This document shows, piece after piece, positions 1 through 64,000 of a DNA stretch of 64,000 nt. Below the pieces are notes generated by a model. It saw nothing but the letters and a program-made list of their open reading frames with translations. It ran no database searches and had not been told where the DNA came from. Location of the stretch: assembly GCA_021158465.1 (NCBI GenBank), contig JAGGUN010000022.1, positions 21,601 to 85,600 on the forward strand. Reading direction: 5' to 3'. How positions within the stretch are numbered: the stretch's first letter is position 1; every line of letters starts with the position of its first letter. Both the position numbers and the translations under genes were made by a program. This DNA is from a bacterium. Its GTDB lineage: Bacteria > UBP14 > UBA6098 > 4484-93.

Positions 1-1433
<1,433 letters not shown>

Positions 1434-1437
<4 letters not shown>

Positions 1438-1877
1438 ATGATTTCGACCCTTCCGCCTGCTGCTTCTATCTTCTGCTTTGCTGTGGAGGAGAAGCTATGT
1501 GCTGAGACTGTGAGTGCGACCTTAAGTTCTCCTTCTCCAAGGATCTTAACGGGTGTTTTGCCGTTTATCAGCCCTTGGGATGCAAGAAGCTCGGGAGTAA
1601 CCTTTTCCTGATCGGAGAACTTGTTGAGCTCCTTAACATTCACAATGGAATATCGGATGCGTTTTTTGCTTGTGAACCCCTTCTTGGGGATACGCCTGTA
1701 GATCGGCATCTGCCCGCCCTCAAAGTATGGTTTCTTCTTGTTTCCTGAGCGAGACAATGCCCCTTTGTGTCCTCTGCCTGATGTCTTCCCGTGTCCTGAT
1801 GCCTCGCCTCTGCCGACCCTTTTTCTCTTCTTGGTGGAGCCTGGTGCAGGTTTCAGCCCATCAAGTCTGAGTTTCAT
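1434..1877 (-). CDS. rplO: 50S ribosomal protein L15
   Basis: L15 is a late-assembling 23S rRNA-binding protein of the large subunit. The 147-residue product starts MKLRLDGLKPAPGS and shows the Gly/Arg-rich RVGRGEASGHGKTSGRG segment typical of the family. The frame is open 13 codons further upstream, but I place the start at the internal ATG. That ATG has a good Shine-Dalgarno (GGAGAGGAG) and matches the family N-terminus. The start overlaps the rpmD end by 17 bp. Confidence 0.96.
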
Positions 1878-2064
1878 TCTCCTCTCCAATCTCTTCAAGC
1901 TTGATGAGGTGAGCAATCTTTCTCACCATCCCAAGGATTTCGGGTGTCATCTCCTTAACGACTGAATGATGCATCTTCTTTATCCCGAGCGCTTGTAGGG
2001 TTCTTTTCTGGTCTTTGGGGTGTCCTATACCACTCCTTATCTGTGTTATTCTTATCCTTCTCAT
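1861..2064 (-). CDS. rpmD: 50S ribosomal protein L30
   Basis: L30 is a small large-subunit protein, 67 residues here, slightly longer than the common 58-61. Its ITQIRSGIGHPKDQKRTLQALG core is diagnostic of the family. The ATG shares one base with the rpsE stop (TAATG), indicating translational coupling. It lies in the canonical rpsE-rpmD-rplO order. Confidence 0.97.
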   Translation of the reverse strand: MRRIRITQIRSGIGHPKDQKRTLQALGIKKMHHSVVKEMTPEILGMVRKIAHLIKLEEIGEENETQT

Positions 2065-2627
2065 TATTCTATCACCTTATTGTACGGTATGTTGCGTCTT
2101 ACTGCGACATCCTGGATATTCTCCAGGTCGCAGAGGGCAGTAAAGGTTGCTCTTGCGACATTCAGCTGATTGTTGGAGCCGAGGGATTTGGAGAGCACAT
2201 CTTGGATGCCAGCAACCTCGAGCACAGCTCGGACTGCTCCGCCTGCTATGACCCCTGTTCCTGGGGTGGCGGGTTTGAGTAGTACCTTTGCTGCTCCGAA
2301 CTTGCCGATAACTGAATGTGGAATGCTTGTTCCCTTGAGAGCTATCCGACGGATGTTCTTCTTAGCATCTTCTACCCCTTTGCGGATCGCCACTGCTACC
2401 TCAAGCCCCTTGCCGAGTCCAACGCCGACTCTACCCTTCTTATCTCCGACTGCCACGACCGCATTGAAGGATATATGTTTTCCGCCTTTTACTGCCTTGG
2501 CGACACGGTTTATGTGGATTACACGTTCCTCGAGCTCCTTTTCCTCGGGAGGTGTGATAAATCTTGGAGGTTTCTTTGCCTGACTCTCGTCTGTTGTATA
2601 AACCTCAATCTTCTTGCTCTCTGCCAT
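2064..2627 (-). CDS. rpsE: 30S ribosomal protein S5
   Basis: S5 lies at the mRNA entry channel and affects decoding accuracy. The 187-residue product has an N-terminal extension of about 30 residues. The double-stranded-RNA-binding-like N domain follows ([19 protein letters not shown], then [18 protein letters not shown]), and then the C domain with [15 protein letters not shown]. It is preceded by a 23-nt gap after rplR with a GGAGGAA Shine-Dalgarno. Confidence 0.98.
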
Positions 2628-2650
2628 ATACTGGTGTTCCTCCTGTGTGT

Positions 2651-3010
2651 CTAAAATTTTAATCCTGCTTTTCTTGCGCCCTCTGCCAGTTCCTTTACCC
2701 TTCCGTGATACTTGTGTCCGTGCCTGTCGAAGACTACCGTATTGATATCCCTTTCGATTAGTTTCTTTGCGATTAGCTTACCAACGATCGCTGCTTTCTC
2801 CTTTTTGGTTTTCCCTTTTCCCCTTGCTTCTTTGGAGAGTGACGATGCTGATGTTATAACCCTTCCGTTTTCGTCGTCCATTGCTATTGCGTATATATGT
2901 TTGAGGCTTCTCACCACGACGAGTCGCGGGCGAAGGGAGGTTCCTCTTATCTTTTTGCGTGTTCTCTTTGCCCTCCGAAGCCTTTTTTCGAGTTTATGGC
3001 TTTTTATCAT
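2651..3010 (-). CDS. rplR: 50S ribosomal protein L18
   Basis: L18 binds 5S rRNA together with L5. The 119-residue product has the basic N-terminus ([15 protein letters not shown]), the RPRLVVVRS strand with [10 protein letters not shown], and the C-terminal [20 protein letters not shown] helix typical of L18. It sits 15 nt after rplF, in the standard spc order. Confidence 0.98.
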
Positions 3011-3025
3011 GACCCTTTTCCTTCC

Positions 3026-3568
3026 TTAGACTGAGCGAGCTGATTTACCTGGTTTCAGGTGAATTACCTCTCCTACATATCTTATCCCAATTCCCTTGTA
3101 GACATCTGGCGGTCTTATTGCTCTTATCTTTGCTGCCACTTGTCCGACCAACTGCTTGTCTACCCCGGAGACGGAGATAACATTCCCCTTGCCGACGGAG
3201 AAGTTTATCCCTTCTGGTGGTGAGAAGAATATCTGATGTGAGAATCCGACATCGAGCATGAGCCCTTTTCCCCTGATTTCTGCGTGGTAGCCTGTTCCTT
3301 TTAGTTCCAGTTTCTTTTCGTATCCCTTATAGACTCCCTGAACGGCGTTAGCGATAAGGCTTCGATATAAACCATGGTATGCCCTGGATTGCCTATCTTC
3401 CCCTTTACGGCTAACAACTATTGTGTTATCCTTCTTTTCTACCTTTACCCTACCCATGAACGGGACAACTGTTTCACCTTTTGGTCCTTTGATCCTGCAT
3501 TTATTTCTTTCGAGTTTTACTTCTACCCCTTCGGGAAGGGGTATCGGTTTTTTACCTATCCTCGACAT
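3026..3568 (-). CDS. rplF: 50S ribosomal protein L6
   Basis: L6 is a two-domain protein near the factor-binding site of the large subunit. The product has 180 residues, close to the usual length. It begins MSRIGKKPIPLPEGVEV, and its C-terminal domain carries KIRAIRPPDVYKGIGIRY followed by KPGKSAR, as in other bacterial L6. The gap to rpsH is 15 nt. Confidence 0.98.
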   Translation of the reverse strand: MSRIGKKPIPLPEGVEVKLERNKCRIKGPKGETVVPFMGRVKVEKKDNTIVVSRKGEDRQSRAYHGLYRSLIANAVQGVYKGYEKKLELKGTGYHAEIRGKGLMLDVGFSHQIFFSPPEGINFSVGKGNVISVSGVDKQLVGQVAAKIRAIRPPDVYKGIGIRYVGEVIHLKPGKSARSV

Positions 3569-3583
3569 GTTGGCTCCTTTGCG

Positions 3584-3982
3584 TTACCAGACCTGGCAGA
3601 TTACCTCTCCACCGATGCCTAAGACGCGTGCCTGGTGGTCCGTTAGGACGCCCTTAGATGTTGAGACAACCGCCATACCGAGATTATTTCGGACGCTGTG
3701 CAGTTCCTTCACCTTTTTGTAGACTCGTCTTCCGGGTTTGCTTATCCGTTCGATGTGGCAGATGACCGGCTCTCCTTTCTCGTTGTAGCGGAGATAGATT
3801 CTCAAGATCTTCTTGCCTGAACCCAGGTCTATCACTTTGTATCCTCTGAGGTATGCCCTCTCCACAAGAAGTCTTATGATATCCCGCTTGAAGTAGGAGA
3901 ACGGTACCTCGACATACTTTTTGCGTGCCTTCTGCCCGTTTCTTATTCGGGTCAACATATCGGCTATGGGATCTGTCATCAT
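3584..3982 (-). CDS. rpsH: 30S ribosomal protein S8
   Basis: S8 is a primary 16S rRNA-binding protein of the 30S platform and represses the spc operon in E. coli. The 132-residue product starts MMTDPIADMLTRIRNGQ. It ends with the conserved STSKGVLTDHQAR and GGEVICQVW, the RNA-binding C domain. Whether it autoregulates here cannot be read from the sequence. The operon split leaves the spc-like half under its own promoter. Confidence 0.98.
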   Translation of the reverse strand: MMTDPIADMLTRIRNGQKARKKYVEVPFSYFKRDIIRLLVERAYLRGYKVIDLGSGKKILRIYLRYNEKGEPVICHIERISKPGRRVYKKVKELHSVRNNLGMAVVSTSKGVLTDHQARVLGIGGEVICQVW

Positions 3983-4001
3983 ATTGTTGCCTCTTTTCGC
4001 C

Positions 4002-4187
4002 TTACCAGCTTGCCTTCTTCACACCGGGTATCATTCCGGCGTTTGCAAGTTCCCTAAAGCATATTCTACAGAGCCCAAAATCCCTCATGTATCCTCTTGG
4101 TCGTCCGCACCGCTTACAGCGGTTGCGTTGGCGGGTGCGGAACTTCGGGGTGCGCTTGCTCTTCTCGATCAGTGCTTTCCTTGCCAT
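4002..4187 (-). CDS. rpsN: 30S ribosomal protein S14, zinc-binding (type Z)
   Basis: This is the short S14 form of 61 residues. It has four cysteines in CKRCGRP and CRICFREL, which bind one zinc ion, so it is the C+ (type Z) form rather than the about 100-residue zinc-free form. The N-terminus [16 protein letters not shown] and the [16 protein letters not shown] core are characteristic. It abuts rplE with no gap. Confidence 0.98.
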
Positions 4188-4730
4188 CTATTCCCTCCTG
4201 AATGGGAAGCCGATGCATTTTAATAACTCGAGAGCCTCCTCGTCAGTCTTCGCTGTGGTAACAATGGTTATGTTCATTCCTCGTATCGCATCTATGGTGT
4301 CATAATCTATCTCTGGGAAGATTATCTGCTCTCTTATACCGAGTGAGTAGTTTCCTCTTCCGTCGAAAGAGTTCGGGTTGAACCCTCTGAAGTCCCTGAT
4401 ACGTGGTGCTGCGATGTTCATAAACCTATCGAGGAAGTCGAACATCCTCTTACCGCGCAGGGTGACAGCGACCCCTATTGCATTCCCTTTACGGAGCTTG
4501 AAGTTCGCAACGGAGACCTTTGCTCGTCGTATGGTAGGTTTCTGTCCGGATATGATAGCCAGGTCTCTTGCTGCGTTTTCCAAGAACTTTATGTTTTGGG
4601 TTGCCTTTCCGACGCCGATGTTCAAAACGACCTTGTGGAATCTTGGCACCTGGAGCTTATTCTTGTAGCCGAAGCGCTCCATAAGTGCAGGCACGGCCTC
4701 TTCTTCGTATTTTTTCTTCAGTTCGGGCAT
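4188..4730 (-). CDS. rplE: 50S ribosomal protein L5
   Basis: L5 anchors 5S rRNA in the central protuberance and contacts P-site tRNA. The 180-residue product has the conserved [11 protein letters not shown], the [19 protein letters not shown] segment, and [19 protein letters not shown] leading to IFPEID. Length and order are standard. Confidence 0.98.
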
Positions 4731-4743
4731 CTTTCGTTCCTTC

Positions 4744-5064
4744 TCACATATCTATCATTTCTTCGCAGTTCTTGCATATACGGACTCGTTTTCCGCCCTC
4801 GATTTCGCCTATCTTTACCTTGGTTCGTGTGTGACATTTCGGGCAGATAAGCGCAACATTGGAGATGTCGATCGGTGCTTCCCGCTCTACTATTCCGCCC
4901 TGAGGGTTCTTCTGATTCGGTCGGGTATGGCGCTTGATGAAGTTCACACCCTCGACGATCAACCGTCTCTTTTTAGGGAAGACTTTTAACACCTTCCCAG
5001 TGACTCCTCTGTAGTTGCCTGATATTACCTCGACCGTGTCTCCCTTTCTTATTTTGTTCATCAA
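4744..5064 (-). CDS. rplX: 50S ribosomal protein L24, with C-terminal Zn ribbon
   Basis: L24 starts large-subunit assembly. The N-terminal KOW segment is clear ([17 protein letters not shown]). The 106-residue product ends in two CxxC pairs, CPKC and CKNC, forming a probable structural zinc site that many but not all bacterial L24 proteins keep. Its ATG overlaps the rplN stop by 4 bp. Confidence 0.97.
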
Positions 5065-5429
5065 AGAACCTCCGGGGCAAGGGATACAATCTTCATGAAG
5101 TTATGTTCTCTGAGCTCTTTTGCCACAGGTCCAAAGACCCTTGTGCCGATCGGCTCGTTCTGGTTGTCAATAAGCACGACTGCATTGTCATCGAACCGGA
5201 TGTATGTGCCGTTCTTCCGTCTCGTTGGAGCAGCTGTTCTGACAACCACCGCCCGGTTGATGCTCCCTTTCTTGATGTTGGAACCAGGGATAGCCTCCTT
5301 CACGCTTACTACTATTATATCACCGACGCCGGCATAGCGTCTCTTGCTTCCTCCGTAGACATGGATACACATACACTTCTTGGCGCCGGAGTTGTCTGCC
5401 ACATTCAGACGAGAGTATTTCTGAATCAT
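5061..5429 (-). CDS. rplN: 50S ribosomal protein L14
   Basis: L14 sits at the subunit interface and forms an intersubunit bridge with 16S rRNA. The product is 122 residues, the exact canonical length. It starts [18 protein letters not shown] and has [19 protein letters not shown] and [12 protein letters not shown]. It is 9 nt downstream of rpsQ. Confidence 0.99.
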
Positions 5430-5438
5430 AGTCTATCC

Positions 5439-5693
5439 CTACCTTTTTGTCCTTCTTACTATATCGACGAGCCTCCATCTCTTTGTCCGCGAGAGGGGGC
5501 GAGTCTCCACGATGCGAACCCTATCTCCGATTCTGCACTTATTCTCAGGGTCGTGAGCTGTAAGCTTTGTTCGCCGTCGGATCGTCTTTTTCAAAAGCGG
5601 ATGCTGGACATAGGTCTCTACAAGCACCTTGATAGTCTTATCCATCTTGTTAGAAACGACAGTTCCCTCCCTTATTTTTCTTTTACCGTTCAT
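5439..5693 (-). CDS. rpsQ: 30S ribosomal protein S17
   Basis: S17 is a primary 16S rRNA-binding OB-fold protein. The 84-residue product has [17 protein letters not shown] and [17 protein letters not shown], both standard. It is the first gene of the left ribosomal half-operon. Its normal upstream neighbour rpmC is 53.4 kb away at the other end of the window. Its Shine-Dalgarno is AAGGGGG. A sigma70-type promoter and a dyad lie just upstream, so this half can be transcribed independently of the S10 half. Confidence 0.98.
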
Positions 5694-5719
5694 AGCCCCC
5701 TTAAGCCTCCGTAAGGTTT

Positions 5720-5744
5720 GTAACTAACTTTGGAAATAAGTTAC
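5720..5744 (-). promoter_or_regulatory. dyad at the predicted transcription start of rpsQ
   Basis: GTAACT (5720-5725) and AGTTAC (5739-5744) form an inverted repeat. A tighter inner hairpin (AACTT, 7-nt loop, AAGTT) lies within it. The dyad starts 2 nt downstream of the -10 box of the rpsQ promoter, spans the expected start site, and is AT-rich. It could be a repressor operator or a weak leader hairpin. No known factor is recognised, and a chance origin is possible. Confidence 0.3.
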
Positions 5745-5745
5745 T

Positions 5746-5773
5746 AAAATATAATGATCAAAAGAAATGTCAA
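5746..5773 (-). promoter_or_regulatory. promoter of rpsQ half-operon (TTGACA-N16-TATTTT)
   Basis: On the minus strand a perfect -35 TTGACA (5773-5768) is followed after 16 nt by TATTTT (5751-5746). The start site would be near 5739, giving a leader of about 45 nt before rpsQ. The same TTGACA, 16 nt, TATTTT layout occurs upstream of the subtilase gene, which supports it as a real promoter. It explains how the spc half survives separation from the S10 half. Confidence 0.7.
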
Positions 5774-5804
5774 GATTTTTCTAAAAAATGTTCTATGGTT
5801 GTTT

Positions 5805-6467
5805 TCAGAAGCGGTGAACGAGAGATGCTGTGAATGAAGCCTCTCCTCTGTCGAGTTTGCTGGAAAGCTTAATCTCCGTTTTTGTGTATCCTCTGTATAT
5901 TCTATAGGTGTTCAATGCAGAGATAACTCGCTCAAATGCAAGCACACCGAACGCTATCTTGATGTTGCGGTACTGCTCCTCATGCCGATTGCGGAGATTT
6001 CGATACCTGTTTCTATGCTTTTCGCTCTCCCATCTCCAGAAATACTCGTCCGTTTCTGGGTAGAGTGCTGAGAGGTCGCGCTCCTGTACGAGTTTCGAGC
6101 GGTTGTATTCGTCTCTTGAATTATAGAAGGCGAGGTTCTTAAAGAAATCTTTGTTCTTTCCCTCGAGGTATGCTCCAGCGTACACACCGGCGTAAGATTT
6201 CATATCTTCGAATAGCCAGTCTGCCTTGACCTTAGAGAATACGATAAAGCCCCAAAGCGTTCCCTCCGTTATGAAGAAGGTGCTGGATGTGTTCTTGTCC
6301 TCGAGGTATCTTTCGCCTGCACCGGGAAGGAGAAGCGACAGCCCGATCCCTTTCCAGAGGGAGGCTGCTCCCTTTTCTGTTTTTTCCTGCTTTTCCCAGG
6401 GAACATCTGCTATCCCACTCGATGCAAAAGCGAGGAGAAAAACTATAATGGTAAGTGATCTTTTCAT
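5805..6467 (-). CDS. small secreted or envelope protein, DUF5683-like, paralogue 1
   Basis: A 220-residue protein with a signal peptide (about residues 1-20, ending SSGIAD). It has a hydrophobic GIGLSLLLPGAGERYL stretch and a second apolar segment shortly after. The LLLPGAGExY motif and layout match the next gene upstream, so the two are paralogues. They resemble the PGxGqxY element of DUF5683 proteins that accompany outer-membrane genes in Bacteroidota-like bacteria. The middle is rich in charged and aromatic residues (many R, Y, E). It is the last gene of the T9SS-like operon, with an AGGTGAT Shine-Dalgarno. Function unknown. Confidence 0.85.
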   Translation of the reverse strand: MKRSLTIIVFLLAFASSGIADVPWEKQEKTEKGAASLWKGIGLSLLLPGAGERYLEDKNTSSTFFITEGTLWGFIVFSKVKADWLFEDMKSYAGVYAGAYLEGKNKDFFKNLAFYNSRDEYNRSKLVQERDLSALYPETDEYFWRWESEKHRNRYRNLRNRHEEQYRNIKIAFGVLAFERVISALNTYRIYRGYTKTEIKLSSKLDRGEASFTASLVHRF

Positions 6468-6472
6468 ATCAC

Positions 6473-7306
6473 CTAATTAAAGTTAACCGTGAGGAAAACC
6501 GAGTGTGTAACCTCGTTGTTCTTGTAAGCCGTTTGTGTTCTTATAGTTGCATCCGTGAACCCCTTGAACATTTTCTCATTGCTTATTTTCGCCGTTATGG
6601 CGGCGTCGAGTGCGGATAGGAGATGGTTAACAATAACCCCTGCTACAGAGTATGTTGCCAGCTTCAGCATATCGTTCGATCTCTTGCGCATTCTGAGGTA
6701 TTCTTCGCGCTTGTCTGTTGTGCGGTTTGGCTCCTCGATATTCGATACATCCGGATCGCCATACCAAGAGGAGTCCTGGGCATCGATCCAGCCCATAACA
6801 AACCAGTTGTATTTTCCTATCATCTCGTAGTACTGCTGGTTTTTTGTCGATGGTAGATGTTCCACAGCTGCGGAGGTATCCTCTCCGAGGGAATAATACC
6901 ACTCCCAGTAGAGCGCTTCACTCCACCACCTATCTGCGAATTCTTTGTATTCCTTTTCCTTCTTTTTCCCCTGGCTGTGGTAGTAGAAGTGTCCTGTCCA
7001 GAGTCCAGCCTCGAGCAGGAGGAAACTGGCCGCCTGTATATATGATTTTGTGTAGAGCTCGCCTGCACCGGGAAGGAGCAGAGAATATCCGAGTGCTCTG
7101 GATATCGAGAGAGGCTTTTCCTCGGCAAATATTTTCCCCTCTGATAATGTATCTTTTCCCCACTGCTGTGTAAGGAGCATTTCATCCTGGACGGAAGGCG
7201 ATAGGCTTTCTCTAAACTCTGAAAGGGTCATATCGGGAGAAGGGGAGATGTCCATCCCATAGACTGCCCCTGAAAGCAATATTAACAGTATCAATCCGTA
7301 CCTCAT
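6473..7306 (-). CDS. secreted or envelope protein, DUF5683-like, paralogue 2
   Basis: A 277-residue protein with a signal peptide (residues 1-17, cleavage near AVYG). A SLLLPGAGELYTKSY motif lies about 70 residues in, followed by a hydrophobic stretch (AASFLLLEAGLW) and a second near VAGVIVNHLLSALDA. The motif arrangement is the same as in the neighbouring 220-residue gene, which points to tandem duplication. The Shine-Dalgarno AAGGAGG is strong. It lies 12 nt after the M6 peptidase gene in the PorU-PorV operon, suggesting an envelope role linked to secretion. Function unknown. Confidence 0.85.
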   Translation of the reverse strand: MRYGLILLILLSGAVYGMDISPSPDMTLSEFRESLSPSVQDEMLLTQQWGKDTLSEGKIFAEEKPLSISRALGYSLLLPGAGELYTKSYIQAASFLLLEAGLWTGHFYYHSQGKKKEKEYKEFADRWWSEALYWEWYYSLGEDTSAAVEHLPSTKNQQYYEMIGKYNWFVMGWIDAQDSSWYGDPDVSNIEEPNRTTDKREEYLRMRKRSNDMLKLATYSVAGVIVNHLLSALDAAITAKISNEKMFKGFTDATIRTQTAYKNNEVTHSVFLTVNFN

Positions 7307-7318
7307 TATGCTTCCTCC

Positions 7319-10300
7319 TTATTTTACTATCGCTATTACAAATCTTTTTGTATCGATTTCGCCGTTTGTTCCTTCGGCAGAGACTGTGCAGATGTATGTA
7401 CCTGCTGCTCTGTCTCGTGTTTGCCAAAGGATATCGTTTATCGCATGGGTTGTTCCTGCAAACCTGTCGATGAGCCTTCCGGAAAGGTCGAATATCCTCA
7501 CAGTGACACGCTCAGCCGTTCCGATGCCTATCTCGTAGTGGATATATGTCTTGTCCGCTGTCGGATTGGGATAGTTGTAAGCCTTCGTTATAAGCGGTCT
7601 GGTTGGGATTGTGTCGGCAGGCAGTTCCACATTGACGGAGTTGATGTTTCTTCCGAATCTATCAGGTTCCGATCCACCGGAGATAAGCCCTTTATATATA
7701 TGGACGAAGCCGTCATCGGCAGCGAAGATAATCTTGTTTCTGTCGGTTCCGTCTATATTGCCCGATGACAGAGAATACCATATCCCTCCTGAGGATGAGA
7801 CGGGAAATGGAGGCACGATTTTTCCTGTCTGGTCGATGCAATATATCGCTTTCCCATGGACGGAGAAGAGGAGTCCTGTTTCCGTTATGAGTGGTGGCGT
7901 TGATATGGTTGAGTCCGCCTCAAACGGGAAATTCGGCAGGAGTGTCCCGTGCTCATCCACACAGAAGAGCTTGTTCTCCCCGGAGAATGCAATCTCGAAT
8001 GTCTCGTTTCCGTCGATGTTGAGAGCAACAGGCTCGCTGAACGAGGAGAGGTTCATGTCTCTCGGGAAGCCGGGACAGATTTCCCCGTTCTCGTCGAGCA
8101 TGTAAAGAACTCCATCCGCGAGAAAGGAGAGATAGAACCTCTCGCCTGTTGCCTCTATTTTCCTGATGCCTAAGAGGCGCGTATACTCTTCTTCTGGGAA
8201 CTCGCGCAGGAATTCGAGCTTACCTGTCGCGGCGTTGTATCGGAATAACCTTCCTTTTGCTCGGGCGGAGAGTATATAGAGTATTGTATCGCTTGCTGGG
8301 ACAACCCCCTTTATCTCTCCTCTTGTGTCTATCTCGGAGGCTATATCCCCTGAGAACGACACCATCCGGATCTTGCCGTTCTTGAACGGGACGGCTATTA
8401 TCTCTCCCTCAAGTACAACAGGGTGATACACCGGATCATCCTCAAACGAGACGGGAAACCCGTGGAAGAAGTCGCATCTCCCGTCATAATTCTCATCGCT
8501 GAACCGGTAGGCGGCAAGTTCATTCCTCTGATTTGTCAGAAGCATCTCGTCTGTCCCGTCGCTATCCAGGTCGGCGAATATCAGAGGGGATACGGCATAC
8601 CCAGGGCAATCCACAATAACAGGGAACGGGTAGTATGTGGTGTCAAAGGGGGTTATGTGCGCTATGTTATCATAGTTTGGGATCAACCTCGAGAGGTCAT
8701 CGTCCCATCCGAGTATGTACCCTTCGATGGCGAGGAATATCTCATCCTTGCCATCGTGATCGAAGTCGACAACGACGGGGTTGGCGAGCGGTGTAAACCC
8801 GAAGAAGAGGCTACCTGCCGCCATAACGAACTCACTCCCGACGGATATTACCATGCTGTCGCCTGGTGGTGTCAGGGTCTGTATAGTAATTCCTGTTCTG
8901 CCGCCTGTGTTCGAGTTCGAGTTCGGACAACTGGTAGGGGAGAAGGTAGTGCTTCCACCGATGAAGTATGCGTCATCGCTGTCACCGTAGGTGTAGTATA
9001 CGCCTATGTCCTGATAGCAGCTTGCCTCCTCCAGGTCAATAAATAGCCTATATTGGTCCCATTGGAGCGTGTTTTCCTCGAAGTTCGTCTTGCCGTTTCC
9101 TGTGTAGTCCATATACGCGACACGCTCATCTATGTGCCAGATGAGGACCCCGGACGCTGGCAGTAGGTAATCATACAAGCGGTTCGGCGTGTAATCCTCA
9201 TATATCGGTCCAAGCACAACCCCTGTCTCTGGATCCTGGTGGAGGTAGATGACCGAATCTGTGCCGACTATCTCCTCGCGATTCTCGACGAGGAAATATT
9301 CGTAATCGTCTATAGGGATTTTATAGATTGTGTTCCTCCGTTCTCGTTCGAGTTCGGGGGCGTAGAGTTTGAGTGAATCCCTTGATTCTGTTATCTCGAT
9401 GACATCCTCGAATCCGAGGTATGCGCGCTCCCATGCGGATGGGTACGCTGGTAAGAGAGCAGATGCAACTGTTCCATCTGCGTCTATCTGGACAGGTATC
9501 AATCCACCGTGGTCCATAAGGGAGAAGTCACCGACTTCCGAGCGGAAGTCGTATGTGGAATAGAGGTCGACGAGACCGAGCGCGTGTCCGAACTCGTGGG
9601 CAAGGATACCGTTCAGGGCTGTAATCTGTCCATCCTGTGAAGCGAACTCAGGTATTATGAGCCCCTCTGAGATAACATCTCCGATCACTGGCTCATCGAA
9701 GGTGATGAAGGCTGTTGGCAGGTCATCCGGACTGGGGACGAATATATCGGGGAAGAGGTTCTGCTCCGGTGGTATGGTAGAGCCTATGTCGTTCTGCCAG
9801 TCGGCACCAGCGTGGAACACGATAAAGACATCGTAATCTCCAATGGGGATCTCGTCGGAGGAAAGAGCGGTTTCCCAGGCATCAACAAAGAACTGCTCAA
9901 GACGGTCTCTCATATCACCGAGCCAGCCGTTTGGACCATAATAAGCCATACTGTCTGGGAGTCTGTAAGATGCATTCTCTTCTGTCGGGAATATATCCCA
10001 GGTTAGTATTATATTCCCGTTGGATACTGCATACCAATAGTTGGCAAGCGCCTGGAGGTGAGCGTTGAAATACGACTTGTTGTGTGGAGGCGGGTCGATG
10101 ATAACGGTTGTGTCTGTTGATAGATCGAACGTGCCGGGACCTGTGCTGTTGGTATTATTATCCGGCTGGAACTCAACCCTTATGGCGCATATACGAAGCC
10201 ACACTGGCTCTTTCAGTCCCTCCTTTGGGAGACCATCCTTTTTTCTCTCTATACCGAGAAGGTTCTTTTTTGATACATCCGATTGGAAATGTCTCGGTTG

Positions 10301-10399
10301 GTATCTTTGCCTGCCGACCCTTATTATAGACAACTTACCAGAGAAGGCATGGGAAAAGAGAAGGATCAGGAACAGTATGCACGCAATCGGTTTTTTCAT
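7319..10399 (-). CDS. secreted M6-family metalloprotease with T9SS-type C-terminal tail
   Basis: A 1026-residue exported zinc protease of the immune-inhibitor-A (M6) family. A signal peptide (residues 1-20) is followed by a catalytic domain holding HEFGHALGLVD. The likely zinc ligands are H268, H272 and D278, with E269 as general base (HExxHxxGxxD). The middle of the chain carries repeats of the FDHDGKDEIFLA and FADLDSDGTDEMLL type (FG-GAP/VCBS-like), probably a propeller. The last 90 or so residues hold YNYPNP and a GRLIDRF strand, the Ig-like tail used as T9SS or FlgD-type sorting signal. The ATG overlaps the stop of the PorV-like gene by 1 nt, so it is probably cargo encoded with its exporter. 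Confidence 0.93.
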   Translation of the reverse strand: MKKPIACILFLILLFSHAFSGKLSIIRVGRQRYQPRHFQSDVSKKNLLGIERKKDGLPKEGLKEPVWLRICAIRVEFQPDNNTNSTGPGTFDLSTDTTVIIDPPPHNKSYFNAHLQALANYWYAVSNGNIILTWDIFPTEENASYRLPDSMAYYGPNGWLGDMRDRLEQFFVDAWETALSSDEIPIGDYDVFIVFHAGADWQNDIGSTIPPEQNLFPDIFVPSPDDLPTAFITFDEPVIGDVISEGLIIPEFASQDGQITALNGILAHEFGHALGLVDLYSTYDFRSEVGDFSLMDHGGLIPVQIDADGTVASALLPAYPSAWERAYLGFEDVIEITESRDSLKLYAPELERERRNTIYKIPIDDYEYFLVENREEIVGTDSVIYLHQDPETGVVLGPIYEDYTPNRLYDYLLPASGVLIWHIDERVAYMDYTGNGKTNFEENTLQWDQYRLFIDLEEASCYQDIGVYYTYGDSDDAYFIGGSTTFSPTSCPNSNSNTGGRTGITIQTLTPPGDSMVISVGSEFVMAAGSLFFGFTPLANPVVVDFDHDGKDEIFLAIEGYILGWDDDLSRLIPNYDNIAHITPFDTTYYPFPVIVDCPGYAVSPLIFADLDSDGTDEMLLTNQRNELAAYRFSDENYDGRCDFFHGFPVSFEDDPVYHPVVLEGEIIAVPFKNGKIRMVSFSGDIASEIDTRGEIKGVVPASDTILYILSARAKGRLFRYNAATGKLEFLREFPEEEYTRLLGIRKIEATGERFYLSFLADGVLYMLDENGEICPGFPRDMNLSSFSEPVALNIDGNETFEIAFSGENKLFCVDEHGTLLPNFPFEADSTISTPPLITETGLLFSVHGKAIYCIDQTGKIVPPFPVSSSGGIWYSLSSGNIDGTDRNKIIFAADDGFVHIYKGLISGGSEPDRFGRNINSVNVELPADTIPTRPLITKAYNYPNPTADKTYIHYEIGIGTAERVTVRIFDLSGRLIDRFAGTTHAINDILWQTRDRAAGTYICTVSAEGTNGEIDTKRFVIAIVK

Positions 10400-12819
10400 T
10401 AGAACTGTAGGGTCATTGAGATTCGCTTAATACCGGACAGCACGACATCCTTCTGTTTGGGGATATATCCGAAATCGAAGCTGAAGTTTCGGTAGTGCAA
10501 TCCGGCACCGAATGTTGCGTACTTAAGGCAGCCCTCAGTATCCCAGACATAGCCGCCTCTCAGAGAGACGAAGTTCCCGTAGGAATACTCTACGCCGACG
10601 TTCTCGATAACCTCTTTTAACTCCTCCTTAAAGATGCATGAGTAGTCTTTTTTCCCGGTGCTCGTAGTGCACTGTGGCTCATATCCGATGTCTATCAGGT
10701 CTTTGTTAAGGTCGGCGAGCACGGTCAGTTTGTTGTAAGATGAATTCAGGATATTATATGCTATACCGAACTTTGCGTTTCTCGGCAGCGGGTCAGCCTG
10801 TGCTGCATCTATGTAGGCGATGTCTGGTCCGAGGTTTTGGATGGTAAGTCCGAGGTTTAGCCCACGGATAGGCGTTTTATAAAGGATACCGAGGTCCACG
10901 GCAGCATCGTGAGCGATCCCTTTTCCTTGTTCACTTCCTGCTCCAACATCTGCAAGATGGCTGTAGATATACTTGAGTGTAACACCGGCGGAAAGTCCGT
11001 GGGTTATCGGCAGTCCGTATGATAGCGCTATTGCCATATCGTAGGAGCTGAACACGCCGAGGCTATCCCCCTGTGGGTTTGTATGCACGTTCTTACCCAT
11101 AGAGAGAAATGTAATGCTGCCACCAACTGTTCCCCATCCTTCCAGATAGTGAGTTCCAGCTAAGAACTCGTAATAGATGTCACTGGCGAGCTCGGGTAGC
11201 CACTGAACATGCATAGCAGTTATTCCGCTTTTCCCCTTGGAATACACGACCACCTTATTCTGTGTAGCGAACCATATCTCGCCGCCGCGCTCGGTCATAG
11301 CAACGGTTGGGTCCCTATCGAGACCAGAATGGGAGTAGTAGCGGAACTTCCCCTTGGAATAGACCAAAACGCCGTACTCTGTTCCGAAATAGAGCTTACT
11401 GCCGGTAGCAACGACGGAGTATGCCTTTCCGCTCGTTGGACTTGATGGAATAGCTACAATATCACCAGGTGAGAGCTCCATCCGGTTGGAGCGGTTGAAC
11501 TTCAGGATATCGTCTCGCAGACGCATACGGGTGTTCTCGTCAAGAGACGGCCATCTCGCTTCGACGAAGTCTGATATCGTTGTTGCCTCTGTTACCTTGG
11601 CGAACTGATAGCCGAAGAACTTCCAGGTATGCTCGGAAGACATCTTCTTTATTCCGTACCTTGTTCCAAACCAGAGATTTCTTGACCTATCTCTGGCGAC
11701 CGAATATATCTCCCCTTCAAACACTGCAGAGTATGGTATCTTTACGCTTTCGAGACTGATTGTATCCGTTTCCGAGGCGTCTTGGATGTTATTGGTGACG
11801 GTGAGCTCAAGTAGCGTCATATCTCGTCTGTTTCCGAGCGGCTTGTCGAAGACGAGGTCAATGAGTTTGCCCCATGTGAGCCTCTTCCCTTCAAGCCGGA
11901 AGGTATATTCTCTCGACCAGTTCATTCCTCGATACACTGCTACTCCGTTCTCTGTCGAGCACCAGACCTCTGAGGATGAGATTGGGAAGACCCCGGTGAC
12001 CTTCTTAGAGGGCAATCCGTCCATGGGTGAGAACTGTCTCCACTTGGCGCCACGCTTCCTGTAGACGCCGTTGTCTGTGGCAACCCAGATACCTCCCGCA
12101 TCATCCTCCGATATCATATTTACCCTTACATCCTTTGGAGAGGATTTTTCCCTTATCTTTACCATTCCGCTCTTCGAGTAGCGGTATAACCCGTTTTCTG
12201 TTCCTATCCAGAGGTTCTTGGATTTGTCACCGTAGAGGCAGGTTATCTTCTCGGTTATCATTATCGAGTACGGTATCTTCAGTTCGAAGTCCACTGGCAT
12301 AATATCGTTTTCTAAGGTTATCCCTGACAACTTGTTGTGGTTGACGATGCGAGAGAAGATACTGCTCTTTATCTGCTCCTCGGAAAGGGACGGGAAGAGC
12401 CGCTTGAGTATCTCGGTTAGATGCTCGTCCTCACCAGTCACATAGATTAGCTCCTTGTTCCACCCCTTCGATGTGTGTTTGTATAAGCTGTTTTCTGTGG
12501 CGACCCACATATCATATTTTCTATAGTCTATTTCCACTCTTCCAGACTTGATGAGCGCCAGAGCGATAATCTGCTCTTCCGGGTGATCGAACTCGAACTC
12601 ATACCAGGAACTGGAGAGGGGATACCTGCCGAGTCCTGCTGGGTTATAGTAGGTTGCCGTGGGGTCATCGGAGAGGGCTACAAATGACTCTCCCATACCG
12701 GTAGGTCGTGCTCCTGGATGTATCATCAGGAAGAGTACCGCTGACTGGCGGAGGTCGGCGGAGGCTGATGAAAAAAGCGCTGTCAAAACCACCAGCAGGA
12801 TGACTATCTTCCTTACCAT
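10399..12819 (-). CDS. PorV-like outer-membrane barrel with inserted two-component-regulator-type propeller
   Basis: An 806-residue protein with a signal peptide (1-21). Residues of about 35-66 show GARPTGMGESFVALSDDP followed by YYNPAGLGR, the N-terminal PorV/PorQ (UPF0164) signature. In ordinary PorV (about 350-390 aa) the barrel continues at once. Here it resumes near residue 540 with WLPELASDIYYEFLAGTHY and runs to the C-terminus. In between are about 450 residues of NLWIGTENGLYRY- and GIWVATDNGVYR-type repeats, the blades of two-component-regulator propellers. This looks like a whole propeller inserted into the first extracellular loop of the barrel. PorV carries T9SS cargo to the sortase PorU, whose homologue is encoded directly upstream. 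Confidence 0.87.
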   Translation of the reverse strand: MVRKIVILLVVLTALFSSASADLRQSAVLFLMIHPGARPTGMGESFVALSDDPTATYYNPAGLGRYPLSSSWYEFEFDHPEEQIIALALIKSGRVEIDYRKYDMWVATENSLYKHTSKGWNKELIYVTGEDEHLTEILKRLFPSLSEEQIKSSIFSRIVNHNKLSGITLENDIMPVDFELKIPYSIMITEKITCLYGDKSKNLWIGTENGLYRYSKSGMVKIREKSSPKDVRVNMISEDDAGGIWVATDNGVYRKRGAKWRQFSPMDGLPSKKVTGVFPISSSEVWCSTENGVAVYRGMNWSREYTFRLEGKRLTWGKLIDLVFDKPLGNRRDMTLLELTVTNNIQDASETDTISLESVKIPYSAVFEGEIYSVARDRSRNLWFGTRYGIKKMSSEHTWKFFGYQFAKVTEATTISDFVEARWPSLDENTRMRLRDDILKFNRSNRMELSPGDIVAIPSSPTSGKAYSVVATGSKLYFGTEYGVLVYSKGKFRYYSHSGLDRDPTVAMTERGGEIWFATQNKVVVYSKGKSGITAMHVQWLPELASDIYYEFLAGTHYLEGWGTVGGSITFLSMGKNVHTNPQGDSLGVFSSYDMAIALSYGLPITHGLSAGVTLKYIYSHLADVGAGSEQGKGIAHDAAVDLGILYKTPIRGLNLGLTIQNLGPDIAYIDAAQADPLPRNAKFGIAYNILNSSYNKLTVLADLNKDLIDIGYEPQCTTSTGKKDYSCIFKEELKEVIENVGVEYSYGNFVSLRGGYVWDTEGCLKYATFGAGLHYRNFSFDFGYIPKQKDVVLSGIKRISMTLQF

Positions 12820-12831
12820 ATTCTTCCTCCC

Positions 12832-15800
12832 TTATTTTATCTTGCTCACCTTTTTGACGAATTCCTTCTTTGTATCATTCTTACGGACGACGAGCTTGTA
12901 AAGATATGTTCCGTTCGGAACCTCTCTGCCGTTTTCATCCTTCCCATCCCAATATATCTTGTTGAACCCGTTTATGCAAATGTTATCTTTTAGCCTGCGA
13001 ACAAGCCTCCCGGATAGGGTAAATATGCTGATATCTGCTTCCCCCTCGCCGTATAGTATGAATGTGAACCACACTCCGTCTGTGAACGGAGATGGATAGG
13101 GTAGGATCTCCTTCACGGATATATTATCGTCGGCTACTTCAAAATGAACAGTTTCGAGCGTTGCATTGCCGAAGTTGTCCCAGACCTTGACTGCTGCCGT
13201 GTGTATCCCCGGTGAAAGCAGAGGTAAGGTGTATACTATTAGTCCATCTGTGGAGCTGTCGATGTTGTATCTGAAATATCCTGTTATATCGGTTGATTGC
13301 TCTATGTTTTCGTCTATTATAAGCGTTATTGTATGTCCGACCTGTCCTGTAGTGTTTATTCCAGATTCATCTGAGACCTCGGCATAGAGCACTGACCCGT
13401 TTGGGACGAGGTCAAAGTCGCTGAACCCTTTGTTGCCGATGTAGATTTTTACCGACGGAGGGATTGTATCGAGTTCGGTAATCTCAGAGTGCGTCGATAT
13501 GGGGATGGAGTCAAGCCCGCCAGCTGCGTCGAATGTGTCGTTGTAAGCGTATGCTGTAATCCTTGCACAGTTTGCTCCGTAACTTATCTCCCTCGGTAGG
13601 ATAAAACCTGCCTGAAACTCCCCTTTGGTAACGGTGAACTCACCCGAGAAGAGGATATTCCCAGGCTTTGTGTATTGAATGGTCGAGCCAGTTCCGTCTG
13701 CAAGCGTGTATGTCTTTATGTAGTCTGAATCGAATACCTTTATGTTGACCTTCCCATCGATCGGGAGCAGTTCTCCAGATGTATCTCGAACGCTTCCGTA
13801 GATTGTTATCCGTGTGAGGGCAATGAATTCATCTGGTGTCATGGAGTCGATCACAACGGGGAGGTCAGGGTTGGCAAGGCGTGTTGCTGGGTCGCCGAAT
13901 AGGAGATACTGGGCATCGTTGGAGCTATAAGTTCCCAGGATCTTTGCCGCCAGAAGTGCCTCGCCGAGATAAGGCTTTGGACGGTTCATAAATAGCAGGT
14001 TGAAAAGGTTGTAGTTTAGGCTGGCGTTCGGAGATGGTGTGGTTGGCCCCGTGGCTGCGATGGAGGCTATACTCCCCTTATCTGCTTCCCTCTGCATCCT
14101 CTCAGATAGGCATTCGAACCCAGGAACGAAGAACTCTGACACAGCACAGGAAAATGAATTGACGAGTGGTAGCATTCTGCCGTTTGATAGCCGTGCAATG
14201 TCTGAGTTAGAGTCGAATAGATGCTCGTGCGCCCAGAGATGATAATTCCCATGCCCGATGAAGTTAACGACAACCGCTCCCTCGTTTATCCAGTTGATGA
14301 GGTCGGCGTTTGCCTCTGGCTTGAGCCTCTGTGAGTTCATCGGATACTCAACCATATAGAGCATCCTTCTCTCACCCCAGTAAGGTAGAAAGTTCTGCAG
14401 TTCGCTTGTCTGAGTTGTGTGCATACCCTCACTGTGGGATGTAGTTGTGTTCTCATCATCGCCGCAGAGGATGTACCTGTTCCGCCAGTTGCCAAAGTGT
14501 GGGTTATACTCGTAGTCTATGACCTTCGATGTGATGATATCGAGTTCTCGCTGACTGTTGGCACAGAACCTACCAGCTGCAACCTGTGGAACGAGCGATG
14601 CAGGGTCTGTCTTAAGGTACCAATCGTCAGAGAAGTAAACCCCCTCTCCTGCAGGTGGTAGCGGATTGGCGTTACGGGTTGTTATCTCCTTGTAATCGTA
14701 GTGTCCGTCGCCGACGAGCAGGACAAACTCTGGAGGAACACCCCAGTTCTCCAGGGCATATTTTATATAGTTTCTTATGGCACCAGGGTCGAAAACCCCC
14801 CAGGAGAATTCGTTGTATATTTGCTGAAGGGTTGCTACCTTCACCCGAAACCCAGAGAATTTCTCCCTGAAATCCCTTATGTCTGTTATGTTGAACTCCT
14901 CATCGGCAATGATAATGTACTCTCCCCCCGATATATCTGCCCTGAGACCGAGGTCAGGTATGTAGTCTGCCATCTGAACACGCCTGAACGAGGACGGGGT
15001 TGTGGCAAAGTATATCCTGCGTACGCTGTCCACAGAATCGGTGACTGTCCCCCCTACCGAGTACCGGACAGAGAACCTATCTGTTACATCAAATATCCAG
15101 ATGCTATCTCCTTCTATGTTATACCGGTAAGTTCCAGCCTCCTTCGGAGATAGGAAGGTTAGGCTGTCGTCTGCCAAGGAGAGCCGTTTCTCGTATTCTA
15201 CCTCAAAGTAATAGAAGAATGTTTCCCTCGAGTAGTGGAATGAAATATGATTTGTTCCAGGTGCAAGTGTGGAAACAGGAAACCCTCTATCGATCGGGTC
15301 ATAACTGCTCGCTTCGCCGTTCACAACAATGTACGACGGCTGGGGATAAGCCCTGACGACCCCGTTGGAGGATGCGATCCGATCTTCTGTGAAGCTATAG
15401 GTTCTTGTTGTGAACCTGTCCCACCCCCAGTCTATGCCGGCATTGTATATACGCTTCTCCTCGAAATGGTCTAAGGCAAAGCCTGTTTCTTTCTCTTCGT
15501 ATTTCGCATACTTGGTGAACTGTTCCATACGGGCAGCTGGAGTTGAGAAATCTCCCCCTATGGCGATAAAGTAGCAGTTTTCCCTCGCATACGGATGATA
15601 GTTGAAGCTATAATTTGCTAAGTCTATTGTCTTAAGAAAGTTTATCCCGTTTCCCCAGAAGATGAAATACTCCTCAGGTTCAATAGATTTATCGTCATCG
15701 CCGAAGAATAGGAGGGGGATTTCTTGTAGTTTTGGCTGTTCGAATGTTATGGCGGGCAGTTTCCTGCCTCCGCCGTTGAACAGGCGGACATCGTCAGGGC

Positions 15801-16572
15801 TTATTGTCTCTGGCTGGATGCCGAGGTTCGAGAGGAGGTTATAGTCAAGCTTGTATATTCCGTTGGAGTTGATGTAGAACTTATACCATCTATCCGATGG
15901 GGAGAACGGGTTGTAGTATTCCTTTCTTTGCTTCCTCCTGCGTAGCCGGAGGGCTGATTTATAGTTGGAAAGCAGATTTTTCAGGATATGTTCGTATCTA
16001 CCTTCGGGAACGGTTTTCCCTGATGGGTTGTGGAAGATAACGGAGACAGTGAGCTTCTTCACAAGCTCAATTTCACCTGTCTCTGGGTTAAACCTAACAG
16101 GATAGTATCTTATTGCTGCGATATGCTGTGAGCGGAAGTCTCCCATATCGAGGAAGACTGCATCATCGTTTGGATAGAAGTCAGAGGTGGAGTAAACAGA
16201 GTCGTTTTCGGTGATTTTATATTCCCAGATGTCATTTCTAAGGTTCGGTGTTGGCACGGGCTTAACCCGTCCCTTGCCGTATGGAACAACTTCTTTCTCT
16301 GCACGGATGGAAAAAGAATCGCTTATCCCTATTATTATCGACTGCGATGGTATATCAGGGAAGCCGGAAGGTTCCCTGTGAGAAAACCTTTCCGGCACGA
16401 GGATAGCGGTATAACCACCCGATTCGACGAGGGAAACAGAATCGGGTTCGAGGGAAAACTCAACGGAGAATCGAGAAGGAGAATCCTCGATTATTGTATA
16501 GGGGAAACTCACAGCTGATAGGAAGAGGAGAGCCCCGGCAGATACCGTCAATATCTTCAGTATATACAACAT
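12832..16572 (-). CDS. PorU-like C25 (gingipain-type) peptidase of a type IX-like secretion system
   Basis: A 1246-residue exported protein. The signal peptide is MLYILKILTVSAG... ending near VSF. The middle holds the gingipain fold: LLVGDGHYDY, then catalytic H774 in FIGHGNYH and C809 in NSFSCAVSEF. In T9SS, PorU is the cell-surface sortase that removes C-terminal signals and attaches cargo. The protein ends with its own FlgD/CTD-like tail (FTLSGRLVRRL, NGTYLYKL), as known PorU proteins do. A TTG-started frame extends 23 codons further upstream, but its TTG is part of the -35 box of a good promoter, so the internal ATG before the signal peptide is taken. It heads the operon with the PorV-like and M6 genes. 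A C25-family cargo protease is the alternative. Confidence 0.88.
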   Translation of the reverse strand: MLYILKILTVSAGALLFLSAVSFPYTIIEDSPSRFSVEFSLEPDSVSLVESGGYTAILVPERFSHREPSGFPDIPSQSIIIGISDSFSIRAEKEVVPYGKGRVKPVPTPNLRNDIWEYKITENDSVYSTSDFYPNDDAVFLDMGDFRSQHIAAIRYYPVRFNPETGEIELVKKLTVSVIFHNPSGKTVPEGRYEHILKNLLSNYKSALRLRRRKQRKEYYNPFSPSDRWYKFYINSNGIYKLDYNLLSNLGIQPETISPDDVRLFNGGGRKLPAITFEQPKLQEIPLLFFGDDDKSIEPEEYFIFWGNGINFLKTIDLANYSFNYHPYARENCYFIAIGGDFSTPAARMEQFTKYAKYEEKETGFALDHFEEKRIYNAGIDWGWDRFTTRTYSFTEDRIASSNGVVRAYPQPSYIVVNGEASSYDPIDRGFPVSTLAPGTNHISFHYSRETFFYYFEVEYEKRLSLADDSLTFLSPKEAGTYRYNIEGDSIWIFDVTDRFSVRYSVGGTVTDSVDSVRRIYFATTPSSFRRVQMADYIPDLGLRADISGGEYIIIADEEFNITDIRDFREKFSGFRVKVATLQQIYNEFSWGVFDPGAIRNYIKYALENWGVPPEFVLLVGDGHYDYKEITTRNANPLPPAGEGVYFSDDWYLKTDPASLVPQVAAGRFCANSQRELDIITSKVIDYEYNPHFGNWRNRYILCGDDENTTTSHSEGMHTTQTSELQNFLPYWGERRMLYMVEYPMNSQRLKPEANADLINWINEGAVVVNFIGHGNYHLWAHEHLFDSNSDIARLSNGRMLPLVNSFSCAVSEFFVPGFECLSERMQREADKGSIASIAATGPTTPSPNASLNYNLFNLLFMNRPKPYLGEALLAAKILGTYSSNDAQYLLFGDPATRLANPDLPVVIDSMTPDEFIALTRITIYGSVRDTSGELLPIDGKVNIKVFDSDYIKTYTLADGTGSTIQYTKPGNILFSGEFTVTKGEFQAGFILPREISYGANCARITAYAYNDTFDAAGGLDSIPISTHSEITELDTIPPSVKIYIGNKGFSDFDLVPNGSVLYAEVSDESGINTTGQVGHTITLIIDENIEQSTDITGYFRYNIDSSTDGLIVYTLPLLSPGIHTAAVKVWDNFGNATLETVHFEVADDNISVKEILPYPSPFTDGVWFTFILYGEGEADISIFTLSGRLVRRLKDNICINGFNKIYWDGKDENGREVPNGTYLYKLVVRKNDTKKEFVKKVSKIK

Positions 16573-16613
16573 CCGCTTATAGAAGCTCCGGGCATCCTCC
16601 AGTTTTTGAGGGA

Positions 16614-16641
16614 AATATAAACGCATTGGTCTGTTTGTCAA
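16614..16641 (-). promoter_or_regulatory. promoter of the PorU-PorV operon (TTGACA-N16-TATATT)
   Basis: Minus-strand TTGACA (16641-16636), a 16-nt spacer, then TATATT (16619-16614). A start near 16607 gives a leader of about 35 nt to the ATG at 16572. The -35 box begins only 6 nt below the mtnA stop codon. It fixes the downstream ATG as the real PorU start. Confidence 0.7.
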
Positions 16642-16646
16642 GAGTT

Positions 16647-17681
16647 TTAACCTATGAGCTTTGGAATGTTCTTTTTTAGAGGGTTCTCTATTATGCCTTT
16701 TTCGGTTATGATCCCTGTTATGAGCTCTGCTGGAGTTACATCGAATGCATATGTGAGAGCATCGGCTTCCTTTGGAGCTATCCAGGTTCCACAGAACCTT
16801 TTTATCTCATCTTGAGAGCGTTTTTCGATGGGTATCTGTCTGCCTGTGGAGAGAGTGAGATCGAATGTTGTTGATGGGGCAGCGACATAGAACATAACAT
16901 TGTGAGCCTTTGCTAGCACGGCGAGAGAGTATGTTCCTATCTTGTTTGCCACATCGCCGTTTGCTGCAATCCTGTCTGCCCCGACAATGACTATATCAAC
17001 TCCCCTGCGAGCCATAAGGGCACCTGCCATACTGTCTGTTATAACCGTCGTCGGGATACCTTCGCTTACAAGCTCGAACGCTGTGAGGCGAGCCCCTTGG
17101 AGTAGGGGGCGGGTCTCGTCCGCGTACACGGATATCCTCTTTCCCTTTTCCCAGGCTTTGTATATGACGGCGAGGGCAGTTCCTATTCCGCCTGTTGCGA
17201 GTGCTCCAGCGTTGCAATGAGTAAGTATCCTGAACCCGTCTTTGATAAGCCCCTCGCCAGCTTCACCTATTGCCTCGCAGAGAGCCTCATCCTCCTTGTG
17301 GATCTTTATTGCTTCCTCGAGCACAAGCTTTTTTATCTCCCGGGGGGGTAGTGAACTGTTCGACTTTATCAGATTGTCCATACGGTCGATTGTGTGGAAC
17401 AGATTGACCGCTGTCGGTCGTGAGGAACGCAGGAAATCCGCTACGGTCGTGAATCTGCTGTAGAAATCCTCGAATGTTCCTGTATCGTAGTGGCGGATGC
17501 CCAGATATATCCCGTAGCCTGCCACTATCCCCAGAAGTGGTGCACCACGCACAGCGAGTGTGACGATTGCTTCTCGCAGCTCCATAACATCGTAAATGTC
17601 GAGCCACACGAGTTCGCCAGGGAGTTTCCGCTGGTCTATTGCTCGCAGGTGTTCCCCTCTCCACTCGATCGCTTTTATCAT
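16647..17681 (-). CDS. mtnA: methylthioribose-1-phosphate isomerase
   Basis: MtnA converts 5-methylthioribose 1-phosphate to methylthioribulose 1-phosphate in methionine salvage. The 344-residue product has RGAPLLGIVAGYG (substrate loop), the catalytic Cys156 in LTHCNAGALAT and Asp236 in VGADRIAANGDVANKIGTY. These match the C160/D240 pair of characterised enzymes. The Shine-Dalgarno is AGGAGAGG. It lies 7 nt downstream of a secreted subtilase and is probably co-transcribed with it, although no functional link is evident. The related eIF2B-like ribose-1,5-bisphosphate isomerases are less likely given the motifs. Confidence 0.95.
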   Translation of the reverse strand: MIKAIEWRGEHLRAIDQRKLPGELVWLDIYDVMELREAIVTLAVRGAPLLGIVAGYGIYLGIRHYDTGTFEDFYSRFTTVADFLRSSRPTAVNLFHTIDRMDNLIKSNSSLPPREIKKLVLEEAIKIHKEDEALCEAIGEAGEGLIKDGFRILTHCNAGALATGGIGTALAVIYKAWEKGKRISVYADETRPLLQGARLTAFELVSEGIPTTVITDSMAGALMARRGVDIVIVGADRIAANGDVANKIGTYSLAVLAKAHNVMFYVAAPSTTFDLTLSTGRQIPIEKRSQDEIKRFCGTWIAPKEADALTYAFDVTPAELITGIITEKGIIENPLKKNIPKLIG

Positions 17682-17688
17682 TCCTCTC

Positions 17689-20415
17689 CTATTTGATATA
17701 GATGAGCTTTGTGCTTATACTTTCCGCTCCGTCCTTCAGGATGGCAATGTAGGTCCCGGTGGGTGAGTTGCTCGCGTTCCAAGAGGCTGTTTGCCAGCCG
17801 GATGATGGTATGACAGGAACTGAGGCAACCTTCTCACCGGTGATATTGTAGATGGATAGACTGGGGGAGTTGCCCGTGGAGTAGAACCTTATTGAGACTG
17901 TCGAGTTGAACGGATTGGGGTATGCTGTTATAACGGGTGACGAGGGGATCATTGGGAAATCCACCTCTTTTATCTCTGAGAAATCGTATCCGACGAACTC
18001 GAGCATCTTCCTGACGAACATCCATCTCGGAGTGAACGAAGGAAGCTCATTGTGAATACATTCTATCCCGAACCCGAGATAGAATACCGTGTTGTTGAGT
18101 GTGATATCGACATATCTCGTTGCGGCAAAGGAGCCAGAAGTGTCCCCTTCATAGGTGAGGATACCAACGGCACCGTCCGTTGGGGTGCATCCGGATGGAC
18201 TATCTGGGGAATATGCTCCACCGGAGAGAACGATACGGATGCTATCTGTTACTGGGTCGCCCTCGATTCCCGACAGTATAACCCTGCCAGCATCGTCTAC
18301 CGTGTGTTCGGCGTGGATTATATCTGAGAATAGGGAGGTCCCTCCCATATCCTCGCCGATGTTCTCTCCTGATAGTATTAGAACCTTGTTCCCTTCGTTG
18401 TAAAAGTTGGTGATAAGTGAGAGCTCTGTTTCCGTTATCGATGTGTCACGGACAGTTCCTGTGAACCAGATGACCGTGCGGTATTTGTTCAGCTCCTCCT
18501 GAGAGATAGCCCCTTGGTTCTTGTTCCATATATCGTAGACTAACCTGTTGGTCAGAAGCGCCGTATTGTAATACGATATGTTTGTTGTATCGGTCTCAGA
18601 GCCGTTATAGACGAGGATGTCCGGTCGTCCTATCATAAATGTGATATACCCATAGTTGATAGTTCCCTGCTCGGTTGTTAGCCGCCATCTAAAGCGAGCT
18701 TTATGTGCTGGCATATCGGACAGCATCCGAAAGCGTATAGGTGCAGAGTCATTCCTGGCAGTGTCACCGGGGGCGATATCCGGAAAGTCAACATCACCTG
18801 TTATGATCTCCACGGTTGTGTCGGCTGTTGTCAGATGGAGCGTTGCACCTGTTCCCATCATCCAGCCAGGTTCGTTCGCGAATGAGAGGATTATTTCGCC
18901 TGTCTCCCCTGGGTCGACCCTACCATCGAGGTTACCGTCGATATCGGTGCTTTGATACCCTACGAATGAGAGTTCAGGGTATATCACCTGCCCGATAGCC
19001 TTGAATACATTCACGCGTCCCCTGCCAAGTCTTCCCTCATATCCCGGGTTGAGGGAATCTATGGGGTCGGCAGAATCAAGCAGTCTGTTGTATACCCAAT
19101 GGTTTGATGAGTCGGGGAAATATGCTCGGACAAGTGCGCCACATCCCGCAGCAACAGGTGATGCCATGGATGTTCCGTCCCAGCTCGTGAAGGAGTCGAC
19201 TGGGATGGTGCTGTATATCGAGACACCAGGTGCGGATAGTTCTATCCAGCTGCCATAGTTGGAGAAGTATGCCTTGTGGTCGTTCTCGTCGGTTGCGGCA
19301 ACGGATATGACATGATTAAAGTTAGCAGGATAGAATCGTGCTGAAACATCATCATTGCCAGCACCACCGACAAGTAGAACGCCTGCTGCCCAAGCGTCCT
19401 GACAAGCCTCGTTCTCGTCCGGGTCGGGGTGGGAGCTGCCGTAGCTCATGTTTATCACCTTTGCGCCCATATCGATTGCATACCTAAAACAGCGCAGAAG
19501 GGCGATTGTCTGCATACCACCAAGGGTGCCGTCGTTCGGGTAGTAGCCTGCTCGCAGGCACATAAGCTTCGAGCTCCAATTGCACCCTGCCATACCGTAT
19601 CCGTTGTTCCCAAGCGCTGCCATAATCCCGTTTGTGTGTGTCCCGTGTCCGTCCAGTATAAAATCTGACGGGTCACTGTCGGGATCGTCGCCATCCTCGA
19701 TAAGTACACCGTCGTTGTATGCGTCTGGGGCGTTATCGACGAAATCGTATCCGATGAGGTCGTCGATGACCCCGTTGAGGTCGTTGTCGAGCCCATCGAA
19801 ATCATCGACATCGAACGGGACACCATCACCATCCAAATCCTCGCCAGGGTTCACCCATATGTTCGGATAGAGGTCGGGATGACTCCAATTGACACCAGAG
19901 TCGATCCCCGTTATTATAACGGAGCTATCACCTGTTGTTGTCCCCCAGGCTCGATCAAGTCCGATTTTCGGTGCCCACCACTGCCGGGAATAACCAGGGT
20001 CATCGGGTGTTACCGGAAGATACAAAAGCGGGATAATATAGTCAGGAAGAGAATATTTTACGAACGGTAGCTTCTCAAACCGCTTTGCAACTTCCGCAGC
20101 ATCAAACCTATCAGGGAAGTGGAAAACAACCCTGTTTGACCAGTGAGCCCATTTCTCCTCGAACCTGCCCAGAGACCCGAGAAGCGGCTCCCAGTCGTAT
20201 GCCTCAATCTCTTCCAGGAGTCTATCCAGCTCGGGAATGCCTGAGCGAACCACACCATCCTGAACGGTCAGTTTCTCCTGAATATCGAGGGAATAGTCGA
20301 AAGCGACGCGGACGACCCCCGGCGTGTATCTATCCGGCGGTGAGGGGTTATTGGCGTATATGGGTAAAGCAAGAAGCACCAAGGTTAGAACGGTGGCAGT
20401 GACGCTCTTTTGCAT
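17689..20415 (-). CDS. secreted subtilisin-like (S8) protease with T9SS-type C-terminal tail
   Basis: A 908-residue secreted serine protease. The signal peptide is MQKSVTATVLTLVLLALPIYA. A prodomain-like region precedes the catalytic domain, with the full triad D172 (ITGIDSG), H257 (GHGTHTNG) and S416 (DGTSMASP). An acidic DxDxDG-type calcium-binding stretch lies between D and H. The last 80 or so residues contain AYPNPFNSTVSI and end in the Ig-like sorting tail. The start is the ATG at 20415, with AAGGAG 5 nt upstream. A TTG 27 nt further up is in frame but lies at the expected transcription start and lacks a ribosome site. Confidence 0.94.
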   Translation of the reverse strand: MQKSVTATVLTLVLLALPIYANNPSPPDRYTPGVVRVAFDYSLDIQEKLTVQDGVVRSGIPELDRLLEEIEAYDWEPLLGSLGRFEEKWAHWSNRVVFHFPDRFDAAEVAKRFEKLPFVKYSLPDYIIPLLYLPVTPDDPGYSRQWWAPKIGLDRAWGTTTGDSSVIITGIDSGVNWSHPDLYPNIWVNPGEDLDGDGVPFDVDDFDGLDNDLNGVIDDLIGYDFVDNAPDAYNDGVLIEDGDDPDSDPSDFILDGHGTHTNGIMAALGNNGYGMAGCNWSSKLMCLRAGYYPNDGTLGGMQTIALLRCFRYAIDMGAKVINMSYGSSHPDPDENEACQDAWAAGVLLVGGAGNDDVSARFYPANFNHVISVAATDENDHKAYFSNYGSWIELSAPGVSIYSTIPVDSFTSWDGTSMASPVAAGCGALVRAYFPDSSNHWVYNRLLDSADPIDSLNPGYEGRLGRGRVNVFKAIGQVIYPELSFVGYQSTDIDGNLDGRVDPGETGEIILSFANEPGWMMGTGATLHLTTADTTVEIITGDVDFPDIAPGDTARNDSAPIRFRMLSDMPAHKARFRWRLTTEQGTINYGYITFMIGRPDILVYNGSETDTTNISYYNTALLTNRLVYDIWNKNQGAISQEELNKYRTVIWFTGTVRDTSITETELSLITNFYNEGNKVLILSGENIGEDMGGTSLFSDIIHAEHTVDDAGRVILSGIEGDPVTDSIRIVLSGGAYSPDSPSGCTPTDGAVGILTYEGDTSGSFAATRYVDITLNNTVFYLGFGIECIHNELPSFTPRWMFVRKMLEFVGYDFSEIKEVDFPMIPSSPVITAYPNPFNSTVSIRFYSTGNSPSLSIYNITGEKVASVPVIPSSGWQTASWNASNSPTGTYIAILKDGAESISTKLIYIK

Positions 20416-20451
20416 CTTCGCTCCTTCATTTCCGGGACACAATTTTGGTTA

Positions 20452-20479
20452 AAAATAGATATTTTTTCGTTTTTGTCAA
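20452..20479 (-). promoter_or_regulatory. promoter of the subtilase-mtnA unit (TTGACA-N16-TATTTT)
   Basis: Minus-strand TTGACA (20479-20474), 16 nt, TATTTT (20457-20452), identical in both boxes and spacer length to the rpsQ promoter. It gives a leader of about 30 nt to the ATG at 20415. The divergent thiL gene has TTGACT boxes at 20490 and 20495 on the plus strand but no clear -10. Confidence 0.65.
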
Positions 20480-20529
20480 ATCATAAATTTTGACTTGACT
20501 TTTATTGGAATTGAAGGGATATTTCCGAT

Positions 20530-21501
20530 GTGGAGAGGACAATTGGAGATATTGGTGAGTTTGGTCTAATTGAGTTTATCAGGGATAGGCTCGGTGAACA
20601 GGGGCTTGTTGTCGATGTTGGGGATGATGCGGCGGTTGTTGCGACGAAGCCGGGTGATTTCGTTGTTGCGACGGTAGACGATATTGTCCAGGATGTTCAC
20701 TTTACGCTTGATTATCCTCCTCGCTCTGTCGGGTGGCGGGCGGTTGCATCATCCTCGAGCGATATTGCCGCTATGGGTGGGAAGGCACGGTTCTTCCTCA
20801 TCTCATTTGTCGCGCCGGAGGAAACGACATTTTCCTGGTTTCGTCGGTTTCTGAGCGGGGCAACCGATTTTGCCAGGAGGTTCAATCTTGCCCTTGTCGG
20901 TGGGAATATATCGAACGGAGGCAGCATCCGCATAAGCACAACGACGCTCGGGACAATCCCTCCGGGGCATATCAAGAGGCGATCTGGTGCGAAGGTCGGA
21001 GACATCATCTATCTGACAGGTGCTATCGGTGGCTCGCAGGCAGGGAGGATTATTTTTTCCGAGACAAGGAATCCTCGCCTGCGACTTGCAAAAAGGCATC
21101 TTTTTCCTGTTCCACGCCTTGTCGAGGGCAAGATACTGGGAGCTGTATCCGCTGTCTCCGCGATGATAGACATCTCCGATGGTTTCCTGCAAGACCTCGG
21201 GCATATTCTTACCAGCTCCGATGTCGGAGCGTACATCGATATCGATAGTATACCTATATTCCCAGGGGTTGACCGGTTCTGCCGGGAGCGGGGGCTCGAA
21301 CCGATTGAATTCGCTCTCTCATCCGGCGAGGAATATGAGCTGATATTCACAGCAGAGGAGAAATACGCCTCTGGTATCGAGGAGGAGATAGGGAGAGAGA
21401 AGGTTATTCCCATTGGTGAGATAGTTGCAAAGAAAGGGATATTTGCGAAGCGAGGCGGCAAGCTGATAAAACTCTCACACGCAGGCTGGAGACATTTTTG
21501 A
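20530..21501 (+). CDS. thiL: thiamine-monophosphate kinase
   Basis: ThiL phosphorylates thiamine monophosphate to the active cofactor thiamine diphosphate. The 323-residue product has the family hallmarks: EFGLIEFIRDRLG, VGDDAAVV, ATVDDIVQDVHF (Mg/ATP-binding aspartates), SSSSDIAAMGG, GGNIS, and the C-terminal GWRHF. The start is GTG, with AAGGGAT about 11 nt upstream. An ATG two bases earlier is out of frame. It stands alone, divergent from the subtilase gene and upstream of the accessory island. Confidence 0.95.
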   Translation: MERTIGDIGEFGLIEFIRDRLGEQGLVVDVGDDAAVVATKPGDFVVATVDDIVQDVHFTLDYPPRSVGWRAVASSSSDIAAMGGKARFFLISFVAPEETTFSWFRRFLSGATDFARRFNLALVGGNISNGGSIRISTTTLGTIPPGHIKRRSGAKVGDIIYLTGAIGGSQAGRIIFSETRNPRLRLAKRHLFPVPRLVEGKILGAVSAVSAMIDISDGFLQDLGHILTSSDVGAYIDIDSIPIFPGVDRFCRERGLEPIEFALSSGEEYELIFTAEEKYASGIEEEIGREKVIPIGEIVAKKGIFAKRGGKLIKLSHAGWRHF

Positions 21502-21677
21502 GCTATCCTTCTGCGCCGGTGAATTGGAAACCCCAGAATTCCGCTTTTATCTTGACAGAGCATCCGATGAACCATATCTTGAAGTCATACCTTTGGAAAA
21601 AGGTAAGTAGAATGCCTGCTGTCGCCTTGAAAAGATTTAAAATATCAAAACTCATTAGCCATTATAGGAGATGAAAA
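21498..21677 (+). other. thiL-methyltransferase gap with two short open frames, possible gene remnant
   Basis: This 176-nt gap marks the shift from normal composition (left) to the AT-rich island (right, from about 21625). One frame opens with TTG overlapping the thiL stop and runs 58 codons to 21674. Another, without a good start, reads ELSFCAGELETPEF... to a TAG at 21608-21610 and looks more protein-like. Either may be the end of a gene cut by island insertion, or chance. There is a short hairpin ACCTTT/AAAGGT near 21590-21605 without a T-run. No attC-like site is seen here. Confidence 0.25.
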
Positions 21678-22616
21678 ATGGGAGAAAAATATATAAAAAT
21701 GAAGGAAGTAACTCACAAAGATTATCTGGAATTTATCAAAGATAAAACATCTGTAATAATCGAAGATGTAGAGATAAAACTTCAAAAGAACTGGAACATA
21801 AAATCTTATGCTCCACCTAACGATTATACTCCAGAACGAACAACGGTATGGAGCTTCCCTGATCGTGGTGATTGGGCAACCCATAAGGGGAATTATAGAG
21901 GGAACTGGTCTCCATATATACCCAGAAATCTTATTTTGAAATATACTCAGAAAGGGGATTGGGTTCTTGATCAGATGATGGGTAGTGGAACAACTTTGGT
22001 AGAAGCAAAGTTGTTGGAAAGAAATGCTATCGGAGTAGATATAAATCTTGATGCTGTTATGGTAGCGCGAGATCGTTTAAATTTCTCATATAACCCACTT
22101 TTCCCTGAATACAAAGAACCCATAATAAAAACATACTGGGGAGATGCAAGAAATTTAGATAAAATTGATGACGAAAGCATCGACCTCATCGCCGCACATC
22201 CACCATATGCAAGTATAATATCGTATACAAAAAATAAAAAATTGAGCGATGACCTGTCGCAATTACCATTTGAAGAGTATCTTAAAGGAATGCGAAAAGT
22301 GGCTGAGGAGGTTTTTAGAGTATTAAAACCCGGTAAAATATGTGCAATCCTGATAGGAGATACAAGAAAACACAAGCACTATGTGCCTATTGCTTTTAGG
22401 GTTATGCAAGCATTTCTTGATGTAGGCTTTATTCTGAAAGAAGATCTTATTAAACTGCAGTGGAATATGAAAAGCACGAGAGAAAGGTGGCGCGCAAAGG
22501 AGTATGAGTTTTATCTCATCGCTCACGAGCATATCTTTGTTTTTAGAAAACCGGAGAGTGAGAAAGAATATAAAAAATACAAATTTAGCGTGAGGTGGAG
22601 GAATGGAAATAAATGA
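21678..22616 (+). CDS. SAM-dependent DNA methyltransferase (N6/N4 type)
   Basis: A 312-residue adenine-N6 or cytosine-N4 DNA methyltransferase. The SAM-binding motif I is LDQMMGSGTTLVEA (G102-T106), and the catalytic motif IV is AAHPPYAS (H174-Y177). That is a histidine variant of the (D/N/S)PPY signature, with motif I before motif IV. The start has a TAGGAGATG ribosome site. It overlaps the next gene by 14 bp, so the pair is translationally coupled and may form a restriction-modification or other defence unit. The region is clearly more AT-rich than the flanking core genes, consistent with horizontal transfer. The target site cannot be predicted. Confidence 0.87.
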   Translation: MGEKYIKMKEVTHKDYLEFIKDKTSVIIEDVEIKLQKNWNIKSYAPPNDYTPERTTVWSFPDRGDWATHKGNYRGNWSPYIPRNLILKYTQKGDWVLDQMMGSGTTLVEAKLLERNAIGVDINLDAVMVARDRLNFSYNPLFPEYKEPIIKTYWGDARNLDKIDDESIDLIAAHPPYASIISYTKNKKLSDDLSQLPFEEYLKGMRKVAEEVFRVLKPGKICAILIGDTRKHKHYVPIAFRVMQAFLDVGFILKEDLIKLQWNMKSTRERWRAKEYEFYLIAHEHIFVFRKPESEKEYKKYKFSVRWRNGNK

Positions 22617-23166
22617 TCTCAAAGAGCTTATGACATTCAGAAGTCAAGGTGAAATTAGAAGACCTATAAGTGTAATAAAGGTGAATGATAATTTCATTTT
22701 GGCAATATACAAGGGAAGAAAAGGACCAGCAGATATTCTAATCAGATATAGACAAAAGTTGAAAAATGGTGAATGGTCAAACATCAGAACGCCCAAGCAT
22801 ATTCATTGGACAGTAGATATTTTAATAAAAATGTTTCAAGAAGAGCATTTAACAAAACAATTCATAGACGAACTGATGAAAATTTGGAAAAAGGAAATCC
22901 AACCTATGACTCAAAATGAGAGAGATAGACTTGAATTAGATGAATTGTTAAACTATGATAAAGAGACTCTTGAGCGATTTAGGGAGCTTAGTAAATATGG
23001 TGAATATAATGTAAGATTTCTTTTATTGCTCGCAAAATTGCTAATGCTTCAGGAGAGAACAAATTATCCAGAAGGACAATTATTTCAAACCCTGTTAAAA
23101 AAGTTGAAACAAGGGGAAGATATTTTCAGTATTTTGCAAACAGCAACTCTAAGGAGGTTAAGATAA
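22603..23166 (+). CDS. unknown protein coupled to DNA methyltransferase, candidate restriction partner
   Basis: A 187-residue, lysine-rich soluble protein with no signal peptide or membrane segment. The N-terminal half holds predicted strands and a basic patch ending TPKHIHWTVDILIK. The C-terminal half is helical and charged (NERDRLELDELL, then LLLLAKLLML). I recognise no catalytic motif. The 14-bp overlap with the methyltransferase and the shared AT-rich composition indicate a functional pair, with a type II restriction enzyme or a specificity/helper subunit as the first guess. An attC-like element follows 57 nt after its stop. Confidence 0.75.
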   Translation: MEINDLKELMTFRSQGEIRRPISVIKVNDNFILAIYKGRKGPADILIRYRQKLKNGEWSNIRTPKHIHWTVDILIKMFQEEHLTKQFIDELMKIWKKEIQPMTQNERDRLELDELLNYDKETLERFRELSKYGEYNVRFLLLLAKLLMLQERTNYPEGQLFQTLLKKLKQGEDIFSILQTATLRRLR

Positions 23167-23223
23167 GATGTTCGGCGATGGTAGGCACTCTGAGGTGCTT
23201 TGCACCTTGCCCCTATTCGGGTC

Positions 23224-23302
23224 ACTTAACACGGGCTATACGGTTCACTTCGTTCGCCCAAATCGGCTTACGCCGACTTCGTATAGCCCGATACCGTTAT
23301 TT
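23224..23302 (+). repeat. attC-like imperfect palindrome 1 (integron cassette site candidate)
   Basis: ACTTAAC (23224-23230) fits the RYYYAAC R-box. A perfect 11-bp inverted repeat follows, CGGGCTATACG (23232-23242) with CGTATAGCCCG (23280-23290). The spacer is 1 nt on the left and 5 nt (ATACC) on the right, and a GTTATTT box begins at 23296. The loop holds GCCCAAAT and a small hairpin (TCGGC/GCCGA). This AAC, stem, unequal spacer, GTT plan is that of integron attC sites. The second element shares the plan and GCCCAAAT while its stem sequence differs. The next gene starts 38 nt after GTT. Confidence 0.62.
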
Positions 23303-23336
23303 GCAATGTGCATTATGATGAAAGAGATGTGAGATA

Positions 23337-23828
23337 ATGAAAACCGAGGTGGGAGAATATATTGTAGGTGCATACTTGAAGATCATCAAAGGATGTGATT
23401 TTGTCGATTATAATGTTAGACCCCCAGGTGGTGGACTCGAAGGGTTAAATGAATTAGATGTTGTGGGATTAGATTTCAAAAATAGAATCGCTTATCTATG
23501 CGAGGTCACTACTCATATAAGGGGGCTTCTATATAAAGATAACAAAACTACTGTCGAGAGAATAAAAACAAAATACGACAAACAGAAAAAATATGCCGAT
23601 AAATACCTTTCGGATTTTCCTAATCGGTATTTCATGTTCTGGTCGCCAGTCGTCCCTAAAGGTTATATTACTAGCGAGCTCGAAAAAATTGATGGACTAG
23701 AGTTAGTCATTAATGAAAAATATGCACGATGCATAGATGAATTAAGAGAAAAAGCAAAAGAACTCACTAATGATGTTGGAAATCCATTTTTCAGGATGCT
23801 TCAAATATTAGAACATTTGAGGAAATAA
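23337..23828 (+). CDS. PD-(D/E)XK-like nuclease candidate in a gene cassette
   Basis: A 163-residue protein. An N-terminal helix with E7 is followed by NELDVVGLDF and YLCEVTTH. The spacing of D41 and E56-x-T58 between a strand and a turn is that of a PD-(D/E)XK core, with Thr in place of the usual Lys. The C-terminal part is charged and helical. The gene fills the space between two attC-like palindromes almost exactly (38 nt after the first GTT, 17 nt before the second element), like a one-gene cassette. It has low GC. Nuclease activity is inference, and a non-catalytic member of the fold is possible. Confidence 0.75.
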   Translation: MKTEVGEYIVGAYLKIIKGCDFVDYNVRPPGGGLEGLNELDVVGLDFKNRIAYLCEVTTHIRGLLYKDNKTTVERIKTKYDKQKKYADKYLSDFPNRYFMFWSPVVPKGYITSELEKIDGLELVINEKYARCIDELREKAKELTNDVGNPFFRMLQILEHLRK

Positions 23829-23845
23829 TAGAGTATGCACACAGC

Positions 23846-23933
23846 AGATAACAGAGCGCATCTGGCTACGGTGCTTCGCATCTCTGCCCAAATCCTGCTT
23901 CGTAGGACTTCAGATACGCTCGGAACGTTTGGT
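23846..23933 (+). repeat. attC-like imperfect palindrome 2
   Basis: AGATAAC (23846-23852) is followed after 1 nt by GAGCGCATCTG (23854-23864). Its partner CAGATACGCTC (23911-23921) pairs at 10 of 11 positions. A 5-nt spacer and a GTT box at 23927-23929 follow. The interior has GCCCAAAT and a TCCT/AGGA mini-hairpin followed by ACTT, at the same places as in element 1. The outer R-boxes match the attC consensus less well than in element 1. The HNH gene begins 51 nt after GTT. Confidence 0.58.
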
Positions 23934-23980
23934 GGCATCGCGGTTTTGAGTTTAAAGGAAGAAATAAAAGGAGGAATAAA

Positions 23981-24553
23981 ATGGCTCTAAAGCCTCCCAG
24001 CAGATTGGTCAAGACCGTTCGGGAGCTGATATATTGGCTATATGCTGAACTTATAGCAAGAGCTGCAGGTTTTGAAGGTAACTATGGGTTTGTGATTTCC
24101 CGCTATAAGAAACTAAAATCTGGAGAAATGAAATGGTCATCGTCTATACGGGACCGTCAGAAGGAATGGGAGAAAGGCAAAGTGTGTGTATATTGTGGTG
24201 CAACGAAAAACCTTACTATAGACCATATAATCCCCGTCTCCAGGGCAGGTGTAGACCCAAGAGTAAGAAACCTTTTAGATTCGTCGGACAACTGCGTTTG
24301 GGCGTGTAAGAAATGCAATAGCAGCAAGGGCGATCGTGATATCTTTGAGTGGTATGGCAAGGAACGTGTAGACGAAATTCCCAAGCTTGTAATTTCAAAA
24401 TTTTTAAAGATATCATACAAGTTGCATGAAACTCAAGGCACCCTTGATTTGGAGGATCCAAATATGGATGGCGTTCTGGATATCTACGATTTGGGGGTTG
24501 TAATCACTCACTTGATTTCTAAATTATCTGTGGAACCGGGGAAAAAGGTTTAG
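23981..24553 (+). CDS. HNH endonuclease
   Basis: A 190-residue protein whose centre is a zinc-type HNH nuclease domain. It has C69-x2-C72 (CVYCG), the IDHIIPVSRAG active-site strand with H82, an asparagine-containing DNCVWACKKCNSSKGD and the second CxxC. The N-terminal 60 residues are basic. The C-terminal 50 carry an acidic DPNMDGVLDIYDLG stretch resembling an EF-hand or dockerin-like loop. It has a strong ribosome site (AAAGGAGG). It follows the second attC-like element but has no recognisable attC after it, so it may be the last, damaged or anchored cassette. A defence or homing role is possible. Confidence 0.88.
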   Translation: MALKPPSRLVKTVRELIYWLYAELIARAAGFEGNYGFVISRYKKLKSGEMKWSSSIRDRQKEWEKGKVCVYCGATKNLTIDHIIPVSRAGVDPRVRNLLDSSDNCVWACKKCNSSKGDRDIFEWYGKERVDEIPKLVISKFLKISYKLHETQGTLDLEDPNMDGVLDIYDLGVVITHLISKLSVEPGKKV

Positions 24554-24692
24554 ATTCTTTACGCACGACTTTCCAGCGTCTCCATGAGTGATTGCAATGA
24601 GTCAGTGTGAGGCTTTGTCTTTGTGAGACTGAAATTGAGAGATAGTGGCATCACCATCCGCACCGTGCGGAGATTACATCAATAAAAAAATT

Positions 24693-24765
24693 TGGAGCTT
24701 ACGGGGTTCGAACCCGTGACCTCTTGTCTGCCAGACAAGTGCTCTCCCAGCTGAGCTAAAGCCCC
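24693..24765 (-). tRNA. tRNA-Ala(GGC)
   Basis: A 73-nt tRNA fold on the minus strand. The acceptor GGGGCTT pairs with AAGCTCC and includes the G3:U70 pair that identifies alanine tRNAs. The D-arm is GCTC...GAGC, the anticodon stem CTTGT/ACAAG carries a CTGGCAG loop with anticodon GGC, and the T-arm is CGGGTTCGAACCCG. The 3' CCA is not encoded, and a T-run (TTTTTTT) follows at once, possibly part of a terminator. It lies between rho and the AT-rich island. No duplicate of its 3' end was found at the far island edge. Confidence 0.96.
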
Positions 24766-24778
24766 AAACCGAAAATTT

Positions 24779-24806
24779 AATATATCAATTTTTCGCAGAA
24801 AATCAA
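24779..24806 (-). promoter_or_regulatory. promoter of tRNA-Ala (TTGATT-N16-TATATT)
   Basis: Minus-strand TTGATT (24806-24801), a 16-nt spacer, TATATT (24784-24779). The start would fall about 6 nt before the mature tRNA 5' end. It lies in the 50-nt gap after the rho stop, so the tRNA need not depend on rho read-through. Confidence 0.65.
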
Positions 24807-24815
24807 GAGGAAAAT

Positions 24816-26069
24816 TTATGTGTTCATCGACTGGAGGAACTGCTTGTTGTTCTTGGTCTTGGTTATCTTCTCGAGCAGGAACTCCATCGCCTCTACCGGG
24901 TTCATATCGGATAGGATTTTTCTCAAAAGCCATACGCGTTTCAGCACATCCTTGGGTAGAAGGAGTTCTTCTTTTCTCGTTCCTGAGCGGTTGATATTGA
25001 TTGCTGGGAATACCCTTCGGTCGGATAGTCTGCGGTCGAGTAGGATTTCCATATTCCCCGTTCCCTTGAACTCCTCGAATATTACCTCGTCCATTCGTGA
25101 GCCGGTCTCGATTAGTGCCGTTGCGATGATGGTAAGTGAGCCTCCTTGCTCGATATTTCTGGCAGCACCGAAGAACCGCTTTGGTCCGCGGAGTGCATTC
25201 GAATCGATGCCGCCCGTCAGTATCTTCCCGCTGTGTGGAACGACAGTATTGTATGCCCTTGCAAGCCTGGTTATGCTGTCTAAGAGTATCACCACATCGA
25301 ACCTCTGCTCGGTCAACCTCTTTGCCTTCTCAAGCACAATCTCCGCCACATGCACATGCCTGTCTGGTGGTTCGTCGAATGTTGATGATATAATCTCTGC
25401 GTCGACCGTTCGCTTCATATCAGTTACCTCCTCGGGGCGCTCGTCAATCAGAAGCACAATGAGGATAGCCTCCGGATGATTTTTTAGGATGCTGTTTGCT
25501 ATCTTCTGGAGGAGCACGGTCTTCCCGGCTTTCGGCGGTGAGACGATGAGTCCACGCTGTCCGAACCCGATGGGTGTCAGGAGGTCCATAATCCGCATCG
25601 AAGGGTCGTTATTATCGCTCCGCTCAAGCTGTATCTTCCTCTGGGGATACAGTGGTGTTAGGTTATCGAACAATATCCTGTTTTTTGCCGCTTCGGGGTC
25701 AACGAAGTTCACCTTTTCTACATGGAGGAGTGCAAAGTACCGTTCTCCCTCCTTTGGTGGGCGGATGTTCCCGGATACTGTATCACCGACCTTCAGGTCG
25801 AAGCGCTTTATCTGCGATGGCGAGATGTATATATCATCAGGTCCGGGAAGGTAGTTGTAGAGTGGGGAACGCAGGAATCCATATCCTTCGGGCATAATGT
25901 CCAGTACACCTTCGCCGATAATCACCCCGTTGTTTTTCGTTTCTGCCTCAAGGATCCGGTAGATGAGGTCCTGCCTCGGGAGTGTGGATGGATTCTCCAC
26001 TCCCAGCCCCTTTGCAAGCTCCATTAGTTCCTGGATACCCTTGGATTTGACCTCCGTCAGATTGATCAT
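24816..26069 (-). CDS. rho: transcription termination factor Rho
   Basis: Rho is the hexameric RNA-dependent ATPase that ends transcription. The 417-residue product has the N-terminal helical domain and a cold-shock-like RNA-binding domain ([27 protein letters not shown]). The ATPase domain has Walker A PPKAGKT, Walker [10 protein letters not shown], the Q-loop/R-loop [20 protein letters not shown] and the [13 protein letters not shown] segment. It is standard in length, without the large inserts seen in Actinobacteria or Bacteroidota. Its ATG overlaps the transketolase-half stop by 4 bp, an unusual pairing. Confidence 0.98.
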
Positions 26070-26914
26070 TGATTAACCCCTTTTAAGATTTTAATTTCAT
26101 TGAGTGCTTTCTCTGCAAGTTCCTTTGAGGGGGCTTTGCCGTGCCATTCTACTGCGTCCTCCATAAAGGAAACACCCTTGCCTTTTATCGTTTTTGCGAT
26201 GATAGCAACTGGCTTTCTCTCTATTCTCTTTGCTTTGTTGAATGCGGAGAGTATCTGTTCGTAGTTGTGCCCATCTATAGTTATCGTCTCCCATTGGAAC
26301 GCCTTGAACTTTTCATCGATTGGGTAGATATTCTTTACCTCTGGTAGGTGTCCGTCTATCTGGAGGTTGTTGTTGTCCACGATGGCATAGAGGTTATCGA
26401 GTTTGTAGTGTCCGGCGGTTGCGGCTGCCTCCCAAACCTGACCTTCCTCAAGCTCGCCATCTCCGAGGATGCAGAAGACCTGTGATGACTTCTTTCTAAC
26501 ATATTTTAGACCGATAGCGGCGCCTGTTGCAACTGATAGCCCTTGTCCGAGTGAGCCAGACGAAACCTCAATCCCGGGGAGCCCCTTGTCCTTTGCTGGA
26601 TGCCCTTGGAGGCGAGAGCCAAGTTTACGAAGGGTCAAAAGTTCCTCCACGGGAAAGTATCCGCTCCTTGCAAGGACAGAGTAGAGCGCTGGACAGGCGT
26701 GTCCTTTGGATAGTATCACTATGTCCCTGTCCTCCCAGTTAGGGTTGTCCGGTTTGTGCCTCAGCACCGAGAAGTAAAGCACTACCAGAACATCTGTAAT
26801 GGAGAGCGATCCTCCTGGATGTCCAGAACGGGCTTCTTTTGTCATGCGGATGATGTCCGATCGAACGGCTCGAGCAATTTGTTTTAGCTTACCGATGTCA
26901 TTTATTCTTTCCAA
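26066..26914 (-). CDS. transketolase, N-terminal (TPP-binding) subunit
   Basis: A 282-residue protein equal to the N-terminal third of transketolase. It has [13 protein letters not shown], the [12 protein letters not shown] substrate loop, SGSLGQGL, and the thiamine-diphosphate motif [13 protein letters not shown] ending IVDNN. In many bacteria and archaea transketolase is split, and the C-terminal subunit gene follows directly. Here the next gene, overlapping by 4 bp, is rho, and no C-terminal half occurs in this window. The partner subunit must be elsewhere if the enzyme works in the pentose phosphate pathway. No disruption is seen in this frame. Confidence 0.94.
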
Positions 26915-26923
26915 ATCTCCTCC

Positions 26924-29347
26924 TTACAGCAGGTTCACTGGATCGACATCCACCTTGATTTTTACCCGTCGAGGGGTATTCTTTACTGCGAGCTTAAGGA
27001 TCTCGAGGGTTCCAAAGATTGAGCAGGTCTTAATAAGGAAGTTCCAGCGGAACTTCCCTCGCAGTTTCTCAATATGTGCCGGTGCTGGACCGATTATATT
27101 TAGCTGTATGTTGCCTTCTTTGGCGAGTCGGTTAACCCTTTTCCTTATTTCCCAGATTGTGTCTCTCACGAGTGAGCTCTCTTTCCCTGACGCTATAACC
27201 CGTATTATCCTGACGAACGGAGGATAGGATAGCTCCTTTCTTTCCTTTATTTCTCTTTTGTAGAACTGCTCGTAGTCTTGTTTGAGCGCAAACTGTATAG
27301 GAGATGCATCTGGGTAATATGTCTGTATAATAACCTCGCCTTTGTTGTTTGTTCTGCCTGCTCTGCCTGCTACCTGTGTTAAGAGCTGGAATGTTCTCTC
27401 CGATGCCCGGAAGTCTGGGAAGTTCAGTCCTGTATCAGCGGAGATGACTCCGACAAGCGCGACATTGGGGATATCAAGCCCTTTTGATACCATCTGTGTT
27501 CCTATGAGCACCGCGCCTGGGGTCTCCATAAACTGTTTGAGAGACTCGGCGGGGGAGTTCTGCTCTCTTGAGGTGTCGTGGTCGAGCCTGATTACAGGAA
27601 TGTCCTCGAGTAGACTCTGGAGGTCTCGCTCAACCCTCTCTGTTCCACGCCCCTTCAGCCGAATATTCTCATACCTACACTCAGGGCATCTTTCAGGTGC
27701 TTGCTTTTTGTATCCGCACCAATGACAAACGAGTTCGTAGTTCTTAATATGGTATGTCAGCGGTATGTCACAGTTGGGGCACTTGTCGGTCCAGCCGCAG
27801 TTGGGGCACTGAATGTAGCTGGCGTATCCACGCCGGTTGAGAAGGAGAATGGTATTCTTCCCAGCCTTCCAGTTCTTGATGATCTTCTCCTTCAGGTAGG
27901 TCGAGAATGAGTTGAAGTTTTTGTTCTCGCGCTCTGCCTTCATATCAACTATGGTCACATCCGGTAGTTTGCTTCCTGGCACCCTTTCCGGCAGGCGAAG
28001 CAGGGTATACTTTCCTGTTTGGGCGTTGCGGAAGCTCTCGATAGATGGGGTAGCGGAGCCGAGGATAACGGTGGCGTTGGCGAATTTTCCCCTAACAACG
28101 GCGACATCCCTTGCGTTATAGTATGGCTGAGGCTCCTCCTGCTTGTACGACGGTTCGTGTTCCTCATCGACTATGATAAGACCGAGCTTGTCGAGCGGTG
28201 CGAAGATAGCCGAACGTGCGCCAAGAACTATTCTTGTATTCCCCTCGCGTATGCTCCTCCAGATGTCATACCTCTGTGAATCGGGCATCTGTGAGTGCCA
28301 GACAGCGACATTCTCCCCAAACCTTGCACGAAGTCTGCCCCAAAGCTGAGGTGTCAGCGATATCTCTGGAACAAGTATCAACACACTTTTCCCCTTTACA
28401 AGAACCCTCTCCATAGCGCGGAGATATATCTCTGTCTTGCCGCTGCCAGTTATGCCGAAGAGTAAAAATGTCTCGAATCCACCCGAATCGATGCTCTCTG
28501 CTATCCTCTCGAGCGCCTTTTCCTGATGGGTAGTGAGCTTGAAATTCTGTTTCTTCTCTTCCAACCAGCCATTGGTTGGTATCCTCTGGACCTCAACAGG
28601 GACAACCGTTGCCAGTTTCTTCGCCAGAAGCCCTCTATAGGCTGAGTCTCCATACTCGGCGCTTATCTTTGTAAGCGGAAATTTCTCGTCGGGATGGGCA
28701 TAGAGGAATTCAAGAAGTTCCCTTCGCTTGCTCTTGCGCTTGAGGTGTGCCCGAATTATCTCCTCGAGCGGGGTTTCCTTTACCTCAGGCGAGATTGTTA
28801 TATGTTTCTCTATATGTGGTTTTATCCGTTCCTTCTTCCGGATGGTTCTCTCGATGTATCCGTTGTCTATAAGAGCCTGTAGATTGAAGTTCAAGTTTGG
28901 CTTGTTTACGAGTTTTCTTAACTCACTGAGGCTGATTTTTGCCCTGTTTGAGAGGATGTTGACAATCTTTTTCTGGATGCTATTGAGCTTCCCTTCAGGA
29001 ACGGATATGAGGCGGAGGGTTATCTCACTTTCGATATGCACAGATGCTGGCAGAGCAGATTTCAGCACTAGTCCAAGAGGTGTAAAGTAGTATCTTGCTA
29101 CCCACTCAGATAAATTCATTATCTCCTCTGTGAAGGCAGGGAACGGTTCAACAATGTCCACGATGGATCGGAGCGGGATACCGATCTTTTTGTTTGATGT
29201 CCTGATGACATATCCTATCCTATACCCTTTTCCGACCGGTACAAGGACGCGGGACCCTCTTTTTACAATTTCCCTTATCTGTCCGGGAATGCTGTAGGTG
29301 AAACTCTTGTCTACTGGAGCCAGTAGAACTACATCAGCATATTTCAT
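26924..29347 (-). CDS. priA: primosomal replication restart helicase PriA
   Basis: PriA reloads the replisome at stalled forks as a 3'-5' helicase. The 807-residue product has an N-terminal 3'BD-type domain and a winged-helix region. The helicase core has Walker A FGITGSGKTEIYLR and DEEHEPSYKQ. The zinc-binding insert has eight cysteines in four CxxC pairs (CPNCGWTDKCPNC, CHWCGY, CPECRY), and motifs V/VI follow (GTQMVSKGLD, QVAGRAGR). The length is somewhat above the 730 of E. coli. It has its own promoter in the 69-nt gap after the antiporter gene. Confidence 0.97.
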   Translation of the reverse strand: MKYADVVLLAPVDKSFTYSIPGQIREIVKRGSRVLVPVGKGYRIGYVIRTSNKKIGIPLRSIVDIVEPFPAFTEEIMNLSEWVARYYFTPLGLVLKSALPASVHIESEITLRLISVPEGKLNSIQKKIVNILSNRAKISLSELRKLVNKPNLNFNLQALIDNGYIERTIRKKERIKPHIEKHITISPEVKETPLEEIIRAHLKRKSKRRELLEFLYAHPDEKFPLTKISAEYGDSAYRGLLAKKLATVVPVEVQRIPTNGWLEEKKQNFKLTTHQEKALERIAESIDSGGFETFLLFGITGSGKTEIYLRAMERVLVKGKSVLILVPEISLTPQLWGRLRARFGENVAVWHSQMPDSQRYDIWRSIREGNTRIVLGARSAIFAPLDKLGLIIVDEEHEPSYKQEEPQPYYNARDVAVVRGKFANATVILGSATPSIESFRNAQTGKYTLLRLPERVPGSKLPDVTIVDMKAERENKNFNSFSTYLKEKIIKNWKAGKNTILLLNRRGYASYIQCPNCGWTDKCPNCDIPLTYHIKNYELVCHWCGYKKQAPERCPECRYENIRLKGRGTERVERDLQSLLEDIPVIRLDHDTSREQNSPAESLKQFMETPGAVLIGTQMVSKGLDIPNVALVGVISADTGLNFPDFRASERTFQLLTQVAGRAGRTNNKGEVIIQTYYPDASPIQFALKQDYEQFYKREIKERKELSYPPFVRIIRVIASGKESSLVRDTIWEIRKRVNRLAKEGNIQLNIIGPAPAHIEKLRGKFRWNFLIKTCSIFGTLEILKLAVKNTPRRVKIKVDVDPVNLL

Positions 29348-29392
29348 ATCCTGCCGTTATGGGGTGTTGGGAGAACCAAAGGAGTTAAAGTA

Positions 29393-29420
29393 AGTATAAC
29401 AAATTATCTTCGATTGTCAA
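29393..29420 (-). promoter_or_regulatory. promoter of priA-tkt-rho (TTGACA-N16-TATACT)
   Basis: Minus-strand TTGACA (29420-29415) overlaps the antiporter stop codon. After a 16-nt spacer comes TATACT (29398-29393), five of six to the -10 consensus. The start near 29386 leaves a leader of about 39 nt. It probably drives priA, the transketolase half and rho. Confidence 0.7.
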
Positions 29421-30652
29421 ACTGATTTTCCCACATTTTTTTGAAATCCCACAAAAGCTTTCGCGTACAGCCTGTCAAGAGGGGTTTTTTCCACGAGGAA
29501 GATGAGCAATGCGGAGATGAATATGCTCCAGAAGATGACGGCGTAGACGATGTTCTGTGCTGGTTCACTGCCAGGGATGCCCTGAAGTGGCAGGAGTGAA
29601 GCAAGGACAGCAGCAGCGAGCCCTTTCGGAACTATGACGGACATAATGGTGGCGTCTCGTACGGATGTCGACTCAGGCATAAGATACCTTATCACAACTG
29701 ACCTTCCGCAGTATATTACAATGGTTATGATAAGTCCCATAAGGATTGATGGGATATCGGTTATGTTCATCGAGATACCGATATACAGGAAGAAGAATGT
29801 CTTGAGCAGGAATGCGCCTGCGCTGAACGCCATCTTTTCTGTTTCGGAAAACTCTGAGGTTTTGTAGGAGTATTTTTTCAGGAAGCTGATATGCCTGATA
29901 TTCACCACTGTTAGACCGAATGCAAGCGATGCGATAGCCCCACTGTAGCCGAGGAACTCTGTTATCCCATACAATATAAATATGAATGCGAATGTAGTGA
30001 ACAGGTTGTCTGGGAAGCGTCGGACGGTTCTTAGGATGAGTGACCATAGGAAGGCACCTACCGCGCCCAGGAAGGCTGCAACAACGAATGAAGCAAGTAT
30101 CTGCCCGATTATCTCCCCGGGGGCGATCTGCCCCTCCTTTACTGCGTTGAATATCCCGATGGTCAACACTACGCACAGCACATCTGTCAGGGCGGATTCC
30201 ATCGTGAGAACGGTCTTCGGCACATCACCTATATTGAGCCCCGATATCATCGGCACAACGACAGCGGATGATGTTCCAGCAAGTATCACGCCGCAGAGTA
30301 TAGCTACAAGCAGATTTCCTGACAAGAAGAAATAGACGAGAAGCGATATTAGAACCGCTGAGAGGGCGAATGTTCCCAGTGTTACAGAAACCGTTTCCTT
30401 CAATGATTTCTCAAGCGATTTGATAGAAAGCTCTGTCCCGGCATCGAAAAGTATCACGATGAGGGCAAGGGTGGCAAAAATACTCCCAAGCTTCCCGAGG
30501 TCAGCTGGGGAGACAATGTGAAACACAGGCCCCACCAAGATTCCGACGAGCATAAGTATGAGCACATCGGGAATCATAGTCTTCTCGAATAGAATAACAA
30601 GAAAGTGCGCAAGGAATATTGTGAGTCCGATGGAAAAGATTACTGTTGCCAA
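29417..30652 (-). CDS. cation:proton antiporter (CPA2/Kef-type membrane domain)
   Basis: A 411-residue inner-membrane protein with about 12 hydrophobic segments. The segments FDAGTELSIKSLEKSL, ILAGTSSAVVVPMISGL, TMESALTDVLCVVLT and VPKGLAAAVLASLLP are landmarks of the CPA2 Na+(K+)/H+ antiporters. The protein ends at the membrane domain, with no cytoplasmic RCK/TrkA-N regulatory domain, so it is a short form. It starts 2 nt after the TPR lipoprotein stop. The ion specificity cannot be read from the sequence. Confidence 0.92.
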   Translation of the reverse strand: MATVIFSIGLTIFLAHFLVILFEKTMIPDVLILMLVGILVGPVFHIVSPADLGKLGSIFATLALIVILFDAGTELSIKSLEKSLKETVSVTLGTFALSAVLISLLVYFFLSGNLLVAILCGVILAGTSSAVVVPMISGLNIGDVPKTVLTMESALTDVLCVVLTIGIFNAVKEGQIAPGEIIGQILASFVVAAFLGAVGAFLWSLILRTVRRFPDNLFTTFAFIFILYGITEFLGYSGAIASLAFGLTVVNIRHISFLKKYSYKTSEFSETEKMAFSAGAFLLKTFFFLYIGISMNITDIPSILMGLIITIVIYCGRSVVIRYLMPESTSVRDATIMSVIVPKGLAAAVLASLLPLQGIPGSEPAQNIVYAVIFWSIFISALLIFLVEKTPLDRLYAKAFVGFQKNVGKSV

Positions 30653-30654
30653 AT

Positions 30655-31779
30655 CTATTCCTGAAAGGAGATGGAATCCTTCTTATCTGATATAGAGGAG
30701 TATTCCTTGGATGTTTGGGCAAACTTCTCGATAAGTTTCTTCGCTCTTTCGGTGTTTTTCTCCTCGAGAGCCTGCGAGAGTTTGTATGCGACCTTTGCCG
30801 CATCTGTTTTCCCGTTCTTCTGCAAGGTTATTGCAAACTCCTGCCATGCTGAATGGTTCGTTATATCCTTATTTATCAACTCCCACAGCACAGGTTCTGC
30901 CTCGCTGTATTTCTCCTGGCGTTCGAGGCAGATAGCGAGGTTATAGTGAGCTTCTGTCATATCTGGGTTGAGCTGCTTCGCTATACGGAAATATTCCTCC
31001 CCTTTGTCGAACCTCTGTATCTGGAACGCAATTATGCCGAACTCAAAGGCGAGATTTGGCTTGAGAGTGTCCGTATTCGGAGTGTATTCGAGTGCCTCAT
31101 CCATATTTTTTACCGTTAGTTCTATCTCTCCAAGGGCAGCATATGCCCGTGCGAGAAACTTGTGCACAGTAGGATTCTTTGGCTCTGTAGATGTGAGCTT
31201 GTTCAGAACATCGATAGCTTTCCTGGCATGTGTTGTATCGCCGGACGCAAGATACTCGCTTGCAAGTATAAGCCCCTGCTGTACATCCGTCGTGTCGAGA
31301 GCAAAAGCCTTTTCTGATTCTTCGAGAGCCTTTTCATCATCGCCGAGCTTGGAATAGAAGTAGGCAAGGTTCTTATGTGCCTCGATTCCGTCTGGTTTTA
31401 TCTTCTCCGCAATGAGAGTATACTCGAAAGCCTTCTCGAACTCTTCTTTCTTCCCGTAGCTTATCCCTTTGTTTATGGCGTCAGAGTATTTGCTGTCTTT
31501 CCATTTTTCTATCTTTGGTATAAGGGATGAGTCGAGCTCAGCCGCCTTATTAAACTCTATCAACATAAGTTCGAATGAATCTTTTTCTGCATATATCTGC
31601 CCGAGCAAGAAATGAGCTTCAGCGTTCGCCGGGTTGTTTTCTATCTCAATTTTGAGTTGTTCAAGGGCTGCGTCGAAGTTGTGCTCCTGAATATATACCT
31701 TGGCAGATGTCATCTCCTTGGACTGACAGGCGAGCATCAGAAGCGGAGCAAATAGCACAACCCACAGATGTCTTTTCAT
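30655..31779 (-). CDS. TPR-repeat lipoprotein
   Basis: A 374-residue lipoprotein. Its N-terminus MKRHLWVVLFAPLLMLACQ ends in a lipobox (LMLAC), so it is probably anchored to a membrane with the rest in the periplasm. At least eight tetratricopeptide repeats follow (for example NPANAEAHFLLGQIYAEKDS and PDMTEAHYNLAICLERQEK). TPR proteins are scaffolds for other proteins. Its partner is unknown, though it is encoded directly before an antiporter. A weak promoter-like TTGCCA, 16 nt, TAGCTT lies upstream (31848-31821). Confidence 0.92.
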   Translation of the reverse strand: MKRHLWVVLFAPLLMLACQSKEMTSAKVYIQEHNFDAALEQLKIEIENNPANAEAHFLLGQIYAEKDSFELMLIEFNKAAELDSSLIPKIEKWKDSKYSDAINKGISYGKKEEFEKAFEYTLIAEKIKPDGIEAHKNLAYFYSKLGDDEKALEESEKAFALDTTDVQQGLILASEYLASGDTTHARKAIDVLNKLTSTEPKNPTVHKFLARAYAALGEIELTVKNMDEALEYTPNTDTLKPNLAFEFGIIAFQIQRFDKGEEYFRIAKQLNPDMTEAHYNLAICLERQEKYSEAEPVLWELINKDITNHSAWQEFAITLQKNGKTDAAKVAYKLSQALEEKNTERAKKLIEKFAQTSKEYSSISDKKDSISFQE

Positions 31780-31875
31780 TTTTTCCTCCTATCCTTTTAC
31801 CTTGGGTGAAGTTTAGTTAAAAGCTAATTAAAAATCCCATCTTGGCAAGTATTTTTTCTTCCTATTCGATTTCGA

Positions 31876-31904
31876 TTGACTTTTTTCTATAATGTATATA
31901 TTTG
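31876..31904 (+). promoter_or_regulatory. promoter region of lat
   Basis: TTGACT at 31876-31881 is followed by TATATT after 15 nt (31897-31902), or TATTTG after 17 nt (31899-31904). The region is AT-rich. The leader to the ATG at 31961 would be about 50 nt. Confidence 0.5.
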
Positions 31905-31960
31905 ATAAGGTTTGAGCAAAGCACTCTGAATAACAAATATATTAGGAGGTGGAGGGGACT

Positions 31961-33304
31961 ATGCGGAGAGTTCTTACCAGAGAGGAGGTTGCTTCCCTTG
32001 AGGCAAGGAGGGTGCACGAGATTATATCAAGCGTTATGCTTGCTGATGGGTTTGACCTTGTCTGCGACCTTTCGAAGAGCAAGGGAGTGTATCTCTATGA
32101 TGCGAGGGAAAAGAAATGGTATTTAGATATGTTCAGTTTCTTTGCCTCGCAGGGTCTTGGGTTCAATCATCCGAAGATGAGGGAGCATGATTTCCTGGAG
32201 AAGCTCACTCGTGCAGCAGTTATGAAACCGAGCAACTCTGACATCTACACGGTCGAAATGGCACAGTTCGTCGCAACATTCAACAGGGTTGCCCTTCCCA
32301 AGCATGGGAAGCATCTGTTCCTCATATCTGGAGGCGCACTTGCTGTTGAGAATGCGCTGAAGGCGGCGTTCGACTGGAAGGTTCAGAAAAACTATGAGAA
32401 AGGATACAACGAGGAGCGTGGACACAAGGTTCTTCATTTCCGTGAGGCGTTTCATGGCAGAACAGGTTACACACTCTCCTTGACCAACACTGACCCTGTC
32501 AAGATAAGGTATTTCCCCAAGTTCGATTGGCCGAGAGTGGTAAACCCGAAGATAACATTCCCGCTCGAGGAGCATCTCGATGAGGTAAAAAAGCTTGAGG
32601 CACAGGCGATAGATGAGATACATTCTGCTTTCAAAGAGAACCCTGACGATATTGCGGCGATTATCATTGAGCCTATCCAATGTGAGGGGGGAGACAACCA
32701 TTTCCGAGCGGAGTTCCTGCAAAAGCTCCGCGAGATAGCGGACGAGAATGAAGCGATGCTCATCTTTGATGAAGTTCAGACAGGTGGCGGGATAACGGGG
32801 ACTATGTGGAGCTACGAGCAACTTGGTGTCGAGCCGGACATATTCGCCTTTGGGAAGAAGCTTCAGGTATGCGGGATAGTCTCAGGCTCACGGATTGATG
32901 AGGTTACCGATAATGTTTTCACTGTCTCCAGTCGGATAAACTCCACCTGGGGTGGTAATCTTGTCGATATGGTTCGCTCCCAGCGGTTCTTGGAGATCGT
33001 CGAGGAGGAGAACCTGCTCGAGAACGCCAGGGTTATGGGAGAGTTCCTGCTTGATGGTTTGAGAGAGATAGAGACGGAGTTCCCGTTCGTTTCCAATGCA
33101 AGAGGCAGGGGGCTTTTGTGTTCCTTTGACCTCGATACCCCGGAAAGACGGGATGCAACAAAGCAAGAGGCGTATAGGCTCGGGATGATAATTCTCCCCT
33201 GTGGTGTTCGCTCCATCCGCTTCCGACCAGTGCTTGATGTTGAAAAGAGCGATATCGAACGCGCTCTCGCGATCCTTCGCGAGGCTCTAACAAGGGTAAA
33301 ATAG
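31961..33304 (+). CDS. lat: L-lysine 6-aminotransferase
   Basis: This PLP-dependent class III aminotransferase moves the epsilon-amino group of lysine to 2-oxoglutarate, giving 2-aminoadipate semialdehyde. The 447-residue product has the diagnostic FASQGLGFNHPKM, the long FISGG-type SGGALAVENALKAAFD, IIIEPIQCEGGDNHF, FDEVQTGGG, and the PLP-lysine segment FAFGKKLQVCG (K299/K300). These match Lat rather than the ornithine or GABA enzymes. GTG at 31949 is in frame, but the ATG at 31961 is preferred because the AGGAGG and GGAGGGG ribosome sites lie before it. No saccharopine or aminoadipate gene adjoins it, so its pathway here is unknown. Confidence 0.93.
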   Translation: MRRVLTREEVASLEARRVHEIISSVMLADGFDLVCDLSKSKGVYLYDAREKKWYLDMFSFFASQGLGFNHPKMREHDFLEKLTRAAVMKPSNSDIYTVEMAQFVATFNRVALPKHGKHLFLISGGALAVENALKAAFDWKVQKNYEKGYNEERGHKVLHFREAFHGRTGYTLSLTNTDPVKIRYFPKFDWPRVVNPKITFPLEEHLDEVKKLEAQAIDEIHSAFKENPDDIAAIIIEPIQCEGGDNHFRAEFLQKLREIADENEAMLIFDEVQTGGGITGTMWSYEQLGVEPDIFAFGKKLQVCGIVSGSRIDEVTDNVFTVSSRINSTWGGNLVDMVRSQRFLEIVEEENLLENARVMGEFLLDGLREIETEFPFVSNARGRGLLCSFDLDTPERRDATKQEAYRLGMIILPCGVRSIRFRPVLDVEKSDIERALAILREALTRVK

Positions 33305-33307
33305 GTT

Positions 33308-33335
33308 TTGGAAATAGCGCCAAACTGTGTATTAT
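33308..33335 (+). promoter_or_regulatory. possible promoter of the small Zn-ribbon gene
   Basis: TTGGAA (33308-33313), a 16-nt spacer, TATTAT (33330-33335), in the 51-nt gap after lat. The -35 box is weak (four of six), while the -10 is good. AAAGGGGGAT before the next ATG is the ribosome site. Confidence 0.4.
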
Positions 33336-33355
33336 TAAATAAAGGGGGATAGATT

Positions 33356-33553
33356 ATGGCGAGGAAGGTAACATCATTCAGGGACAAACTGAAGAAAGCA
33401 GCGAAAGAAAAGCATATTAAGTGCCCTGTCTGTGGTAGGGAGAAGAAGTTTGTAAAGGCGATAAGAGCGAGGAGGACCCAGAAAGGCTCGTACCGGTATG
33501 TTGAGGAGGTGGTAGCGGTTTGTGGTTGCAATGAGAAAGATGTGTTTGCATAG
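33356..33553 (+). CDS. small basic Zn-ribbon protein, unknown function
   Basis: A 65-residue, strongly basic protein with CPVCG near residue 23 and CGCN near residue 57. The three or four cysteines may bind zinc. The rest is Lys/Arg-rich with a YRYVEEVVAV strand, like small ribosome- or RNA-associated proteins. The ribosome site AAAGGGGGAT is clear and the codon use looks normal. It lies between lat and clpC. I recall similar short unnamed proteins from candidate phyla, but no function. Confidence 0.8.
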   Translation: MARKVTSFRDKLKKAAKEKHIKCPVCGREKKFVKAIRARRTQKGSYRYVEEVVAVCGCNEKDVFA

Positions 33554-33572
33554 GTGGGTGATAAGATTATGG

Positions 33573-33601
33573 TTGACAATCTGTCTGGCGATGTGTATAT
33601 A
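33573..33601 (+). promoter_or_regulatory. promoter of clpC (TTGACA-N17-TATATA)
   Basis: TTGACA at 33573-33578, a 17-nt spacer, TATATA at 33596-33601. The predicted start near 33608 leaves a leader of about 27 nt. No CtsR heptamer repeat or CIRCE inverted repeat is visible around it, so the heat-shock control known for clpC in Firmicutes is not indicated. Confidence 0.7.
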
Positions 33602-33634
33602 AAGGATAGGGTCTAACTGTGGGGGTGTTTGGTT

Positions 33635-36106
33635 ATGAGTCTTGCATATTCTGACAGGTTTCGGCGGGTTTTACAGCACGCGCGGGAAGAGGCGTCCAGA
33701 CTGGGACACAACTACATAAGCGTTGACCATCTTATCCTTGGATTCTTACAAGAGAAGAATTGTACTGCTGTTCGTGTTCTTCAGGGGATTGGCGTGAACA
33801 CAGATGAGCTTCGTGCTGCTATCGAGGAGCGTATGGATGCGGGTGAGGTATCCTATTTCCTTGGGCACATTATAATGACATCGAAGGCGAATAAGGTAAT
33901 TGAGCAGGCACGTGTGGAGGCGATAAACCTTAACTCGAAGGTTATAGGAACAGAGCATCTTCTTCTTGCGATTCTCTCGTCGGAGAATAAGGGAGGCTTG
34001 GGCAACCTTCTTGCCTCGTTTTCCATAACCTACAGGGATGTTCTTGAGTATATAGAGGATGAGTTAGCTCGCGGCGGAGCGAAGCCTGGGAGGAAGCCGA
34101 GGCGCAAGGTTCGGAAGGGAACACCAACGCTGGATCAGTTTGGCAGGGACCTAACCGAACTTGCTCGTCAGGGGAAGCTCGATCCGGTGATAGGGCGCGA
34201 GCCAGAGATAGACCGGCTTGCTCAAATCCTCTGCCGGAGGAAGAAGAACAATCCGGTTCTTATAGGTGAGCCGGGTGTTGGGAAAACGGCTATTGTTGAA
34301 GGGCTTGCCCAGAAGGTGGTTAAAAAGGATGTTCCGTATCTTCTGCAGAATAAGCGGATAGTTGCGCTCGACCTTGCGGCTCTTGTGGCAGGGACGAAAT
34401 ATCGTGGACAGTTCGAGGAGCGGATAAAGGGTGTTATGCGAGAGATAACCGAAGCGGAGAATGTGATCATATTTATTGATGAGTTCCACACGATTGTGGG
34501 GGCAGGTAGTGCTGAGGGTGCGCTCGATGCCTCGAATATCTTTAAGCCGGCTTTGGCAAGTGGTGAGATACAGTGTATAGGTGCCACCACGATGACAGAG
34601 TATCGGAAGTATATCGAGAAGGATGGGGCGTTGGAGCGCAGGTTCCAGAAGATAATGGTTGAGCCGCCGACATATCGCGAGACGATTCAGATATTGATGG
34701 GGCTTCGTGAAAAGTATGAGGAGCATCACAAGGTAAAGATACTGGATTCGGCGATAGAGGCAGCGGTTAGGCTATCGGATAGATATATTCAAGGGTATTT
34801 CCAGCCAGACAAGGCTATCGACCTGATAGATGAGGCTTCCGCCCGTGTGAACCTCGATAGCTACATTAAATCTCCTGAGATACTCGAGGTAGAGGGGAAG
34901 ATAGAAAAGCTGGAGTTAGAGAAAGCAGAGGCGATAGCGAATCAGGACTTCGAGCTTGCTGCCAGAAAGAGGGATGAAATAAGGGCGCAGAAACTTGTTT
35001 TGGAAACTCTCGAGGAGAATTGGAAAGAGTTGATGAAGAAGAATATCCCCGAGGTCACATCTGAGGATGTTGCCAGGGTTGTTTCCAGAATTACAGGGAT
35101 TCCGCTCTCCCGCCTGGAGAAAGACGATTCCCGGCGTCTGCTCAGCCTCGAGGAGAGAATAAAAAAGCGCCTTGTCGGTCAGGACGAGGCGGTTGAGAAG
35201 GTTGCCAGGGCTATCCGTCGTTCAAGGGCAGGGCTTTCTGACCCAAAAAGACCGATAGGTTCTTTCCTCTTCCTTGGACCGTCTGGTGTCGGTAAGACGG
35301 AGCTTGCAAAGGTGGTCGCAGATGAGTTGTTTGACACCAAATCTGCATTCATAAAGATAGATATGTCCGAATATTCTGAGCGGTTCTCTCTCTCTCGCCT
35401 CATTGGTGCTCCTCCTGGGTATGTTGGGTATGAAGAGGGGGGACAGCTAACAGAAGCTGTCAGACGGCATCCATATTCGGTAGTCCTGTTTGATGAGATA
35501 GAAAAGGCTCATCCGGACATATACAATATCCTCCTTCAGATACTGGATGAGGGTGTTCTAACCGATAGCTTCGGCAGAAAGGTGGATTTCAGGAACTGCA
35601 TTGTCATTATTACAAGCAATGTTGGAACAAGGAAATTTTCATCTACCCAAATGGGGTTTGGTGTCCCCGATACGATGAGCTTCGAGGAGATGAAGGGAAT
35701 GCTTCTCAAAGAGATTAAAGACTATATGCGCCCTGAGTTTTTGAATAGGGTGGATGAGATAATTGTCTTCAGACCGCTCGACTTCGATAGCATTTTGAAG
35801 ATAGTTGACATCCAGATGGAAGAGGTGAATCGGCGTATTGCCCACAAGGAACTCACAATCCATCTGACCCCCGAGGCTAAGGAGTGGGTGGCGCGCAAAG
35901 GGTTCGACAAGGAGATGGGAGCACGACCACTCAAGCGGACAATCCAGAAATGTATCGAGGATGCAATATCAGAGCGTATACTGGATGGCAGGATCAAATG
36001 GGAATCCGATGTTGTGGTGCTTGTGGAGAATGACCATCTGGTGTTCAAGAACATCGTCGATAAGGAAGACCATCCTCTTGAAGAGGAGCCTATAAAGAGC
36101 GATTAG
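33635..36106 (+). CDS. clpC: ATP-dependent Clp protease ATPase subunit ClpC
   Basis: ClpC is a double-ring AAA+ unfoldase that feeds proteins to ClpP. The 823-residue product has two Clp_N repeats and AAA module 1 ([21 protein letters not shown]). A UVR segment in the linker ([19 protein letters not shown]) distinguishes ClpC from ClpB. AAA module 2 has [12 protein letters not shown] and [11 protein letters not shown], and MGFG, part of a ClpP-interaction-type loop, follows. It ends with the ClpB_D2 small domain. The ATG at 33635 follows GGGGGTG by 8 nt, and an in-frame TTG two codons earlier is less likely. clpP is not in the window. Confidence 0.97.
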
Positions 36107-36130
36107 TTGAAAGCTTCCCCTTGTAGATTT

Positions 36131-39100
36131 TTACCTTACCAGAAGCATTCTCTTTGAAATCCTGTAGTTTGATGTCTTCAGTTGGTAGATGTATATCCCG
36201 GATGGGAGATCCTTTGCGTTCCAGCTGAGCCTGTGGAAGCCGGCGGATACCCGTCCTGACGCAAGGGTGGAGAGCTTCTGTCCGTTTATGTTAAACACGG
36301 CAAGCTCGATCTCATCCTCCTCGGGAAGCCCGAATACTATCTCAGTTATCGGGTTAAACGGGTTCGGGCGGTTTTGGAAGAGGACAGGGGTTCTCGGAAT
36401 TGCTCCTGACTGTTCCCATATATCGTAGATTACAACATCCTGACAGAGTGTGTATGGTTCGTGGTGCCCGAAATCACAGAAAGACTCTATTGTCACGCAG
36501 ACGGTAATATCACAGGAATCAGCCGTGCAACCCCAAATGTAGTCTGCATCACCAGAGTTGAATCTGATTGTTCTTGTCTCTGCGTCGACGGAGATTCCTG
36601 GGCTGTCTACCGTAAAGGTATCATCACCTATGCTCAGCTCGGTCGTATAGAAATCGAGCTCGCCTCCTGCTAACACGATTGTTATGTCTGACAATGTATC
36701 AGGGCGTGTGCTTTCAGGGTCTCCAGGTATGACCTCAAACTCAGCTATGTATGCTGTATCCGGGTTGACAAAGAACCGGATGCACACGGGCTCGGGCAAC
36801 CAGCTGCCGGTTGTATTATAGCATCTGTCAACACAAACCTCCACCGTATCCCCCTCTATCCAGGGGGTATGAGTGAGGGTTGCAATCCCCTCGGAGAATG
36901 AGAGTTCAGGATCATCTATTGTATAGGAGAAATCCCCATCCGATGTGTGCATAGAGATAAGGAGTGAATCTTCTTCTATACCGCTTGCATCGTATAGTTC
37001 TATCTCAACAGGCAGCTCCGGGTCGCAGACGATAGAGTTGCTTGTGGGGGTGGTAAAAAGCACACTCGGATAGTCGCTGTAGGTTCTGAATGAGAAGCTG
37101 TATGGTTCCATAACATTCGGGTCGCCTATATCGGGTAGATCACCTGCGTTAACTACAACATTCACGGTGGAAAACATAGGGAAATAGATTCCCGCTTCCT
37201 CTGGGTTAAATATGAGGGTGTCCCCAGTAAGGCTAAGTCCTGGCTCAGATAGGGAATATGTTACTCCGTTGACTGTCATCGTTATCAGTTCTGGATTGAG
37301 CCTCCCGCATTCATCGCCGAGTATCACATAGATTATCTGGTGCATATCCTCGGATGTATCGCCATCCTCTGGGAAGGTTGAGACAACATAGGGTGGTGTC
37401 AGGTCTACAACAAAAGCGAAATTGAGAGGTGACTCCAGTTCTGTGCCGAGTGTGTCCATAGCCGAGATAACACCAACGGTGACTACCTCGCAGTTCTCCC
37501 AGGGTGAGGGAGGTGTATAAACAAGCAGAGAATCTTCTTCCAGGGGTGTGGCTGTCATTGTATCGTCGTTGACATACCATACGATGGATGAAGGGACAAC
37601 CTCGTTCCCATCGAAAAGGGAGACAGTTATTACCTGATTAGGGTTGGATGTTATATGGTCTGGCATAGGTTCGATCGGATGCGCCCTTGGACCGTGGGAG
37701 TTCACTGTGAAGAACCAGCAGAGTTCCCCTCCTTCCAGATGGTTTGGTTCGCCATAATCGGGATGGTCGGTGACATCGAGGAGACAAACCTCGGTGTAGC
37801 CATCCTCAAGGATTGTCTCACCATCAGGGGTCAATGAGAGACTATCCTCGTCGGGATCATAGGAGATAAGCGGTGATGGATAGCTGATAGAGTCGTCATT
37901 TATGCTGAAGACGACGGACGGTAGGTAGATCTTCCCTTGGAGCGCATCGTGGACAAAGACTACAATGGTCTCAAGTGAATCGGTGATGAGGTCATCATCA
38001 TAAGGGTAATAGTCTGTCCATACAGGACCGGAGAGGTCTATCCAACAGTCGTATACCCCCGATGTATCAGCACTGCAGCCATCGTAGTCAGCTGCAGATA
38101 CTATCTTGAAGATGACATGGGTACCGTCCAGGAAAGGTTCTGGCGGGTTGAAGAAGAGGGTATCTCCTGAGAAGTGCATCGTTCCAGATGAGTATGGATA
38201 CACAGCTGTTGAGCCGATCAGTCCGGCTGAAATCTTGATAGAGCTTGTATCTACCCCCTCATCGTCGGTTATGGTAAAGATGATTCCCTGAAATTCGTTG
38301 CTGGAGAAAAGGTCTCTTGTTGGTTCATCCGATACGGGTTCAAGAACCTCGATCTCCGGTGGAATGTAACTGGAATACTCCACGAAGACATCGAGAGCAG
38401 CCTCGGAAACCAAGCCGGGATATGTGGATGTAGTAGCCTCGATAACATATGTCAAATACACATCGGACTCCGCTGGTGGGTCGACATGCACCCTCCAGTT
38501 TACAGGAACGGTCCTGTATGGTAGGAATGTGGATATAATCGCAGCGGTCTCTGGGGTTGCTGGGTCACAGTGAAGCCCCTCGGGTAGTCTCAACCGTATC
38601 ACAACATCGCTGAGGGTATCAGGCATTGAGTTGGTAGCAACGGCGTTTATGGAAAACGGATTAGGGCGTAGCTCACAGTTAACCACTCGTATCTCACGGA
38701 TCTGCCTCATCAGTCTGAAGCTTACGAACCCCGGATAGAATGCTGCCCCTCCTGCCTCTCCATAGATTATATTGGTGTAGAATGTCTCACCAGGGTTCCT
38801 CGTCACGGGGTTCCAGCGCATAAGAACCCCGCTATCGGTGATAAGAGAGTCGCTATGCATTTCGCAATCAAAGTCGTCCCAGTGTGTGATTGCCAATCTT
38901 CGCCAGTTCCCAAGAACAAGAAAATTCGGTGGGGTGATACTCATATCCATATGGGCTGCAATACCCGAATCCGAAAAGGGCATATCAAACTCGTACGCTA
39001 TCCATTCCAGTGGAACATAATCTATTGTATCGGATGGGAAGCAGGTAACATGGTCAGAATACCCTGCCGAGGTCCAGAAGGGTGCATCGTCTCTACCGTT

Positions 39101-39601
39101 GATGTCTGTGTCGATAATCTCCAGTATCCCTACGATGTGCGGATTGATTGGGTCAACGTTTTGGAAATAGTACTGAATGGAGACAGCACCGGCAGTATCG
39201 ATACCGATAGAATCTCCAACGGAATCGTAAACCGTGTAAGTGAAATCAAACGGAGAGAGAAGCTCGGTTAGTGTCAGATGGAGCCCAATATCCCAGTCGA
39301 AGAATATCGCTGTTGAATCGGATGTAATCCCTGAGCGAACAGGGAAGCCGATGTAAGGTAGCTCTGTTGATCCAGGGTACATTCCGTAAATCTCGCCGTC
39401 TATGAAGAAGTTAGCGAAGCTCGTGTATCCCGGGTGGATAAGGCACATTGAGCTATCTCCCTCGATGAGCTCGATGTAATATAGTCCGGTTGCTCTGTCA
39501 GCCTCGACGGCTATTCTCGATGTCTCGAGCCTATACTGACCAAAGGCTACTGTAGCTGTTGCCAGTATCAGCAACAAAGCTATCATCCAAACCTTTCTCA
39601 T
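36131..39601 (-). CDS. large secreted protein with Ig-like repeats and T9SS-type C-terminal tail
   Basis: A 1156-residue exported protein. The signal peptide is MRKVWMIALLLILATATVAFGQ. The N-terminal 300 residues form an unassigned all-beta region. After that come about six units of about 100 residues with motifs such as LTPPYVVSTFPEDGD and ATPLEEDSLLVYTPP, like SbsA/Big-type surface domains. It ends with the sorting tail (NRPNPFNPITEIVFGLP, FNINGQKLSTL, GIYIYQLK). It is very acidic with few lysines. It lies 28 nt after another secreted Ig-like gene, with the strong ribosome site AAAGGAGGAGGAG. It is probably displayed or released through the T9SS-like pathway. Its ligand is unknown. Confidence 0.88.
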   Translation of the reverse strand: MRKVWMIALLLILATATVAFGQYRLETSRIAVEADRATGLYYIELIEGDSSMCLIHPGYTSFANFFIDGEIYGMYPGSTELPYIGFPVRSGITSDSTAIFFDWDIGLHLTLTELLSPFDFTYTVYDSVGDSIGIDTAGAVSIQYYFQNVDPINPHIVGILEIIDTDINGRDDAPFWTSAGYSDHVTCFPSDTIDYVPLEWIAYEFDMPFSDSGIAAHMDMSITPPNFLVLGNWRRLAITHWDDFDCEMHSDSLITDSGVLMRWNPVTRNPGETFYTNIIYGEAGGAAFYPGFVSFRLMRQIREIRVVNCELRPNPFSINAVATNSMPDTLSDVVIRLRLPEGLHCDPATPETAAIISTFLPYRTVPVNWRVHVDPPAESDVYLTYVIEATTSTYPGLVSEAALDVFVEYSSYIPPEIEVLEPVSDEPTRDLFSSNEFQGIIFTITDDEGVDTSSIKISAGLIGSTAVYPYSSGTMHFSGDTLFFNPPEPFLDGTHVIFKIVSAADYDGCSADTSGVYDCWIDLSGPVWTDYYPYDDDLITDSLETIVVFVHDALQGKIYLPSVVFSINDDSISYPSPLISYDPDEDSLSLTPDGETILEDGYTEVCLLDVTDHPDYGEPNHLEGGELCWFFTVNSHGPRAHPIEPMPDHITSNPNQVITVSLFDGNEVVPSSIVWYVNDDTMTATPLEEDSLLVYTPPSPWENCEVVTVGVISAMDTLGTELESPLNFAFVVDLTPPYVVSTFPEDGDTSEDMHQIIYVILGDECGRLNPELITMTVNGVTYSLSEPGLSLTGDTLIFNPEEAGIYFPMFSTVNVVVNAGDLPDIGDPNVMEPYSFSFRTYSDYPSVLFTTPTSNSIVCDPELPVEIELYDASGIEEDSLLISMHTSDGDFSYTIDDPELSFSEGIATLTHTPWIEGDTVEVCVDRCYNTTGSWLPEPVCIRFFVNPDTAYIAEFEVIPGDPESTRPDTLSDITIVLAGGELDFYTTELSIGDDTFTVDSPGISVDAETRTIRFNSGDADYIWGCTADSCDITVCVTIESFCDFGHHEPYTLCQDVVIYDIWEQSGAIPRTPVLFQNRPNPFNPITEIVFGLPEEDEIELAVFNINGQKLSTLASGRVSAGFHRLSWNAKDLPSGIYIYQLKTSNYRISKRMLLVR

Positions 39602-39629
39602 CTCCTCCTCCTTTGGTAGTCTATTTTCG

Positions 39630-40505
39630 TCAATCTATCAGCTTAAAATGGAGTCTAACAAACCCTTTGTATATTTTGCCATCCAGAAGCAAGATTTCCT
39701 CATAGTACCTTCCTACTTCACCTGCGTTCTCAGGAACATTGAGCGTTATCTTTAGCTCTTTTCCTTCGCCGTTTCTCACGCTCAGTCTTTTCTTGTAGGA
39801 GAACCAGTCGGGATCTTTTACCCTCTGGTAGGGCTGGTTGATAAGGATGGTAAGCTTTGCCACATCTGATTCTGGGTCAAGAGGGTGGATCTCCATGTGC
39901 ATAGTTGGTTCGACTTTCTGATAGACGGTCATTGTTTTCTGGTATTTTTCTCCATGCCTTACCTTGCCGAAATCGAGAACCGATGGCACAGTGATTATCT
40001 CTTCTCCGATTGTCTCGGGTACAACCTCATCCGATGGTTCAGTCTCCAGGCGGTACAGGAGATATGCCCCCATAATGATAGCCTGTCCTGGTAGTGATTT
40101 TCCTGTTGTGTCCTCGGAAACATCGATGCCGACGAGCCAGTGCCTGTTGTACCAGGATGGATTATCTGGAATGTGCACTCTCATACCTATCTCGGCAGTG
40201 TCTTTTGGTGGAACGATGACGGAGTTTGTGTCGAGCGAGAACCAGGAGGGGTCAAAGATATCGAAGTATCCTGTAACGGTGGTGTTCATCTCACCTGGTC
40301 GGTTGGGGGAAAGCAGGTATCTCTTTGGATAGTCATCGGTGTTGTATATCTTGATGGTGAGCCCCTGCTCATCGAAGAAATCGAACTGTTTCCCCACCGG
40401 GATATTTTGAATGAGAATAGTTCCTGGTGTTATCTTTATGCCAGAGCAGAAGGCGGAATGAACCGCAAAAAGCAGTAAAATAAGAATAATCAACTCCCTT
40501 CTCAT
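39630..40505 (-). CDS. secreted Ig-fold protein (hydin/DUF916-like), unknown function
   Basis: A 291-residue protein with a signal peptide (MRRELIILILLLFAVHSAFC). It appears to hold two all-beta domains. The first has TPGTILIQNIPVGKQF and VPPKDTAEIGMRVHIP, and the second has VPSVLDFGKVRHGEKYQKT, close to the LDFG-V-xG pattern of ASPM/SPD-2/hydin domains. It has no sorting tail. It may stay in the periplasm. It is followed by the large Ig-repeat protein and has its own promoter. Confidence 0.85.
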   Translation of the reverse strand: MRRELIILILLLFAVHSAFCSGIKITPGTILIQNIPVGKQFDFFDEQGLTIKIYNTDDYPKRYLLSPNRPGEMNTTVTGYFDIFDPSWFSLDTNSVIVPPKDTAEIGMRVHIPDNPSWYNRHWLVGIDVSEDTTGKSLPGQAIIMGAYLLYRLETEPSDEVVPETIGEEIITVPSVLDFGKVRHGEKYQKTMTVYQKVEPTMHMEIHPLDPESDVAKLTILINQPYQRVKDPDWFSYKKRLSVRNGEGKELKITLNVPENAGEVGRYYEEILLLDGKIYKGFVRLHFKLID

Positions 40506-40530
40506 AACTTCGTTCCTCCTTTATTATCCT

Positions 40531-40559
40531 AATTTACACTTTCAATCATTAAAAATCAA
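40531..40559 (-). promoter_or_regulatory. promoter of the secreted Ig-protein pair (TTGATT-N17-TAAATT)
   Basis: Minus-strand TTGATT (40559-40554) overlaps the miaB stop codon. A 17-nt spacer and TAAATT (40536-40531) follow. The ribosome site AAAGGAGG precedes the ATG at 40505, giving a leader of about 20 nt. Confidence 0.5.
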
Positions 40560-41833
40560 GAGTTATTTTCCATTTTCCCTCTTAGGCTCCAGGTGGATGC
40601 GGCTGTTATTCTCACAGGTACTATCCTTCCGATAAGCTCTTTTTCTCCCTCGAATGTAACTACCCTTCCGCAGGAGATCCTTCCCCTCAGTTCCTTTGGT
40701 CTTTTATTGACCCTCTCTTCAACCAGCACCTTCTGGGTAGTTCCTATAAGCTCCTTACTTTTTTTCTCGGCAAGTTCCTGTCCGATGTTAATAATGATAT
40801 TGAGTCGGCGGATCTTTTCCTCGTATGTGATATCGTCTTTCATCCTCGAGGCTGCTGTGCCTGGTCTGACGGAGTAGTAGAAGAAGAACCCGCCGGCAAA
40901 CCCGACCTGCTGGTATAATTTTACCGTTTGTTTGAAATCGTCTATGCTTTCTGTTGGAAAGCCGACCATTACATCCGTTGTTATATGGATATCTGGGATG
41001 TTTCTGGAGAGTTTCTCGACGAGGGTGAGGTAATCTTCTCTCGAGTATCCGCGCCTCATGAGTTTAAGGACCCTGTTCGAGCCCGACTGAACTGGCAGGT
41101 GGATGTGGTGCGCAACCTTCGGAAGTGATGAGATTGCCTCGATTATGCTGTCGGAGAGGTCCTTCGGATGGTTTGTGGTGAAGCGGATGCGCTCTATCCC
41201 TTCTACATTCGATACCATCTTCAAAAGCTCTGCGAATCCTGTTTCTCCATAGCGATAGCTGTTAACGTTCTGCCCGATGAGGGTTACCTCACGCACTCCC
41301 TCGGAGGCAAGTAGTTTCACCTCCTGAATTATCTCGTTGGGTTTCCTGTGTCGGAGTGGACCCCTGACATACGGAACGATGCAGTATGAGCAGAAGTTAC
41401 TGCACCCCCGTGTTATGGCGACATATGAGGTCGGCTTCTTGCCCGTTTTTGGGGGAGAGCTGAGCCCTGTGAAGACCTTGGGAGGAGTAATCTTCTTACC
41501 AGTTACAATCTCCTCTATCTGCCATAGTTTGTTTGCTCCGATAGCATAGTCTGCCCCGTATTCGCTGATGAGTTTGTCGCTGAGCCTGCTCGCCATACAG
41601 CCTATCACAACAAGTGTTAGCTTGCGTCTTTTCTTCTGTGATGCGATCTGTCGGATCTGTCCAAGAGCCCTTTTCTCTGCATGCTCGCGCACCGAGCAGG
41701 TGTTAACTATCACGAGCTCTGCATCATCGATGGAGCCTGCCCGCCTATGCCCCAGCTCAATGAGCCTTCTCTCGATTACCTTCGAATCGTAGATGTTCAT
41801 CTGGCAACCGTATGTCCTGATGAAAAACCTCAT
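40556..41833 (-). CDS. miaB: tRNA-2-methylthio-N6-dimethylallyladenosine synthase MiaB
   Basis: MiaB is a radical SAM methylthiotransferase that modifies A37 of tRNAs. The 425-residue product has the MTTase domain with the three cluster cysteines (TYGCQMN, NTCSVRE, IGCMA). It also has the radical SAM motif GCSNFCSYCIVPYVRG (CxxxCxxC) and a C-terminal TRAM domain (GRVVTFEG, GRIVPVRI). The TYGCQMN start favours MiaB over RimO or MtaB. It is translationally coupled to rsmB by a 4-bp overlap. Confidence 0.96.
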   Translation of the reverse strand: MRFFIRTYGCQMNIYDSKVIERRLIELGHRRAGSIDDAELVIVNTCSVREHAEKRALGQIRQIASQKKRRKLTLVVIGCMASRLSDKLISEYGADYAIGANKLWQIEEIVTGKKITPPKVFTGLSSPPKTGKKPTSYVAITRGCSNFCSYCIVPYVRGPLRHRKPNEIIQEVKLLASEGVREVTLIGQNVNSYRYGETGFAELLKMVSNVEGIERIRFTTNHPKDLSDSIIEAISSLPKVAHHIHLPVQSGSNRVLKLMRRGYSREDYLTLVEKLSRNIPDIHITTDVMVGFPTESIDDFKQTVKLYQQVGFAGGFFFYYSVRPGTAASRMKDDITYEEKIRRLNIIINIGQELAEKKSKELIGTTQKVLVEERVNKRPKELRGRISCGRVVTFEGEKELIGRIVPVRITAASTWSLRGKMENNS

Positions 41834-43104
41834 CCTGCTTTTCTAAATCTGACAGCAAAGCAACCATCAAAGCCGTCCTCACCGGGAACTGTTTGGAAGA
41901 AATTCTTCAGTCGGAAACGCTCTAACACCTTTGGGTAAGATTTGTCGATGGATAGTCCCAGCCTCTCTGCGAACAGGATCTTGTCCGTGTTTTCCATTTT
42001 TGTCAAGGTGCAAGTGGAAAAGACCAGAATTCCATCCTTTTTCAACACCCTCACTCCCTCACGGAGGAGTTTCTCCTGGATTCGAGCCAGTCTTTCCATC
42101 TCTCTCTTGGTTTTTTTGTACCTTGCCATTGGGAACTTGGATAGCACTCCTAAACCGCTACAGGGAGCGTCGATGAGCAGTCGCTCAATGCTTCTGTCGG
42201 GAAACGGGAGGGATGCGCCATCGGCGAGGACAAGGGAGATATCTTTAAGCCCGAGCCTTGCAAGATTTTTCCTGGTTATGTTAAGTTTGTGCACGGATAT
42301 GTCGATACCGATGATTTTTGCATCTTCTTCCACCATCTCTGCAATGAGTGAAAGTTTGCCTCCCGGGGCTGTTCCCACCTCGACGATGAGTTCTCCCTTT
42401 TGTGGTTCGAGGAGTAGAACAGGTATGGCAAATGCTGGGTTCTGAACAGTGAATGCTCCCTCGGCAAATCCTGGCAGGAGGTTTGGTGCCACATTCGGCG
42501 AGACAGTGAAATACTCGCTAAACCACTTGTGGAAGCTAATGGAAAGTCTTTCTTTCGCCTTTTCGATAAACCTCTCTTTTTCCTTGTGCAGCTTATTTAT
42601 GCGGAAGAATGTCGGGTGTGGTTTGTTGTTTGCCTCAAGCACCTTCGATGCCTGCTTTCTACCAAGATATTCGACGAGTGATTCGACAACGAACTTCGGG
42701 TGTGAGAACCGAATGCTCATCTCATTTGGTGGTTGGAGTTTTCCCGCTGCTTCTGCAAGCCGATGGAGGGCGGTGTTGACAAATCGGCACCTGCTTTCAG
42801 GGAAGCCAAGTTCTCTTGCTGACTCTACCCCTTCGGAGACGATAGCGTAATCAGGCACGCGGGACAGGAACAGCATCTGGTAGAGGGCGACTCTCGCAAT
42901 GTTACGGGTTGTTGTATCCAGTTTGTTTCTGGCAAGGACAGAGTTTATATAATAATCGAGCAGGTATAGGTTCTTTGCCACGCCGACGAGGATATTCTCG
43001 AGGAGCCTTGCATCCTTATGAGATAGGTTATCCCGTTCGAGGATTACCTCTCCTTTTCTTAGCGATTCCTCCAGCAGTTTAACTGCTTTGGTTCTTAATC
43101 TCAT
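41830..43104 (-). CDS. rsmB: 16S rRNA (cytosine-C5) methyltransferase RsmB
   Basis: RsmB methylates C967 of 16S rRNA. The 424-residue product has the N-terminal NusB-like domain (RTKAVKLLEESL, ARVALYQMLFL, GFPESRCRFVNTALHRL). The SAM-dependent domain has VGTAPGGKLSLIAEM, DAPCSGLGVLSK and the catalytic cysteine region FSTCTLTKMEN. The frame is open upstream, but the ATG before RLRTKAVKLL fits the family and leaves a 26-bp overlap with the upstream radical SAM gene. The ribosome site is weak, as expected under coupling. Confidence 0.94.
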   Translation of the reverse strand: MRLRTKAVKLLEESLRKGEVILERDNLSHKDARLLENILVGVAKNLYLLDYYINSVLARNKLDTTTRNIARVALYQMLFLSRVPDYAIVSEGVESARELGFPESRCRFVNTALHRLAEAAGKLQPPNEMSIRFSHPKFVVESLVEYLGRKQASKVLEANNKPHPTFFRINKLHKEKERFIEKAKERLSISFHKWFSEYFTVSPNVAPNLLPGFAEGAFTVQNPAFAIPVLLLEPQKGELIVEVGTAPGGKLSLIAEMVEEDAKIIGIDISVHKLNITRKNLARLGLKDISLVLADGASLPFPDRSIERLLIDAPCSGLGVLSKFPMARYKKTKREMERLARIQEKLLREGVRVLKKDGILVFSTCTLTKMENTDKILFAERLGLSIDKSYPKVLERFRLKNFFQTVPGEDGFDGCFAVRFRKAG

Positions 43105-45682
43105 CGATTGTTTTCCAGGTATTTCCGTTTGCATCGAGTAGCGCATCTCCTCTGAGGAGGAAGAGCCCATCACGGTGGAAGTGTATCTTCCGGATGATCT
43201 CACGAGGCACGCCAACACCTCTTAGGAACTCATCCGGTCTGGTGGAGCCGTTCGCTGTGTTCCTGACGACCATCACTACAGAGTATCTTTCGTTTTCCTC
43301 CTTGATTGCGACATCGTCTATGAACCTTCTTATATCGATGTTTTTACCTCTTCTTGCGACGATGAGAACCTCTCTGGATAACCATTCCTTTATCCTTTCG
43401 GTGATATCCGGTATGAGCTCCTTCGGGATGTGGAACGAATATACTGCTGTATCGAGCAGTTTTGAGAGAGATGGTGCATTTCCCATTATCGGCTTTATCT
43501 CGAGTATATGTATTCCGTCGGGCAGTTGGTGCCCTAACTTCTTTACCTGAAGCTCGCTTACAGGTTTGTCAAAGAATATATCCAGGTATTCTCTATCTCC
43601 GGTGTAGCCCAGCGGCAGTGGAGGGGAGTATGCAATCTTTTGGCGCTTGTGGAACCCCTCCGTAACTGCAACGGGAATATCTGCTCTTCTTATCGCTCTG
43701 TCGAATAGGCGCATAAGGTCGAGGTGGCTCAACCATCGGAGCTTCCATCTCTTCTGGTATACTATCCTGGCACCTGTCCTGAGCATTCTTGTTGCCCGGA
43801 TATGCCTGATAGTTTTGCCATATCCTGTTTCTTGAGCAACCTCTTCTTTGCTTTGGACTGTTATCATTTGCTCGAATTCGCAGAATGGGCATCTGTCGCA
43901 TCCGCGTGCCCGACAATCGGGGGTAGTTTCCCCTGCAAGTGCCTTTTTATATTCGGATAAGAGATACTCCCTCTTGCACCCTTTGTATATGTGCTCCCAT
44001 GGCAGGGTCTTTTCTATATCCTTTTCTGCCGTGCATATATTGTAATCTATACCTGCGTCCTTGAACGCTTCTTCCCAGCTGGAGAAGTCGAACATATCGG
44101 ACCATCCGGAGAAGACCGCTCCGTTCCTCCAGGCAGACTCTACAACCTTGAACATTCGCCTGTCGCCCCGTGAAAGGATCGCTTCCAGGAGGGATATTTG
44201 GGGGTTTTTTAACTCCAGTTCGACATTCTTCCCTCTTATCTTTCCTTGGATTCGCGAGAAGATTTCTTTTATTCTTTCCGTGGGTGTGAGCTGTGTCCAC
44301 TGGAAAGGTGTCTGGGGTTTTGGGATAAATTGTCCTATGCTTGGCTTGATCCTTGCGCCGAACCGTGATGCCATGCGGGCGAGCGAGTTTATCATATCGA
44401 TTATCCCGTCGATGTCCTCGTCTGTTTCCGTGGGCAGTCCGACCATAAAGTAAAGTTTGATGAACTTCCAGCCCTCTCTAAAAGCGGTCAATGCAAGCGA
44501 GAAGAACTGCTCTATATCCTGCTCCTTGTTAATCACTCGCCTCAGTCTCTCTGTGCCTGCCTCGGGTGCAAATGTCAAGCTTGATTTACGCACGCTCCTC
44601 AGGGCATCGATTATTGTCTCGCTGAGTGCATCGGTTCTAATCGATGGCAACGCAATAGAGACTGTATGTTCTTCTGTAAATGGTCTTATCTTCTTGAACA
44701 CTGCTTCAAGCCCCGAGTAGTCGGTGGTGGAGAGCGAGAGGAGCGATACCGCGTCCTGCCCTGTTGCTTTTATCCCTCTTTTTATATCGGATACAACAGA
44801 TTTGGGCTCCCGTTCCCGCATAGGTCGATACACGAATCCGGCAGAGCAAAACCGGCAGCCTCTCGGACAGCCTCGCATAACCTCGATATTGAGCTTGTCA
44901 TGCACCGTCTCTACCCATGGAACCACAAAATTCGTTGGATACTCCAGCTCATTCAGGTCGGGAACATAATGCGACCTCACAGGTAGCGGTGCTTCCTCTT
45001 TTGCGGTAATCTTCTCTACATACCCATCCTTTGTGTAGATTACATCGTAGAAACTCGGTATGTAAACTCCGTCAGGGAACCTCCGGAGAATAAGTTTCAA
45101 CAGCTCCTTTTTAGCAAGGTTCTTGTTTTCCTTTATAAAGGTGAGCAGAGGCACGATGGTGTCGTCCGCCTCGCCTACCCAGATGAGGTCAAATACCTCT
45201 GCCACAGGCTCCGGGTTAAAACAGGCTACGCCACCGGCTATAACGAGCGGATAATCCTCGCCTCTATCCCTTGCCCTCATAGGGATTTTTGATAAGGAGA
45301 GTATCTCGAGAATATTCGGGAAACTAAGCTCGTATTCAAGTGAGAAACCGATGACATCGAACCTATGCAGGGGAGTTTTTGTCTCGAGGGAGAACACAGG
45401 GATTTCCTTCTTGTGCATAAGGGATAGCATATCCGTCCGTGGGAAGAATACCCTCTCACAGAAAAGGTCAGGTTTTCGGTTGATATGGTGATACAGTAGC
45501 CTCCCGCCGAGGTGGCTCATTCCCAGTTCGTATGGTTCGGGAAAGACGAGGGCGAAGTGGAGACCATCGAAAGGGAGTGGTTTTGTCACCGAGTTTATCT
45601 CGCCGCCGATGTATCGGGCTGGTTTCTCAACAGCTATCAGATTGTCATCGAGAAATTTGAGTATCTGTTCCCTTGTTATCAT
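43079..45682 (-). CDS. B12-binding-like radical SAM protein fused to a DUF2344 domain
   Basis: A 867-residue two-part protein. Residues 1 to about 600 form a cobalamin-binding-like N-terminus and a radical SAM domain (EVMRGCPRGCRFCSAGF, CxxxCxxC). A Cys-rich segment follows (CRARGCDRCPFCEFE). The last 220 or so residues are the TIGR03936/DUF2344 domain (KRWKLRWLSHLDLMRLFDRA, VTEGFHKRQKIAYSPP). This fusion (TIGR03960 with DUF2344) is widespread, often near rne/rng or ribosomal genes, and is thought to act on tRNA or rRNA, with no proven reaction. The start ATG at 45682 has AGGAAG. It overlaps mscS by 38 bp. Confidence 0.92.
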   Translation of the reverse strand: MITREQILKFLDDNLIAVEKPARYIGGEINSVTKPLPFDGLHFALVFPEPYELGMSHLGGRLLYHHINRKPDLFCERVFFPRTDMLSLMHKKEIPVFSLETKTPLHRFDVIGFSLEYELSFPNILEILSLSKIPMRARDRGEDYPLVIAGGVACFNPEPVAEVFDLIWVGEADDTIVPLLTFIKENKNLAKKELLKLILRRFPDGVYIPSFYDVIYTKDGYVEKITAKEEAPLPVRSHYVPDLNELEYPTNFVVPWVETVHDKLNIEVMRGCPRGCRFCSAGFVYRPMREREPKSVVSDIKRGIKATGQDAVSLLSLSTTDYSGLEAVFKKIRPFTEEHTVSIALPSIRTDALSETIIDALRSVRKSSLTFAPEAGTERLRRVINKEQDIEQFFSLALTAFREGWKFIKLYFMVGLPTETDEDIDGIIDMINSLARMASRFGARIKPSIGQFIPKPQTPFQWTQLTPTERIKEIFSRIQGKIRGKNVELELKNPQISLLEAILSRGDRRMFKVVESAWRNGAVFSGWSDMFDFSSWEEAFKDAGIDYNICTAEKDIEKTLPWEHIYKGCKREYLLSEYKKALAGETTPDCRARGCDRCPFCEFEQMITVQSKEEVAQETGYGKTIRHIRATRMLRTGARIVYQKRWKLRWLSHLDLMRLFDRAIRRADIPVAVTEGFHKRQKIAYSPPLPLGYTGDREYLDIFFDKPVSELQVKKLGHQLPDGIHILEIKPIMGNAPSLSKLLDTAVYSFHIPKELIPDITERIKEWLSREVLIVARRGKNIDIRRFIDDVAIKEENERYSVVMVVRNTANGSTRPDEFLRGVGVPREIIRKIHFHRDGLFLLRGDALLDANGNTWKTIDEIKNQSS

Positions 45683-46508
45683 TCTTCCTGACCACAACGA
45701 TATGCTGGAACGGGATCTCTATTCCTTCCTTGTCAAACCGCTCCTTTATCCGTCTGCGGAACTCCCTGGCGATGTTCCATTGATGCCCTGATTTTACCGT
45801 TCCCATCACCCGTATCCGTATCTCTGATGGTCCAAACTCCTGCAGTCCGAGGACCTTTATCGGCTCAAGGATAAAGTGTGAGAAGTATTCGTCAGTAGCA
45901 AGCCCTTTCCCGACATCGTTTATAACATCCTTTACTCGCTCGAAGCTCTCGTTGTAAGGTGCAGGGATGTCCAGAAGTACCCTCGAGTAGTCCTGCGTGA
46001 AGTTTGATACCTTCTTTATCTCTCCGTTTGGGATAATATGAACTATCCCCTCGAGGTTCCTTAAGACCGTCGTTCGCATGGTTATCTTCTGCACCGTTCC
46101 GCCGACACCGTTCAGCTCCACATAGTCCCCGACGGAGTACTGGTTCTCCATAATGATGAAGAATCCAGCGATGACATCCCTTATCAGTGTCTGTGCTCCG
46201 AACCCAACAGCGAGTCCAACAACACCTGCACCTGCAAGCAGAGGACCAATCTCTATTCCTATCTCTTTCAGGACAATAAAGGCAACGATCGTATAAACGA
46301 ACGCCTTTGTGGTTATGTTTATCACATAGGCAAGTGTTTTCGCTCTTTTCTCTCGCTCGGATTCGGTTAGCTTGTCCTCATCCTCTGCCTGTTCGATAAG
46401 CTTCTTTCCGATCCGGCTTGCTAAAACGGTTGCCAGATACCCGATGATAACAACAATTGCTATCTTTATCCCGTGGTCGGCGAGCCAGATTATGATTTTG
46501 CTCCACAT
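45645..46508 (-). CDS. MscS-family mechanosensitive channel
   Basis: A 287-residue membrane protein with three to four N-terminal hydrophobic segments. The pore helix region AGAGVVGLAVGFGAQTLIRD is a clear MscS TM3 signature. The beta domain follows (VGDYVELNGVGGTVQKITMRTTVLRN, HIIPNGEIKKV) with the C-terminal alpha/beta vestibule. MscS channels release solutes on osmotic downshock. The ATG at 46508 follows GAGGGGGG. The frame extends 4 codons upstream into a TTG within the preceding gene, which is rejected. Confidence 0.94.
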   Translation of the reverse strand: MWSKIIIWLADHGIKIAIVVIIGYLATVLASRIGKKLIEQAEDEDKLTESEREKRAKTLAYVINITTKAFVYTIVAFIVLKEIGIEIGPLLAGAGVVGLAVGFGAQTLIRDVIAGFFIIMENQYSVGDYVELNGVGGTVQKITMRTTVLRNLEGIVHIIPNGEIKKVSNFTQDYSRVLLDIPAPYNESFERVKDVINDVGKGLATDEYFSHFILEPIKVLGLQEFGPSEIRIRVMGTVKSGHQWNIAREFRRRIKERFDKEGIEIPFQHIVVVRKNDNKGTDTQISR

Positions 46509-46516
46509 ATCCCCCC

Positions 46517-47848
46517 TCAATCGAAGCAGGTTAGAACGTTTATCACAAGTCCTGTCAGAAGCTTGGGGTAGAAATCTGTCGATTTCTGAGGCATTCGCTC
46601 ACCCATCTTAGCGATCTTGTAAACATCATCCGGCTTTGTCGGGTTAAGGAAGAATATCATCTGATATTTCTCATTTTCATCGACCTTTTGTTTCCCGTTT
46701 TCCCAGCCGCGAACATACATGATGTTCCTTTGCTCCTCGAGTGCTTTTTTATCTATCCCGAGGAACCTCTCGAGAATAAGTGAGTGCAGTATCGTCACAT
46801 CGAGCGACTTGTATTCGAGCGAATGCTTCCCCGGGATTGCTCTTTCGAGGTTCACATCTTCCTTGAGCGTAAGAGACCAGAAACCATCTTTTCGGAAGTA
46901 TACGCCAAATGTATGCTTCTCTTCATTCTCTTCCATATATTCCTTGAGTGTCTCGAGCGATTCGAACTGCTTTGCATCAAAGAGCTGTCTGAGGTTTTCG
47001 AGGAGTTCTTCTTTTCTGAATCCTGGAACGGAGTGAACTATTCTGTGAGTTGGGAGTATCAAGAGTCCTGGGTCGTCCATATTGATAAATGTCATCATCC
47101 GATTGCGGAAGCATTCGTAGTGTGGTTTGAGTGCTACCCTCTTTTCGTGTCCTGCCATCTTTTCTTCATTTTCGAGCCAGAAATTAACCGCTGTCTCGTA
47201 TCTGTGATGCCCATCTGCAATGATAAGTTCTTTATCCTTCATACGTTCCTGTATACTTTTTATGACCTCTGTGTCTGTTATTCGCCAGAGCTTGTGAGTC
47301 TCGCCATAGTAGTCTTCTGCCTCCATATCTGGTCTCTGTATAGTAACAGAGTCAAGCAGTTTGGTTATTATCTGTGCAGGGTCTTTGTAGAGCATAAATA
47401 TGTGTCCGAACTGTGTTCTTGTTGCTCTGAGCAGTTTTAATCTGTCCGCTTTGGGTCCTGCGAGCGTGTTCTCGTGCGCCTTAACACCTTTTCCTGGTGG
47501 TTCAAGTTTTCCGAGGGCAATGAACCCCTTCCGTGTGTACCGTTTTCCTTCTACAGTGTATTCCTGGAAGTAGGCGTAGATAGCAGGGGTCCGCTCTCTG
47601 ACCAGTACACCTTTGGTTAGCCAGTCATCAAGGAATTCTCTTGCTCTTGTGTACTGGTTGTTTCTTTCATCATCATCTGGGAAGCTTTTCCCTTTGATGA
47701 GCCTGACAATATTGTAGTCGTGTCGCCAGTAGTATTCTTCTTGCATCTTCCGGTCTATCTTATCGTATGGTTGGGTGACGAGTTTTGAGAGAGAAAGTGC
47801 GAGCTCCTCTGAGAACCTCACTCCCCTGAACGGAAAGATCTCAGCCAT
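46517..47848 (-). CDS. DUF1015 family protein
   Basis: A 443-residue cytoplasmic protein of the DUF1015 family. It has the family N-terminus (IFPFRGVRFSEE, VTQPYDKIDRKMQEEY) and the central LIIADGHHRYETA motif, whose histidines and aspartate may form an active site. The family has no established reaction and is sometimes found near serine or phosphoglycerate genes. It is 57 nt after ruvC with an AAGGAGG ribosome site and probably shares its transcript. Confidence 0.93.
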   Translation of the reverse strand: MAEIFPFRGVRFSEELALSLSKLVTQPYDKIDRKMQEEYYWRHDYNIVRLIKGKSFPDDDERNNQYTRAREFLDDWLTKGVLVRERTPAIYAYFQEYTVEGKRYTRKGFIALGKLEPPGKGVKAHENTLAGPKADRLKLLRATRTQFGHIFMLYKDPAQIITKLLDSVTIQRPDMEAEDYYGETHKLWRITDTEVIKSIQERMKDKELIIADGHHRYETAVNFWLENEEKMAGHEKRVALKPHYECFRNRMMTFINMDDPGLLILPTHRIVHSVPGFRKEELLENLRQLFDAKQFESLETLKEYMEENEEKHTFGVYFRKDGFWSLTLKEDVNLERAIPGKHSLEYKSLDVTILHSLILERFLGIDKKALEEQRNIMYVRGWENGKQKVDENEKYQMIFFLNPTKPDDVYKIAKMGERMPQKSTDFYPKLLTGLVINVLTCFD

Positions 47849-47905
47849 CGTTTCCTCCTTATGTTAGCTATTTACCGAGGGGGTTGGATTATCGGTCGCC
47901 GATCA

Positions 47906-48370
47906 CTAAATCCTGCTGGCGGATATTGCGCAAGCTAAAGCATCTGTTTCATCCTCTGGGCAATTGATCTGCAATTTGAGTATCTGCCCGACCATGTAAG
48001 CGACCTGGTGTTTGCTTGCTCCTCCTTTTCCTGTGACCGACTGCTTTATTTTTCTTGTTGGAATCTCGATGACCTTGCAGTTTTTCTCGTATGCTGCAAG
48101 CATGATAACCCCTCTTACTTGTCCAAGCTTTATCGCTGTCTTGACATTCTCCCCGTAGAACGAGTCTTCGACTGCGACGAGATCAGGTTGGAACTTGTCT
48201 ATCCTCTCTTTGACCTCTCGGTGGATGGAAAGAAGCCTCTCGTTGAATTCATCCTCATCCCTTCCCGGCAGGAAACAACCACTTGCCACATATACGGGTT
48301 TCTTTCCAACATAGTCGATAACCCCCCATCCGAGGTGGATGGAACCTGGGTCTATCCCGAGTATCCTCAT
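47906..48370 (-). CDS. ruvC: Holliday junction resolvase RuvC
   Basis: RuvC cleaves Holliday junctions with the RuvAB motor. The 154-residue product keeps the acidic catalytic residues: D7 (LGIDPGS), E68 (VAVEDSFYG) and the C-terminal DETDALA pair. KQSVTGKGGASKHQVAYMV is the standard basic segment. ruvA and ruvB do not follow. Next come DUF1015 and mscS, so the ruv genes are dispersed. The ATG overlaps the upstream HAD stop by 4 bp. Confidence 0.96.
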   Translation of the reverse strand: MRILGIDPGSIHLGWGVIDYVGKKPVYVASGCFLPGRDEDEFNERLLSIHREVKERIDKFQPDLVAVEDSFYGENVKTAIKLGQVRGVIMLAAYEKNCKVIEIPTRKIKQSVTGKGGASKHQVAYMVGQILKLQINCPEDETDALACAISASRI

Positions 48371-49203
48371 ACAAGCCCAAACTGTTTCAGTATATCGAAT
48401 ACCCCTTCTTGGTCGTTCGAAAGATGTGAGACATAGTCCACAGCCGTTTTTACCTCAGGGTGGGCGTTTGCGACACAGGCAGAGTGTCCCGTTAGCTTTA
48501 ACATGGGCATATCGTTCAAGAAATCGCCAACGGAGAGGACATTTTGGGGTGAAACCTCAAGATATTTGAGCAGAAGCTCTACTGCCTTCCCTTTTGATGT
48601 CCCCGCTGGTCTTACCTCAACATACCATTTCGGCTTGTAGCGTATCGATGCATAGCTGTATATAACCACCTTGCTCCTGAACGGTTCTAATCGGGTGCAA
48701 GCCTCTTTTATGTTGTTTTCATCCCCGAGAAAAAGCATCATATTGGGGTTTTCGGAGACGACATCTATCCTGTCTATAAACTGGATATTTGCCAGCCAGC
48801 TTTCAACCGCCTTTTTTGATAGGTCATCGAGGTTGGACGAGATTGCCCTCTTACCGAGGATTATGTTCACTGCCAGAGGTAGATCTTTCAGTTTTTGCAA
48901 GATTTCATTGGGAACTGGTTTCGGTATCCTTTTGTCAAGGAGTATACATCTTGCATCGGGGTCGGCTATATACGCTCCGTTCAGTGCAATGATGGGGGAG
49001 GTTACCCTGAGACTGTCAGCGTATCTTTTGACAGCCGAGAGCATCCTCCCTGTGACGAGAGTCGTATTCACGCCTTTTTTTGATAGGGAGCGTATCGCTT
49101 CGGATGTTCTTTTACCTATGGAGAGTTTACCGTTTAGTAGAGTTCCATCGAGGTCGAGTAGAAGGAGTGAGATCTGGTTATCCGAATTTCTTGAGGATTT
49201 CAT
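48367..49203 (-). CDS. Cof-type HAD hydrolase
   Basis: A 278-residue haloacid-dehalogenase phosphatase, probably acting on a small phosphorylated metabolite. Motif I is [13 protein letters not shown] (nucleophile Asp), motif II is TLVTGRM, motif III is the lysine in the GTSKGKAV region, and motif IV is [16 protein letters not shown]2 cap lies between motifs II and III, as in the Cof/YbiV group. I place the start at the ATG at 49203 (another ATG is one codon earlier), inside the yebC end (26-bp overlap). No good Shine-Dalgarno is seen, so the exact start is uncertain. Confidence 0.9.
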
Positions 49204-49930
49204 CATCGATATCAAAGTTGGAATAGAGCTTCTGGACATCCTCGTTTTCATCGAGTGCATCCATGAGTTTCAGTATCCGTTCGGCAGTCTTCTCATCCGC
49301 AATCTTCACGGTGCTTTGCGGGACAGCTGTTATCTCGGCGGACTCTATTGGTATTCCCGCTTTTATGAGTGCTTCTTTTACCCTCTCGAGCTCCTCGGGG
49401 CTTGTGTATATCTCATACACCTCCGGGTCGTCAGACAGGATATCCTCGGCTCCTGCATCGAGAGCCTCGTTCAGTATCTCCTCTTCAGAGGATTCCGATT
49501 TGGGAACAGTTATATATCCCTTCTTGGAGAAGATCCACGATACGCATCCTGTTTCACCGAGGTTTCCGCCGTATTTTGAGAGGATATGCCTTATATCTGC
49601 CACGGTTCTCTTCTTGTTATCTGTTGCTGCCTCAATGAGGATAGCGATTCCGTTGGGACCATAACCTTCGTAGGTAACCTCCTCGTAGACTATCCCAGGG
49701 AGTTCTCCTGTTCCCTTTTTTATTGCGTTTTCGATGTTCTTGGCTGGCATATTTGCCGCCCTGGCGGACTCGATTGCGCTTCTCAGGCGTGCGTTGGAAT
49801 CCGGATTCCCACCGCCCAGCCTGGCGGCTACGGTTATCTCCTTTATCAGTTTGGTAAATATCCTGCCACGCTTCTCGTCCTTGCTACCCTTCTTTCTCTT
49901 TATCTTTGCCCATTTTGAATGTCCGCTCAC
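49178..49930 (-). CDS. yebC: YebC/PmpR-family regulator
   Basis: YebC-family proteins act as translation factors that relieve ribosome stalling, or as transcription regulators. The 250-residue product starts with GTG ([17 protein letters not shown]), the invariant family N-terminus. It has [24 protein letters not shown] and [18 protein letters not shown]. yebC next to ruvC is a common arrangement, here separated by the HAD gene. Confidence 0.96.
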
Positions 49931-49948
49931 GCCTAACCTCTTTTGTTG

Positions 49949-50812
49949 TTACTCACTGATTAAACAGTTCCTTATCTTATCATAGTCAGCGGAGAGCTTT
50001 ATCTTCATCAGCGCTTCTCGCCTTATTTTCTCTTCCCATTCATTGGCTTTGTTATAGATTATCTGCCTCTTTACCTCCTCTTTTACCTCCTCGAGAGGTA
50101 TCTTCCCTGCTGGGAGGACCTTTAGGACCTTTGCTATGATCTTCTTTTCGCCTTCGAGACTCGCGGGAGATGAGCTCTTCCCCTCGGGAAGGTCTTTTAC
50201 GAGGTTGAAGATGGGGTCCTCATATCCGGGTTGTTTTTCCTCTGGGACCGCGAACTCTCTTATCTCGATGGAACCCCAATCGAACCCTTGTGACTGTTCG
50301 TAGGTCGCTTTCCTTCCCTTATATTCGACCTTTGCCAGCTCTTCTGTCGCCTTTTTGATGGCTGTTGAGTCGTAAAGATAAGCGATTGCCGCAAAGATTG
50401 TTCTCGGGCGTTCATACCAGGTTGCCTGCTCATAAAACGAGCGTATCTCTTCCTCTGTGACGGTTATCCTTTTCGGTAATATTTCCTCCTGGAATATCTT
50501 TTTTGCAAGTTCTTGCTTGAACCGCTCGAGCTCTGCCTGATATGAGCGCCTCTTTTCCACCCCAGATGCGAGAATGGAGTCGTAGATTACTTTCTGTGTA
50601 ACCCATTTATTTATTATGTAGTCGATGTTAGCTTTCGAGAGTTCCTCTGGTTTCGGACCGCAGGTAGGACAAGCACCATACTCAAGTGCGAACATGGCTT
50701 TTATTTCCTCACAGCTGTAGCTTTTGCCGTCTATCACGAGCGGTGATGTACTCTGTGCGAGCAAGGGAAAAGCAAGGAACAATACCACCGAAAAGATGAA
50801 GATGCTTCTCAC
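49949..50812 (-). CDS. exported SurA/PpiC-like chaperone or peptidyl-prolyl isomerase
   Basis: A 287-residue periplasmic protein. A signal peptide ends near LLAQ. A SurA N-terminal-like helical region follows, with IDYIINKWVTQKVIYD and ITVTEEEIRSFYEQ, then a parvulin-like stretch (IREFAVPEEKQPGYEDPIFNL, then the C-terminal KRQIIYNKANEWEEKIRRE). The parvulin core is short and may not be catalytic. A CPTC pair lies near residue 50. Such proteins assist outer-membrane protein folding, which fits the barrel-rich neighbourhood. It starts with GTG after AGGGGGTG. Confidence 0.82.
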   Translation of the reverse strand: MRSIFIFSVVLFLAFPLLAQSTSPLVIDGKSYSCEEIKAMFALEYGACPTCGPKPEELSKANIDYIINKWVTQKVIYDSILASGVEKRRSYQAELERFKQELAKKIFQEEILPKRITVTEEEIRSFYEQATWYERPRTIFAAIAYLYDSTAIKKATEELAKVEYKGRKATYEQSQGFDWGSIEIREFAVPEEKQPGYEDPIFNLVKDLPEGKSSSPASLEGEKKIIAKVLKVLPAGKIPLEEVKEEVKRQIIYNKANEWEEKIRREALMKIKLSADYDKIRNCLISE

Positions 50813-50886
50813 TTTACACCCCCTGTTTAGCGTTTAACATTGCAAGCTTATCAACATAGTTTTTTGTGAAGATATCAACCCAAGAT

Positions 50887-52326
50887 TTAGCCTTTTTGTT
50901 TGTATTCTTTCTCCCAGATGGGGTTGATGGTTTCTTCAAGCTCAATGTCATATTTCTTCATCCCCTCGATATAGCTTCTGTCCGAGAGCGCTTCCTTCGC
51001 ATTTTCATCTCCAGGCTTCACCTTGGCATTGATGAACTGTTTGTAAGCGTTATCGAAGTGATCTCTTATAAAACAAGGGAGTATAAGATTTCCTGTTTGT
51101 TGTGGTGGTCTGTGCCAGCCATACTCTTTCTGCCACTTGCGGACGCTCTTGAATATAGGGGAAAATAGTATGTCCGTGAGTTTTCCGCCTGATTTATAGA
51201 CATCGATTATGTTGTCGTTATAGTATGGTATAAACACGCAGGGATAGACATTCCCGTTCCAGTCGATATAGAGGTATCCACCCTGCCTTCCGCCTGCGAT
51301 GCAGCCGTCGGACATAGGACCTGAGTTCCAGAAATCCGCGATGAATATCTTCTTTTCCCTCAAAAGTTTCCTCTCGCGGATGAACATCCTCTTCCTCTGT
51401 TCTGGTGTTACGAGAAGCTCGAGCGTGTAGGAGCGCCCGATCGGCATATACTGGAATATCCAGAAATGGATTATCCCCTGGTCGATGAAGAAATCTATCG
51501 TCTCGTCGGCGAGGAGTTTCTCATAGTTTTCTCTCGTTGCCGTCATAGAAAGCCCCATCGGAACCTGATACTTGCGGAGGTTTTCCATCGCTTTAAGTAT
51601 CCTCTTGAATACCCCTTTGCCTCTCCTCTTATCCGTTTCCTCTTCCATACCTTCGACCGAGATAGTGGGGGTGACATTTCCCGCCTCACTCAGTCTTTTT
51701 GCAACATCCTCCGTTATGAGTGTTCCGTTTGTGAACATCAGGAAAAAGACATCGTTGTGCTTCTCGAACAGGTCGATTATCCCTTTTCCCTCCGAATGAT
51801 ACATAAGCGGTTCCCCGCCGGATATAACAACGAAGTAATCTCCCCATTCTTTCTTCATATCGGTTATTATCCTGTCGCATATCGAGAACGGGAGATGAAT
51901 CTTTTTGTAGTTGTCGCTTGCCGCATAGCACCCGACGCACTTGAGATTGCACTCGCCTGTCGGAGAGAGGGTGATAAATGCAGGTGGTTCCTCTCCATAC
52001 TTCTGTTTGAATGCATCCCTTGGACGCTGATTATCCTGTGGTAAGAACAGTTTTCCGACAAAGATGTCGGTGAGATGGTTGACTATGTCCTGGCTGAATA
52101 TACCCCGGTTTATTGCCCTGTGAACAGAGAACATAAGGTTGCTGACTATGTAGTATTTGTCCTCCTGAACAGCCTTTAGAAATTTCCCATTGTTGTTCTC
52201 TACTATCGCATTATATAGCTTCTTGTCGGCAATCTTGACAAGCTGCTTCCTGAGAGTGGAGTTCTTGAATGTCAGTCTCAGAAGGGTCAAAAGAGACGCA
52301 TTTTTTATCTCTTTTAGTAAAGGCAC
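50887..52326 (-). CDS. radical SAM protein with SPASM domain
   Basis: A 479-residue enzyme. About 100 N-terminal residues are helical. The radical SAM domain then has TGECNLKCVGCYA (CxxxCxxC) and the GGEPL motif. The C-terminal SPASM region holds cysteines in GCIAGG, VYPCVFIPY and LPCFIRDH for auxiliary Fe-S clusters. SPASM enzymes modify peptides or proteins or act in cofactor formation. No small substrate peptide is visible beside it. It has a strong promoter and runs divergently from the PorV-like operon. Confidence 0.92.
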   Translation of the reverse strand: MPLLKEIKNASLLTLLRLTFKNSTLRKQLVKIADKKLYNAIVENNNGKFLKAVQEDKYYIVSNLMFSVHRAINRGIFSQDIVNHLTDIFVGKLFLPQDNQRPRDAFKQKYGEEPPAFITLSPTGECNLKCVGCYAASDNYKKIHLPFSICDRIITDMKKEWGDYFVVISGGEPLMYHSEGKGIIDLFEKHNDVFFLMFTNGTLITEDVAKRLSEAGNVTPTISVEGMEEETDKRRGKGVFKRILKAMENLRKYQVPMGLSMTATRENYEKLLADETIDFFIDQGIIHFWIFQYMPIGRSYTLELLVTPEQRKRMFIRERKLLREKKIFIADFWNSGPMSDGCIAGGRQGGYLYIDWNGNVYPCVFIPYYNDNIIDVYKSGGKLTDILFSPIFKSVRKWQKEYGWHRPPQQTGNLILPCFIRDHFDNAYKQFINAKVKPGDENAKEALSDRSYIEGMKKYDIELEETINPIWEKEYKQKG

Positions 52327-52355
52327 CTCCCCTCCTTTGTTTGTTCTGTAATGTT

Positions 52356-52383
52356 ATTTTATACCTGCTTCGGTTTTTGTCAA
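52356..52383 (-). promoter_or_regulatory. promoter of the radical SAM/SPASM gene (TTGACA-N16-TAAAAT)
   Basis: Minus-strand TTGACA (52383-52378), a 16-nt spacer, TAAAAT (52361-52356), which is 11 of 12 consensus bases. The leader is about 20 nt, with GGAGGGGAGG as ribosome site. It may serve much of the minus-strand run below it. Confidence 0.7.
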
Positions 52384-52410
52384 GTGAAATCGTAGTGCTC
52401 AAGAAAGATC

Positions 52411-52438
52411 TTGATTTATGAGGGGTTATATTTATATT
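52411..52438 (+). promoter_or_regulatory. promoter of the PorV-like operon, possibly leaderless (TTGATT-N16-TATATT)
   Basis: TTGATT (52411-52416), 16 nt, TATATT (52433-52438). The ATG of the barrel gene is only 9 nt beyond the -10 box, so the transcript would begin at or next to the start codon. No Shine-Dalgarno lies within reach of that ATG. Confidence 0.55.
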
Positions 52439-52446
52439 TAATTCTT

Positions 52447-53355
52447 ATGAAATCTATTGTCGTAGCATTTTCTATGCTTTTTATTTCCGGGAGCCTGTTT
52501 GCCGGAGGTATCTGGGGAGAGAGTAGCTCCTTCTTTGTTAATCCGAGAACCGCCTCACTCGGTGGAGCTTTCGCTGCGGATATGTCCCCTTCTGTCTGGG
52601 CTCCGGTTGGCAATTCCTCGCTTCTTGCGGAAGCCGGATATTCGGTGTCATTCCTTCACACAAGCTTTTTTTCCGGGGAGTTCACGCTGGACATCGCTTC
52701 CTTCAGATGGGGGAGAGCTGGAGCTCTTGTTGGGTTTTTCAATGTTCCCGGTATCCCTCAGACTGCCGTTCCCGATGAGGGAGCACCGTTAAGTATGGAT
52801 AACCGTCCGTATCTTGTTGGCACATCCTCCGACAGGATACTGACGCTGTTGTTTGGATATGGCTTCCCGCTTGGCAGTGGTTTTTCTTTTGGGATAACGG
52901 GCAAGGGTTCTTATCGCTGGCTTTTTGAAGAGAATGCCTTCGGTGCATCGGTTGATATTGGAGCATCTTATTCTCCAAAAGACTGGCTCACCTTTGGTAT
53001 GATTGTTGAGGATGCAAGCTGTGGCTGGAGTTTCTGGAGCACGGGTAGAGGTGAGGCGGTTTATCCATCGGTGCGGCTTGGTTTGGGTGCAAGAAGAGAA
53101 TTTGCTGGCATATCGACCTCTGCCACTATTCTCTCGGATATGAAATATTCGCCTCAGATGGACTATTTTTTCTGGTCGCTGGGGGTGGAGGCGACATATA
53201 AGGATATTGTCTCGCTTCGGCTTGGCAACGGTTCTGGCAGATGGAGTGCGGGAGCGGGTCTTGCACTTTCGAGGTATGCTCTGGATGCTTCTCTGATAAC
53301 TCATAAGGAGCTTGGGACAAGTTTCTATATCGGGTTTGGAATGAAGATAAGATAA
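52447..53355 (+). CDS. PorV/PorQ-like outer-membrane beta-barrel
   Basis: A 302-residue exported protein with a signal peptide (MKSIVVAFSMLFISGSLFA). The N-terminus NPRTASLGGAFAADMSPSVW resembles the PorV/UPF0164 start. Alternating amphipathic strands follow (GFSFGITGKGSYRWLF, DIVSLRLGNGSGRWSAG), ending in a C-terminal strand YIGFGMKIR. It is the second PorV-type barrel in the window and lacks the propeller insertion. The frame is open 12 codons upstream, but the ATG before the signal peptide is chosen, because the upstream frame contains the promoter. It heads a six-gene plus-strand operon. Confidence 0.82.
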   Translation: MKSIVVAFSMLFISGSLFAGGIWGESSSFFVNPRTASLGGAFAADMSPSVWAPVGNSSLLAEAGYSVSFLHTSFFSGEFTLDIASFRWGRAGALVGFFNVPGIPQTAVPDEGAPLSMDNRPYLVGTSSDRILTLLFGYGFPLGSGFSFGITGKGSYRWLFEENAFGASVDIGASYSPKDWLTFGMIVEDASCGWSFWSTGRGEAVYPSVRLGLGARREFAGISTSATILSDMKYSPQMDYFFWSLGVEATYKDIVSLRLGNGSGRWSAGAGLALSRYALDASLITHKELGTSFYIGFGMKIR

Positions 53356-53369
53356 GATGGGAGGATGAA

Positions 53370-54254
53370 ATGAGAATAGGGTATTATCCTGGCTGCACGC
53401 TCAAGACAACGGCTAAGATATTCGAGGATACTGCGCTTGTATCGACCAAGGCTCTGGGGCTTGAGCTTGTTGAGCCGCCCAACTGGAACTGCTGCGGAAC
53501 GGTGTATTCACTCGCTTCCGAGGATGTGATTCACTACCTTGCCCCGATAAGGAACCTTATCCGCTTTCAGGAGATGGGGATAAGTGAGGTTGTAACCCTT
53601 TGTTCCATTTGTTATAACACGATGTATCGTGCGAACCGCCTTTTCCGTGAGGACAAGGATAAACGGGATATTATACTGAGCATAATGGATAGGGAGGAGG
53701 CTTATCGTGGTGAGATTGAGCTATACCACCTCCTAAGTTATCTCAGGGACAGGGTCGGCTTCGACAGGATAAAAGAGAAGGTTGTTTTTCCACTTGAGAA
53801 TCTTAAGGCAGGTGCATACTACGGTTGTCTTCTTCTTCGTCCGGCTGGGGTCGAGATAGATGACCCTGAATCCCCCAAGATAATGGAGAACCTGCTCGAG
53901 TCTCTTGGGGCAACTCCTGTTTATTTCCCGCTCCAGATAGAGTGCTGTGGCTCGTTCGAGACGGTGAACAATCCAGAGCTTGTCAGAGGGAGAGTAAGGG
54001 ATATTGTCGATAATGCTCGCTTGTTTGGAGCAAGGGTGATTGTTGTTTCCTGTCCACTGTGCCATTTTAATCTCGATAAGCGTCAGAAAGAGCTTGCAGA
54101 CTCCGATTCTTCGTTTGTTCCTATCCCTGTGTTATACTTCACCGAGCTTATGCAGATAGCCCTGACAGGTGAGTTTCCCGATTTTTCCAGTCATTACATA
54201 GACCCTGGTGTTGCAATTTCAGAGGTTACAGGAGAAGCTGGTGCCAAAGCTTGA
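53370..54254 (+). CDS. HdrB-like protein with two CCG (non-cubane Fe-S) domains
   Basis: A 294-residue cytoplasmic protein of the heterodisulfide reductase subunit B type. The first CCG set is complete: C9, C41-C42 and C78-x2-C81 (PGCTLKT, NWNCCGTV, LCSICYN). The second is also complete (YYGCLL, ECCGSF, SCPLCHF). These ligate non-cubane [4Fe-4S] clusters that handle disulfides or electrons in Hdr complexes. HdrC and HdrA are not encoded nearby, so it is a solitary HdrB, and its electron partner is unknown. A GGGAGG ribosome site precedes the ATG. Confidence 0.93.
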   Translation: MRIGYYPGCTLKTTAKIFEDTALVSTKALGLELVEPPNWNCCGTVYSLASEDVIHYLAPIRNLIRFQEMGISEVVTLCSICYNTMYRANRLFREDKDKRDIILSIMDREEAYRGEIELYHLLSYLRDRVGFDRIKEKVVFPLENLKAGAYYGCLLLRPAGVEIDDPESPKIMENLLESLGATPVYFPLQIECCGSFETVNNPELVRGRVRDIVDNARLFGARVIVVSCPLCHFNLDKRQKELADSDSSFVPIPVLYFTELMQIALTGEFPDFSSHYIDPGVAISEVTGEAGAKA

Positions 54255-55257
54255 GTTCTTAATAGGTCTCGATGAGAGGGTTTTAGGGCTGCTTGAGCTT
54301 GTTAGCCATTCCAGGGAGCCGTTTAAGGCGGAGACTTACTGGGCAGCACTCGTTAAACTGGCGTGGGAGAAATTTCCCTGCATAAGTGTTGCTGTTCTTC
54401 TTGTGAACAAGGAGACAGGGCATCTTGATATAAAGATGTATCGAGGGTTGTCTGGGGGGTTTGCCAAGCAGTATAAGCCACGGGCGGATGAGGGGATATT
54501 TGCTGAGCTTCTCCGTGGTGGATATCCAAGGATAATAAACAATCTGACACCTACCAGTAAGTATTATCCGATGTTGCTTGAACATCCGGCGAAGAGTATG
54601 CTTATTGTTCCCATCAAGCTTGGAGGTGAGGTTCTGGGTTACGCCTGTATGCATAGTTTGGAGCCGTCCTCGTATTCCGAGGTTGATGTCGGGATTTTCA
54701 GTGCAATGGTGGATGTGGCTTCTCTTGGTGCTTCTCTCTCGGAGGCTGATGAGGAGCTGACTGGTCTTGCTCCGTTTGATGGGAAGACCGAACTTTACAC
54801 CAACAGGTTCTTCCTACGGATACTGGATGATGAACTCCGTCGTATGGAGTATTTTGGGCGTCCGCTTGCACTCGTTCTGTTTGAGATAGCCAACCTTCGT
54901 GAGATTCGGATGACCTATGGAATGAAGAAGGCGGAGGAGGTTTTCATTAAGGTTGCACAGATGTTGAAGGAGAACCTTCGCAGCGTTGATAGGGCTGCTG
55001 TCAGGATGCAGGGTGAAGAGTTTATAATCCTTCTTACGGAGGCAGAGCCGATTGTTGCTCAAAACCTTGCTCAGTCCATACAGAAGCGGATTGTGAGAGC
55101 GATCGATAAGGAAGGACTTCAGATACGATTTAATATGGGACTTGTTTCTGTATCGGGGGGTTCCCAGGATAGAGGAAAACTTCTCCACCAACTGGAGTAC
55201 GCACTCTTCCAGGCAAAGCGCCTGGGTGGCGAGAAGATATATGTAATTGAACTATGA
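54241..55257 (+). CDS. GAF domain protein with a degenerate GGDEF domain
   Basis: A 339-residue signalling-type protein. Residues of about 20-165 resemble a GAF domain (AVLLVNKETGHLDIKMYRG, LIVPIKLGGEVLGYACMH). The rest matches the diguanylate cyclase fold (ELYTNRFFLRILDDELRR, a MKKAEEVFIKVAQ helix). The GGDEF site reads MQGEEF (first Gly changed to Gln), and the usual metal-binding Asp in the DxDxFK stretch is replaced (FEIANLREI). So cyclase activity is doubtful, and a binding or regulatory role is more likely. The GTG at 54241 follows AGGAGAAG and overlaps hdrB by 14 bp, so the pair is coupled. Confidence 0.85.
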   Translation: MPKLEFLIGLDERVLGLLELVSHSREPFKAETYWAALVKLAWEKFPCISVAVLLVNKETGHLDIKMYRGLSGGFAKQYKPRADEGIFAELLRGGYPRIINNLTPTSKYYPMLLEHPAKSMLIVPIKLGGEVLGYACMHSLEPSSYSEVDVGIFSAMVDVASLGASLSEADEELTGLAPFDGKTELYTNRFFLRILDDELRRMEYFGRPLALVLFEIANLREIRMTYGMKKAEEVFIKVAQMLKENLRSVDRAAVRMQGEEFIILLTEAEPIVAQNLAQSIQKRIVRAIDKEGLQIRFNMGLVSVSGGSQDRGKLLHQLEYALFQAKRLGGEKIYVIEL

Positions 55258-56180
55258 GAAGGCTCATCCCATTCATCTTTCTTCTTTTCTCTTGTGGAGG
55301 AGGGGGGCTGGGGAGCTTCTCTTCCAGTCCACATTCTTCATATGAGTCGTTCTTCTCGGTGCCTGTTTCTGCTTGGCTCTCCACGGATTGCACGGTCGAT
55401 ACGGAGATGGGTGGTGTTCCGATACTTATGTATCATAACATCTCAAGTAGGGTGCGGAGATACTCCGTTTCACCGGACGAGTTCAGGTATCATCTTGAGG
55501 TGCTCTGGCAGAACGGCTTCTATCCCGTGGGTCTTTCGGAGCTTTTAGACGGGTTGGGCTGTGTTCCTGCTGGCAAGAAGCCTGTGGTTCTGACATTTGA
55601 CGATGCAAAACCTACCCAATTCTTCTACATTATTCGAGGGGATTCTGTTCTCATTGACCCTCTGTGTGCAGTTGGGATAATACTTGATTTTCATGACAGG
55701 CATCCTGATTTTCCTGTTCGGGGTGTCTTTTTTATTCCGCTCGACGGGACTCCGTTTGGTCAACAGAAGTATGTCAAGCGCAAGATAAGAGAGCTTTCGA
55801 GGCTCGGATTTGAGATAGGAAATCATACAGCGAGTCATACGAGTCTTAGAGCTGTCTCGGAGGGGAAGCTTGGATACGAGTTAGGCAAGGTGGTTTCTTT
55901 CTTTGAAACGGTGCTCGGAGTTGAGGCTCACCGTTTCTCCGGAGTTGCTTACCCTTACGGTATCCTTCCCTCTGTTTCTGTGGACTCTGTTTGTTATCGT
56001 GGCAGGCTGTATAACATCTCCTACGGTGTCGGTGTGAACCCTGCTCTTTGCCCGAGCCCGAAATCAAGAGAATTTGCTAAATCTGTTATGAACCTCCCAC
56101 GCTTTGAAGGCACGACCAGAACGGTTGAGTACCTCATCAGGAAAAATGGGATATATATCTCTCGTGGAGGCAGGAGTTGA
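55254..56180 (+). CDS. polysaccharide deacetylase-like lipoprotein
   Basis: A 308-residue protein beginning MRRLIPFIFLLFSCGGGG, a lipoprotein signal with Cys14. A NodB/CE4 domain follows: VPILMYHNI, VVLTFDDA (motif 1), GNHTASH (motif 2, metal histidines) and FSGVAYPYG (motif 3). These enzymes remove acetyl groups from peptidoglycan or surface polysaccharides. The first motif has one Asp pair intact. The ATG overlaps the previous stop (ATGA), so the operon is tightly coupled. Confidence 0.9.
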   Translation: MRRLIPFIFLLFSCGGGGLGSFSSSPHSSYESFFSVPVSAWLSTDCTVDTEMGGVPILMYHNISSRVRRYSVSPDEFRYHLEVLWQNGFYPVGLSELLDGLGCVPAGKKPVVLTFDDAKPTQFFYIIRGDSVLIDPLCAVGIILDFHDRHPDFPVRGVFFIPLDGTPFGQQKYVKRKIRELSRLGFEIGNHTASHTSLRAVSEGKLGYELGKVVSFFETVLGVEAHRFSGVAYPYGILPSVSVDSVCYRGRLYNISYGVGVNPALCPSPKSREFAKSVMNLPRFEGTTRTVEYLIRKNGIYISRGGRS

Positions 56181-56857
56181 GCTATCCTCTGAAGTATCTT
56201 CTCTCGCTTATCCTTCTTTTGATACTTGCCTGGGCTGTGTGGCAGATAGTGGAGAATAGCTTCGGCTGGCAAAATGTTCATACAGAGAAATTCAGCTCGA
56301 TTTTCAGAAGAAAGAATCCAGAGGAGAGTAGTTTTGCCCCATCTGGTTCATTCTTTGAGGAGTTTGATGGTTTGCCTTCATTTCCCATTACGGATGGTGA
56401 GATAGATGGCGGGTTATATGTTATCCCTAACAGCTCGCCTTCGTTATCGAAAGTGGTTCTTCTTCCCGGGGTTGAGGCGAGGTATTTTATTCTCGAGGCT
56501 CGCATCGGGCGAGCGGGTAATAGAGGCTCTGTTGGGGGGCTTGTCTTCTTTGTTAGGAGCAAGGAGGAATATCATCTTTTCGGTGTGGATGGTATCGGGC
56601 AGTTTGTCCTGTTGAAGTATACCGATGGAAAATTCACTCCTCTTCTGGAGGATGTGTCGGTTTCGTTATCTCTCCGACCAAACAGGTTTAGTGTGCTTAG
56701 GGTGGTTTCGACAGATGAGCTGCTGGAGTTTTTTATAGATGGCAGGGAGGTTTTTGCCACCAGGGATGTCAAGGAGCAAGGTGTGGGGGGTGTAGGCTTT
56801 TTTGTTGACCCGGCTTGCACCCTTAAGGTTGACTGGCTTCTTTTCTCGAGGATATGA
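56177..56857 (+). CDS. membrane-anchored LamG/concanavalin-like protein, unknown function
   Basis: A 226-residue protein that starts with TTG overlapping the upstream stop (TTGA), preceded by GGAGG. One N-terminal membrane segment (YLLSLILLLILAWAVW) is followed by a periplasmic beta-rich domain with GGLVFFVRSKEEYHLFGVD and EFFIDGREVFA. This pattern is seen in laminin-G-like and 3-keto-disaccharide hydrolase-like folds. No catalytic residues can be named. Its operon position after a deacetylase suggests glycan binding. Confidence 0.78.
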   Translation: MSYPLKYLLSLILLLILAWAVWQIVENSFGWQNVHTEKFSSIFRRKNPEESSFAPSGSFFEEFDGLPSFPITDGEIDGGLYVIPNSSPSLSKVVLLPGVEARYFILEARIGRAGNRGSVGGLVFFVRSKEEYHLFGVDGIGQFVLLKYTDGKFTPLLEDVSVSLSLRPNRFSVLRVVSTDELLEFFIDGREVFATRDVKEQGVGGVGFFVDPACTLKVDWLLFSRI

Positions 56858-57387
56858 TGACAGGATTTAAGGAGAAGAGGTTTGTTCGGCTTGGTGGTGT
56901 TGGGGTTCTGTCCGATATTGTCTCAATATTTTACCCGCTTTTCGTTGTTCTTGGAATATTCTCGAAGGTGTCGTTGGAGCTTTTGCGGACAGGGGTTAGG
57001 ATTGAGCGTCGTCTTTTTCTCTTTGGAACGGAGATAGCATACAAGCGCTGGCTCTTCCCTTATGAGGGGATAAAGGTTGTTCGTTACAAGGAGTCTCGTC
57101 CTTGGACCATACTTATTATCGGGAATATAGTGGCAATATTCGCATTTGTTTATGCTATACGGGGTGTTTTCTTCTCGAAAACGGTTATTGCCTGGCAGGG
57201 AGCAGTTGTTTTTCTTCTCGGCGTTTTGGGTGGAGTTGTGGCAGCCACAATCTTCGGTCTGTGGCGCCGTAGGTTCCTTCTTATCAAAGGGGATGGGTTT
57301 AGTTTCCGCATCGAGACAGGGGAACAGGATATAGAGCTTGACCTCATTCAGGAGAGGCTCATCTCGCGCCTCTGGCGAGTGCGATAG
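56854..57387 (+). CDS. small membrane protein, PH-like, unknown function
   Basis: A 177-residue protein with two or three hydrophobic segments (VSIFYPLFVVLGIF, WTILIIGNIVAIFAFVYAI, GAVVFLLGVLGGVVAATIF) and two charged stretches that could form split PH-like (bPH) strands. The start ATG overlaps the previous stop (ATGATGA). It is the last gene of the plus-strand operon. Its 3' end overlaps the convergent acyltransferase gene by 40 bp. Confidence 0.75.
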   Translation: MMTGFKEKRFVRLGGVGVLSDIVSIFYPLFVVLGIFSKVSLELLRTGVRIERRLFLFGTEIAYKRWLFPYEGIKVVRYKESRPWTILIIGNIVAIFAFVYAIRGVFFSKTVIAWQGAVVFLLGVLGGVVAATIFGLWRRRFLLIKGDGFSFRIETGEQDIELDLIQERLISRLWRVR

Positions 57388-58274
57388 AGCTCGGGATGGG
57401 TTGTCTTCCATCTCCGGTGTGCCCAGAACCAGTGGTCGGGATGCTCCCTGATGAAATCCTCGATAACGGTTGTATATTCCTGTGTCAAGGAGTTTATCGC
57501 ATCGTCGGTTAGCTTGTTGGTCTTCGGGTATATTATCTCTTTGCAGATAAAAATGTGTTTCTCCGGACGGTCTTTTCTTCTAAGGAAGAATCCGATAAAG
57601 ATTGGTGCAGAGCTTTTTATTGCGAATGCTGCAGGACCTTTTGGTGTTGAGGCTTTCATTCCGAAGAATGAAACGATGGTTCCGTCTCTTCCTGCGTCCT
57701 GGTCGGAGAGCAACGCAACGAGTCGCTTTCTCTTCAATGCTTTCAACACTCCTCTGGCAGAAACCCCGATTGGAATTGTCTCTATCCCCATAATATGCCT
57801 GATACGGTTCATCTCACGGTCGATGATGCGGTTTTTCTGCTTCCCGACGAGGAAGTCAATATTTCCCCATCTCTCAGCGATGTATGCTCCTCCCATCTCC
57901 CATGAGCCAAAATGCCCGGTGACAAGGATTCCACCTTTATCCTCTCTTATTATCTCCTCTAAGATTTCCTCTCCCTCACACTCGAAGAAGGATGCAACTT
58001 TTCCTTTTATGAGTGGAAGTGTGGCATACTCGACAACCGAGGCGACAAAGTTCTGATAGGACGCAATGGCAATCGCTTTTATCAGTGCCCTGTCTTCTAT
58101 TCCGAGGGCGGCAGAGATATTCCTGTGGCTGACATCTCTCCTTATCCCTACAAAGTAGATGAGAGAACCAAGCTTCTTTCCAAAGGCAACGGACATCTTG
58201 CGTGGTAGGAGAAAAAGCATAGCAGAAAATAGCCTGTATGCTATGTATTCAATAATGTGTTGGACCCTCTTCAT
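57348..58274 (-). CDS. lipid A biosynthesis-type acyltransferase (LpxL/HtrB-like)
   Basis: A 308-residue inner-membrane acyltransferase. The catalytic H-x4-E motif is HFGSWE, preceded by GGILVTG. SDQDAGRDGTIVSFFG and TPKGPAAFA are the other family blocks, and the HPDHWFWAHRRWK end is typical. LpxL-type enzymes add secondary acyl chains to lipid A, so the organism probably makes lipopolysaccharide. It overlaps the upstream peptidase gene by 26 bp and lies at the end of the rpmC-side ribosomal transcript. It converges with the plus-strand operon. Confidence 0.92.
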   Translation of the reverse strand: MKRVQHIIEYIAYRLFSAMLFLLPRKMSVAFGKKLGSLIYFVGIRRDVSHRNISAALGIEDRALIKAIAIASYQNFVASVVEYATLPLIKGKVASFFECEGEEILEEIIREDKGGILVTGHFGSWEMGGAYIAERWGNIDFLVGKQKNRIIDREMNRIRHIMGIETIPIGVSARGVLKALKRKRLVALLSDQDAGRDGTIVSFFGMKASTPKGPAAFAIKSSAPIFIGFFLRRKDRPEKHIFICKEIIYPKTNKLTDDAINSLTQEYTTVIEDFIREHPDHWFWAHRRWKTTHPELYRTRQRREMSLS

Positions 58275-59094
58275 TCTCCCATTCCCTTATTTTCCTGCGA
58301 TTGCGAATCTTCACTCTAATATATGAAATAAAGAGTAATAAGAGAAATACAAGAAATATGACCCTTTGGTCGAGGAATATGGAGAATATGTTGTAATGTC
58401 GGCGGATGTGGTCGAAGAGTATCTTGTTGTAGCCGCTTTCTGTTATTCCGAAATGGTAGAGCATTGCTCTCTCGAAGCCGAGCTTTGGGATGTCGGCTAT
58501 GAACCGGATGAGCCTTTCTTTTCCCACTTTTTCATACAGCAGTTTCACAGCGATGTAGCTTTCGGCATAGGCGAGGTGTGCCTTGTCCGAGTGGAATATG
58601 TTCACATCGTCGATATCGGGTAGCTCTATAAGCTTCCCCGATAGTGAGGCGAAAGCGAGTCTTATCGTGCTTCCTTGCACAACCTCGCAGGATAGGAGCT
58701 GAGCGACCCCCTCGTCGAACCAACGCGGAATGCAGGAGTTCTCTGTCTTTTTGTGCAAGAGGATATGTGTAAGTTCGTGCGTTACGACCGATGGGTTGAG
58801 CTTTTCCTGTGATAGGAGGATAATCTTGGACATTCTTGGGATGGCGGCTGCGAACCCCCATTCAGGGAGGGTGTTACCTGTTGCCGAGTCGAACTGCTCG
58901 CGGTTCTCCGCTACAAACACAAATATAGAGCCTGCGTCCGTCTCAAAGAACTCCTCCAATCTTTTCGTCTCACTCTCGATATGGGAGACAAGCTCAGGAG
59001 AACAGGCTCCTTCAAGGATGATCTTTGCCTGTATAGGAGATGCAAGGATGATAAGAGAGATAATGCAGGCGGGTAGTTTTATCAACCCTATCAA
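58249..59094 (-). CDS. membrane-anchored peptidase MA-like gluzincin
   Basis: A 281-residue exported zinc metallopeptidase. An N-terminal signal or anchor (residues 1-23) is followed by THELTHILLH (HExxH) and PRWFDEGVAQ, whose Glu is the third ligand of the gluzincin/peptidase MA family. A C-terminal membrane segment (VIFLVFLLLLFISYI) with a basic tail anchors it. It starts with TTG 5 nt after the rpmC stop and has no clear ribosome site, so a TTG three codons on is also possible. It is transcribed as a continuation of the S10 half-operon. Its substrate is unknown. Confidence 0.85.
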   Translation of the reverse strand: MIGLIKLPACIISLIILASPIQAKIILEGACSPELVSHIESETKRLEEFFETDAGSIFVFVAENREQFDSATGNTLPEWGFAAAIPRMSKIILLSQEKLNPSVVTHELTHILLHKKTENSCIPRWFDEGVAQLLSCEVVQGSTIRLAFASLSGKLIELPDIDDVNIFHSDKAHLAYAESYIAVKLLYEKVGKERLIRFIADIPKLGFERAMLYHFGITESGYNKILFDHIRRHYNIFSIFLDQRVIFLVFLLLLFISYIRVKIRNRRKIREWENEEGPTHY

Positions 59095-59099
59095 TGAGG

Positions 59100-59321
59100 C
59101 TATTTTTCAGTTCTTTGGAACGACTTATCTATTCCGAGTTTTCTTTCGTTGAGGATGGTCTTGATGCGCGCAATCTCCTTTTTTATTTCCCTGAACCGCT
59201 TTGGATTGGAAAGTTCCTTGATAGCCCTTTGCATTCTCAGGTTAAACGCCTCCTCTTCCAGCTCCCGGATCCTGTGTACGAGTTCATCATTCGTCATTTC
59301 CCGAAGCTGCCAGACCTTCAT
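59100..59321 (-). CDS. rpmC: 50S ribosomal protein L29
   Basis: L29 lies at the peptide exit tunnel near the signal recognition particle site. The 73-residue product has [21 protein letters not shown] and the [19 protein letters not shown] helix. The ATG overlaps the rplP stop by 4 bp. It is the last ribosomal gene of the right-hand half. rpsQ, its usual next neighbour, is at 5693, and instead a peptidase gene follows 5 nt later. Confidence 0.97.
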
Positions 59322-59746
59322 AATCTTACTCCTCCGTCCATTTCTCTTGTTACCATCTTGACCTTGATAGGCAGCTTTCTTGCTGCGAGCTTGAACGCTC
59401 TGTAAGCTCTTTCTTCAGGAACTCCCTCGAGCTCGAAGAGGATCCTGCCCGGCTTCACTACAGCAACATAATGGTCAGGAGCGCCTTTTCCCTTACCCAT
59501 TCTCGTTTCGGCTGGTTTCTTGGTCACAGGCTTGTGTGGGAAGATGGTGATCCAGAGTTTTCCCTCCCGCTTGAGGTACCTGGTAATAGCGATACGAGCA
59601 GCCTCTATCTGTCGTGATGTGATCCAGCGACCTTCCATTGCCTTGATGCCGTAATCGCCGAAGGCGAGCCTGTATCCCCCCTTAGCGTTTCCTTTTATTC
59701 TGCCTCGGTGAACTCGTCTATATTTTAGTCTCTGTGGGGCAAGCAT
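59318..59746 (-). CDS. rplP: 50S ribosomal protein L16
   Basis: L16 helps position A-site tRNA. The 142-residue product has [16 protein letters not shown], the [24 protein letters not shown] core split by FGDYGIKA, and [20 protein letters not shown]. It is 12 nt after rpsC. Confidence 0.98.
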
Positions 59747-59758
59747 TTATCCTCCCTA

Positions 59759-60508
59759 TTATCTCCTTTTTCTGCGGGATTTCTTCTTCTTTATCTGTTT
59801 TTGTAGCACCTCTTTCATACCGCCTAAGATTTCCCCCTTGAATATCCATACCTTTACTCCGACGCATCCGTATGTTGTGTGTGCGGTTTCGGTAGCGTAA
59901 TCGATGTCGGCGCGGAGCGTGTGGAGAGGGACCCTTCCGTCCATATATGTTTCGGAGTGTGCGATTTCGGCTCCCCTTAGCCTTCCACTGCATTTTATCT
60001 TTACCCCATCTGCGCCTGCTCTCATAGATTCCTGGATGGCTCGTTTCATTGCTCTCCTGTATGAGACACGTCCTTCAATCTGGCGAGCGATATTTCTTGC
60101 AACCAAAGTTGCGTCCAGCTCAGGGTGGTTGACCTCCATAACATTGAGCTGGATGTCCTTCTCGGTTAGTTGTTCCAGCTCCTTTTTGAACAGTTCAATC
60201 CTTGCTCCGCCGGGACCTATGACAACGCCGGGGCGTGCGGTGTATATGTTGATAATAAGCCTTTTGGGTGAGCGGAGTATTTCTATATTAGATATAGCGG
60301 GGTCGATGTTCTTCGCCATCGGGCTTTCTATTTCGCTTCTATCTTTTGTGGATACTTTGATCCTCGGGAGTCGTTCCATAGTGTATCTGCGCACCATCAG
60401 GTCCTCAAGAAGGTTTTTCTGATAGTCCCCTTTACGGGCGAACCATTTGGAGTTCCATGAGCGAACTATCCCGAGTCTGAGTCCTATTGGATTGGTTTTC
60501 TGTCCCAA
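59759..60508 (-). CDS. rpsC: 30S ribosomal protein S3
   Basis: S3 forms part of the mRNA entry site. The 249-residue product begins GQKTNPIGLRLG. It has the KH domain (RPGVVIGPGGARIELFKKEL), GCVGVKVWIFKGE and a basic C-terminal tail. It starts with TTG, supported by AAGGAG 8 nt upstream and by the family N-terminus. Confidence 0.98.
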   Translation of the reverse strand: MGQKTNPIGLRLGIVRSWNSKWFARKGDYQKNLLEDLMVRRYTMERLPRIKVSTKDRSEIESPMAKNIDPAISNIEILRSPKRLIINIYTARPGVVIGPGGARIELFKKELEQLTEKDIQLNVMEVNHPELDATLVARNIARQIEGRVSYRRAMKRAIQESMRAGADGVKIKCSGRLRGAEIAHSETYMDGRVPLHTLRADIDYATETAHTTYGCVGVKVWIFKGEILGGMKEVLQKQIKKKKSRRKRR

Positions 60509-60519
60509 TTTTTCACTCC

Positions 60520-60861
60520 TTACTTCTCGTCGGATACAATGACGGTTATATGACTTGTTCTCTTAAGTATACGGCTTCCTCTCCCGAAGGAGCCTATTCT
60601 GACCCTTTTATAAGATGGTCCACCGTCTATTTTAACATCTTTGATGAACAGCTCTTCCTCTTTAGCCTTTAACCCTTCTATATTGAGGGCGTTGGCGGCG
60701 GCTTGTTTCACCACCTTAAAGAGAATCCTTGCTCCCTTTTTGTTCACAAGAGGGAGGATCCCCAGCACATCCTCGACCCTCTTTCCCCGGATGGTGTCTG
60801 CCACTATCTTGAGCTTCTTCGGGGACATGCGGATAAATCTTGCTCTTCCGACTGCCTCCAT
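60520..60861 (-). CDS. rplV: 50S ribosomal protein L22
   Basis: L22 lines the exit tunnel with its long hairpin. The 113-residue product has RFIRMSPKKLKIVADTIRGK and the hairpin region ending RILKRTSHITVIVSD. It follows rpsS by 20 nt. Confidence 0.97.
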   Translation of the reverse strand: MEAVGRARFIRMSPKKLKIVADTIRGKRVEDVLGILPLVNKKGARILFKVVKQAAANALNIEGLKAKEEELFIKDVKIDGGPSYKRVRIGSFGRGSRILKRTSHITVIVSDEK

Positions 60862-60881
60862 ACCTTTTCTCCCTCGGATTC

Positions 60882-61169
60882 CTACTTGATTCTTCCCTTT
60901 TGTGCAGCTTTCTTCCCTCCATGCCCACGGAAGATCCGTGTTGGAGCGAACTCCCCGAGCCTATGTCCTACCATATTCTCCGTGATGTACACGGGGATAA
61001 ACCTATTCCCGTTGTGGACGGCGATTGTGTGTCCGACAAACTCCGGTGTAATCATCGAACTCCTGGACCAGGTCTTTATAACCTTCTTTTCGCCTTTTTC
61101 GTTCAGCCGTCGGATCTTTTTCATCAGGCATTCTGCAACGAATGGTCCTTTTTTGATTGATCTGCTCAT
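60882..61169 (-). CDS. rpsS: 30S ribosomal protein S19
   Basis: S19 is in the 30S head with S13. The 95-residue product has [31 protein letters not shown] and [16 protein letters not shown], all standard. It is 1 nt after rplB. Confidence 0.98.
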
Positions 61170-61170
61170 A

Positions 61171-62001
61171 CTACTTCTCCGCGTTCCTTCTACGAATTAT
61201 CAGTCTGTCGGAAGGTTTCTTCCTCCTTGTTTTTTCTCCTTTGACGACCCTGCCTGTGTAGTTTGTGCTGGCTTTATATCCTTTTACCTTTCCTTCGCCT
61301 CCACCGTGTGGGTGGTCAACTGGGTTCATAGCGACGCCCCTTACTGATGGTCGGATGCCGAGATGTCGCTTGGCGCCTGCTTTCCCCAGCACAATGTTCT
61401 TATGGTCGACATTGCTTGCCTGGCCGATGGTTGCATAGCAGGAGCTCGGGATCTTTCTCACCTCGGACGATGGAAACTGGACGATTATGTATTTCTCTTC
61501 TCTTCCTATGATAGTGGCGTATGAGCCTGCGGAGCGGGCTATCTGTGCTCCTTTGCCTGGTTTCAGTTCGATATTGTGTATCCTTGTTCCCATAGGTATA
61601 AGCCCGATAGGGAGTGCGTTTCCCACCTTGAACTCTGCGTCCGGTCCGGAGGTGACTGTGTCTCCTACCTTCAGTGATTCCGGTGCTATGATATACCTTT
61701 TCTCACCGTCGATGTAGTGCAGAAGTGCTATGAATGCGCTTCTGTTTGGGTCGTATTCGATGGCTGCGACGCGAGCTGGGATGCCTATTTTGTCCCTCTT
61801 AAAGTCGATTATCCGGTATTTCCGTTTGTGTCCTCCGCCTCTGTGTCGAACGGTTATTCTGCCCTTGTTATTCCTGCCGCCTGACTTGGTCAGTGGGGCA
61901 GTGAGGGATTTCTCAGGCTCTTTCTTGGAAAGCTCGCTATAATCGAGGCTCACCTTAAATCTTAGGGTTGGAGTTATCGGTTTATATCTCTTAATCCCCA
62001 T
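61171..62001 (-). CDS. rplB: 50S ribosomal protein L2
   Basis: L2 is needed for subunit joining and peptidyl transfer. The 276-residue product has [19 protein letters not shown], the SH3-like domain and the essential C-terminal [14 protein letters not shown] loop with its conserved histidine. Length and order are standard. Confidence 0.99.
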
Positions 62002-62002
62002 T

Positions 62003-62293
62003 TTACACCCCTTCGAAGATGGGGATCTTATCCCCTTTTCTCAGTTTCACATAAGCTTTCTTATACCCTGGCTTTCTACCTTCCCATCTACCATATCTTC
62101 TCAGCTTTGACGGAACGAGGCTTGTTCTTACCTCAAGCACTCTCACCTTAAACAGTTCTTCGATGGCAGATTTTATCTGGTGCTTGTTAGCGTTCCTTGC
62201 CACCTTGAAGAGATACACATTGTTTCTTTCCTGGTCGCCTGTTCCCTTCTCCGTTAGAAGTGGTGCCAGGATTATGTTATATGGGGTTTTCAT
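62003..62293 (-). CDS. rplW: 50S ribosomal protein L23
   Basis: L23 docks trigger factor and SRP at the tunnel exit. The 96-residue product has [32 protein letters not shown] and [17 protein letters not shown]. Its ATG overlaps the rplD stop by 4 bp. Confidence 0.97.
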
Positions 62294-62922
62294 TTTGACA
62301 ATCTCTCCTCCAGTTTCCTGATTGAGTCTTCGGTTGCGATTATAGTTGTGTGTCTGATGATATCGTAGGCGTTGAGCTCGCCTGTCGGTTTGATATTAAC
62401 CTTTTCGATATTTCTGACAGATTTATATAGGTTGGTGTCGGATTCCGCCGTCAGGAAGAGGATATGTTCTCCGTCGGGTATGGTCATATTGGCAAGGATT
62501 CTTTTTATCGTTTTTGTGCTTGGCTTATCGAGGGTTATATTTTCCACTACCTTTATGGCGGACTCCTTTGCTCTCTGTGTGAGCGCACTCTTGAATGCGA
62601 GCCTTTTTACCTTCTTTGGGAGTTTCATTTTGTAGTTTCTTGGTTTTGGTCCGAATACCACTCCTCCGTGTCGCCAGAGTGGAGAGTTGATTGTTCCGGC
62701 TCTTGCTCTTCCGGTTCCCTTCTGTACCCAGGGTTTTCTTCCGCCGCCTCTCACTTCAGCTCTTGTCTTGGTAGAGGCATTTCCCTGCCTTTGGTTAGCG
62801 AGGTAGGTCTTCACATATTGGTGCATCGCAAAAAAGTTTGGCTCGTCGACGAATAGCGCCTCTGGAAGTGGCACCGTTCCTATTTTGTTTCCGTCTTTGT
62901 CGAACCTATCTGCTTGGTACAT
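62290..62922 (-). CDS. rplD: 50S ribosomal protein L4
   Basis: L4 reaches into the exit tunnel and in some bacteria represses its own operon. The 210-residue product has the tunnel loop KTRAEVRGGGRKPWVQKGTG followed by RARAG, and PLWRHGGVVFGPKPR. The start lies 17 bp inside the rplC end. Confidence 0.98.
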   Translation of the reverse strand: MYQADRFDKDGNKIGTVPLPEALFVDEPNFFAMHQYVKTYLANQRQGNASTKTRAEVRGGGRKPWVQKGTGRARAGTINSPLWRHGGVVFGPKPRNYKMKLPKKVKRLAFKSALTQRAKESAIKVVENITLDKPSTKTIKRILANMTIPDGEHILFLTAESDTNLYKSVRNIEKVNIKPTGELNAYDIIRHTTIIATEDSIRKLEERLSK

Positions 62923-63550
62923 TTTCTATTCCCTTGACTGTTTTTTTGACCAGAACCACTGCCCCGTTATAGCCGGGGACGCATCCACTGATTACCAGAA
63001 GAGAGTTCTTTTCATCCACCTTTATTATCTTCAGGTTTTTTACCGTTGTGGTTTTTCCGCCTGTTCTGCCAGCCATTCTCTTTCCCTTAAAGACGCGTGA
63101 GGGGAAGGATGATCCTCCGAGCGACCCGGGTGAACGGAATTTATCTGACTGACCATGGGTTTTGGGTAGCCCCCTGAAGCCATGTCTTTTTATTGGTCCT
63201 TGGAACCCTTTTCCCTTGGAGGTGGCGGTGCAGTTGACGATGTCTCCTGGTGCAAACAGGTCCACGCCGATCTCTGTTCCTACCTTGAACTTTTTTATAT
63301 TACTGACCCTGAATTCTTTCAGGACTCGGTACCCTTTTCCCCCTTTGAGATGTCCCCGCATTGGCTTATTTAGCTTGCGGAATGGGATCTCAAAGGCACC
63401 GACCTGGATGGCGTTATAGCCGTCCTTTTTGGTGGTTTTTATCTGCGTTATCCTGTTCGGTTTTGCCTGTATGACAGTGACGGGGATTACCTTTCCGTCC
63501 TTATTGAAGATCCGTGTCATACCGATCTTCTGCCCGACTATCCCTATCAT
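62906..63550 (-). CDS. rplC: 50S ribosomal protein L3
   Basis: L3 binds near the peptidyl transferase centre. The 214-residue product begins MIGIVGQKIGMTRIF and has TSKGKGFQGPIKRHGFRG and the FPSRVFKGKRMAGRTGG loop. It is 15 nt after rpsJ. Confidence 0.98.
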   Translation of the reverse strand: MIGIVGQKIGMTRIFNKDGKVIPVTVIQAKPNRITQIKTTKKDGYNAIQVGAFEIPFRKLNKPMRGHLKGGKGYRVLKEFRVSNIKKFKVGTEIGVDLFAPGDIVNCTATSKGKGFQGPIKRHGFRGLPKTHGQSDKFRSPGSLGGSSFPSRVFKGKRMAGRTGGKTTTVKNLKIIKVDEKNSLLVISGCVPGYNGAVVLVKKTVKGIENVPSR

Positions 63551-63565
63551 AAGCTTTCTCCTGCT

Positions 63566-63868
63566 TCATGTGATAAGTTCGATGTCGACTCCGGCTGGCA
63601 GGTCTATCTGGATGATGGAATTGACTGCCTTTCCTGTTGGGTCATAGATGTCTATTAACCGTTTATGGATTCTCATCTCGAACTGCTCTCTCGATTTCTT
63701 GTCGACATGAGGCGAGCGCAAAACGGTATAAACCCTTCTGTCTGTTGGTAGAGGAATTGGTCCTGCAACGGTTGCTCCAGCCCGCTTTGCTACCTCAATT
63801 ATCTCCTCGGTAGATTTGTCAAGGATTACATGGTCGTATGCTCGGAGCTTGATTCGTATTTTCTGCAA
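63566..63868 (-). CDS. rpsJ: 30S ribosomal protein S10
   Basis: S10 is a 30S head protein that also pairs with NusB in antitermination. The 100-residue product has [36 protein letters not shown] and [16 protein letters not shown]. It starts with TTG, backed by an AGGAGG ribosome site 7 nt upstream. It opens the S10 operon right after tuf. Confidence 0.98.
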
Positions 63869-63882
63869 ATTTTTCCTCCTGT

Positions 63883-64000
63883 TTATTCGATGATCTTTCC
63901 GACGACACCGGCGCCGACGGTTTTTCCGCCTTCACGGATAGCGAACCGTAGTCCTTCTTCCATTGCGATTGAGTATATAAGCTCCACATTCATATTGACA
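63883..64000 (-). CDS. tuf: elongation factor Tu, C-terminal end (runs off the window)
   Basis: EF-Tu delivers aminoacyl-tRNA to the ribosome. Only the last 38 codons or so are inside the window. They read [20 protein letters not shown] followed by [13 protein letters not shown] and stop, the standard end of EF-Tu domain III. tuf directly before rpsJ is the common bacterial str-S10 junction. Confidence 0.97.

Follow-up and report, generated by a model that had tools for sequence, protein, structure and literature searches.

A phylum-wide break in the S10-spc ribosomal protein cluster, probably left by an ancient exchange with the fab operon

That the S10-spc-alpha region of ribosomal protein genes can be rearranged is already known. 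In Gammaproteobacteria and Bacilli, 163 alteration events have been reconstructed, and disconnection was found to begin usually with small insertions of a few genes between operons (Brandis 2021, PMC8046335). The break described here resembles these histories in that the synteny of a conserved translation cluster is lost in a lineage, that this loss is inherited, and that the new neighbours are often lost later, but it differs from them in that it falls inside the S10 operon (as defined in E. coli), between rpmC and rpsQ, and in that it appears to be a reciprocal swap with another essential operon, which marks a phylum. In Leptospira, the S10-spc-alpha genes are described as a single locus of 17.5 kb with an unusual composition (PMC2481283); the two cases are alike in that an altered ribosomal protein cluster is conserved within a lineage, but the Leptospira locus is not described as halves that lie far apart and are joined to fab genes. 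In the literature that we searched, which leaves most subscription papers outside its reach, neither rpmC-acpP nor fabG-rpsQ hybrids turned up, nor did a reciprocal exchange between the S10-spc-alpha and fab clusters, and the novelty of the arrangement is to be taken as provisional.

Here, we analyzed a stretch of 64,000 nucleotides (hereafter the window; contig C17, positions 21601-85600) from a draft genome of 2.04 Mb in 54 contigs that is 97.6% complete. The two ends of the window carry, both on the minus strand, the two halves of the cluster. At the left end, rpsQ (encoding S17; 5439-5693; NCBIfam TIGR03635 at 115.5 bits for a cut-off of 88.7) leads a detached spc half made of rplN, rplX, rplE, rpsN, rpsH, rplF, rplR, rpsE, rpmD, rplO, and secY (118-5429), which continues outside the window into an intact alpha operon (rpsM-rpsK-rpsD-rpoA-rplQ). 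At the right end, rpmC (encoding L29; 59100-59321; NCBIfam TIGR00012 at 67.2 bits for a cut-off of 22.6) is the final ribosomal protein gene of the detached S10 half, whose remainder comprises rplP, rpsC, rplV, rpsS, rplB, rplW, rplD, rplC, and rpsJ (59318-63868), the contig ending at 64000. Both rpmC and rpsQ are single-copy in this genome, both score above the curated family cut-offs, and the distance from one to the other is 53,406 bp. Since the canonical gene order is kept within the S10 half, the spc half, and the alpha operon, only one clean break has to be explained, at rpmC|rpsQ. A preliminary description of this DNA had reported ordered, same-strand halves cut exactly at this point, with about 40 genes on both strands, core genes included, lying between them; both statements hold, and the split in the window is confirmed as real.

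The same description had taken the arrangement for a settled one rather than an assembly join, and here too it was right. The left junction, formed by the rpsQ leader, a gene that we call u220, and a DUF5683-like gene (5694-7306, minus strand), has the same genes in the sole other genome of the same genus (G001), one contig of which reads secY...rpsQ-u220-DUF5683-M6-PorV-C25-mtnA-S8-thiL. At the right junction, a pepMA-like gene and a lipid A acyltransferase gene (57348-59094, minus strand) follow the S10 half, the pepMA-like gene lying 5 bp past rpmC in the window and likewise in G001, where pepMA-rpmC-rplP and the following genes stand on another single contig; the S10 half thus now runs into pepMA-lpxL in the window's lineage. 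A draft assembly in this many contigs could in principle have misjoined two halves of a genome in which rpmC truly sits beside rpsQ, but we regard this as hardly conceivable, since both junctions repeat in the genus-mate MAG and since no phylum member that has the two genes lacks the split, the break being internal to contigs in most of these other members. Recurrence within the genus and throughout the phylum, in independent assemblies, rules a misassembly out.

The extent of the split was established by searching L29 and S17 in 98 genomes, among which the window's phylum is sampled by 17 draft MAGs belonging to one class and four families (f1 to f4, f1 being the window's family). Both genes are present in 14 phylum members, and in all of these rpmC is separated from rpsQ; in 13 of them, namely all 13 relatives of the window's genome, they are on separate contigs, and in most of these relatives one or both ends of the break are flanked by other genes over kilobases. 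In other phyla, the two genes are adjacent in 79 of 80 genomes, in keeping with the earlier statement that they adjoin in almost all bacteria. The sole exception (G085) has rpmC, rplP, and rpsQ-rplN-rplX-rplE on different contigs (loci L076, L092, L193, L327, and L328); its S10-spc cluster was dispersed independently and in a different way. Moreover, wherever a named FCB locus outside the phylum extends beyond rpsQ on its upstream side, rplP is still present at a distance of no more than about 0.5 kb, in most cases with rpmC intervening, and among the named loci that we compared (Zixibacteria, KSB1, Latescibacterota, Eisenbacteria, Ignavibacteria, and others), the only ones without rplP near rpsQ are L113, L131, and L145, from the phylum members G005, G003, and G009. 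The split, present in all phylum members that have both genes and absent from nearly all outgroups, is therefore a derived state common to the whole phylum. The preliminary description was correct that the split is real, but incomplete in that the event is not peculiar to this genome, being common to the phylum as a whole; its own remark that a split found across a phylum would be an old event applies.

The canonical fab cluster has the order yceD-rpmF-plsX-fabH-fabD-fabG-acpP-fabF-rnc. When the genes at the junctions were clustered across the phylum genomes, f2 and f4 emerged with common neighbours, and their cut ends look like the two halves of this cluster, swapped with those of the ribosomal one at rpmC|rpsQ and fabG|acpP. 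On one side, rpmC is followed by acpP, fabF, and rnc (G002, G004, G005, G009, and G011; G007 and G013 reach a contig end there), across a gap of a few tens of bp that holds a AAGGAGGG-type ribosome-binding site in most of these genomes and in which, among the f2 and f4 spacers, no hairpin followed by a T-run was seen. On the other side, fabG stands directly before rpsQ in all seven (G002, G004, G005, G007, G009, G011, and G013), within a fabH-fabD-fabG-rpsQ series in both f2 genomes, upstream of which f2 also has a YceD-like gene (assigned by eye from a cysteine motif). Both reciprocal junctions are hence present in five genomes, and in G007 and G013 as far as their contigs extend. Within each half, genes and order are those of the canonical cluster; the phylum version differs by the cut at fabG|acpP and, in f2 and f4, by the joining of its halves to the spc and S10 operons. 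Neither hybrid junction is present in f1, which is the basal family, or in f3, and the window genome has pepMA after rpmC, where f2 and f4 have acpP-fabF-rnc instead, and u220 before rpsQ.

Descent of f1 and f3 from the same event would predict a fab cluster that is nonetheless cut at fabG|acpP, and in both families it is. The window genome has fabD-fabG on contig C48 and acpP-fabF-rnc on contig C36; in f3, acpP-fabF (in some cases with rnc) lies away from fabD, which fabG does not adjoin; and the fabG-acpP adjacency is absent from every phylum genome where acpP was found. As an aside, acpP-fabF-rnc stands in the window genome behind a formyltransferase (purN-like) and a SAICAR synthetase (purC) gene (L247:8465-12274). 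In outgroups, fab integrity was measured as the fabD-acpP spacing (the fabD-fabG-acpP distance), which is preserved in 23 of the 24 neighbouring FCB genomes where both genes could be located and in 53 of 75 genomes across phyla; since the fab break also occurs in other phyla, it constitutes weaker evidence than the rpmC-rpsQ break. These observations bear on the possibility that the rpmC-rpsQ adjacency disappeared in f1, and perhaps in f3, through breaks unconnected with the swap seen in f2 and f4, as the lack of any retained hybrid junction in these two families would allow. We consider such independent breaks improbable, because rpmC-rpsQ is broken in only one of 80 genomes outside the phylum, which makes a repeat at the same point unlikely, and because f1 and f3 are also cut at fabG|acpP, even though that adjacency is lost, by the fabD-acpP measure, in 22 of 75 other-phylum genomes.

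A tree inferred from 19 concatenated ribosomal proteins and SecY (quick IQ-TREE search, LG+G4) recovers the phylum as one clade with the topology (f1,(f2,(f4,f3))), the family nodes all receiving 99-100 SH-aLRT. Because f2 and f4 bracket f3, the hybrid junctions were present in the f2-f4 ancestor and lost in f3, and are ancestral to f2-f4 at least. For f1, where both operons are cut at the same two points, the simplest reading would be that it shares the event and later lost the hybrids; breaks of rpmC-rpsQ are so rare elsewhere that a separate pair of cuts at precisely these points is unlikely.

On this basis, we propose that one inversion with breakpoints at rpmC|rpsQ and fabG|acpP, having occurred in the phylum stem or at the latest before the f2/f3/f4 split, is the probable origin of the break; that the inversion was single and that f1 shares it is what we infer. 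The parent operons are intact in outgroups (rpmC-rpsQ in the 79 of 80 genomes and in all informative FCB loci; fabD to acpP in the 23 of 24 FCB genomes). With the S10-spc and fab operons on opposite strands, a single chromosomal inversion would have exchanged their halves and thereby produced rpsJ...rplP-rpmC-acpP-fabF-rnc on the S10 side and (yceD-rpmF-)fabH-fabD-fabG-rpsQ-rplN...secY-alpha on the spc side. Indeed, two adjacencies cut and rejoined into exactly two new ones on one circular chromosome imply one inversion if the parents were on opposite strands, when same-strand parents would instead require the excision of a circle and its reinsertion; since the genomes are draft MAGs and since the two hybrid operons are on separate contigs in every f2 and f4 genome, inversion and excised-circle reinsertion are not distinguishable from them. 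Later rearrangements in f1 and f3 would then have parted the fab genes from both ribosomal halves. As an inversion puts the halves in opposite directions and those of the window run in the same direction, at least one further rearrangement would have taken place in f1, and the halves in the window's lineage would merely happen to share a strand, 53.4 kb apart. The preliminary description had excluded a single inversion on account of the same-strand halves. For the present layout of the window this holds, and a single recent inversion in the window genome is ruled out by that very feature, but it does not extend to the ancestral break, which is best explained by an inversion that also cut fabG|acpP.

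The DNA now lying between the halves (5694-59099), with genes such as mtnA, rho, priA, clpC, rsmB, ruvC, and yebC, was also considered as a possible cause of the split. Its gene set is not conserved at rpmC or rpsQ junctions outside the window's genus, no integrase or transposase family match was obtained among its scanned proteins, and its GC content stays within 0.465-0.505 in all 4-kb windows except one (0.42). The insertion of the block as a whole as a mobile island was rejected on these grounds, namely the lack of an integrase family match, the mostly flat GC, the core genes, and the contents unshared at junctions. A broader version supposes that a fab-bearing circle or segment, opened at fabG|acpP, entered between rpmC and rpsQ, the 53 kb being its decayed remnant; it would yield the identical two new junctions and would agree with the placement of the window's halves on one strand. 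However, in G004 (f4), at least 38 kb after rpmC and at least 76 kb before rpsQ can be followed without meeting the other half, so that the insert would exceed 114 kb; moreover, none of the other families has the genes between the window's halves at its junctions, and the excision of a circle needs more cuts than a single inversion. We thus give this insertion little credence and retain the inversion. The 53.4 kb is therefore a later, lineage-specific neighbourhood and not an inserted block, contrary to the preliminary description, which had assumed such a block and ancestral neighbours for it, since the junctions of other families share none of its genes. As those junctions are formed without the intervening genes, no particular significance attaches to the 53.4 kb distance.

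The break would have been tolerated by the cell because each new unit retains a promoter, the S10 promoter being predicted to drive rpmC-acpP-fabF-rnc and the rpsQ promoter to drive spc. In the window, the rpsQ unit is preceded by a promoter-like TTGACA-N16-TATTTT element (5746-5773, minus strand), found with the same sequence and spacing in G001, G003, and G006. Its start lies 74-84 bp before rpsQ in the window's genome (G000) and G001, both of f1, and in G003 and G006 (f3), for a chance expectation of 0.3-1.1 matches of any kind per 300 bp. That the rpsQ half has its own promoter of this sequence had already been proposed, and the conservation of the element in four genomes of two families strengthens the proposal; judging from the sequence, the spc half of the window is most likely transcribed from this promoter, 53-80 bp upstream of rpsQ.

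In f4, the consensus promoter was not found upstream of rpsQ, and an attenuator-like structure stands there instead. In the fabG-rpsQ spacer of this family, a hairpin is conserved; its loop (CCCGRG) could base-pair with CUCGGG further downstream, and after it come a stem resembling a terminator and a T-run (L081:6287-6384, minus strand; L084:11715-11810, plus; L086:6141-6235, minus; L088:11728-11822, plus; L090:5791-5881, minus). Rfam returned no match to this structure at the gathering threshold, and a covariance model built from the five f4 genomes matches nothing but the stretch before rpsQ in these same genomes. On five sequences only, it looks like a candidate transcription attenuator of the spc unit, or a plain fabG terminator. 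In each of the five f4 genomes, fabG is closely preceded by a tRNA gene. We put forward tentatively, and with more doubt than conviction, a functional reading of these features: the swap would have placed acpP, fabF, and RNase III under the S10 promoter and rpsQ-spc behind fabG, it would have been kept in f2 and f4 for lipid-ribosome coupling, and the f4 attenuator RNA (hairpin, loop pseudoknot, and terminator) would have evolved afterwards, restoring spc control.

From an evolutionary perspective, rpmC-rpsQ is among the most conserved gene adjacencies in bacteria, and its loss appears here to be traceable to a definite event, of which the second breakpoint and both reciprocal products may still be read in living relatives, a rare situation for such a deep rearrangement. 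The swap is as such a candidate rare-genomic-change marker for an FCB phylum. It also provides a natural test of the importance of the S10-spc and fabG-acpP linkages, and of a possible co-regulation of ribosome and lipid synthesis once their genes share a transcript.

Some features of the region between the halves are worth recording in their own right. At 21678-24766, a stretch of low GC (0.42 vs about 0.48) encodes an N4/N6 DNA methylase, two unknown genes, and an HNH endonuclease, and is adjoined by a tRNA-Ala gene (24692-24766); it is a possible small restriction-modification island. Between rho and priA, the N-terminal half of a transketolase forms a separate gene of 282 aa (26066-26914), next to which the C-terminal half was not seen. 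Finally, a cluster of type IX secretion cargo (7319-20442), largely collinear in G001, comprises an M6-like inactive protease, a C25 (gingipain-like) peptidase, an S8 subtilase, and an 806-aa protein with a C-terminal PorV domain and an N-terminus of PorV-like similarity.

Follow-up and report, generated by a model that had tools for sequence, protein, structure and literature searches.

The window, that is, the whole 64-kb stretch of DNA analysed, contains a short run of genes punctuated by two palindromes that resemble the attC sites of integron cassettes. The following features lie at the locus:

21678 to 22616, + strand: type II DNA methyltransferase gene of the upstream cassette (Pfam N6_N4_Mtase, 5e-30; PADLOC MTase_II, 7e-77)
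22603 to 23166, + strand: ORF187, overlapping the methyltransferase gene by 14 nt
23223 to 23303, + strand: attC-like site 1, which ends the upstream cassette and starts the ORF163 cassette (direct reading, and 74.2 bits with covariance model R1, see below)
23297 to 23927, + strand: complete mobile cassette, TTATTTGC ... GCAGATAAC plus site 2 up to the G
23337 to 23828, + strand: ORF163, putative PD-(D/E)XK-like nuclease (AF2 and Foldseek)
23845 to 23934, + strand: attC-like site 2, the ORF163 cassette's own site (direct reading, and 76.1 bits with R1)
23928 to 24553, + strand: segment after site 2, with the start GTTTGGTGGCAT and an HNH endonuclease gene at 23981-24553 (Pfam HNH, 2e-10)

ORF187 had no match in the databases searched (Pfam and PADLOC among them) and has a homologue (34%) in the genus-mate G001; judged by position only, we infer that it is the restriction partner of the methyltransferase. 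ORF163 had no Pfam or PADLOC match above threshold, and a scan of viral contigs contained no relatives of it. Its AF2 model (pLDDT 56) gave weak Foldseek matches with nucleases on top (Shedu, N.BspD6I, Card1), and on this model ORF163 may be a nuclease. The segment at 23928-24553 appears to be a truncated or terminal cassette, or flanking DNA, since an attC of its own was not found; nor was there a complementary end downstream. The expected start of the methyltransferase cassette, GTTAAGTGACC, was likewise not found. By eye, GGTAAGTAGAAT at 21602-21613 weakly matches the expected start GTTAAGTGAAAT of this cassette (9/12 positions) and is possibly a decayed cassette start. A tRNA-Ala gene (24693-24765, - strand; anticodon GGC by eye) directly follows the HNH segment, beside rho. 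The interval between thiL and the tRNA looks variable, because G001 diverges directly after the thiL stop codon.

The initial annotation had assigned a common plan to both palindromes, namely AAC, a 1-nt spacer, an 11-bp stem, GCCCAAAT, a mini-hairpin, the second arm, a 5-nt spacer and GTT, with ORF163 filling the space between them. This plan is present in the sequence, and the gene does fill that space:

Site 1: AAC 23228-23230; spacer A 23231; arm CGGGCTATACG 23232-23242; GCCCAAAT 23256-23263; mini-hairpin CGGC-TTAC-GCCG 23264-23275; arm CGTATAGCCCG 23280-23290; spacer ATACC; GTT 23296-23298
Site 2: AAC 23850-23852; spacer A; arm GAGCGCATCTG 23854-23864; GCCCAAAT 23886-23893; arm CAGATACGCTC 23911-23921; spacer GGAAC; GTT 23927-23929

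The arms pair at 11/11 positions in site 1 and at 10/11 in site 2 (a single C-A mismatch), and the L'' arm of neither site contains an extrahelical base. The inferred cuts lie between 23296 and 23297 and between 23927 and 23928, respectively, in each case between the G and the TT of GTT (G/TT). Two copies found by eye are in themselves weak evidence, because only site 1 folded better than its own shuffles (z -3.1, compared with a z of about 0 for site 2) and the frequency of GCCCAAAT as a lone marker was not above chance.

To extend the comparison, a covariance model (R1) was built in this analysis from 13 intact copies, 2 from the window and 11 archaeal, and was used instead of the published attC model. 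As R1 was built from these very sites, its matches share its bias; the start/end pairing and the breakpoints described below are independent of it. On the 64-kb window, R1 returned sites 1 and 2 at 74 and 76 bits and nothing else up to E=10. The palindromes do have further copies in the window's genome, where R1 detected two additional sites (C33, E=1.8e-13; C36, E=1.3e-9). These sites (L196:6063-6144, - strand, and L197:7081-7162, + strand) neighbour TauE and Nitro_FeMo-Co genes, and small genes downstream of an apparent gyrA. Matches at E<=1e-5 were present in 28 of 193 sampled genomes; the archaea G061 and G062 contained 23 and 9 sites, whereas class 1 integron controls gave no match. Across the 13-copy alignment the stem was 97.2% paired, with compensatory (two-sided) changes in 7 of 11 stem pairs, while controls in which the 3' partners were shifted across the whole structure paired at only 23-43%. 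AAC and GTT were invariant (13/13). Thus, the structure is kept while the stem sequence varies, as had been proposed from the two window copies.

We compared the ORF163 cassette with its counterparts in other genomes. The same cassette occurs at L078 in G016, at L082 and at L084. In G016, which belongs to the same class but to a different genus (its deposited name is bacterium B30_G16), the ORF163 relative is 94% identical at the amino acid level. The DNA of the window and of G016 is alike from GTTAT[T/C]TGCAATGT on and unrelated before, and in G016 the cassette abuts an attI-like site. The L084 cassette begins at the identical base, behind a different attC stem of the same plan. The G/TT breakpoint is thereby seen in three genomes (window, G016 and L084). 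The left half of window site 2 also terminates archaeal cassette copies. The bin of L084 is archaeal, since this contig carries PAC2 and FrhB genes and other contigs of the bin carry genes for archaeal aRF1 and the DNA polymerase II small subunit; each of these contigs is assumed to belong to the bin. Upstream of the L084 palindrome lies a methyltransferase gene with an MjaI-type restriction enzyme. A scan of named genomes located further ORF163 relatives in an Elusimicrobia MAG (86%), an Omnitrophota MAG (75%) and archaeal MAGs; the archaeal carriers include two Methanosarcinales MAGs from Arctic Ridge vents, one of them the source of L084, and in both of them ORF163 is internally deleted. 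The Elusimicrobia copy (L079:5364-5855) lies amid apparent trp genes with no attC, suggesting that arrays are not the only setting in which the gene moves or settles.

In an integron, both ends of one cassette are complementary, and the outer boxes of one array site stem from different cassettes. The window cassette shows this pattern, with 15/18 positions complementary between its start and its own end, and reverse-complementing GCAGATAAC of window site 2 gives exactly GTTATCTGC of G016. Start/end pairing was first noticed in 11 cassettes. In 30 cassettes, positions 4-12 of the start paired with the cassette's own end at 5.8/9 positions, compared with 4.1 in cross-locus controls (0/20000 resamples), and the variable R positions within a single site were mostly unpaired. 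This test is independent of R1, as the model pairs only AAC/GTT and the stem. Note that the outer pairing in these 30 cassettes reaches about base 16, beyond the usual 7-base R box, and that base 11 is a conserved mismatch (A at the start, C at the end).

These results also bear on whether the palindromes are REP/MITE-type repeats or transcribed RNA structures, such as terminators, lying by chance between genes. Both are indeed intergenic and downstream of genes. However, an Rfam search of the region matched neither site (the sole real match was a tRNA), homology breaks at GTT instead of at the repeat ends, and the end of a cassette is complementary to its own start rather than to the opposite side of the site. 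Unless artefactual, the boundary and pairing evidence rules out the terminator, REP and RNA-element readings, which we regard as highly improbable. Sequence comparison instead identifies the palindromes as recombination sites of mobile cassettes, almost certainly of the integron style, and for this reason the layout of a cassette array without a nearby integrase (CALIN), as initially annotated, holds for the folded sites, the G/TT boundaries and the shared cassette. The part of that annotation that does not hold is the equation with an ordinary integron: the sites mostly lack the extrahelical base, and the recombinase linked to such arrays lacks the I2 insertion typical of IntI, as described below.

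We next consider the type of site. An extrahelical base is lacking in 55 of 66 sites and present on the L'' arm in 9; an unpaired central spacer is present, mostly 1x5. In ordinary attCs the first extrahelical base has been called absolutely conserved (PMC2727003), and extrahelical bases are docked by the I2 helix of the integrase (PMC7790495). I2 is missing from XerCD, as extrahelical bases are from the stem of the CTX phage (PMC4792948). The absence of the base from the sites matches the absence of I2 from the linked recombinase. Exactly 11 positions after the cut are conserved, with the majority sequence TTATGTGAAAT; this is near the XerD arm of dif, TTATGTTAAAT (PMC2731167), a likeness equalled by shuffled arms in 211/20000 cases. 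Together with the six bases and the 11-bp arm that precede them, these positions form a layout similar to the 11-6-11 plan of dif. Chromosomal dif is a single-copy, 28-bp double-stranded site at the terminus. The window sites are not chromosomal dif, being 81-90-nt hairpins with four copies in the genome.

Which recombinase could act on these sites? Consistent with an array lacking its integrase, a search of the window's genome (97.6% complete) for an IntI-type enzyme found none above the family cut-off (best TIGR02249 score 72.9 bits, cut-off 265); the genome contains two recombinases only, both Xer-like. In other genomes recombinases of one family lie beside arrays of this type. The recombinase of G106 (C55), intact and 394 residues long, lies upstream of three sites and on their strand. 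In G187 a frameshifted relative likewise precedes a single site on the same strand, and in G161 and G180 decayed recombinase C-termini lie upstream of sites on the same strand. In G016 a C-terminal fragment immediately precedes the ORF163 cassette. In the archaeon G061, a contig bearing archaeal genes has a recombinase N-terminus at its end, and a second contig, G061:C213, whose archaeal origin is less sure, contains a short recombinase remnant with an attI-like stretch. Only the G106 copy is intact, all others being frameshifted or fragments, and in most arrays, including that of the window, the recombinase is absent from the stretch examined. Because the loci were partly picked through R1 site matches, the association between array and recombinase is strong but not unbiased.

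The I2 insertion is absent from the G106 and G187 proteins and present in 8/8 aligned canonical IntIs, IntI1 included. The G106 recombinase passes the NCBIfam XerA model (233.7 bits, cut-off 220) and fails the IntI model (225.6 bits, cut-off 265). In a tree, the IntIs form one group (100/99) with both I2-less proteins outside. The G106 protein has a HARP-like N-terminal domain (sub-threshold) and ends in a C-terminal K[NS]PLD as in IntI. The literature searched, whose coverage may be incomplete, contained no earlier report of I2-less integrases.

Between the recombinase stop codon and the first cassette lies an attI carrying two palindromes of ~21 bp. In G016 and G106 these span -28..-8 and -66..-46 relative to the cut; their counterparts in G180 and in the archaeal remnant are close to those positions, while in G187 the inner palindrome alone scored. 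The G106 palindromes differ in sequence and are still palindromic. Between G016 and G187 the sequence matches as far as GAATGAG and diverges past the G/TTA cut.

This linkage is relevant to the question of whether a dedicated enzyme is needed at all or the host's XerC/XerD, or XerA in archaea, mobilises the cassettes, as for pdif modules and the CTX phage. The dif-like geometry and arm consensus, and the finding of only two Xer-like recombinases in the window's genome, are in line with such a route. Nevertheless, we consider it improbable, as the arrays are linked to a dedicated recombinase that has an attI of its own and adjoins a cassette precisely at the cut, and the site hairpins measure some 80-95 nt as opposed to the 28 bp of dif.

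It is unlikely, although less so than the Xer route, that the array is an ordinary CALIN, with a divergent attC subclass served by canonical IntI in trans and with coincidental I2-less neighbours. AAC/GTT and the cassette logic are identical to those of ordinary integrons, CALINs are frequent in archaea and many of their diverse attCs are substrates of IntI1 (PMC9668308), and canonical IntI exists within the window's class (G005, 366 bits; a fragment in G002). Yet neither G005 nor G002 contains an R1 site, and the canonical IntI loci examined, G106's own and that of G005 among them, have no site of this type nearby. The IntI of G005 was therefore rejected as the partner. In G106 the stretches examined around six canonical or partial IntI genes contain no such site, while the I2-less locus has three. 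Moreover, most sites lack the extrahelical base of an ordinary attC, and in several genomes the I2-less recombinase and attI lie immediately ahead of the arrays. The native enzyme of this array type is thus probably the I2-less recombinase.

Taken together, the comparisons support a system that would work like an integron without being an ordinary one. Our preferred explanation, with a probability of roughly 0.7, is a CALIN-like array of folded sites that exchange at G/TT through an I2-less, Xer-like recombinase with an attI platform. Each site would fold on one strand into a hairpin in which the 1x5 internal loop separates a variable R stem from an exact 11-bp L stem, and whose head comprises GCCCAAAT and the hairpin. 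With DNA exchange at G/TT by a tyrosine recombinase, a cassette would span from TT to the next G, its single site lying at the 3' end. As found in other genomes, the platform belonging to such arrays would consist of the I2-less recombinase in array direction, then the two-palindrome attI, then the cassettes. Given the dif-like geometry and the general lack of extrahelical bases, the hairpin may mimic a double-stranded Xer-type site, as in the CTX phage; recognition via extrahelical bases is not the proposed route. The comparisons establish the anatomy of the sites, the covariation, the cassette boundaries, the spread across genera and domains, the start/end pairing and the linkage to recombinase and attI. 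Folding in vivo, the strand used, the action of this particular recombinase and its delivery in trans to the window's genome are presumed in this scheme. We read the system as an I2-less, dif-like integron variant of putative activity with one intact recombinase copy.

Known systems share parts of this design. The CALINs of archaea and bacteria (Ghaly et al. 2022, PMC9668308) likewise comprise attC-like arrays without IntI and cassettes common to both domains, with attI directly downstream of the integrase gene and with restriction-modification and toxin-antitoxin cargo; among the arrays analysed here, that of G003:C38 carries a ParE toxin gene. In contrast, the archaeal IntIs of that study carry the IntI-specific domain that the recombinase linked here lacks, and the paired attI palindromes set the present system apart. 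Class 1 attC/IntI1 also has AAC...GTT, cassettes running from TT to G and R boxes pairing within the cassette, but its spacers are several nt on each side (by eye) instead of 1x5, its extrahelical base is reported as conserved (PMC2727003) where here it is mostly absent, and IntI1 has I2, unlike the G106 and G187 proteins. The folded attP of the CTX phage with XerC/XerD, and dif/pdif, share the 11-6-11 plan, the XerD-like arm and a stem without extrahelical bases (PMC4792948, PMC2731167), but differ from the present multi-cassette arrays with their own recombinase, attI and long structured head. XerA/XerD-type recombinases lack I2 as well, but the G106 protein differs from them in its N-terminus, its K[NS]PLD end and its linkage to attI and cassettes.

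The system may bear on the origin of integrons. Gain of I2 by a Xer-like ancestor has been proposed (PMC4792948), and the I2 helix is held to have let integrase ancestors act on single-stranded attC (PMC7790495, PMC4792948). There is perhaps an even chance that we are dealing with a separate or ancestral-type integron lineage in many uncultivated bacteria and Methanosarcinales, capturing cassettes through an I2-less Xer-like enzyme and folded dif-like sites without extrahelical bases. If so, it would represent a functioning step from Xer/CTX-type recombination towards the textbook integron, and an I2-less enzyme with sites lacking the I2-docked bases would make the proposed transition directly testable. 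Some 'CALINs' would then own an integrase missed by IntI-based searches. The locus also adds a cassette beside restriction-modification genes that is common to an uncultivated bacterial class and Methanosarcinales archaea.

Finally, we looked at relatives of the recombinase outside these arrays. None were present in a scan of viral contigs. Searches of plasmids and phages turned up distant relatives that lack I2, both in Bacteroidota plasmids and in the form of Acinetobacter TnpF; the three stretches examined contained no site of this type. The TnpF (L269:2967-3632), encoded beside tet(X3), shares 52% identity with the I2-less recombinase; it too has no I2, its end reads KSPMD, and sites of this type were not found on its 5-kb plasmid. 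A canonical IntI of G189 (L261:51-1346, - strand) has an N-terminal region like the sub-threshold HARP-like one of the G106 recombinase. In G016:C93, a 121-residue ORF (L064:599-964, - strand) joins the recombinase C-terminus to an N-terminus that by eye resembles an HsdR domain of type I restriction, which suggests a recombination product or a misassembly. Within the window's class, decayed C-termini nearer to the I2-less family than to IntI occur in G003 (L072 and L070) and G006 (L071), and attI-like palindromes follow both G003 C-termini by eye.
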